A DNA stretch of 29,202 nt from a virus. A program made the translations under genes and the position numbers. The stretch spans positions 1 to 29,202 of the IMG/VR virus record IMGVR_UViG_3300020165_000110. The stretch is one strand, 5' to 3'. Below are positions 1 to 29,202 of the stretch, piece after piece. Under the pieces are notes generated by a model. That model was not told where the DNA came from. It searched no databases and worked only from the letters and a program-made list of their open reading frames with translations. The first letter of the stretch is position 1; every line of letters starts with the position of its first letter.

Positions 1-333
1 TAATAGTTTATCAGAATTTATAACATAGTCAACATCGATTAAAAGCGTTTCCTCATAGGGACTAAGTTCATATGCTTGATATCGACCTTTGTTGATCCAT
101 ACTTGATTTTCTCTTATGTTGTTTTTATCTGGTACAACTTCAATAATGTTATCAAATACACCAGTATCTTTGGGAGCCGACTTAGTATCGGTAATTAGAG
201 TCGTAGGTAGACCTAAGAAAGAACTTGCCCTTCTTGCACAATATTCAGCCATCTCAACATAATTATATTTGCTTGAGTTAAACGCAAATAAAACTACGCC
301 TCGGCCTATCTCTTGTTTTCTAGTTCTTGCCAT
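1..333 (-). CDS. Conserved phage protein, glycosyltransferase-like (GT-A fold suspected), 3' end outside window
   Basis: An open frame of 111 codons runs from an ATG at 331-333 to the left edge without a stop, so the C-terminus is missing. It begins MARTRKQEIGRGVVLFAFN and continues with a hydrophobic strand, a YVEMAEYCARRAS helix, and LPTTLITDT. Near the visible end comes SPYEETLLIDVDYVINSD, where DVD within a hydrophobic strand resembles the metal-binding DxD of GT-A nucleotide-sugar transferases. From memory, similar proteins with a 'TPYDETLVLDVDY'-type motif occur in T4-like marine phages, but their reaction is not established. The start codon lies inside the preceding gene (28-base overlap, different frame), which suggests translational coupling. 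Coding status is well supported by the length, composition and overlap. The glycosyltransferase reading is an inference; modification of a virion or host-surface glycan would be possible. Confidence 0.75.
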   Translation of the reverse strand, partial: MARTRKQEIGRGVVLFAFNSSKYNYVEMAEYCARRASSFLGLPTTLITDTKSAPKDTGVFDNIIEVVPDKNNIRENQVWINKGRYQAYELSPYEETLLIDVDYVINSDKLL

Positions 334-620
334 TCTGCGTACCACTCAGTCATAACGTTCTTGTATGTTGTTGTTAATGTTTCTAATAGAGCAGTAGCAT
401 CTACTTCAACTGGGTTATCAAACGTATCGATAAGAACTGTTGTAGTTTCAAATTGATTTGATAATGCAGTAAGGATAGTTATTGTATTAGCATCTGCTTT
501 CCACAATCCACCTTGTTCAGCAATAATAAGTTTACTTTCGTATTTTTCTTTTAGATATACTTTTGCAGAGTTATGTGCAAACCGTGCTTTAGCATCAGAA
601 ATTAATTTTTTTGTATCCAT
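306..620 (-). CDS. Small conserved phage protein of unknown function (104 aa)
   Basis: This encodes 104 residues with no signal peptide or membrane segment. The N-terminal part is Lys/Ala-rich and probably helical (residues 1-30). The middle holds a strand-rich segment with TTVLIDTFDNPVEVD (about residues 59-75). The tail is a charged, Trp-rich amphipathic helix ending EWYAEWQELENKR. The 'D.FDNPVEVD...LL...' core followed by a Trp-rich helix recalls small proteins often seen beside tail genes of marine phages; I know no assigned function. A GGGAG at 633-637 lies 12 bases before the ATG and may be a loose ribosome-binding site. The end of this gene overlaps the start of the next by 28 bases. 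A tail-fibre assembly helper is possible from position alone and is not supported by a motif. Confidence 0.75.
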   Translation of the reverse strand: MDTKKLISDAKARFAHNSAKVYLKEKYESKLIIAEQGGLWKADANTITILTALSNQFETTTVLIDTFDNPVEVDATALLETLTTTYKNVMTEWYAEWQELENKR

Positions 621-644
621 AGATTATCTATACTCCCACCACTA

Positions 645-662
645 TTTAGATGAGTTTAGATG
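645..662. repeat. Short direct repeat in an intergenic gap
   Basis: The 79-base gap between the 79-aa and 104-aa genes contains the octamer TTTAGATG twice (645-652 and 655-662), read as CATCTAAA twice on the coding strand with a 10-base period. The proximal copy overlaps TCTAAATA (643-650), one mismatch from the T4 late promoter core TATAAATA. It could be a degenerate promoter region or chance in AT-rich DNA. Confidence 0.3.
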
Positions 663-699
663 GGGTAGAAAATAAATTATTGGGAAGAGATGAGTGGCA

Positions 700-939
700 T
701 TACCACTCTTTTTTGCCGCCAGATTGTTCGTTGTTAGCATATCCCATAAGGTATGCTTCAACTTCTGAGTCTTTCATTTCGGGTGGTTCTATTCTAGGAT
801 TGTTCCCAGTGCCATTTGGATAATAGTGAGGGCTTTTGCCTCGGCTATACCAAGAGTCAGAGGAACCCCTGTCAAAAGGAGAACCGTTCCATGAGGGATA
901 GTGCTTGCCGTTATACTCGGTAGTGTCAGAGTGAGCCAC
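700..939 (-). CDS. Small Tyr/Trp/Gly-rich conserved phage protein of unknown function (79 aa)
   Basis: This encodes 79 residues, very hydrophilic, rich in Gly, Ser, Tyr, Asn and Pro. Recognisable elements are EYNGKHYPSWNGSPFDRGS near the N-terminus, then SDSWYSRGKSPHYYPNG. The C-terminal stretch MKDSEVEAYLMGYANNEQSGGKKEW is probably helical. The 'PFDRGSxDSxY' plus 'PHYYPNG' plus 'V.AY..GY..NE' layout is one I recognise from short uncharacterised proteins of many phages and some bacteria; the role is unknown. The start is GTG at 937-939. It is the only sensible start, because the stop of the upstream gene lies in the same frame with a single CTA codon between (TAA CTA GTG). No strong ribosome-binding site is visible, so translation may depend on ribosomes terminating upstream. 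Confidence 0.75.
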   Translation of the reverse strand: MAHSDTTEYNGKHYPSWNGSPFDRGSSDSWYSRGKSPHYYPNGTGNNPRIEPPEMKDSEVEAYLMGYANNEQSGGKKEW

Positions 940-942
940 TAG

Positions 943-1896
943 TTAAGAACCAGTTACTGAACTTGCTAGAGTAGGTGTTCCCCAAGATGCTGATAAGTTA
1001 GTTGTTTCAGGTGCTTGTAATGTTAATGTTACAGCAGTACCTGAAGATGCTACTAAGTCATCTGGGATTTCGTCAAAAATTGTGAAAATAGTGATAACAT
1101 CGCCAGTATCACCGTTAGATCCTTGAGCACCATTAGACTTAACAATGTATCTAATAAATGATGATAAGTAACCTGAAGGACCTGATGATGCAGTCTGCGT
1201 AAATGCAGTTGCGTTTGCTGTTGTAAGTCCAAAATATCCTTTATCAGCATCAACAGTAGGTGTATTACCACCTCCACCGACTTTAGTAATACCTGAATAA
1301 GATGAGCCTGCAATTGAAACTGTGCCTGAGTTAGGTGCAGATTGAACAACTGTACCAGTGTTTGATGCTAGATCAGAGAATAGTAAGTTAATGCCTGTAC
1401 CTGTTGGGTGAGAACAAGTCATTTTAATTTGTCCGCCAGAGTTAAAGAAATATCTAGCCGCATCGCCATTTGCAAATGTAACAGTATGAGTGAATGTTAA
1501 TGCATTCTGCCATGAAGTACCACGTGTTGCTGTAGAAGAACTTGTGCTTCCAACTGATGCCGCGTTGCGTCTGTTAGTATAGATCGTTGTTAAGTTAGTT
1601 GGGATAGCAGACAAGTATGTTACTGTTCCACCTGATGTTGGTGCTGTAACTGAAGTGATTGATGAACCACTGTGAGCCGCCGCTGATGCTGTATTGGCAA
1701 CTAATGCGTTCCATTGACCAGTTGCAATAACTGTTCCTCCAGCCGCTACTTGTGACACAGCAGTTTGGCCATATCCAGAAGTAGTTCCGCCAGTAGCCCA
1801 AACAGTGTTTAATTTATTTGCCCCAGTCTCTGGGTTGCTACCTACTAAGTTGTTGAAGTCAGTTGCTTCGATCAGTCCATTTTGTGCGTAACTCAT
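943..1896 (-). CDS. Probable virion structural protein / tail-fibre component (317 aa)
   Basis: This encodes 317 residues, low in charge and rich in Thr, Ser, Gly and Asn, as expected for a beta-structured fibre or adhesin. Residues 1-70 (MSYAQNGLIEATDFNNLVGS onward) look like a defined N-terminal domain. A central segment around residues 130-160 contains TFTHTVTFANGDAARYFFN followed by a Gly-Gly turn, a motif I associate with phage tail and structural proteins. The C-terminus has IFDEIPDD and a final beta segment with SASWGTPTLASS. The start ATG is preceded by ACGGGAA at 8 bases. It lies between a fibre gene and a small conserved gene at the end of the baseplate/fibre block, which fits a surface-exposed tail accessory protein. 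Receptor binding is possible but not shown by the sequence. Confidence 0.8.
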   Translation of the reverse strand: MSYAQNGLIEATDFNNLVGSNPETGANKLNTVWATGGTTSGYGQTAVSQVAAGGTVIATGQWNALVANTASAAAHSGSSITSVTAPTSGGTVTYLSAIPTNLTTIYTNRRNAASVGSTSSSTATRGTSWQNALTFTHTVTFANGDAARYFFNSGGQIKMTCSHPTGTGINLLFSDLASNTGTVVQSAPNSGTVSIAGSSYSGITKVGGGGNTPTVDADKGYFGLTTANATAFTQTASSGPSGYLSSFIRYIVKSNGAQGSNGDTGDVITIFTIFDEIPDDLVASSGTAVTLTLQAPETTNLSASWGTPTLASSVTGS

Positions 1897-1915
1897 GTTT
1901 AAATTCCCGTAAAAT

Positions 1916-3148
1916 TTATTTGATTGTGACTATGGCTTCTACTGTGCCTAGTTCACTAGTGTATTTATCTGTTAATGCTCTACCAATAACGTTGAATGCT
2001 GTTGCTTCCCCTGCTGTTGCGGCTCTTGCGATGCCTTTACCAGCAGAAACTAATCTTTCTCCCTTCGTTACTTTACCAATAGTGTTGACTTTAACTCTAC
2101 CTGTCATTGCTACAGCCGGATGAGATTCGTTATTTCCTGCCGCATCATTCATTAAGAAAGCCATGTTGTCTGAAACAACACCAAATACGTCTTCACTTAA
2201 CTCGTATCTAACAGCAGTAACTTCAGCATCTCCGCCTAGTTCAACAACTGTTCCTGGTGTATATACATCATCTGCTGAGAATCGTTCCGCCAAGTCAGCA
2301 TAAGTTGCTGTAAGACGTGATCCTGTAGTCAATGTCCAGTTACCTGTAATTGATCCTGCAGTTGTGTTTGCTCCAGCACTTAAAGTAGTACCGTTAAAAA
2401 CTGTTGCACCTGTACCAACATTACCTGTGTATGTTGGTAGGTATGAAGCAACGTTTGCGTTGCTATATGCGGCAGAACCTAATGGAATAGGATCGCCATT
2501 TGCATAATAAAAATTGTCTGTTTTAACACCAATCGAGCCACTGCCAGTAATTACTAAGTTACCACCTGTAACCCACATACTTGTTCCAGCAACTGCGTTA
2601 GCAGTACCTGCACCATTAGCAGTCCAAACACCAGTGATTGTTCCGTTAGTAGATTGTGAGCCTGAAGTGATTGCTGTTGTTGTTAATGTTCCGATTTCAC
2701 CGTTAGTAATATTACCTGTTACGATGTTAGCAGTATCAGTAACGTTCAATGTTACTGTATTCATTGCTTGTGCATTACTATTAGTTGTGGCAACAATGTT
2801 ACCAGCAGTCATAGTTCCTGTAACTTCAACTGTGTTGAAAGTTGTTGCACCGCCTGATGCTGTAGATGTTAGTGTACCCCATAAAGTAGGGTCTGTCTCA
2901 CCATCTGTAGGGCAAACACGAAGTAGACTACTACTTGTGTCATACCAAATTTGTCCTTTTAATGCATTAGCAGGAGGAGATCCTGATGCAAAGTTTTCAA
3001 TAAGATGTGCGAAGTTAGTATCAATTGTTTCCCCGTAACCAGCATAGTTTCTACCTGGTAAACCGAGAGATGTTGCATTTGTATTGATAGTACCGTCGGC
3101 AATGGTCGTTAAGACTGTTCCATCACTTTTTAAGATTGTATATGCCAT
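1916..3148 (-). CDS. Probable tail fibre protein with phage N-terminal attachment domain and C-terminal head domain (410 aa)
   Basis: This encodes 410 residues in three parts. Residues 1-95 form a conserved-looking N-terminal domain with GRNYAGYGETIDTNFAHLIENFA and KGQIWYDTSS, a pattern recurrent in fibre-like proteins of marine T4-like phages, probably the virion-attachment end. Residues about 96-275 are a Thr/Asn/Gly/Ala-rich, low-charge shaft with many short beta-turn repeats (TGNITNGEIGTLTT and similar), as in trimeric beta-helical fibres. Residues about 277-410 form a more charged C-terminal domain beginning YADLAERFSADDVYTPGTVV, with AMTGRVKVNTIGKVTKGERL and ending in a short beta segment; this kind of head domain is shared among fibres. 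A GATAAATA motif and CGGAG lie upstream (see the promoter entry). Role in host attachment is inferred from architecture and location. Confidence 0.85.
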   Translation of the reverse strand: MAYTILKSDGTVLTTIADGTINTNATSLGLPGRNYAGYGETIDTNFAHLIENFASGSPPANALKGQIWYDTSSSLLRVCPTDGETDPTLWGTLTSTASGGATTFNTVEVTGTMTAGNIVATTNSNAQAMNTVTLNVTDTANIVTGNITNGEIGTLTTTAITSGSQSTNGTITGVWTANGAGTANAVAGTSMWVTGGNLVITGSGSIGVKTDNFYYANGDPIPLGSAAYSNANVASYLPTYTGNVGTGATVFNGTTLSAGANTTAGSITGNWTLTTGSRLTATYADLAERFSADDVYTPGTVVELGGDAEVTAVRYELSEDVFGVVSDNMAFLMNDAAGNNESHPAVAMTGRVKVNTIGKVTKGERLVSAGKGIARAATAGEATAFNVIGRALTDKYTSELGTVEAIVTIK

Positions 3149-3172
3149 GTTTCTAATTAACTCCGTTATTAT

Positions 3173-3180
3173 TATTTATC
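3173..3180 (-). promoter_or_regulatory. Candidate T4-type late promoter before the tail fibre gene
   Basis: GATAAATA on the minus strand begins directly after the stop codon of the upstream gene. It differs from the T4 late consensus TATAAATA only at the first base. Transcription would start roughly 6-7 bases downstream, just before CGGAG (3161-3165) and the ATG at 3148. Geometry and intergenic position fit a late promoter; AT-richness makes chance occurrence possible. Confidence 0.45.
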
Positions 3181-3801
3181 TTAAATGGTAACTAAATTAG
3201 TTAGAGACTGTATTCTAACCGTATAATCTATCTGTATTTGTCTGTTTAAAGATTTTTGCACAGGGTGAAAAATTACATGCGTTAAAAGTCGTGTAATTAC
3301 GTTCCCGTTGCTGTCTGTTCCATAGTTTGCTAATAGCCCTAACTCATCAAAAATGTAGTTAGAATCTGTTTGTGTGCTGTTATCAAATGCCGCTTGACCA
3401 GAAGGCTCACCGTAATCTAATAGACATTGCACTAATATATCTGTATATACTCTACCAGTCGTGTGAAATACAGTCATTTTGTTTCTTGTTGGGTCTAAGT
3501 TAAAAACACTTGTGTCATCAACGATTTTTGCGTATGTTTGATTGTACAACGCCGCATTTTGACCTGTAGTGTTAGGTGGTAGATATGTAATAACACCTGT
3601 TTCATCAACAGATGCACCGCCGTTACCAAACGCCATTTGATATATCTCACCATAACCTCTACTAGAAAGAGTATCAGCAATTGCTTCTGACATGTTTTCA
3701 TAGTTGATAGCATTTTTTGCTTCTTGGAGGACTTCACCAGTTTTATAGTCTCTGATTGTCAGAAAGCCTTCCATTTTTAAAATTTGTTGATCACCTGACA
3801 T
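3181..3801 (-). CDS. Probable virion/baseplate-associated structural protein (206 aa)
   Basis: This encodes 206 residues starting MSGDQQILKMEGFLTIRD. Visible segments are a strand-rich N-terminus, NAINYENMSEAIADTLSSRG (about residues 35-55), a Gly-rich IYQMAFGNGG loop, and FDELGLLANYG. It ends in a strand-rich region (THVIFHPVQKSLNRQIQIDY). I recognise the 'NAI..ENMSEAIA..L' plus 'FGNGG' pattern from structural-block proteins of T4-like marine phages; I cannot give a gene name. Start choice: a GTG at 3811-3813 gives a longer frame. However, that GTG lies inside the ribosome-binding site GAGGTGA (3810-3816), which is spaced 8 bases from the ATG at 3799-3801, so the ATG is preferred. Only one base separates it from the upstream stop (TAA A ATG), implying coupled translation. 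Confidence 0.82.
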   Translation of the reverse strand: MSGDQQILKMEGFLTIRDYKTGEVLQEAKNAINYENMSEAIADTLSSRGYGEIYQMAFGNGGASVDETGVITYLPPNTTGQNAALYNQTYAKIVDDTSVFNLDPTRNKMTVFHTTGRVYTDILVQCLLDYGEPSGQAAFDNSTQTDSNYIFDELGLLANYGTDSNGNVITRLLTHVIFHPVQKSLNRQIQIDYTVRIQSLTNLVTI

Positions 3802-3802
3802 T

Positions 3803-3988
3803 TTAACTATCACCTCTTACTTGTACTAGTATTTCATTAGTGTTCGGGTCAGTAATTTTGATACTTGAAGAAAAATATACACCACTACTTTCGTTTGGTT
3901 TTGCTACTTTTTCTGTCTTTTCATCAATTATCGAGGATAAGACCTTCTCATTTTTTGATTTATTAGTGTTCATCTCTTTATTTATCAT
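3803..3988 (-). CDS. Small hypothetical protein between the giant gene and a structural gene (56-61 aa)
   Basis: This encodes 61 residues from the ATG at 3986-3988, or 56 from the ATG at 3971-3973. The N-terminal half is Lys/Asn/Glu-rich and probably disordered or helical. The C-terminal half, SSGVYFSSSIKITDPNTNEI followed by LVQVRGDS, is strand-forming and resembles the strand-rich start of the next protein (FLTIRDYKTGEVLQ). It may therefore be a small beta-strand partner of that protein. No good ribosome-binding site is seen for either start. A GATAAATA overlaps the first ATG and sits 5 bases before the second, favouring the second if that promoter is used. It is tightly packed (20 bases after the giant gene, one base before the next ATG), which supports its reality. 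Function unknown. Confidence 0.6.
   Translation of the reverse strand: MINKEMNTNKSKNEKVLSSIIDEKTEKVAKPNESSGVYFSSSIKITDPNTNEILVQVRGDS
3810..3816 (-). promoter_or_regulatory. Ribosome-binding site GAGGTGA that decides the start of the 206-aa gene
   Basis: GAGGTGA lies 8 bases before the ATG at 3799-3801 and inside the end of the upstream small gene. It is the best Shine-Dalgarno sequence in the left part of the window. It contains the competing GTG and so argues against initiation there. Confidence 0.6.
3979..3986 (-). promoter_or_regulatory. Candidate T4-type late promoter after the giant gene
   Basis: GATAAATA on the minus strand is one mismatch from TATAAATA and is followed after 5 bases by an ATG (3971-3973). 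A late transcript from here would start at or next to that ATG. It could mainly serve the 206-aa structural gene and the fibre genes downstream, giving them a promoter separate from the 20-kb giant gene. Confidence 0.4.
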
Positions 3989-4008
3989 TTAAAATAGGGC
4001 CCAATTCT

Positions 4009-7000
4009 TTAAGTCACATCAGTTGATAGAAACTGTGCAGGAACTGTATTACTTATCTGTAAAGGGTCTCCTAAGGTCGGATTAAAGACATATGAGTTCC
4101 AAGTTTGATTATAATAAGTATCTGCTAATCTATTCGCTGATAATAAACCGTACACTTCTGTGTATTTAGGAATAGAAGATTGAATCGATGTACCGTTAGT
4201 TCCTCTTTGTAATCCACCAACAGCGTTTGTAGCAAAATCAATTGTTGTAAATCTAATTTGTTCACCATTAATATACAACAAGTTCCCTTCAAATGATGTA
4301 ATTGTTAATGAATCCCCTGCTGTAATATACGCACCGTCTGTAATTTTTAATATAGGTGATAAGTTCTCAATAACTATGTTGAGATTTGCAGTATCGATAT
4401 ACAAACCAGTTGTAACATTCAATACTTTTACACCAGTCACAGTATCTTTGTCAGCAGTCAAGCCTATTGAATAGACACCACTTACTGGAGCTGGAGCAAT
4501 ATTACTTTGAGAAATCTGATTTGTCACCCTATCTATATTTCCTACAGGAATTGTTTTTGATAATGGATACAAGCCGTCATTCAACCATGTCCTAGACTGT
4601 ACATTTGCTCTGTAGATACTTGCTTTCTCGTTAGTATCTACTATGTTTAAATATATTTCTTCATTTGGTGTTGAATCTGGAATCATGTTAGTCATAATTA
4701 TAACATCACCAGGTATAATTTCTGTTAAGATACTAACTTCATTATCTGCGCCAAGTCTTAATCGATCATTTGGTACACGTAAACCGTTAACAGTAACCCA
4801 AAGTCTTTCAACATTAGTTTGTTCCCATTGTGTTACATTCATTGCACCAGTATCAGATGATAATGCAAATTCTGCATCTGCTACACCGTTTGTTGTAGTT
4901 GCACTAATTGTAAATGTTTGTGTGTTAATGTCAGTGGACTTGACATAATACGTAGTTCCCTGTATAATACCACCAACGAGTGCATCACCTGATTGTTTGC
5001 TTTGCTGTGTGAATATTACAGGTGTATTTGGTACTAGATCAGACACATCAATTGCAGTAATTTCATTAGTTGATGTAGTAGTCGCAGTTGCCACTGTTGT
5101 TTCTAAGAAGAATGTGCCTTGTCTCCAAACATAACCGCCACTAATGTACTCTGTAACACCTGTCACGGGGTAATTTGTAACATATGGCAGAGGACTATAA
5201 ACTTGAGTATATAAGTCAAATATTGTATCAGTGATAACTCTTACATTGTAAGTATTGCCGTTAAGTTGTGTTGCTCCCAAACAGCCGTCTATCACACATC
5301 TTTCAGTTATCTGAGCAGTACCAGAGCCAGTACCAACACCAGTTGCAGTAAATACTGTTCCTGGATCGCTGTCTGCGGCACCTATTAATGTATAATCTGT
5401 TGTCCCAGTTGTCAGAATAATATATTCTGAACCGACTTCAAATGAGCCGGCAGTTAAGATACTATTGTTGAATCCATGTGCTAGAGTTGTTGTTACTCTT
5501 GTAGTTGGTAATCCACCAACTGTTGCTACCATAAGACCTGAAGCGCCACTAGTGATTGTTATTGTAGTACCGTCTTCGTCTTTAATTGTTGCGTTTGTAG
5601 AACTAACAATTGTGTCTACGAAGTAAACAAGACCTTCTGTTATTTCTACAATATTAGTTCCAGAGAATGAAATTGTATCACCGACAACAAAACCAGCAGT
5701 AGAAGTAAAGATAATCTCATTACCAGTTGTTGTACCAGTTGCAGTTGTAATAGCATTTGCTGGTTCAATTGTTGTTGAGATATCTTGTATTTCATTAACT
5801 TGAACAGCATTCAATGTTCCAACCATTGATCCTGTATCAGTTGTAACTGTGACTGGAGTACCACCAATAGTTGTTGATATAGTAAATGTAGTTGCATCGA
5901 TAATTTCTAAGATGTAATATGTTACACCTGCTGTAATTCCACCTATAGTCGGTGCAGAGAATGTAATTGGCTCGTTAACAGCAAGACCCGATGTATCTGC
6001 ACAAGTTAATGTGTTTAAATCTTCATCGTATGTAACTACAACTGGAGTATTTTGGTCATATGTTTGTGCTGATGGTGTATCTTGGTCAAACGTTCCTTCA
6101 GTATGAGTAGTTGCAGTAACTGTAATTGTACTGAATGAACTTAGAGTAGATGCAGAAATATTATACTGAGTTGTTAAGTATTGTCTATCAGTATCATTAT
6201 AAGTTAAGACTCTAATCTTAGAACTGTTTGCTGGAGCACCATTAGTAAAGACAAGTGTGTCAGCAGATGGGTCTATAGTATAACTCGTAATAGACTGTCT
6301 AAGTCCATTAACTTCAACGATTGCGTTGTGTGGGTTAGTGTCACCTAAGTAGTTAGTGAGATCAAATGATACTTTCACTCCGTCAGCAACAAACTCTTGT
6401 ATTTCAGGCATAGAATATGCATATTGTATTGCTGTTGAATCTTCTCCAAACAATGAGTAGACGATATAATCAGTAGCATTTGACCATGCAGTAGGTGGAC
6501 CAAAGACAAGTTTTGCTTGAATATTATTTGGTTGCACAGAGATTGCATAATCATTAGTGACAAATGATGATATCCCAGATGAATTACCTAGAGTAACAAC
6601 AGTGCCGCCATTAGTTTCAGAAATTGTAAACTCATTAATGTCTACGATTGTTTTAATGTAGTACAACGTGTTCGGTGTAATGTCTGATCCAAACATATCT
6701 TTTGCAAAGTAAATTCTATCACCAGCATTTAAGCCGTCAGTTGTTCCTGTTGTGATTGCATTGTTACTTGCTTTTGTTTGTGTGATTGTAGCAGTATTAC
6801 CTTCAATAAGTTTTGCACCGTTATGATAAACAACTGGTGGCGTCCAAGTAAGACCTGTGCCAACTTGAATGTTTACAACCATCAGACCTGTTGCATCACT
6901 CAATGCAACTGTAGGTCCAGCAAGACCACTTGCAGTAAGTGTGTCTGAAACAGTAATTGTATTTGTTGGGAATGATATTGATTTAACATAATATGTTGTA

Positions 7001-10000
7001 TCTTCTGCAATTCCACCAAATACTGCTCCTTGGAATGTAACCGCAGAGTTTAATGTAAATTTAATAACTTCATCACAAACAATTCTGTCTGTTGATGCTA
7101 TTGTTTCAGTAGCAGTTACTTCAACTGGTATTGATGATGGCTTGATTAAACCAGATCCTTGGAAATAAGTATCACTGTAATTACAGTTGAGATAGATGTC
7201 ATAGAATCCAGTTTCTGTAATTTCTCTAATAGCATCAGTATCTGTGTTTGCTTTAACTAACTGATTACCATTACCGACTTCATATACATCGACTCTTAAT
7301 TTTTCATTTGGTCCAAATGCTAGAGGATTATCAAGTGTAATAACTTTTGTAACCCAGTTAACAGTGTATTCACTTGTTGCAAGTCCGGTACCTAATCCAC
7401 TTGTTGGATTAATAATCTGTAAACTCAATTCGATTGGATATTGAGCAAATGCATCAAAACTATATTCTGTTTGCAGTTGAGTTGTAGGCTCTAATATTTT
7501 TGATACAACATTAAATCCAGTATGTGAATACTGTGTAGCATTCCAAAGTGTTCCTGGTCTCGTATTCACTGCCATTGTAAGATTGTCTTTCATCAATCCA
7601 GGAACTAGTTCTTCTGGTCCATAACCAAATCCGAACTCTGCACCCTTGACATCGTAAGTAGGTTCTGTTACAATGAAGACACTAGATGAAGTCCACGTGA
7701 CTCCGTTGTCAACTGACTGTAAAATTGTATTATCGTCACCGACAACAACAAATGCAGTAGCATCAGAGTTGTATGTGATACCATGTAAGTCTTCTGTAGT
7801 TCCAGATGTCTGTGTTGTCCAAGTTAAACCGTCAGTAGATGTTTGAATTCTACCATCTTCACCGACTGTCATCCATAGACTGTTAGCATAGATAACGTCT
7901 TTTAATGTTTTTGCTGTAGCATCAAGTATAAAGATTCTACATTGATCTGGTATTGCATCGTTTGTTAATGTTACTTGCGATGTTAGACCAGAGTCTGTAA
8001 AGATTTCTATCTGAGTAGAATTAATTACACTTACATAGTAAGTAACACCTGCTGTTAGTCCACTAAATGTGTCTGTTGTTTGTATTGGGTCTGCATTCGT
8101 AAATCCTGCTGTACTTGCAACACCTAATCGATCAGTTGCTGAGTTAATACCAGTAACTAAAACTTCATTGACTCCAGTCCAATCTGCACCGTTAGATGTT
8201 TGATAGATAACATTGTCTTCACCAACTGCAATTGCAATTGTTCCGTTACTCGCAACTGCGTTCAGTCCATTTGGAGTAATTGATATACTATCTGACCAAG
8301 TATTACCGTCTTCGTCTGAAGAATATGATATAATATTAGTTGGTACTAACTGCGTTAATCCAGATGTATAATCATATCGTAGTCCTTTACCAACTGCAAC
8401 AAATCCTGTATAACCTGTTGTAGTAACAAAAGCAGTTCCATTCAACGTAACTTCAAAAACAGTATCATATGTTTTCTTTGTAGTCCAAGTTGTTGCATCT
8501 GTACTGTTGACAATGCCATCACCAACTGCTACATAATAATCACTGCCGTATGCTACACTATTAAGTGCTAATGAAGGTGCAGTTAATACAGATGATCTAG
8601 TTGTCCAAACAATTCCGTCTGTACTTTTGTAAATTGGTGTTGCTATGTTTGATGATGTTATTACGTAGACACCATTACCATATACAATGTCAGTTGCATT
8701 AACAACAATATTAGCAATGTCTCTTGTCGCCCATGAAGTTCCTGCAATTGATGTAATTACGCCTGTGTAATTCGTAAAGTTAGCAGGAGCATAGTATTGA
8801 GTGCCGTCCCATAATATTGCTGGTATCGCAACGCCTGTTGGATAAAATGCTTCATCTTTTAATGTTATGTCAAGTGCATATTGATCTTCTGGAGCGAATG
8901 CATTACCTAAGTAAACTGCATTTGGATATGTTGTTCCAACAAACAACTGAGTCAAATCAAGCCCTGGCATGTTAACTGTTGGTTGATAAAATCCTTCTAC
9001 TCTATCAAGTGCGTTTAATACTCTATTATCTGCTCTTAATTCTTCCCACTTACCAATAATAAATTCTTCATCGTCATTTGATATAACACATCTGTAAACT
9101 CTGTTTAGATATTTTACAATAGACTGATTGAAGTAGAATGGTTCTGGTAAGAATGCATAACTACCTGCTTTAGACATTGTAAATTCTGCACTTCCTGGTG
9201 TTACAGGAACAATGTCACTGCCACCTGGCTCTGTACTTACTTTGATATCGTTTCCTGTGATATCTGTTATATAATATTCTGTGCTGTTTGCTAAGCCACT
9301 TGCAGTTTGCTCTGCTGTACTTAAACTCATAAAGACTACTGTATCATTCACTACGAAAGATGTGGAGTCAGCAACTGTGTATGCTGTTGATGTTATAGCA
9401 GTTACATTAGTTGATGTAAATCCACCAAAGTCAAATCCTATACCACTAACTGGCGTTGTCATTCTTGCATCAGAATAAACTTCTAATTGATTTTGACTGA
9501 TAACTTTTAAATAATACTTTGTTACATAGTCTTCTGGATCACCTGAAACAATCAAACTTGTGACTGCTCCATTTGCATCAACAGTGTTGACTTCTAAAGT
9601 CGCATCATTTGCAGGAGATGCTCCGCCCATGCTAGTTCCAAGTATTGTAATTTTGTTTGTATTTGCATAGCCTGTACCGCCACTGCCTATAATGACTGAG
9701 TAACCGCCTAATTTAAATCCTATATCAAATTCTGCAAATGTTTGTGGTGTTTGAGTCAAGTTAAATGCTGTTGTACTATCTGATAAAGTAACATCACTTC
9801 CACCAGCAGAAGTAGAAACAGTAATATAGTCACTACCTAAACCTGTCATCGTTCCATTGTCTGTAGTCAACGTATATGCGGCGCCACCAATAGATTCACT
9901 AATTGTAAATGTAGTACTACTATCTATTGTTTTAATAAAGTATTCATCAGTGATTGTTATTCCACCTAATCCTGCGCCACTAAAGATAACCGGCATACCA

Positions 10001-13000
10001 ATCCAAAGTGAACTTGTGTCTGAACATGTAATTAAATTACCAGACGAAGAAGTTGAACTACAGAATACAGTTATTGGATTAACTGTTGCTGTACCAGTAC
10101 CTGCTCCAACACCTGTTGCTGTAAATGTAATACCTACTGAACTGCTTATTGCACCAATTAATACATAGTTTGTTGTCCCTACAGTAGTAATTGTGTATAC
10201 TTGTCCTACAACAAAATCGCCTGCTTCGACAATACGATCACTAAATTCAGTAACAAAGTATGGAGTTGCTGTTGAAAGTCCGCCTGTAGCAGTATCGAAC
10301 TCTACTGGCATGTTTATATAGAAGTTGCTTGTACGAGCATCTTGTGTTTTTAATGCAATTCTATTTACAGTGGCAATTGTTGCACCCAATGATCTTGTCA
10401 ATTGATTCGATACAGAAGCCGCTGTAGTTGGAATGTTTGTATAATACTTAGAAGTATCATAGAATGTAAATTGTTGTCCGTTAACTTGTCCAGGTGATAT
10501 TGGCAATGACACATTCATTGTCATTGAGCCAGTCGCAGTTGACAAATCAAATACATCTGCTTGACTTGTTAATAGTCCAGTATCAGTTGTTGCTGTACCT
10601 GTACCTGTGCCTACACCAGTTGATTCAAATATAGTGCCAACATTGTTGTTAGCCGCACCAAGTAGTACATAGTCAGTAGTACCTGCAGTTACGATTTGAT
10701 ATGTTGTGCCGGGCACAAATGATCCAGCAGTTACGACACCAACATCAGTCACAGCAAATGCTGATCCATTAATCGAAGTTGATATTATAATCTGAGTTGA
10801 AGATACAATTTCTCTCACATAGTAAATTCTACCAGATTCAATATTACCATAATTAGTTATGATAGTGCTAGGCAATGTAAGAAAGTCATTAAAGACAATT
10901 GGGTCATTAACAGTAAGACCAGTTGTTGAAAGAACTGTTATTCTATCTGTTGCACTATCTGTGCCAACAAGTGTAGTATTAGTTGCTGTGACTGACGTAC
11001 TAATCGTAATAGTTTCATCATCGAGGACTGTCGTTACATAATAAACGTCATTTTCAACTATGTCTCCAAACACATCGCCTACAAAGAATAAAGGAATACC
11101 TGGATAAAAACCATTAGTTCCGCCTGTACCGATAAGACTTTGTGGAATCGTTATTGTGTTTGTTGTTCCATTAGTTGCAGTTGCTGTCAGCAAGCCAGGG
11201 TAGTTAAGTGTAACTACTGCTGTGTCTGTCACTATACCTGCATATGCAAACATACCTGCACTTGATGCAGTTTCAGTAGTTACAACAAATACAGGACCGC
11301 CTACTGTTTCACTAATTGTAAAATCTGTAATGTCAATAATAGACTTGACATAATAAACTTGATCCACTATAATATTGCCTATTACTGCTCCAGTAAATTT
11401 GATTGGCATGCCAACAGTGAAACCAATTGTAGAACCAGATGAGTTTAATTCACCAGTTGCGTCATCATATGGGTTTAATCGAATTTTATTTCCAGTTGCT
11501 ACTGTGTTTGTAACTCTACGAGCAAACGTAGAATATGATACAGTTTGATCATTAACAGCATTAACAATTTCTAAAACTGCACCCTGTGCTGAAGCCTTAA
11601 TATTTTCAATTGGAGGAGCAGTTGCTTGTAATGAAATTGCAGAACTTGAAACGTTCTCACTATTAAAATAACTACCTGCAAAAAACGAACCGTAGAATGC
11701 ATTTGCTTCCCAATCTAAGATTTGAGATGTGTAAGTAGTTCTATCAAATTTTAATTCAATATTGTTTTCTCTAACTGGTGTTGCATTTGTAATTGCTGAT
11801 GCTTTAGCACCAACATTTAATTGGAAGTTGCCATCAGTTGTTCCAGTTGAGAAGACTACTCTATCAAATTCGTAGACTGCTTCATTATAACTTGTGTACA
11901 AAGCAATAACAGTTGATGGGTTTGTTTCAAGTATATTAACATAATACCATTGATTGTTTATTAGCCCAGTAACTGATGCAGACGATACAGTATCATCTTT
12001 GTATTGTATTAAATCACCAGTTTGTAGATTTGGAGCAAAAACTGAAATTGTATTTAATGTAGAGTTGATATCATCATTAGTAAAGAACAATTGTTCTGCT
12101 GGTGCAATTCTAATTTCTGGTAACACAGCATACCCTTCTCCGGGATTTATAACTTTCACACTGACAACAGAATCAACACTCATCACTGCTTCAAGTTGTG
12201 CTTCAACTCTTGGTGCTGGGTAGACAGTTGTATCAATGTATGCTGTAATTTGAGGTGGCTCAACATAGTTTTTACTACCATCTAGCACTACTACAGCAGG
12301 AAGATCAATAAAGATTTCTGCTCCAGGTACATGTGCTAATGGCGTTGTGCCATCAAATCCTCTTTGTAAACCAATTAGCATGTTCAATGCTCTGTCAACA
12401 CGTGAGTATGATATCTTTTCTGTACCAATTTGTATGACGCCATTGATTGGGAAGCCTGATGCATTGTCAACGAATAAAATTGAAGACCCAATAGGCAGAT
12501 AAACAGAAAGCAAAGTAATTTGATAATCTGTTTGTCCGGTAATTGACACACCGTAATTATTAAACCAATCTTTATATTGTGGTAATTGCCAAATAGCATT
12601 TGTTGGCAAGAACGTTGATGTGTTGTTTACATTCTTATATGATAACTGGGGAGAAACAAATTGTTCTATTGCACTGTCCCAAGTGGCCGGCAAATCAAAG
12701 TCTGTAACGTTGCCGTCATATGTGTCTATACCTGTATACTTAAACAAGAAATCTTTAATTACTACATGAAATGGTTTTGTCTCATTAATATAACTTGACA
12801 AGAACAATTGATTATCTGATGAATAATTTTGTATTGGTTTTAATTCTCTAATAGTATGACTGACATCAACAAGAGAAGTTTTGTTTAACCAAGGCAAGTA
12901 GTTTTGTGATTCATCTGCTTCACTTTGAATGTATTCAAATAAAAGAATCAATGATTTGTTTCTGAACTCAACTAATTCATCAACATAAATTTGTTCGTTT

Positions 13001-16000
13001 AATGCACGAATGATCCAACGTGTTTCTTCACTTGGGTATTCATCAAATGAATCAGTGTCAAAGAAGTTATCACCGAAGCCTGTTTTGCCTAATGCATAGT
13101 CCCAAAGATATATGTTAAATTGCAGTGTTCCGTTTTCTAAACCGATACGAGTCCAAACATCATTACCATCGTAACGATACATTTCCCATTTGCCTTCACC
13201 GTTTGTTTCAACTCTAGCAATTGTTCCTATAGTAACAGTAAGAGCAGAAAGATCAGCATAAAGTGGTACTGAGACAGATGACTTAGTGTTGTTATTGTAT
13301 TGCCCTACTGGGTTAGTTGTTGGTAACCACCAGTTGACATATGACCAATAATTTGTAGTGTCATAAAATTCTCCTGTTTGGAAAAGATATGTAGCATTTT
13401 CTCTTGTTTCTGAGATTGGGAAATCTGCTAATACAGTATTAGCATATTTTAAATAGTTTTTCAAGCCTAAGAATCTATTGAAAAAGAAACTCTGTCTTGG
13501 TCTTTGCAGTACGCCTGACTGTACTGCTTTTGGTAAATATGGATTAGGCACAACTGCACCTACTTCGTCTACTCCAGAGAATGAATCTAATAAACGATCA
13601 TATAAACCTTCTGGTCTGTTTGCTTCTGTTTGTATTCCAAATTTTGGCAGACCAGGCAAAAAGTCATCAGCACCATCTCTTATCAAACTAAATTCTTGGT
13701 GAGATGGATCGTCATTACTGCCTGTTGCATAGCCTATATGGAATACACTATCATTAACATTTATATATGGTTGACAGTTATATAATCCAAATGCATTTGG
13801 CAACAATGGTGTAACATATGACACTCCAGATGATGTTGGATTTCTAATATATGATTCTAAGTTAGTGTCAGATAATGTCTTGCCTTCTGCACTCATTACA
13901 GTATCTGTGTTTCGTACCCAGAAATAGTAGACAGGAGTAACTACATTTGATGCGTTTAGTGTCGATTCAATACTATATGTTTGTAAGTTCTTAGGAGTTC
14001 CTGCACCTGTGTATTGACTTGGTACATTATTTGATGATACCCATGTATATACTGCAACATCTGATCCTGGGAATACTTGCCCCCAACGACTTGCATTGTA
14101 TACATTATCATTTTGATGATAGTTTAACCACCTAGTAGTTGACGTATCGAACCAAAGTTCACCGACATGATCAGTTCCCCATATAAGCCCTGCATTGATT
14201 CCATCAATCTCAGCATTATATCGTGCTGGGTCTACGTTGTCAACATAGTCAAGGTTTTCTCTTACTACACCGAGCAATTTATTTTGCATCGGATCAATAT
14301 AATCTAAATTAATTAATGTATCATTTGTTTCTGCACTAAAAATTTGTGCATTTTGTATTTTGTTTATGTCTACAGTTTTTGAAGGTGTTCTGTATAATGT
14401 CCAATCTTTGATGCCTGTTGCATTTTGGAATAAATTAACTTGTCCTTCTAAATCTCCGTAACTCAAGTTAGGTGTACCGATCACAACTTGATTTGCATTA
14501 AAATCTAATGCTGTTCCGTATTCTGGTTCAAAACCATAATTTTGTTCTTTGCTGTTCAAGTTTTGTGCATACACAAATTGACCTGGATCTGCAACTGAAC
14601 CATTATAATTAGCAAGATAATCATACATGTAGACTGCACCAGCATTCTCCCATGTGTCAACAAAACGAGTTGCGTTATTATCAAAGATAGTATCGTTGTC
14701 TAAGTTTTCATCATCAGTGAAATCAAATGTTGTGCCTAAGTATCTTGTACTTACTGGAGCAGAAATTACTACTGAATCTTTTTCATTAAATTTAATCGTG
14801 TTACCAAACAATGTTCTACTGTCATTATGTGGTGCAGTAATGTTTTGTGTTTCTGTATAAAGAACTAATCCAAGATCAGATAATGTAGCAGTATCAACTG
14901 CTTGTAATAATAATTTTTCATTAATCAATGCTAGACCTGCACTGATAATTGATATGATAAGTTTACCATCAGTTGCACTTGCTTGAATATTAGTGATACC
15001 AGTAGCATTGATGACGTTTGCTACATCAGTAGCAGTACTACCATTTACGAGTTTAACTAAGTACCCGTTAATTAAAAGATTTCGATCAGCAGTTAGTAAG
15101 CACTTACTTGTACCTATAACTGAGCCGTATTTTCCACCACCATTTGTGTATCTATAAACTGAACCGTCAGACTGTATTGTTCCTAGCATACGAATTTCGC
15201 CAGGTGCACCGATTAATACTTCACTGCCATATGAAGTCATATCAGTTGCGTAACCTAATTGAGTACCAACTCTAGTGTCTTCATCTGGAATCATTGTTTG
15301 TACTAATGTAGAAACTGATGTACTTACAGTAACAATATCACCTGCTCTTAATGTTCCGAAATATTTAAATTCATTTAGACCTGTCACTGCATAATTATTG
15401 TCATCAACAATTGTACCGTTAACACTGACTTGTCTAATTGCACTATTGTTCTGTGCAAGAATAATAGCATTAAGAGTAAGATCATCTTCTAATGTGATTG
15501 CTGTACTAGATGATCTAGTTGTTTTAAGTGACATTGTACCAACGCCAACTTCTTTAACATAATAAACTTGATTAGGACTTATACCAGAATCTCCAAAGAC
15601 TCCAGTTGAACTAAAGACTATTGCAGTATTTTCAGTTAATGCAGTACCAGTGTATGTAATTACATTACTTGTTACATTAGTTGCTGTTCTAGCAACGAAC
15701 AATTCGTCCCATGCTATTTCAAATACATGAGGTTGATTTGGTATTGAATTATATTGTGATTCAAAGTTTTGTATTGCACGTGAGAAAACATAACTTGTAC
15801 CCCAATTAGCATTGCCTTCCGGAGATGTTAAAGTTGGAGCACCAATTGAAACTGTATCGCCGTTAGCATCAGTTGCAACTGAAGAACCAAATCCACCTGC
15901 CCCTACAGGAGATATGATTTCTGTTTCTTCATTAGAGTCAGTGTATGATACTTGATTTGCTGTACCTGTGCCAGAACCGATACCAGTCGCAACAAACAAA

Positions 16001-19000
16001 ATTCCTACTTTGTTTTCTACTGCGCCGATTGCTGTAAAGTCTGTTGGATTTTCATAACAAATACCATCACCTGCTACAAATCCTGCTGGCGGTGTTGTTG
16101 CTGTGAATGTAGTACCAACTTCATTGTCTACTGCACCGAGTTGAGTAAATTCTGTTGATCCAGGGAACAAAATCTCGTAAGATTGTCCTGTTGTAATATC
16201 ACTGGCACCAACTTCTGTACCCAATGACGTAATTTCATATGTTTCAGTTGCAGTAAAGTAACCTGCTGATAATGGAATACGTTCTCTGCTAAGTCTTATT
16301 ACTTGATTGTTTAGTGGGTCACCAACATAAATCCAATTTTGATCATCACTCATAGAAATGCAAGTACCTGCTCCTGCACCAACTGTGATAGTTTGTAATA
16401 AAACTGGATCATCATCTATAACTGAATCGTTTACTGTATAGATGTAAACACGACCTACGGGAAAACCAGTACCATCAGTTGTTTCTGTGATAGCAAACAA
16501 ACGACCCGAGTATGCGATTGCTGTACCGAATGTTGGTCTTGCTCCGCTAATAGGTAATATATTATCACTGTCTGTATCTTGTACAAATTCACCAGTAGTA
16601 TCATCTACAACATAACGATAAACTCGACCGACTGCTGAGTCTCCTAACCAATAACTATATGTGTCTGGTATATACGCAACAGCACTACCGAATGTTTGTC
16701 CGTCTGCTCGATTTAAAGTTGTTGTCATGCCATAGTTTAATGACTTACGATAAACTCCCCAATTTCCATCTTCGGCTTCATCTACCCATACAGTATTCTT
16801 AACAAACTCTGCTTCGTTTAAATCTAAATTATTAATGTCTGCTGGTTGTTCTACACGTTGATCACTAAATGTCAAACCTAAACCATTACCAGTTAATGTT
16901 TGTGGTGGTTGACTCAATGGCAAATTAATAGTTATTGAATTTAAATCATTAACAACAGTAACAATATAATAACCATTAATACTAGATGCTACGTTAATCA
17001 TTGCAAACGGATCTAATAGTTTTAAACCATGAGGTTTAGCAAATGTAATTGTAGTTGTGTTGTTTAAATTTGGAGTAATGCCTACGACCCTACCAACTGG
17101 CTTCCAAGTATACACTCTCCACTTTTCTTTGAAGTTTGCTAACCAAGCATAATCTCTAACATAAAAATCATTGATCGGCACTAATGTATTATTTGAGTTA
17201 ACTGCTTGTGGTAAGTTAGCAAAGTGATACGCCGCTAATTTAACATCGTTATAATTAACAAAGCCTGCTGTTGGGTATAACTTAGTTTCTGGCTCATATG
17301 CTAGTTCTGCTAATATGTTAGCAGATTCAGGAGCCCGTGCGTAATTAAATAGATTCGCAAGTGATACGTTTTGCATTGATCCTTGAGTTGCAACATTATC
17401 TATTAATGCAACTATAGAAGGATTACCTGTTAACTTTGCTTCATTCACTAAGAACTCTACAAAATTATGATTAAGTGTTCCGCCAAACTCTCCTGTTTGA
17501 ATTCCCCAATTTTCATAAACATCATAGTTTATACCACCTGAAGGTAATGTTGCACCTTTAAAAGCAGAAACTGAGTTAGGTGTTCCTTTTGTTTTAATTA
17601 AATTCTTGTAAACATTAACCTGTGTAATGTCAGTCAAGTTGATTGATGCAAGATAGTCTCTAGGTCTAAAGCCAATCAAAGAGAATGCTAATTGATCTGC
17701 ATCGTTTTCTAAGTTTGCTTTGTTACTGTTGTAATACAGTGTGCTTTCATATGAACGTGTTGCAGAGTTAGGCAACAAGCCTTTTTGAATCTGATCTGCA
17801 TCTGTTAGTGTCCACTGACCATCTACAAATGTTGCTGACGGCTGTACTGTTGTATTTGCTGTCCAAAATTTAGATTTGTATGTAACAATAGATCCTTTAG
17901 GATATACAAGTGTAGATGTCCATTCTTTGATGTTGTCTTGGTTAAGAATAAATCCAGACGCAAACATGGTACCGTCCCATTCAGCAGTTTTAGTGCCTCG
18001 TAGGTAAAGTCTATTCTGTCTAAGTCCAGTAACTAGATTATAGATGACATCATTAAACAATGTAGTGTTATCAAACACGATACCGTGTTCTAAGTTACTT
18101 AATTGAAATTGACCATATGACATTGCATCGCCAGTATTCAATGTTTTAACTTCAAATTTTGTATCGAGTCTTTCTATGTTTAAGTCTTTAGTTGCAATCT
18201 GATACAAGTTTTGATTTAACAAGAAGTTTTCATTTTGAATTGTTAAAGGTTGAACAACATCACTCTCTTTTTCAATTTTTAATGTGTTGGCAGATGGACC
18301 AATAGTTATAATAGATCCAGATTCCCAATTAAATTGTGCCCAATACAAATACTCTTTGATCATCAGTTCCCAGTTTAAAGTAACTGAGTTTTCAAGTGTG
18401 TCAAAGACCATACCTTTACGTGTTAAGTATGAACCATAACTTGCTAAGAACTGTGACAGTTGTTGCAATGTATAAAATTGTGTGCCGTACGGTACAATTT
18501 TTTCTTGTACATCTGATTGTGTGTATTTGTTTACAATGTCTACTGAGTAATCATCAACTGATATAGTTGTTGTGCCTGTTCCCAAAATTGGTTGATCAAT
18601 TGTAAAGTATGCTTGATTCTGTGAATTACCATATACTTTCCAACCATTATTCACAAGTTGAATAACAACACTTGAATATTTAATTTCATCATTAGGTTGA
18701 TTATCATGTAGCAACACTTGATAACTTTCATCTGGTATTAACAATGATGAATTGTTTGAGTTTGGTGTTACTTTTTCAACAAGGAATTTTAATAATGTTT
18801 TATCACTAAATCCAGCCAGTCTATATATTAAACGAACATCAACATTGTTTAACAAAGATGTAATAGTTGTTGTTGCATCTACGCCTTGTTGCTTTTCATA
18901 GTCAACGATCCAGTTGATGTAACTTGTTTTTGCTGTGCCATTACCATATATTTCAATATCACTGATGTCTAAATGAGTTCTGTCATCTACTAGATATTGT

Positions 19001-22000
19001 TTAAATTCTGTGTTATACTTATAGTTGTCTAAGTCTGCGCCTAAATTAAAGAAATCTGCTGGTCTAGTCAACGCAAAGATTTTCATCAAGTCAAAAGCAT
19101 ATGATGAACTTCTTCTGTATGAGAATTCTGCTGGTGCATCATCACCTACTTTCCATTCACGTTGAAATAAGTTTTGATCGTAGTTGCCAATTAACGTCTG
19201 CATTGGAGATTTTAAGTCTCCATATTCATCTACTGGAATAATTCTACTTAAACCAGGACGTTTTAATTTTTCTACAGTAACACTAGTTGTTCCGCCTGTA
19301 TTATAAATAATACCCGCTTCTAAGTCATTCCATAATATAGTGTTTTCACTCGTATATGGAGCTGGACCATATTGTGCTGTCCACCAACTTGGCATCTGTG
19401 AGAAGCCTAACATTTCCCATGGTGCTATGTTTGGTTGAGATGTACCATAAAAGTATTCATACACACCTCTCCAATAACCTTGGTCGATAGGAGTGTCAGT
19501 TAATTTATTAGCAGACTGCCAATAGTTCCAAGACCATTCGTTTGCTTTTGTATATCCTTTTTGAGTTTTATAAGCGATTCTATTTTTACCAACCCAACTT
19601 AAAAAGTTTGCACTATAAATCTTTAAGAAGTCATCACTTGAATATGTAGAGTCTGAGAAAAACCCTGGCAATACTTCATAATCTTTTATTGGTACTTCTG
19701 TGCTTAACTTAATATTATTATAAATTCTAGTTTCAAATTCTAATAATGCTTGATCTCTAAAATCAGTAAGTCCTGTTGCTGGCGTATAGTCAAGTGTATA
19801 CAGAGATGTATACGAACCGTCATGTCCTCTTAGCATGTAAGTAGGAGTTTGATAGTTTGGATCTAAAACAACTTCTGGTTGCCATTTAGGATATAAACCT
19901 AACTTAGTAGGCGTGTTTGGAACATATGAACTATATGTTTGATTGTATTCTTTAATAGTTATTTGATCATTTGGTTGCAAACTCAAAGTGACAGTCAACG
20001 ATGGCGAAGTAGATGAAACTGTGTAGTCTACATCTTTAATTAATTGTGTAGTTGTTACAGTACCTGACACTGTTCTTGCAAGATAAACTAAAACACCATT
20101 ATAGTTTGCTGTTGTAAAATTATATGTTTGTGATAACGGATAAATCGATTCTTGCAATGCGTTAGCAAACGTGTATGTGTTTGTTTTGTATGGTGCCTGT
20201 GATGGCAACATATCACTCCAAAAGAATGATGTATCTTCCGTTTTAGATTTAACAATGATGTTTAATGCATCATCTAATATTTTACTCGGTGTAGACGTGG
20301 TAGTCACATCCATATCATTAACAGTTTTAACAACTAACTGTTTGTAATTTGTATATTCTTGTGAGTTGTATTGTAAAGCATTAAACAAATTGTAATTAGA
20401 CTTGCGTAAAAATATACTTGGCAACACTAATGAAGCAGAGTTTTGAATAATACTGTTACCATATGGAACAAGATTACCCAAGTCTCTTAAGTTGTTAGCA
20501 CCGAAAACAACACCCGTTGAATTTGGATTGTTAATAAAGATGTCTTGGTACTGTGATCTAATGTCACCCAAGTCAGCAACTTTTAAATTTTCATTAAATG
20601 GGTTGTTGCTTAAATTAATAGGTATGCTATAATATGCTGTTGTCGAAGGTTGATTACTTAACAACAAAATTTGTATAGGAGTGTCTACTGTTGGCGCAGT
20701 ATTAAACGTCACTGTCGTTGTTTTATCAGTAGATGTTACAGTGTAAGTACTAGGCAATTGATATACATTATTAAGGTAAACTTGGACGTTTGGCCATTGA
20801 GCAGTCACAGTTGAATCATAGGGAATAACTGCAACATCACACGTGAATTCTGCTGTGGTCCCTGCTGTATATTCTAGTTCAAATATTTGATATTGAACTG
20901 AGGGGGCAATGGCTGTTTGCCAGCCTAATTCACGGGTCTTTGTTGTACGTGTAGAATAATCATACACGTAACCTGTATTTACGTTTTGTGTTACTGGAGT
21001 TGTTCCTGTAACATATGAAAATGTATCAACGTTTAATGATACATCAAAACTAATATCACCTTGATTGACGATATCAGAATAACGTACAGGAAAACCTAAT
21101 ATCGGATCATTTATACCTGTACCTACACCGTAAGCAAATAATTTATTACCTATAAATGAAGTGCCTTGATAAATTGTAGGGTCACCAAATGACACATTGT
21201 TTTTATCATAGATATTAAACAATGGTGCTTGATTGACTGTTAGTTTTTGTTGTGCTTCTTCCCATACTGTACCATTAAACCAGAATGTAGAACCTTGATT
21301 ATAATATCCTCTTAGTGCTACTGTTTGATTATCAACTAAGGCTGGTGAGTCAACTGACTCTGACAAAGTAATGATAGGTACTGAACCTGGAGTAATCGTT
21401 GAAAAGCCAACAACATAAATTTTATTTCTAACTTCTAAATTAGTATCTGCTACAAAGGCAATTCTAGCACCAGAAAACAATTGATAGTTTGCAAGTGCAT
21501 CATCAGACCCAACAATTGATGCTACACTCGTAGTTCCAAATGTTGTATTAGATTCCCAAGAAACAGTTAGTACAGTGTTTGTGCCTATAACTGCAAGACT
21601 ATCAATAGAAGTATTTCTTGGTAGTAAGTTAGTTGAGTCTGCAACAAATTGACCTTTTTGGAACGATTTCAAAATATCAGTTGTTGGAATAGTTATTGTT
21701 GTGGTTGTGGCGTTTGTCACAGCCGCAATTGTTGCAGTATAATTAGTGTATGATTCTACATCTGGATAGTATGCTTGTTGATTTGCTACATCAGCAAATG
21801 CATTTGTTGTGCGAGTATCAATAAAATCGACTGGCGCTTTTGCTTCTGTACCAGAATCAAATAGTTTTAAATTTGGATAGAACTCAACGATCGGGCGTTT
21901 TGCTTTATTATTGCCTGTAACATAAGTTGATATGATCGATGGGTTATCATTGTATTTTGCCGTTGCATTGATAACATCAATATGGAACCATCTGTTTGAT

Positions 22001-23859
22001 CTTGACCATGCATTTCTATTAATAGCAGTCCTAGCAATAGTAATATAGTCTTGGTCTACTGGTATAAACAATTCAACATCGAAGTTGCCAATAGAGTAGT
22101 TTAACGTGTCATAAGGAATAAATTCAGTTCCAGTAAAATCTTCTGGCACAGTTAAATCAGTAGTTGGAATAAGTTGTATTGCTTCCCCTACGCCTTCAAC
22201 ATAATATTCACCTGTCAAGTAACTTGTAGGAGTAATATCTCCTTGAAATTCTACTTTAAGACCATTTGTAAATTCTACGCCGTTTGTAGACGTGTATGTT
22301 TTTTGTCCTATAATATCTACATCAACATCAATTGTATTATTCGTGTTACTTTCGATTAATCTTATTGTGCCTACTTTGTTTGGATCTGTACCATCTTGGT
22401 AGTACAATGTATCTAATATAGCAGACAAATATGGAATTTGTGTAATAACACCAAGTGTGCTACGATAGAATTCTAATCCGATATACTCAGTACCGAATTG
22501 AACAGTAATCTTTTCTTCGTTTGGAATTACACCAGCTGGTATCAAACGAATAGTTGGGTTTGTTGCATCTCCAACATATGTAATTGTATAAAAGTTTTCA
22601 TTAACATTTGTATAAAAGCCTTCTTCAAACAAGCCTTCATTAATGTTTGCAGTCATTGTTCCTGTTTCAGGTGTTAATGATATTGCTGGACCATTCAATG
22701 TTTCTGAGATTTTAAAAACAGAAGGACTAACAATCTCTTTTACATAATAAATTGTATCGCTATCTACACCACCAATTAAAGGAGTTGTGCCTACTTGTGA
22801 AAATGTTACAGTTTGATTAAGTACTAAATTTTCAGTAGAGCCAGAAGTAATAACTGTGTCTGCTGTTGTTTCAGTAATTGCTAAAGTAACTGGAGCAACA
22901 ATTTGTGTTGATGTTAAATTAACATCGTAGTTTGCTCCATTCTCATCAAAAAATGATTGAATAAATCCTACTTCGTTTGGCTCTGATGTTTCAGAAAACA
23001 TAACAGTAAGATTTTCAAGTGATGTTACACCATCTATGTTGCCTATTTCAGAAAGAGTTTTGCCATTGATGTCAGAAAATAGTTCGTTACTTACTACATC
23101 AACTAAATTGTTTCCTGGAAACAAATACTGATCTTGTGCATTTCTTTGTGGCACTGTAAATGTAACAAATCCTTGCGATGCACCATTGTTGTTAACACCC
23201 AAAACTTCTCTAGTATTTTGTGCTCCGTCTAAGCCTGTTACTCCAGGCACACCTTGAATCCAAAACTGAGAGTCTTGGTTAACTGCAAATCTATAAGTAC
23301 CACCACGTAACAAAGTAAGTGTTGGGTTTAATGCAGAAGTTAAAGAATTTACTGATCTAATATTATATGCATTTCCTACATCACTTACAACATAGTCAGT
23401 TTCTGCAAAGACAGTTGCTGATGAAACTGAAACAACTGGAGGACCTTCTGGTATCCAGTAATACTGAGTAAAGTTAATTAATTTATCTAAGTTAGTAAAT
23501 GAGTCCCAAGAATAGAATTCACTGTTAAACAAGCGATTGTTATCATCGACAACACCACCTGATAATTTAAGAGCATCTATTAACTCAGGGTAACTTAAGA
23601 AGTCTTTTGCTGTTGATTGATTTTCGTTTAAGAATGCAACACCAGGCGCTAGTTGATAATCTGTACGAGTAGCATTAGGCTCTGTTACATAATAATCTTT
23701 TGCGTTAACACCATAACCAAACTTACTACCAACATACCCTTGCATTTTTGTAGTAGAAGGATTGTTGACTAAGTTGTCAAGGGTCGCTCCTAAAAATTGG
23801 GCGTTGGTTGAGGTTTTGAATATCTCTGGTAAAAACTGTAGTGTTCTTATTCTTGCCAT
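4009..23859 (-). CDS. Giant modular virion structural protein (6616 aa), probable baseplate-attached fibre/adhesin
   Basis: This is a single intact frame of 6616 codons, far above ordinary phage tail proteins. It starts MARIRTLQFLPEIFKTSTN; AAGGA (23871-23875) lies 11 bases upstream and overlaps the gp6 stop. Residues 1 to about 2350 are largely non-repetitive, aromatic and charged (for example YTKANEWSWNYWQSANKL and VRLIYRLAGFSDKTLLKFL), as in large structural proteins of T4-like marine phages. Residues 2382-3145 form an FG-GAP propeller. Residues about 3150-4130 are mixed. About 4130-6340 hold most copies of a YYVK/FTIS module and GTGTA modules, with a YCF48-like propeller at 5036-5395. The C-terminus repeats an internal 'GEQI....GLQRGTNGT' module. 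No signal peptide, membrane segment, lysozyme motif or chaperone domain is evident. Position after gp25-gp6 corresponds to T4 genes 7-10. A structural role is well supported by context; adhesion is inferred from the domains. Confidence 0.93.
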   Translation of the reverse strand: MARIRTLQFLPEIFKTSTNAQFLGATLDNLVNNPSTTKMQGYVGSKFGYGVNAKDYYVTEPNATRTDYQLAPGVAFLNENQSTAKDFLSYPELIDALKLSGGVVDDNNRLFNSEFYSWDSFTNLDKLINFTQYYWIPEGPPVVSVSSATVFAETDYVVSDVGNAYNIRSVNSLTSALNPTLTLLRGGTYRFAVNQDSQFWIQGVPGVTGLDGAQNTREVLGVNNNGASQGFVTFTVPQRNAQDQYLFPGNNLVDVVSNELFSDINGKTLSEIGNIDGVTSLENLTVMFSETSEPNEVGFIQSFFDENGANYDVNLTSTQIVAPVTLAITETTADTVITSGSTENLVLNQTVTFSQVGTTPLIGGVDSDTIYYVKEIVSPSVFKISETLNGPAISLTPETGTMTANINEGLFEEGFYTNVNENFYTITYVGDATNPTIRLIPAGVIPNEEKITVQFGTEYIGLEFYRSTLGVITQIPYLSAILDTLYYQDGTDPNKVGTIRLIESNTNNTIDVDVDIIGQKTYTSTNGVEFTNGLKVEFQGDITPTSYLTGEYYVEGVGEAIQLIPTTDLTVPEDFTGTEFIPYDTLNYSIGNFDVELFIPVDQDYITIARTAINRNAWSRSNRWFHIDVINATAKYNDNPSIISTYVTGNNKAKRPIVEFYPNLKLFDSGTEAKAPVDFIDTRTTNAFADVANQQAYYPDVESYTNYTATIAAVTNATTTTITIPTTDILKSFQKGQFVADSTNLLPRNTSIDSLAVIGTNTVLTVSWESNTTFGTTSVASIVGSDDALANYQLFSGARIAFVADTNLEVRNKIYVVGFSTITPGSVPIITLSESVDSPALVDNQTVALRGYYNQGSTFWFNGTVWEEAQQKLTVNQAPLFNIYDKNNVSFGDPTIYQGTSFIGNKLFAYGVGTGINDPILGFPVRYSDIVNQGDISFDVSLNVDTFSYVTGTTPVTQNVNTGYVYDYSTRTTKTRELGWQTAIAPSVQYQIFELEYTAGTTAEFTCDVAVIPYDSTVTAQWPNVQVYLNNVYQLPSTYTVTSTDKTTTVTFNTAPTVDTPIQILLLSNQPSTTAYYSIPINLSNNPFNENLKVADLGDIRSQYQDIFINNPNSTGVVFGANNLRDLGNLVPYGNSIIQNSASLVLPSIFLRKSNYNLFNALQYNSQEYTNYKQLVVKTVNDMDVTTTSTPSKILDDALNIIVKSKTEDTSFFWSDMLPSQAPYKTNTYTFANALQESIYPLSQTYNFTTANYNGVLVYLARTVSGTVTTTQLIKDVDYTVSSTSPSLTVTLSLQPNDQITIKEYNQTYSSYVPNTPTKLGLYPKWQPEVVLDPNYQTPTYMLRGHDGSYTSLYTLDYTPATGLTDFRDQALLEFETRIYNNIKLSTEVPIKDYEVLPGFFSDSTYSSDDFLKIYSANFLSWVGKNRIAYKTQKGYTKANEWSWNYWQSANKLTDTPIDQGYWRGVYEYFYGTSQPNIAPWEMLGFSQMPSWWTAQYGPAPYTSENTILWNDLEAGIIYNTGGTTSVTVEKLKRPGLSRIIPVDEYGDLKSPMQTLIGNYDQNLFQREWKVGDDAPAEFSYRRSSSYAFDLMKIFALTRPADFFNLGADLDNYKYNTEFKQYLVDDRTHLDISDIEIYGNGTAKTSYINWIVDYEKQQGVDATTTITSLLNNVDVRLIYRLAGFSDKTLLKFLVEKVTPNSNNSSLLIPDESYQVLLHDNQPNDEIKYSSVVIQLVNNGWKVYGNSQNQAYFTIDQPILGTGTTTISVDDYSVDIVNKYTQSDVQEKIVPYGTQFYTLQQLSQFLASYGSYLTRKGMVFDTLENSVTLNWELMIKEYLYWAQFNWESGSIITIGPSANTLKIEKESDVVQPLTIQNENFLLNQNLYQIATKDLNIERLDTKFEVKTLNTGDAMSYGQFQLSNLEHGIVFDNTTLFNDVIYNLVTGLRQNRLYLRGTKTAEWDGTMFASGFILNQDNIKEWTSTLVYPKGSIVTYKSKFWTANTTVQPSATFVDGQWTLTDADQIQKGLLPNSATRSYESTLYYNSNKANLENDADQLAFSLIGFRPRDYLASINLTDITQVNVYKNLIKTKGTPNSVSAFKGATLPSGGINYDVYENWGIQTGEFGGTLNHNFVEFLVNEAKLTGNPSIVALIDNVATQGSMQNVSLANLFNYARAPESANILAELAYEPETKLYPTAGFVNYNDVKLAAYHFANLPQAVNSNNTLVPINDFYVRDYAWLANFKEKWRVYTWKPVGRVVGITPNLNNTTTITFAKPHGLKLLDPFAMINVASSINGYYIVTVVNDLNSITINLPLSQPPQTLTGNGLGLTFSDQRVEQPADINNLDLNEAEFVKNTVWVDEAEDGNWGVYRKSLNYGMTTTLNRADGQTFGSAVAYIPDTYSYWLGDSAVGRVYRYVVDDTTGEFVQDTDSDNILPISGARPTFGTAIAYSGRLFAITETTDGTGFPVGRVYIYTVNDSVIDDDPVLLQTITVGAGAGTCISMSDDQNWIYVGDPLNNQVIRLSRERIPLSAGYFTATETYEITSLGTEVGASDITTGQSYEILFPGSTEFTQLGAVDNEVGTTFTATTPPAGFVAGDGICYENPTDFTAIGAVENKVGILFVATGIGSGTGTANQVSYTDSNEETEIISPVGAGGFGSSVATDANGDTVSIGAPTLTSPEGNANWGTSYVFSRAIQNFESQYNSIPNQPHVFEIAWDELFVARTATNVTSNVITYTGTALTENTAIVFSSTGVFGDSGISPNQVYYVKEVGVGTMSLKTTRSSSTAITLEDDLTLNAIILAQNNSAIRQVSVNGTIVDDNNYAVTGLNEFKYFGTLRAGDIVTVSTSVSTLVQTMIPDEDTRVGTQLGYATDMTSYGSEVLIGAPGEIRMLGTIQSDGSVYRYTNGGGKYGSVIGTSKCLLTADRNLLINGYLVKLVNGSTATDVANVINATGITNIQASATDGKLIISIISAGLALINEKLLLQAVDTATLSDLGLVLYTETQNITAPHNDSRTLFGNTIKFNEKDSVVISAPVSTRYLGTTFDFTDDENLDNDTIFDNNATRFVDTWENAGAVYMYDYLANYNGSVADPGQFVYAQNLNSKEQNYGFEPEYGTALDFNANQVVIGTPNLSYGDLEGQVNLFQNATGIKDWTLYRTPSKTVDINKIQNAQIFSAETNDTLINLDYIDPMQNKLLGVVRENLDYVDNVDPARYNAEIDGINAGLIWGTDHVGELWFDTSTTRWLNYHQNDNVYNASRWGQVFPGSDVAVYTWVSSNNVPSQYTGAGTPKNLQTYSIESTLNASNVVTPVYYFWVRNTDTVMSAEGKTLSDTNLESYIRNPTSSGVSYVTPLLPNAFGLYNCQPYINVNDSVFHIGYATGSNDDPSHQEFSLIRDGADDFLPGLPKFGIQTEANRPEGLYDRLLDSFSGVDEVGAVVPNPYLPKAVQSGVLQRPRQSFFFNRFLGLKNYLKYANTVLADFPISETRENATYLFQTGEFYDTTNYWSYVNWWLPTTNPVGQYNNNTKSSVSVPLYADLSALTVTIGTIARVETNGEGKWEMYRYDGNDVWTRIGLENGTLQFNIYLWDYALGKTGFGDNFFDTDSFDEYPSEETRWIIRALNEQIYVDELVEFRNKSLILLFEYIQSEADESQNYLPWLNKTSLVDVSHTIRELKPIQNYSSDNQLFLSSYINETKPFHVVIKDFLFKYTGIDTYDGNVTDFDLPATWDSAIEQFVSPQLSYKNVNNTSTFLPTNAIWQLPQYKDWFNNYGVSITGQTDYQITLLSVYLPIGSSILFVDNASGFPINGVIQIGTEKISYSRVDRALNMLIGLQRGFDGTTPLAHVPGAEIFIDLPAVVVLDGSKNYVEPPQITAYIDTTVYPAPRVEAQLEAVMSVDSVVSVKVINPGEGYAVLPEIRIAPAEQLFFTNDDINSTLNTISVFAPNLQTGDLIQYKDDTVSSASVTGLINNQWYYVNILETNPSTVIALYTSYNEAVYEFDRVVFSTGTTDGNFQLNVGAKASAITNATPVRENNIELKFDRTTYTSQILDWEANAFYGSFFAGSYFNSENVSSSAISLQATAPPIENIKASAQGAVLEIVNAVNDQTVSYSTFARRVTNTVATGNKIRLNPYDDATGELNSSGSTIGFTVGMPIKFTGAVIGNIIVDQVYYVKSIIDITDFTISETVGGPVFVVTTETASSAGMFAYAGIVTDTAVVTLNYPGLLTATATNGTTNTITIPQSLIGTGGTNGFYPGIPLFFVGDVFGDIVENDVYYVTTVLDDETITISTSVTATNTTLVGTDSATDRITVLSTTGLTVNDPIVFNDFLTLPSTIITNYGNIESGRIYYVREIVSSTQIIISTSINGSAFAVTDVGVVTAGSFVPGTTYQIVTAGTTDYVLLGAANNNVGTIFESTGVGTGTGTATTDTGLLTSQADVFDLSTATGSMTMNVSLPISPGQVNGQQFTFYDTSKYYTNIPTTAASVSNQLTRSLGATIATVNRIALKTQDARTSNFYINMPVEFDTATGGLSTATPYFVTEFSDRIVEAGDFVVGQVYTITTVGTTNYVLIGAISSSVGITFTATGVGAGTGTATVNPITVFCSSTSSSGNLITCSDTSSLWIGMPVIFSGAGLGGITITDEYFIKTIDSSTTFTISESIGGAAYTLTTDNGTMTGLGSDYITVSTSAGGSDVTLSDSTTAFNLTQTPQTFAEFDIGFKLGGYSVIIGSGGTGYANTNKITILGTSMGGASPANDATLEVNTVDANGAVTSLIVSGDPEDYVTKYYLKVISQNQLEVYSDARMTTPVSGIGFDFGGFTSTNVTAITSTAYTVADSTSFVVNDTVVFMSLSTAEQTASGLANSTEYYITDITGNDIKVSTEPGGSDIVPVTPGSAEFTMSKAGSYAFLPEPFYFNQSIVKYLNRVYRCVISNDDEEFIIGKWEELRADNRVLNALDRVEGFYQPTVNMPGLDLTQLFVGTTYPNAVYLGNAFAPEDQYALDITLKDEAFYPTGVAIPAILWDGTQYYAPANFTNYTGVITSIAGTSWATRDIANIVVNATDIVYGNGVYVITSSNIATPIYKSTDGIVWTTRSSVLTAPSLALNSVAYGSDYYVAVGDGIVNSTDATTWTTKKTYDTVFEVTLNGTAFVTTTGYTGFVAVGKGLRYDYTSGLTQLVPTNIISYSSDEDGNTWSDSISITPNGLNAVASNGTIAIAVGEDNVIYQTSNGADWTGVNEVLVTGINSATDRLGVASTAGFTNADPIQTTDTFSGLTAGVTYYVSVINSTQIEIFTDSGLTSQVTLTNDAIPDQCRIFILDATAKTLKDVIYANSLWMTVGEDGRIQTSTDGLTWTTQTSGTTEDLHGITYNSDATAFVVVGDDNTILQSVDNGVTWTSSSVFIVTEPTYDVKGAEFGFGYGPEELVPGLMKDNLTMAVNTRPGTLWNATQYSHTGFNVVSKILEPTTQLQTEYSFDAFAQYPIELSLQIINPTSGLGTGLATSEYTVNWVTKVITLDNPLAFGPNEKLRVDVYEVGNGNQLVKANTDTDAIREITETGFYDIYLNCNYSDTYFQGSGLIKPSSIPVEVTATETIASTDRIVCDEVIKFTLNSAVTFQGAVFGGIAEDTTYYVKSISFPTNTITVSDTLTASGLAGPTVALSDATGLMVVNIQVGTGLTWTPPVVYHNGAKLIEGNTATITQTKASNNAITTGTTDGLNAGDRIYFAKDMFGSDITPNTLYYIKTIVDINEFTISETNGGTVVTLGNSSGISSFVTNDYAISVQPNNIQAKLVFGPPTAWSNATDYIVYSLFGEDSTAIQYAYSMPEIQEFVADGVKVSFDLTNYLGDTNPHNAIVEVNGLRQSITSYTIDPSADTLVFTNGAPANSSKIRVLTYNDTDRQYLTTQYNISASTLSSFSTITVTATTHTEGTFDQDTPSAQTYDQNTPVVVTYDEDLNTLTCADTSGLAVNEPITFSAPTIGGITAGVTYYILEIIDATTFTISTTIGGTPVTVTTDTGSMVGTLNAVQVNEIQDISTTIEPANAITTATGTTTGNEIIFTSTAGFVVGDTISFSGTNIVEITEGLVYFVDTIVSSTNATIKDEDGTTITITSGASGLMVATVGGLPTTRVTTTLAHGFNNSILTAGSFEVGSEYIILTTGTTDYTLIGAADSDPGTVFTATGVGTGSGTAQITERCVIDGCLGATQLNGNTYNVRVITDTIFDLYTQVYSPLPYVTNYPVTGVTEYISGGYVWRQGTFFLETTVATATTTSTNEITAIDVSDLVPNTPVIFTQQSKQSGDALVGGIIQGTTYYVKSTDINTQTFTISATTTNGVADAEFALSSDTGAMNVTQWEQTNVERLWVTVNGLRVPNDRLRLGADNEVSILTEIIPGDVIIMTNMIPDSTPNEEIYLNIVDTNEKASIYRANVQSRTWLNDGLYPLSKTIPVGNIDRVTNQISQSNIAPAPVSGVYSIGLTADKDTVTGVKVLNVTTGLYIDTANLNIVIENLSPILKITDGAYITAGDSLTITSFEGNLLYINGEQIRFTTIDFATNAVGGLQRGTNGTSIQSSIPKYTEVYGLLSANRLADTYYNQTWNSYVFNPTLGDPLQISNTVPAQFLSTDVT
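4150..4330 (-). repeat. C-terminal copy of the 'GEQIRF...GLQRGTNGT' module (residues about 6511-6570)
   Basis: It contains DSLTITSFEGNLLYINGEQI, then RFTTIDFATNAVGGLQRGTN and GT....IPKYTEVYGL, followed by a final NRLADTYYNQTWNSYVF. It matches the internal copy near 12300-12480. I recall similar C-terminal ends (GERI.Y...GQLRRGTLGT) in giant proteins of T4-like cyanophages, so this end may be a conserved cap beyond the variable module array. Confidence 0.5.
5311..5455 (-). repeat. GTGTA-type module near the C-terminus (residues about 6136-6183)
   Basis: It reads AGSFEVGSEYIILTTGTTDY followed by TLIGAADSDPGTVFTATGVG and TGSGTA. It is followed by the only cysteine pair noticed nearby, ERCVIDGCLG. 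Same family as the other copies, 4.6 kb further downstream in the gene. Confidence 0.65.
7675..8755 (-). repeat. YCF48/BNR-like propeller repeats in the giant protein (residues about 5036-5395)
   Basis: Repeats of the type 'L..V.Y....YVAVGD.G.I..S.DG.TWT' are visible. They are DIVYGNGVYVITSSN...STDGIVWTTRS, SVAYGSDYYVAVGDG...DATTWTTK, FVAVGKGLRY...DEDGNTWSDS, NAVASNGTIAIAVGEDNVIY...NGADWTG, DVIYANSLWMTVGEDGRIQT...DGLTWTTQ and GITYNSDATAFVVVGDD...DNGVTWTSS. This is the pattern of YCF48-type and sialidase (BNR/Asp-box) propellers. A YYVK module (about 7960-8160) is inserted between the fourth and fifth repeats. No sialidase catalytic arginine triad was recognised, so a binding or structural role is more likely than an enzyme. 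Confidence 0.65.
10084..10235 (-). repeat. GTGTA-type module (residues about 4542-4592)
   Basis: It reads AGDFVVGQVYTITTVGTTNY followed by VLIGAISSSVGITFTATGVG and AGTGTA. It is placed between YYVK-type modules, about 500 bases from the previous copy and close to it in sequence. Confidence 0.65.
10591..10737 (-). repeat. GTGTA-type module (residues about 4375-4423)
   Basis: It reads AGSFVPGTTYQIVTAGTTDY followed by VLLGAANNNVGTIFESTGVG and TGTGTA. It is clearly the same unit as those at 15955-16210, 10084-10235 and 5311-5455. It lies between two YYVK modules. Confidence 0.65.
12300..12480 (-). repeat. Internal copy of the 'GTEKISYSR...GLQRGFDGT' module (residues about 3795-3855)
   Basis: This segment contains SILFVDNASGFPINGVIQIG, then TEKISYSRVDRALNMLIGLQ and RGFDGT..LAHVPGAEIF. 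The same order of elements (a hydrophobic strand, IG/NG-E-I-Y/F, L.GLQRG..GT, then a closing V.) recurs at the extreme C-terminus of the protein, indicating a duplicated small beta domain. Confidence 0.55.
14425..16715 (-). repeat. FG-GAP / integrin-alpha-like seven-bladed propeller in the giant protein (residues about 2382-3145)
   Basis: Seven blade-like units can be read in order. They are QTFGSAVAYIP...VGRVYRY, PTFGTAIAYSG...GRVYIYTV, GTCISMSDDQNWIYVGDP, GGFGSSVATDANGDTVSIGAP, TQLGYATDMTSYGSEVLIGAP, LFGNTIKFNEKDSVVISAP...GAVYMYDY, and YGTALDFNANQVVIGTPN...GQVNLFQ. The 'FG.S.A....G..V.IGAP......G.VY.Y' pattern is the FG-GAP blade of integrin alpha chains and bacterial surface proteins. Units 3 and 4 are separated by two GTGTA-type modules, and 4 and 5 by a YYVK module. 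The count was made by eye. Such propellers usually serve ligand binding. Confidence 0.7.
15955..16210 (-). repeat. Tandem pair of GTGTA-type modules inside the FG-GAP propeller
   Basis: Two related units follow each other. The first reads TTGQSYEILFPGSTEFTQLG then AVDNEVGTTFTATTPPAGF. The second reads VAGDGICYENPTDFTAIG then AVENKVGILFVATGIGSGTGTA. Pattern: G..Y.I...G.T.FT.IGA..N.VG..F.ATG.G.GTGTA. They interrupt the propeller between blades 3 and 4. Confidence 0.65.
16720..23859 (-). other. N-terminal, mostly non-repetitive structural region of the giant protein (residues 1 to about 2380)
   Basis: This part lacks most of the repeats that fill the rest. It opens with an FLPEIF...QFLGATLDNLV motif and a NLDKLINFTQYYWIPEGPP segment. 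It then contains long stretches rich in Trp, Tyr and charged residues: DFRDQALLEFETRIYNN, KNRIAYKTQKGYTKANEW, PSWWTAQYGPAPYT, FDLMKIFALTRPADFFNLG. Two hairpin-like units of the type V.VYLNNVYQLPSTYTV ... TFNTAP sit near residues 1015-1066 and 1254-1305. One YYVKEI/FKISET module lies early (about residues 330-405). Its composition suggests the folded core that docks on the baseplate, probably the segment best conserved among relatives. This is inference from composition and from memory of related proteins. Confidence 0.6.
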
Positions 23860-23873
23860 GTTTTATATAGTCC

Positions 23874-26800
23874 TTAAGACTGTAGTGTGTCAGGTGTTAA
23901 TGCGGCCACAATTACAACATCATTTGTAGTAGCGGCATTTGCAAATATTTCATACGGTCTGCATTTAATTTCATACAAATCTCCAAATAACTTTTCTGGA
24001 TCGTTTGATACTAATACGACTGAACTAACCATATCTCCAAGTTTTTCATGCAAGTAAGAACTTAACTCTGAGAAGAAGAATGTATCTCCAAAGTTCCAAT
24101 TATCAATATTAAAATATGTGTCCATTTCTTTTAAAATTGCACTTCGTATTTCACTGTCTGATGCATTTGTTGATGCTGATTTTACAGCCTTAATAGTTGC
24201 TCGTAATGATCTATCTGCTTTTGCACCGAATAAAGGTTTAAACGTGACACTATTTAATACTGCACTATCTGACAACATTTTGTAATCATTTATTAACGGG
24301 TAAGCAATTTGCAACTCGTTCATTGTTGGTTGTTCTGGTTTTGTTACTGTACCAGTAGAGTCTTGTATCCAATTTCTATATGCTGTATAATATGATTGTG
24401 TTACTAAGTATAAATCAATAATATTAGTAGTTGCTGGATCAATACGAGTTGTATTATTTGCATTATGTCTGTATTGATAATCTAATGCTTGACGACCAGA
24501 TTTAACAGAATAATCTGTTTGCAATGTTACAACATAAAACGGTGTAGTTACAGTTGGATCTTGTATTGTTTTATAAAATTTATTTTCTGTGTATGCATAG
24601 AACAACTGACCTACTGGAAATTCATACTTCACAGTTTCAATTTGTGTTTTATTTCCGTAAGTGTAAATTATATCTGTGTTCGGAACAATAAGTTGTCTTG
24701 TTAAGTTAACAGGGTCAGTTACAGTTTTGAAGAAAACATATAAACCAATATTTGCGCCGTTGTTAACATACCCAGTGATATCATTAAAGAAGTCTGGATT
24801 TAAAATAAGTGTTGAGTTGTTTACATCTGTTGCCGCGACTTCTACTTGGAAATCATTTACATAGCCGTCAGATTCAACAGTCTGTCCTAAAATATTAACT
24901 TTAGTATCTGCACCCAATGCAGTATTAGAACCATATATTGTGTTGATACCAAGAATACTAATAAAGTCTTTAATAATCTTTCCTGTAAAAGGATCATATA
25001 CTAATTCATTTTTACTAAATGTGAATCTTGTATCAGCAACACTACCGAAATAATATGTTAATGATTTATATGTTACAGTATAACGATTGTTTCCTAAACT
25101 AGTAAATTTAACAAAATAATTCGTGTTCGTTGCTGAACCAATTGACCAACGTTCTTGGTTAACAAGCAACGAGTTATCAAACAACAAGGTAAAATCTTGT
25201 TGCAATTCAATTTTAAGAATTGCTTCTTGTATGATTACACTAGACAATGAATTATCAAAAACAGGAATCACTTCAGTCAACGTGACGCCGTCTGGTACAA
25301 AACCATTAAGAGTTACTGGACCTTTGCCATTAGCAAATGACCCTTGACCAGAGTTGTTACCATCTCCGACAACATTTAATATCGTTGACCAAATATAATT
25401 CTTCTGACTTGCAGAAGGTATACCAGAAACGAGACGATTGTTGCTATCGAAATAAAATCCGTCTGGCGCTTTGAGTTTTACAATCGCACCTGTTGTTGCA
25501 TATTTTGCATTTGTTGTTGTGAATATTCCTAGAGGCTCTGGACTTTCTTTTGATCCATTCTTAGAATAAAAATAACCAGATTCACTTGATGAATCTACTG
25601 AACTTGTTTTCCAATATAGAGTACTGCCACCGCCTGTTCCTGGATATGCATAACGTGTATAATTTTGTATGTAATACTGATTAGCACGATTCAATGCAAG
25701 TACTGATGCTAAATCATCAGTGAAGAATTGAATGATGTCTGATGTGTTGTTCACTTGCAATGTTAAGAAGCCATCTTCATTGTCTTGGTATAACGCTCCG
25801 TCATCGCCAAATGAATTTGTACTTGAATACTTTCCAGTAGGGTCAAGTAAATCTAAATTCTTAGATACGCCAATAGAACTTCTATTAATAGCAGAACTTT
25901 TAATTATTGAACTGTAAAGTGTATATGGGAAGTTCGTGTAGTCTTCGCCATTAACCATACGATTTTGCGTATAGTATCTTGTTGGTGCTCTTTGTTTAAT
26001 TGCTGATAGTGATTCTCTGCCTTGTGCATTAGAAACAGTTAATGGCAAGCCTAATTGTAAACTAAGTGTTTCAGATTTGCCTGTTCTGCTAATATAGTTA
26101 AGTGTTACTGATACTCCATTCATTTCTGAAGGATCAATTACATAATTTAATCCATTACTGCTTCTTACAAAGGCTCTAAATGTACCTACGGGTATCTCTG
26201 AAAATATACCATCACCGAAAACATAAGTGACTTGATCGTTTGCACGTGAAGTTACTGAGAAGATTTTCTTAACACTTGATTCTGTTTGTAAATATGCATC
26301 TGCATAAACATTATCTACTTGTTCCCATGCTTTTAATGATGAATCTGTCTGAACTTGATATAACCATGTATCACTATTATTGATACCATTAGTATCAATA
26401 TTGTAAGTTTCGTTTGCTATTTGTTGTTGAAACGATGTTGTAGAATTTTGTAAAGTCCCTTGTTTAAAGTAAAACATAAACCCAGTGTTTGGTGAACCAA
26501 ATCCTAATCTGTCATTTCTATATAACATATTCATTTGATTAGTTGGTGCTGGTGGTTTTTCGTAAACGTATGTTTTATCCATTGACGTTCCACTTACTAA
26601 TTCAAAGTTCATTGAGTTTCCGTCTACTTGTGAGACAAAAGGAACAATTGGACTTGTGTTGGCTGGAAGATTAATTGCGTATTCACTTGTACTTACGCCA
26701 AGAATTTCAGATGTGTTGCCTGGATTTCCGATTCGTTGAGTATCAATAAGAGTAGCATTGATGACAGTATTCATTTGCTCTAGCCAATTGTTGTTGCCTG

Positions 26801-27239
26801 GATCATTCCAAGTAATAGGTACATTACTTAAATTTTGACCATTTGCATCTACAATGTTTTCTGTTGTTCGTACTGATTGTATTTTAAGATAGCCTGATGC
26901 ACATGTATTTCTTTTTGGCGTATAACTAACTAAGTTGGCTAACTTAACAACTGAGTCTCTGCGTTCAGCAGTATCAATAAAGTTCTCACGGGCGTTTAGA
27001 TCGTTTCTGAAGGCTAGTCCTTGACCCATGAATGACATAACATCAAGTAGAGCAATAAACTCTGAACTTTCTACGTAGTCATTAAAGTTTTCAGGATAAT
27101 AAAGACGAAGGTAATCGATAAAACTTTTTCTAAGTGTTTCGTAATCGTAACTTCTAAAGTCTGCCTGTGAAAAGGTTTGGTAGATTGCTTTCCAATCATT
27201 AACTCCAAATAGACTTGATTGCCTTGAACTTGTTGCCAT
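23874..27239 (-). CDS. gp6: T4-type baseplate wedge protein gp6, enlarged (1121 aa)
   Basis: gp6 dimers join the wedges into the inner baseplate ring around the hub and clamp gp25 and gp53. The N-terminus is diagnostic: SSLFGVNDWKAIYQTFSQAD, LRKSFIDYLRLYYPENFNDY, ESSEFIALLDVMSFMGQGLA, then RNDLNARENFIDTAERRDSV and KLANLVSYTPKR (residues about 7-115). The C-terminal part is also typical: RSLRATIKAVKSA, ILKEMDTYFNIDNWNFGDTF, FFSELSSYLHEKLGDMVSSV and FGDLYEIKCRPYEIF (about residues 1010-1105). The protein is much longer than T4 gp6 (660 residues), with Thr/Ser/Asn-rich beta regions between the ends, as in marine T4-like phages. AGGGA (27246-27250) lies 6 bases before the ATG, and GATAAATA lies further upstream. 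It follows gp25 directly and precedes the giant gene by 14 bases. Confidence 0.95.
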   Translation of the reverse strand: MATSSRQSSLFGVNDWKAIYQTFSQADFRSYDYETLRKSFIDYLRLYYPENFNDYVESSEFIALLDVMSFMGQGLAFRNDLNARENFIDTAERRDSVVKLANLVSYTPKRNTCASGYLKIQSVRTTENIVDANGQNLSNVPITWNDPGNNNWLEQMNTVINATLIDTQRIGNPGNTSEILGVSTSEYAINLPANTSPIVPFVSQVDGNSMNFELVSGTSMDKTYVYEKPPAPTNQMNMLYRNDRLGFGSPNTGFMFYFKQGTLQNSTTSFQQQIANETYNIDTNGINNSDTWLYQVQTDSSLKAWEQVDNVYADAYLQTESSVKKIFSVTSRANDQVTYVFGDGIFSEIPVGTFRAFVRSSNGLNYVIDPSEMNGVSVTLNYISRTGKSETLSLQLGLPLTVSNAQGRESLSAIKQRAPTRYYTQNRMVNGEDYTNFPYTLYSSIIKSSAINRSSIGVSKNLDLLDPTGKYSSTNSFGDDGALYQDNEDGFLTLQVNNTSDIIQFFTDDLASVLALNRANQYYIQNYTRYAYPGTGGGSTLYWKTSSVDSSSESGYFYSKNGSKESPEPLGIFTTTNAKYATTGAIVKLKAPDGFYFDSNNRLVSGIPSASQKNYIWSTILNVVGDGNNSGQGSFANGKGPVTLNGFVPDGVTLTEVIPVFDNSLSSVIIQEAILKIELQQDFTLLFDNSLLVNQERWSIGSATNTNYFVKFTSLGNNRYTVTYKSLTYYFGSVADTRFTFSKNELVYDPFTGKIIKDFISILGINTIYGSNTALGADTKVNILGQTVESDGYVNDFQVEVAATDVNNSTLILNPDFFNDITGYVNNGANIGLYVFFKTVTDPVNLTRQLIVPNTDIIYTYGNKTQIETVKYEFPVGQLFYAYTENKFYKTIQDPTVTTPFYVVTLQTDYSVKSGRQALDYQYRHNANNTTRIDPATTNIIDLYLVTQSYYTAYRNWIQDSTGTVTKPEQPTMNELQIAYPLINDYKMLSDSAVLNSVTFKPLFGAKADRSLRATIKAVKSASTNASDSEIRSAILKEMDTYFNIDNWNFGDTFFFSELSSYLHEKLGDMVSSVVLVSNDPEKLFGDLYEIKCRPYEIFANAATTNDVVIVAALTPDTLQS

Positions 27240-27260
27240 AGTTATTCCCTGTATGACAAG

Positions 27261-27268
27261 TATTTATC
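27261..27268 (-). promoter_or_regulatory. Candidate T4-type late promoter before gp6
   Basis: GATAAATA on the minus strand sits in the 53-base gap between gp25 and gp6, 21 bases before the gp6 ATG. The expected start point, 6-7 bases downstream, leaves a short leader that still includes the AGGGA ribosome-binding site. Of the four candidates this has the most canonical layout. Confidence 0.5.
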
Positions 27269-27292
27269 TTTATGGAAAACCAGGGTTTTTTA

Positions 27293-27748
27293 TTAGAATG
27301 AAAGAGTTGCAGAGTTAGTATCTGGATCAAAAACTACAGCAATATCACCAACATTGTTGAAAGGATTGATAGATAATTGCACTTCTACTAAGATTCCTTC
27401 TTCTCTTTGCCATGATCTTATTGTATTAATGTTGATTCTGCTGTCTTCACTTGCTACTCGTTGGATTTCATTTTGCAATGCAGTAGATACATCTGCTGTG
27501 TTTGGCTCAAAAACAAAGTCCCAAAGAGTTGTGCCGTAGTTAGGCTGTCCAACCTTTTCCCCTTTGCGTATGTTTAATGCATTAATAAAATCTTGTATGA
27601 CTAGTTTTTCGTCTAAGAGTTTAAATTTCTTACCAAAAACAGTAGGATCTGTGATACCATTATTGACACCTGTTGCACTTACAGGCAAAGGATTCACCGT
27701 TCTCGGTTTATCTGCGCCTATTGTTGAAAATCCTATGAATGTTGCCAT
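27293..27748 (-). CDS. gp25: Baseplate wedge subunit gp25 (GPW/gp25 family, 151 aa)
   Basis: gp25 is the small wedge component that nucleates the sheath at the inner baseplate and binds the gp6 core bundle; it is related to TssE of type VI secretion. The protein has a short N-terminal extension (residues 1-45, TIGADKPRTVNPLPVSAT). The family core follows: KLVIQDFINALNIRKGEKVG, PNYGTTLWDFVFEPN, and LQNEIQRVASEDSRININTI. The last probably corresponds to the family 'EPR' region, here EDSR with Glu and Arg kept. It closes with VEVQLSINPFNN and a strand-rich end. Length is close to T4 gp25 (132 residues). Directly followed by gp6, the expected partner. The upstream TATAAATA lies only 5 bases before the ATG; AGGA overlaps the upstream stop at a loose spacing of 13 bases. 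Confidence 0.95.
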   Translation of the reverse strand: MATFIGFSTIGADKPRTVNPLPVSATGVNNGITDPTVFGKKFKLLDEKLVIQDFINALNIRKGEKVGQPNYGTTLWDFVFEPNTADVSTALQNEIQRVASEDSRININTIRSWQREEGILVEVQLSINPFNNVGDIAVVFDPDTNSATLSF

Positions 27749-27753
27749 ACTAT

Positions 27754-27761
27754 TATTTATA
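27754..27761 (-). promoter_or_regulatory. Candidate T4-type late promoter, perfect TATAAATA, at the gp25 start
   Basis: This is an exact match to the T4 late promoter core on the minus strand, in the 15-base gap between the upstream stop and the gp25 ATG. Only 5 bases separate it from the ATG, so a transcript starting at the usual distance would have almost no leader. It may supply leaderless gp25 message or mainly serve gp6, with gp25 translated from longer read-through transcripts. Confidence 0.5.
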
Positions 27762-27763
27762 TC

Positions 27764-29202
27764 CTATTTTAATTTCCATTTCTGAGTAATGTTATCCCAC
27801 TTCCAATTAGTGCTACCAGCATTGCCTTCGCCACCACCGCCGCCACTGTTGCCACCAAGACCAAAGTCACCTTGCAAGAATCCACCCATGCTACCAGCTC
27901 CATCAGTTGGAGGTGTTGGATCAGTTACTTGTCCAGTAACTGCTTCTACAGTGTTTTCTACTACTTCTTCTGCTCCAGGTATAACTGGTTGACCTTCGCC
28001 TGCTTCGATAACCGAATACGTGTTTAAACCATCGTCAAGTATATTAACAGTTTGTTGTGCTGTTATACTAGCCTGTGTCGCATTAGATGTACTTTGATTA
28101 TTTAATACTTGTGCTGTTTGGTTGTTGGATGTCTCAGTAATAAGATTCTCTAAATCTTGGAATTGATTTAACGAACTGTCTGTTACTGTTGGTGCAGTGC
28201 TTTGCTTTATTTCTTCTGCGACTGCTTTTACTTCTGCAATTGCCGCCGCATATGCAGGTGAATTCAGTGCCGTTTCATACTGTGCTTTTGCTTCTGCAAT
28301 TTCTGGAGACCCAGCTGGTAAAGAAGTAACAAGTTCTGCATATGATGCTTGTTTTGCCGCAATTTGTTTTTCTTGTGATGCTACTGCTTTTTGTGCTGTC
28401 TTTAATTTTTTCGTTAACGCCTTCAGTGATGCAAATGCACCAAGAGCCGCAGACGGAATTTTTCCTAATAAGTTTGGTCTTGGGACTTTTGGATTTCCTA
28501 ATACTTGATTGACAAGACCCATAAGACTTTCTCTAGTACCGAACGTATTCAATGCTACTGTAGGCAATGTGATCGTTGAGCCACCACCAGATGTAAGAGA
28601 AGACAATGCACTTACAAGTGCGGCAGATGCTCCAGGACTCAAAGATCCTGATAATGTATCTGTTAGCCCATCAAGTTTGCTACTAGCATCTCCTAACAAG
28701 TCTTTAATGCCTGCGCCTGGATCTCCTCCAGAGAATGCGTCTGATGCAATACTGCCTACTTCAGATGATAATGCTCCTAGTCCATCTGCAATTGCATTGA
28801 CAGAACCTTTTGCATTATCTACAAGACTGCCACCAATTTTCTGTCCTCCTGGTAAAGCAGACATACCAGATGCTACTACTGCGGCTGTTGATGCTGATGC
28901 TCCTGTAGAAACAATCGATGCCGCACTCGATAATCCACCTGCATTTGCTAAATTTGTTGGTGATCCAGTCAATGCACTAACTGCTGATGTTGCATCACTG
29001 ATTGCATTGTCTGCTATTGATGTATCTACACTAAATGATGCTAAGTCTGTACCAGTTACTCCTTCTGCCGCCGCAGTTACACTTGAAGCCGCTTCTTTTG
29101 CAAGTGCTTCTAAGTCTACAGGAACATTTGCTGGCATCTTTTTAAACGTTGCTGTTATAGATTTAAATGATGATGCGGACGCACCAATGTCTGCATCAAA
29201 AC
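27764..29202 (-). CDS. Ala/Ser/Gly-rich probable virion protein upstream of gp25, 5' end outside window
   Basis: The frame is open to the right edge (at least 479 codons). An ATG at 29135-29137 exists, but the codons before it read FDADIGASASSFKSITATFK with no stop and no ribosome-binding site, so the true start is probably beyond the window. Residues counted from that ATG: about 1-200 are low-complexity Ala/Ser/Gly/Asp with short helix-forming repeats (ASSKLDGLTDTLSGSLSPGA). About 205-245 are more ordered (TFGTRESLMGLVNQVLGNPK). About 245-320 form a probable coiled coil (ALTKKLKTAQKAVASQEKQI, AAKQASYAELV). A Gln/Asn/Thr linker follows, then a Pro/Gly-rich tail ending TNWKWDNITQKWKLK. I do not recognise a named family. 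Placement before gp25 and gp6 suggests a tail or baseplate component or assembly factor. Confidence 0.75.
   Translation of the reverse strand, partial: FDADIGASASSFKSITATFKKMPANVPVDLEALAKEAASSVTAAAEGVTGTDLASFSVDTSIADNAISDATSAVSALTGSPTNLANAGGLSSAASIVSTGASASTAAVVASGMSALPGGQKIGGSLVDNAKGSVNAIADGLGALSSEVGSIASDAFSGGDPGAGIKDLLGDASSKLDGLTDTLSGSLSPGASAALVSALSSLTSGGGSTITLPTVALNTFGTRESLMGLVNQVLGNPKVPRPNLLGKIPSAALGAFASLKALTKKLKTAQKAVASQEKQIAAKQASYAELVTSLPAGSPEIAEAKAQYETALNSPAYAAAIAEVKAVAEEIKQSTAPTVTDSSLNQFQDLENLITETSNNQTAQVLNNQSTSNATQASITAQQTVNILDDGLNTYSVIEAGEGQPVIPGAEEVVENTVEAVTGQVTDPTPPTDGAGSMGGFLQGDFGLGGNSGGGGGEGNAGSTNWKWDNITQKWKLK

Follow-up and report, generated by a model that had tools for sequence, protein, structure and literature searches.

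A predicted 6616-residue member of the PHROG 10938 family of phage structural proteins, encoded directly after a gp6-like baseplate gene

The DNA analysed here is a 29,202-nucleotide stretch of a viral record (IMG/VR IMGVR_UViG_3300020165_000110, positions 1 to 29,202; hereafter the window), most of which is occupied by a single giant gene. The gene is real and selected along its length, as established by intact frames in relatives and by dN/dS. Judged by profile matches, its product belongs to PHROG 10938, a known but poorly understood giant structural family of jumbo phages, and the lineage of the window is the longest of that family found here. The protein is probably a one-chain baseplate wedge or arm scaffold that lies beside gp6, replaces gp7, gp8 and gp10 of T4, and carries modules projecting to the host surface or to fibres. 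The gene and its neighbours are as follows.

27293..27748, minus strand: gp25-like baseplate gene, 151 aa (PF04965, 30.4 bits against a cut-off of 27.2)
23874..27239, minus strand: gp6-like baseplate wedge gene, 1121 aa (phrog_10646, E 1.4e-261; phrog_219, E 3.4e-24)
4009..23859, minus strand: giant structural gene, ATG start, one intact frame, 6616 aa, ~720 kDa
3181..3813, minus strand: conserved downstream gene, 210 aa (phrog_11259)

A sequence-only reading of this DNA had described one uninterrupted 6616-codon gene, placed 14 bases after gp6 and kept open by selection, and the analysis bears out all three points. The frame was verified in full, the gene upstream is gp6-like, and the gap between its stop and the giant ATG measures 14 bases, with a TAAGGA 5' of the ATG as a plausible ribosome-binding site. 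Under an independent-base model with the composition of the window, the probability of 6,616 sense codons arising by chance is ~1e-216. Across 14 bins of 500 codons each, GC at third codon positions never leaves the range 0.158-0.252. In a comparison with five relatives, every one of the 52 bins, each of at most 600 codons, shows purifying selection, with dN/dS values of 0.095-0.402; bins with fewer than 100 aligned codons were left out, two of these relatives extend no further than residues 5,294 and ~5,660, and dS approaches saturation in the more distant ones.

Residues 1400-2350 served as the query in a search of IMG/VR for relatives, which returned 242 related stretches; the best 80 of the 242 were fetched (the near relatives), and whole-record searches were run for 40 of these 80 loci. 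A single open frame of 5,622-7,757 aa is present in 38 of the 40 records and broken in two, these lengths including the part upstream of the ATG and some contigs possibly stopping inside the gene. Thirty of the 40 were read to the C-terminus, and 28 of them are uninterrupted with the same two ends. Together with the window, these 28 make up a set of 29 giants of 5,940-7,756 aa (median 6,494), every one of which carries [IV]RT..FLP[ED][IV]F near its start and PL[QS]I[SA] near its end. The claim that a protein of this size ranks with the largest of any phage is fair, but it is not unique in size: phrog_701, a PHROGs virion structural profile, has 6,136 positions, and one relative reaches 7,756 aa.

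Stops common to the relatives, at which the gene might be divided into several, were not seen. Only two relatives are broken, and at different points: L012 has one frame change near residue 2950 and is covered from end to end, and L030 is split into five open pieces. The pieces of L030 mostly have overlapping frames, as would be expected of a contig with many errors. No tandem array was found, and no exact 20-mer is repeated within the giant gene, so mis-joined repeats are unlikely. The absence of such repeats and the 28 of 30 intact relatives rule out an assembly artefact.

Assignment to the family rests on a search with four overlapping pieces of the protein, three of which match PHROG 10938 (E 3.4e-131, 3.5e-120 and 1.1e-41); the fourth, residues 4900-6616, does not match it, and no Pfam model was found for any of the four at E <= 0.01. 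PHROG 10938 is named 'virion structural protein', has 3,324 positions and is placed in the category 'head and packaging'; in the records seen, its members carry no fuller annotation than 'virion structural protein' or 'hypothetical protein'. A tblastn search with residues 1400-2350 matched 58 isolated-phage records, all below 60% identity, which include RaK2-like and PA5oct-like jumbo phages, Atu_ph07 and SCTP-2. Five isolates were fetched for comparison: RaK2 (3326 aa), CBB (CBB_236, 3340 aa), Atu_ph07 (gp180, 4449 aa), phi30-3 (3857 aa) and SCTP-2 (gp140, 3807 aa).

The proteins of all five isolates share with the window protein not only the sequence family but a colinear series of blocks, at window residues 1-192, ~500-690, ~750-2290 and 3140-3770, the last extending to 3398 in RaK2 and CBB. 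Beyond residue ~3770 nothing similar was found in the five at E <= 0.001. The window protein is 1.5-2x longer than theirs through the addition of modules of repeat and binding type; it has 14 copies of a repeat, R1, against none in the five isolates.

The family extends well beyond these phages. With a broader alignment as query, relatives were found encoded in at least 591 stretches of viral contigs; 84 distant loci were fetched from this query and from those with the RaK2 and Atu_ph07 cores, and 52 of the 84 have a complete frame, 2,613-5,195 aa long from stop to stop. With single isolate cores as queries of IMG/VR, the RaK2 core found three loci, one of them RaK2, the Atu_ph07 core found only itself, the phi30-3 core matched no stretch and the SCTP-2 core found no relative. 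In the literature, subscription journals and preprints aside, neither a structure of a PHROG 10938 protein nor a report of the 6-7 kaa lineage was found.

By annotation and PHROG matches, the order gp25-gp6-giant is common to the window and to RaK2, CBB, Atu_ph07 and phi30-3, four of the five isolates. SCTP-2 departs from it, with a propeller-repeat protein of 3,096 aa encoded by the preceding gene (L083 3540-12830), in which no gp6 PHROG match was found. A beta-propeller repeat PHROG, phrog_8401, covers most of the length of that protein. On the other side of the giant gene, the 210-aa downstream gene is matched in 39 of 40 relatives' records and is 82-99% identical across these 39, against 57-73% for the giant core (39 of 40). 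Further downstream, a 410-aa gene at 1916-3148 on the minus strand matches phrog_14394, 'virion structural protein', and has a sub-threshold similarity to Peptidase_G2, the IMC autoproteolytic domain (PF11962, E 0.00037, 20.4 bits against a cut-off of 25). The window is a 29-kb fragment, and a relative of 61% identity sits on a 333-kb contig; the phage of the window would likewise be jumbo-sized.

Within the giant protein, conserved and variable regions alternate. The principal features are listed here from the N-terminus.

23410..23859, minus strand: N-terminal domain, residues 1-150, common to the five fetched isolates
22354..23412, minus strand: predicted cupredoxin-like beta-sandwich, residues ~150-502 (model), interrupted by an insertion with R1 copy 1
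17365..20631, minus strand: conserved core, residues 1077-2165 (PHROG 10938 match)
19939..20193, minus strand: tail-fibre/tailspike N-terminal attachment-like domain, residues 1223-1307 (structural alignment of the model)
17794..17940, minus strand: CBM5/12 (chitin-binding-like) module, residues 1974-2022 (structure alignment and profile)
14410..16662, minus strand: propeller-like variable repeat region, residues 2400-3150 (motif density)
12550..14412, minus strand: second conserved block, residues 3150-3770, to ~3398 in RaK2 and CBB (PHROG 10938)
12325..12438, minus strand: repeat R4 copy 1, residues 3808-3845 (profile self-comparison)
4840..11520, minus strand: C-terminal array, residues 4114-6340, with 12 of the 14 R1 copies and R2 copies
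7669..8706, minus strand: BNR-like stretch, residues 5052-5397, containing a match to PF19755 (DUF6242, 30.9 bits against a cut-off of 29)
4165..4278, minus strand: repeat R4 copy 2, residues 6528-6565 (profile self-comparison)
4012..4164, minus strand: C-terminal tail with PL[QS]I[SA], present in all 29 giants

In the alignment of the 29 giants, variability is strongest near residues 300-400, 2400-2600, 2700-2800, 4300-4600, 5900-6000 and 6100-6200, and many of the variable segments coincide with repeats. The repeats were found by sliding-profile self-comparison, and R1 by an iterated profile. R1 spans 74 columns and occurs in 9-16 copies across the 29 giants, a number weakly related to protein length (Spearman 0.38, p 0.04); one copy was found in seven of the 84 distant relatives, many of which are truncated. 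The window protein also holds about four copies of R2 and two of R4. The R1-rich residues 5575-6020 gave no tblastn match among isolated phages at 1e-5. In the propeller-like region, which we take to be FG-GAP-like, a GAP-type motif is ~14x denser than elsewhere in the 29 giants (82 per 20,204 residues at 2400-3160, against 50 per 169,253), and no Pfam match was found for residues 2400-3150. A profile search gave a module of CBM5/12 type with E 0.0054 at residues 1974-2022 and with E 0.00039 at a site absent from the window.

An AlphaFold model of residues 1070-2269 (mean pLDDT 81, pTM 0.70) is mixed alpha/beta. Against the PDB it has no match at E <= 0.001, and against BFVD it matches its own family, for example Atu_ph07 with E 1.2e-55. 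Two uncultured relatives of the core in BFVD, A0A6J5T0D1 and A0A6J5L0K2, are named 'YHYH domain containing'; the available part of a review (PMC7824862) gives YHYH as a predicted metal-dependent hydrolase of phage tails, and the window protein has no Pfam match to a YHYH domain. Within the core model, residues 1223-1307 align with 7rfv (Z 8.3, rmsd 1.9, 64 aligned), the nine best matches all being phage chains, and a Z near 8 can, by the aligner's own warning, mean a common arrangement. At residues 1974-2022 a second-look structural aligner found chitin-binding modules. At the sequence level, the best PDB match to a six-sequence core profile has E 0.17, and that to an N-terminal profile E 0.19.

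The model of residues 1-720 is of lower quality (pLDDT 76, pTM 0.43). In it, residues 148-502 form a predicted cupredoxin-like sandwich that aligns with rusticyanin (Z 10.1, rmsd 2.1 A, 94 aligned), which points to a cupredoxin fold for residues ~150-502. Foldseek alone returned multicopper oxidases at low probability for this model, and neither Pfam nor PDB sequences matched the domain; a search of PDB sequences with the 1-720 profile and with one copper-motif relative gave nothing up to E 10. PF25489 appears below its own Pfam cut-off in three distant relatives. The type-1 copper ligands His-Cys-His-Met are not kept in the window protein, which has LYYQDGTDPNKVG at residue 485. At this place 19 of the 84 distant relatives (L149, L164, L183 and L188 among them) carry the motif YYxCxxHxxM, the residues of which are presumably copper ligands; the motif was looked for within the first 1500 residues, where none of the 80 near relatives has it, and GHPF[WY]I accompanies it in 13 of the 19.

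One relative of the protein, and a second protein taken to be one, have been seen in virions. According to the accessible part of the CBB study (PMC5259590), mass spectrometry of virions detected CBB_236 by 21 peptides (7.72% coverage). The corresponding part of the phAPEC6 study (PMC7247149) reports gp245, of 381.88 kDa, in virions by 17 peptides (7.6% coverage) and numbers it beside the wedge protein gp244; this position and its size are the grounds for taking gp245 as a homologue. For MIJ3, mass spectrometry of several bands named four virion proteins, and a giant homologue is not among the names in the portion of the paper at hand (PMC6892783). The PHROG 10938 match and the detection of the CBB member agree with the earlier proposal of a structural product. 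A resolved virion position was found for no family member in the sources available, in which the phAPEC6 tail reconstruction is at ~25 A (PMC7247149).

These results are best explained by the wedge or arm scaffold. In this mechanism the conserved blocks (N-terminal, ~500-690, 750-2290 and 3140-3770) would form one long scaffold docked next to gp6 and standing in for T4 gp7, gp8 and gp10. From this scaffold would project the insertions specific to the lineage, the C-terminal array (propeller-like, R1/R2) and the CBM5/12-like module of the core, which may touch the host surface or serve to hold further fibres. The explanation is favoured by the PHROG 10938 match, the gp25-gp6 neighbours in four of five isolates and the colinear blocks in all five; by the presence of CBB_236 and phAPEC6 gp245 in virions, as far as the accessible text of both studies goes; by gp7, gp8 and gp10 profiles that are absent or fragmentary where gp6 is found in eight of nine records; and by the fibre-attachment-like domain, the CBM5/12-like module, DUF6242 and the coincidence of variable segments with repeats. 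Counting against it are the lack of gp7 similarity, a core with no PDB match at E <= 0.001, the SCTP-2 preceding gene with no gp6 match, the PHROGs category 'head and packaging', and the MIJ3 virion proteins, whose names in the text available include no giant homologue. It is doubtful, and put forward here tentatively, that a 0.72-MDa chain alone replaces gp7, gp8 and gp10 as an entire wedge arm, with exchangeable modules for reading surfaces (one of carbohydrate-binding type, propellers and 9-16 copies of one repeat) inserted in a conserved scaffold of novel fold and, in some relatives, a cupredoxin with a complete copper-type motif.

It is unlikely that the protein is instead a giant fibre or adhesin on the baseplate, with most of the chain an extended receptor-binding filament. 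The last 2,850 residues, past the last shared block, do hold 12 R1 copies and the BNR-like stretch, and the CBM5/12-like module and the fibre-attachment-like domain would suit such a filament, but the first 3,770 residues carry the blocks common to isolates that have no R1, no fibre family was matched and the core model is not fibre-like. Of the baseplate-attached fibre first suggested for this gene, attachment to the baseplate is supported by position, and the fibre is not supported, given the mixed alpha/beta core. No known fibre or adhesin family was found in Pfam or PHROGs, only the small CBM5/12-like and BNR-like modules. From such sequence features, the multi-receptor adhesin of the earlier reading is plausible for the variable parts, namely the CBM5/12-like module, the repeats and the propeller-like stretches.

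Less probable still is a polyprotein-like precursor, cut after translation into several baseplate proteins. The size of the chain, and its standing where T4 has separate genes, would fit a precursor, but no protease family was matched in the chain, and the accessible parts of the two virion studies list CBB_236 and phAPEC6 gp245 as single products, at coverages (7.72% and 7.6%) too low to exclude cleavage. A head or neck structural protein, suggested by the 'head and packaging' category of PHROG 10938, is highly improbable beside gp6 and gp25, which adjoin the gene in the window and in four of the five fetched isolates.

A comparison of the wedge or arm scaffold with the baseplate of T4 shows a likeness of place and a difference of sequence. 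The T4 wedge initiator gp7 stands, as the window giant does, directly after gp6, and has 1,032 aa against 6616. The claim that the gene lies where T4 carries genes 7, 8 and 10 stands as to position, but no homology to their products is recognisable. Against a four-sequence gp7 alignment, hhalign gave probabilities of at most 0.4% for the window-lineage and family profiles, no 600-residue slice rose above 20%, and no gp7 chain is among the matches listed for the models of residues 1-720 and 1070-2269. Profiles were also run on nine large records of the family; five belong to the window lineage, and the four distant ones include RaK2 and Atu_ph07. The gp7 profile phrog_964 was found in none of the nine; in its controls T4 was positive and one of 14 control genomes gave a signal. 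A cyanophage-type gp8 profile gave short matches only, in three of the nine, inside frames of 385-4,450 aa. Since this profile only partly matches T4's own gp8, a T4-type gp8 profile was searched as well; it detects T4 and Syn1, and none of the nine records. The gp10 profile returned only fragments, of 31-49 or 92 positions, in six of the nine. Homology to T4 gp7, gp8 or gp10 was accordingly rejected as an identification, profile and sequence searches having found no recognisable homologue; the missing matches can equally reflect divergence or incomplete records.

Cyanophages offer another parallel. The proteins of S-SSM7 (3,007 aa, annotated gp7) and Syn1 (3,274 aa) likewise follow gp25 and gp6. 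They have a few small modules in common with the window protein and no whole-length similarity to it, and the N-terminal domain profile does not align with the first 300 residues of the Syn1 protein. A further difference is that both genomes carry a separate annotated gp8. S-SSM7 (L203 5562-24656) has two 3,000-aa genes that are both annotated gp7, the second with a BNR-like stretch like window residues 5312-5385 (40.5% identity).

The accessible part of one study (PMC7029224) describes cyano- and pelagimyophages without gp7, with the large protein VrlC in its place. Replacement of gp7 by large proteins would on this account be a known theme, and VrlC and the window giant are alike as large baseplate proteins of phages in which no gp7 is found. 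Only weak similarity to VrlC was seen: Syn1_097, taken as VrlC because of its label 'virulence associated', is the only place where the window profile matched (best E 0.0017). Because the PHROG 10938 proteins occupy the place of the T4 wedge and peripheral baseplate genes, the family may represent a different construction of the rim with which a contractile tail senses its host. The lineage of the window shows how far one chain can grow under end-to-end selection.
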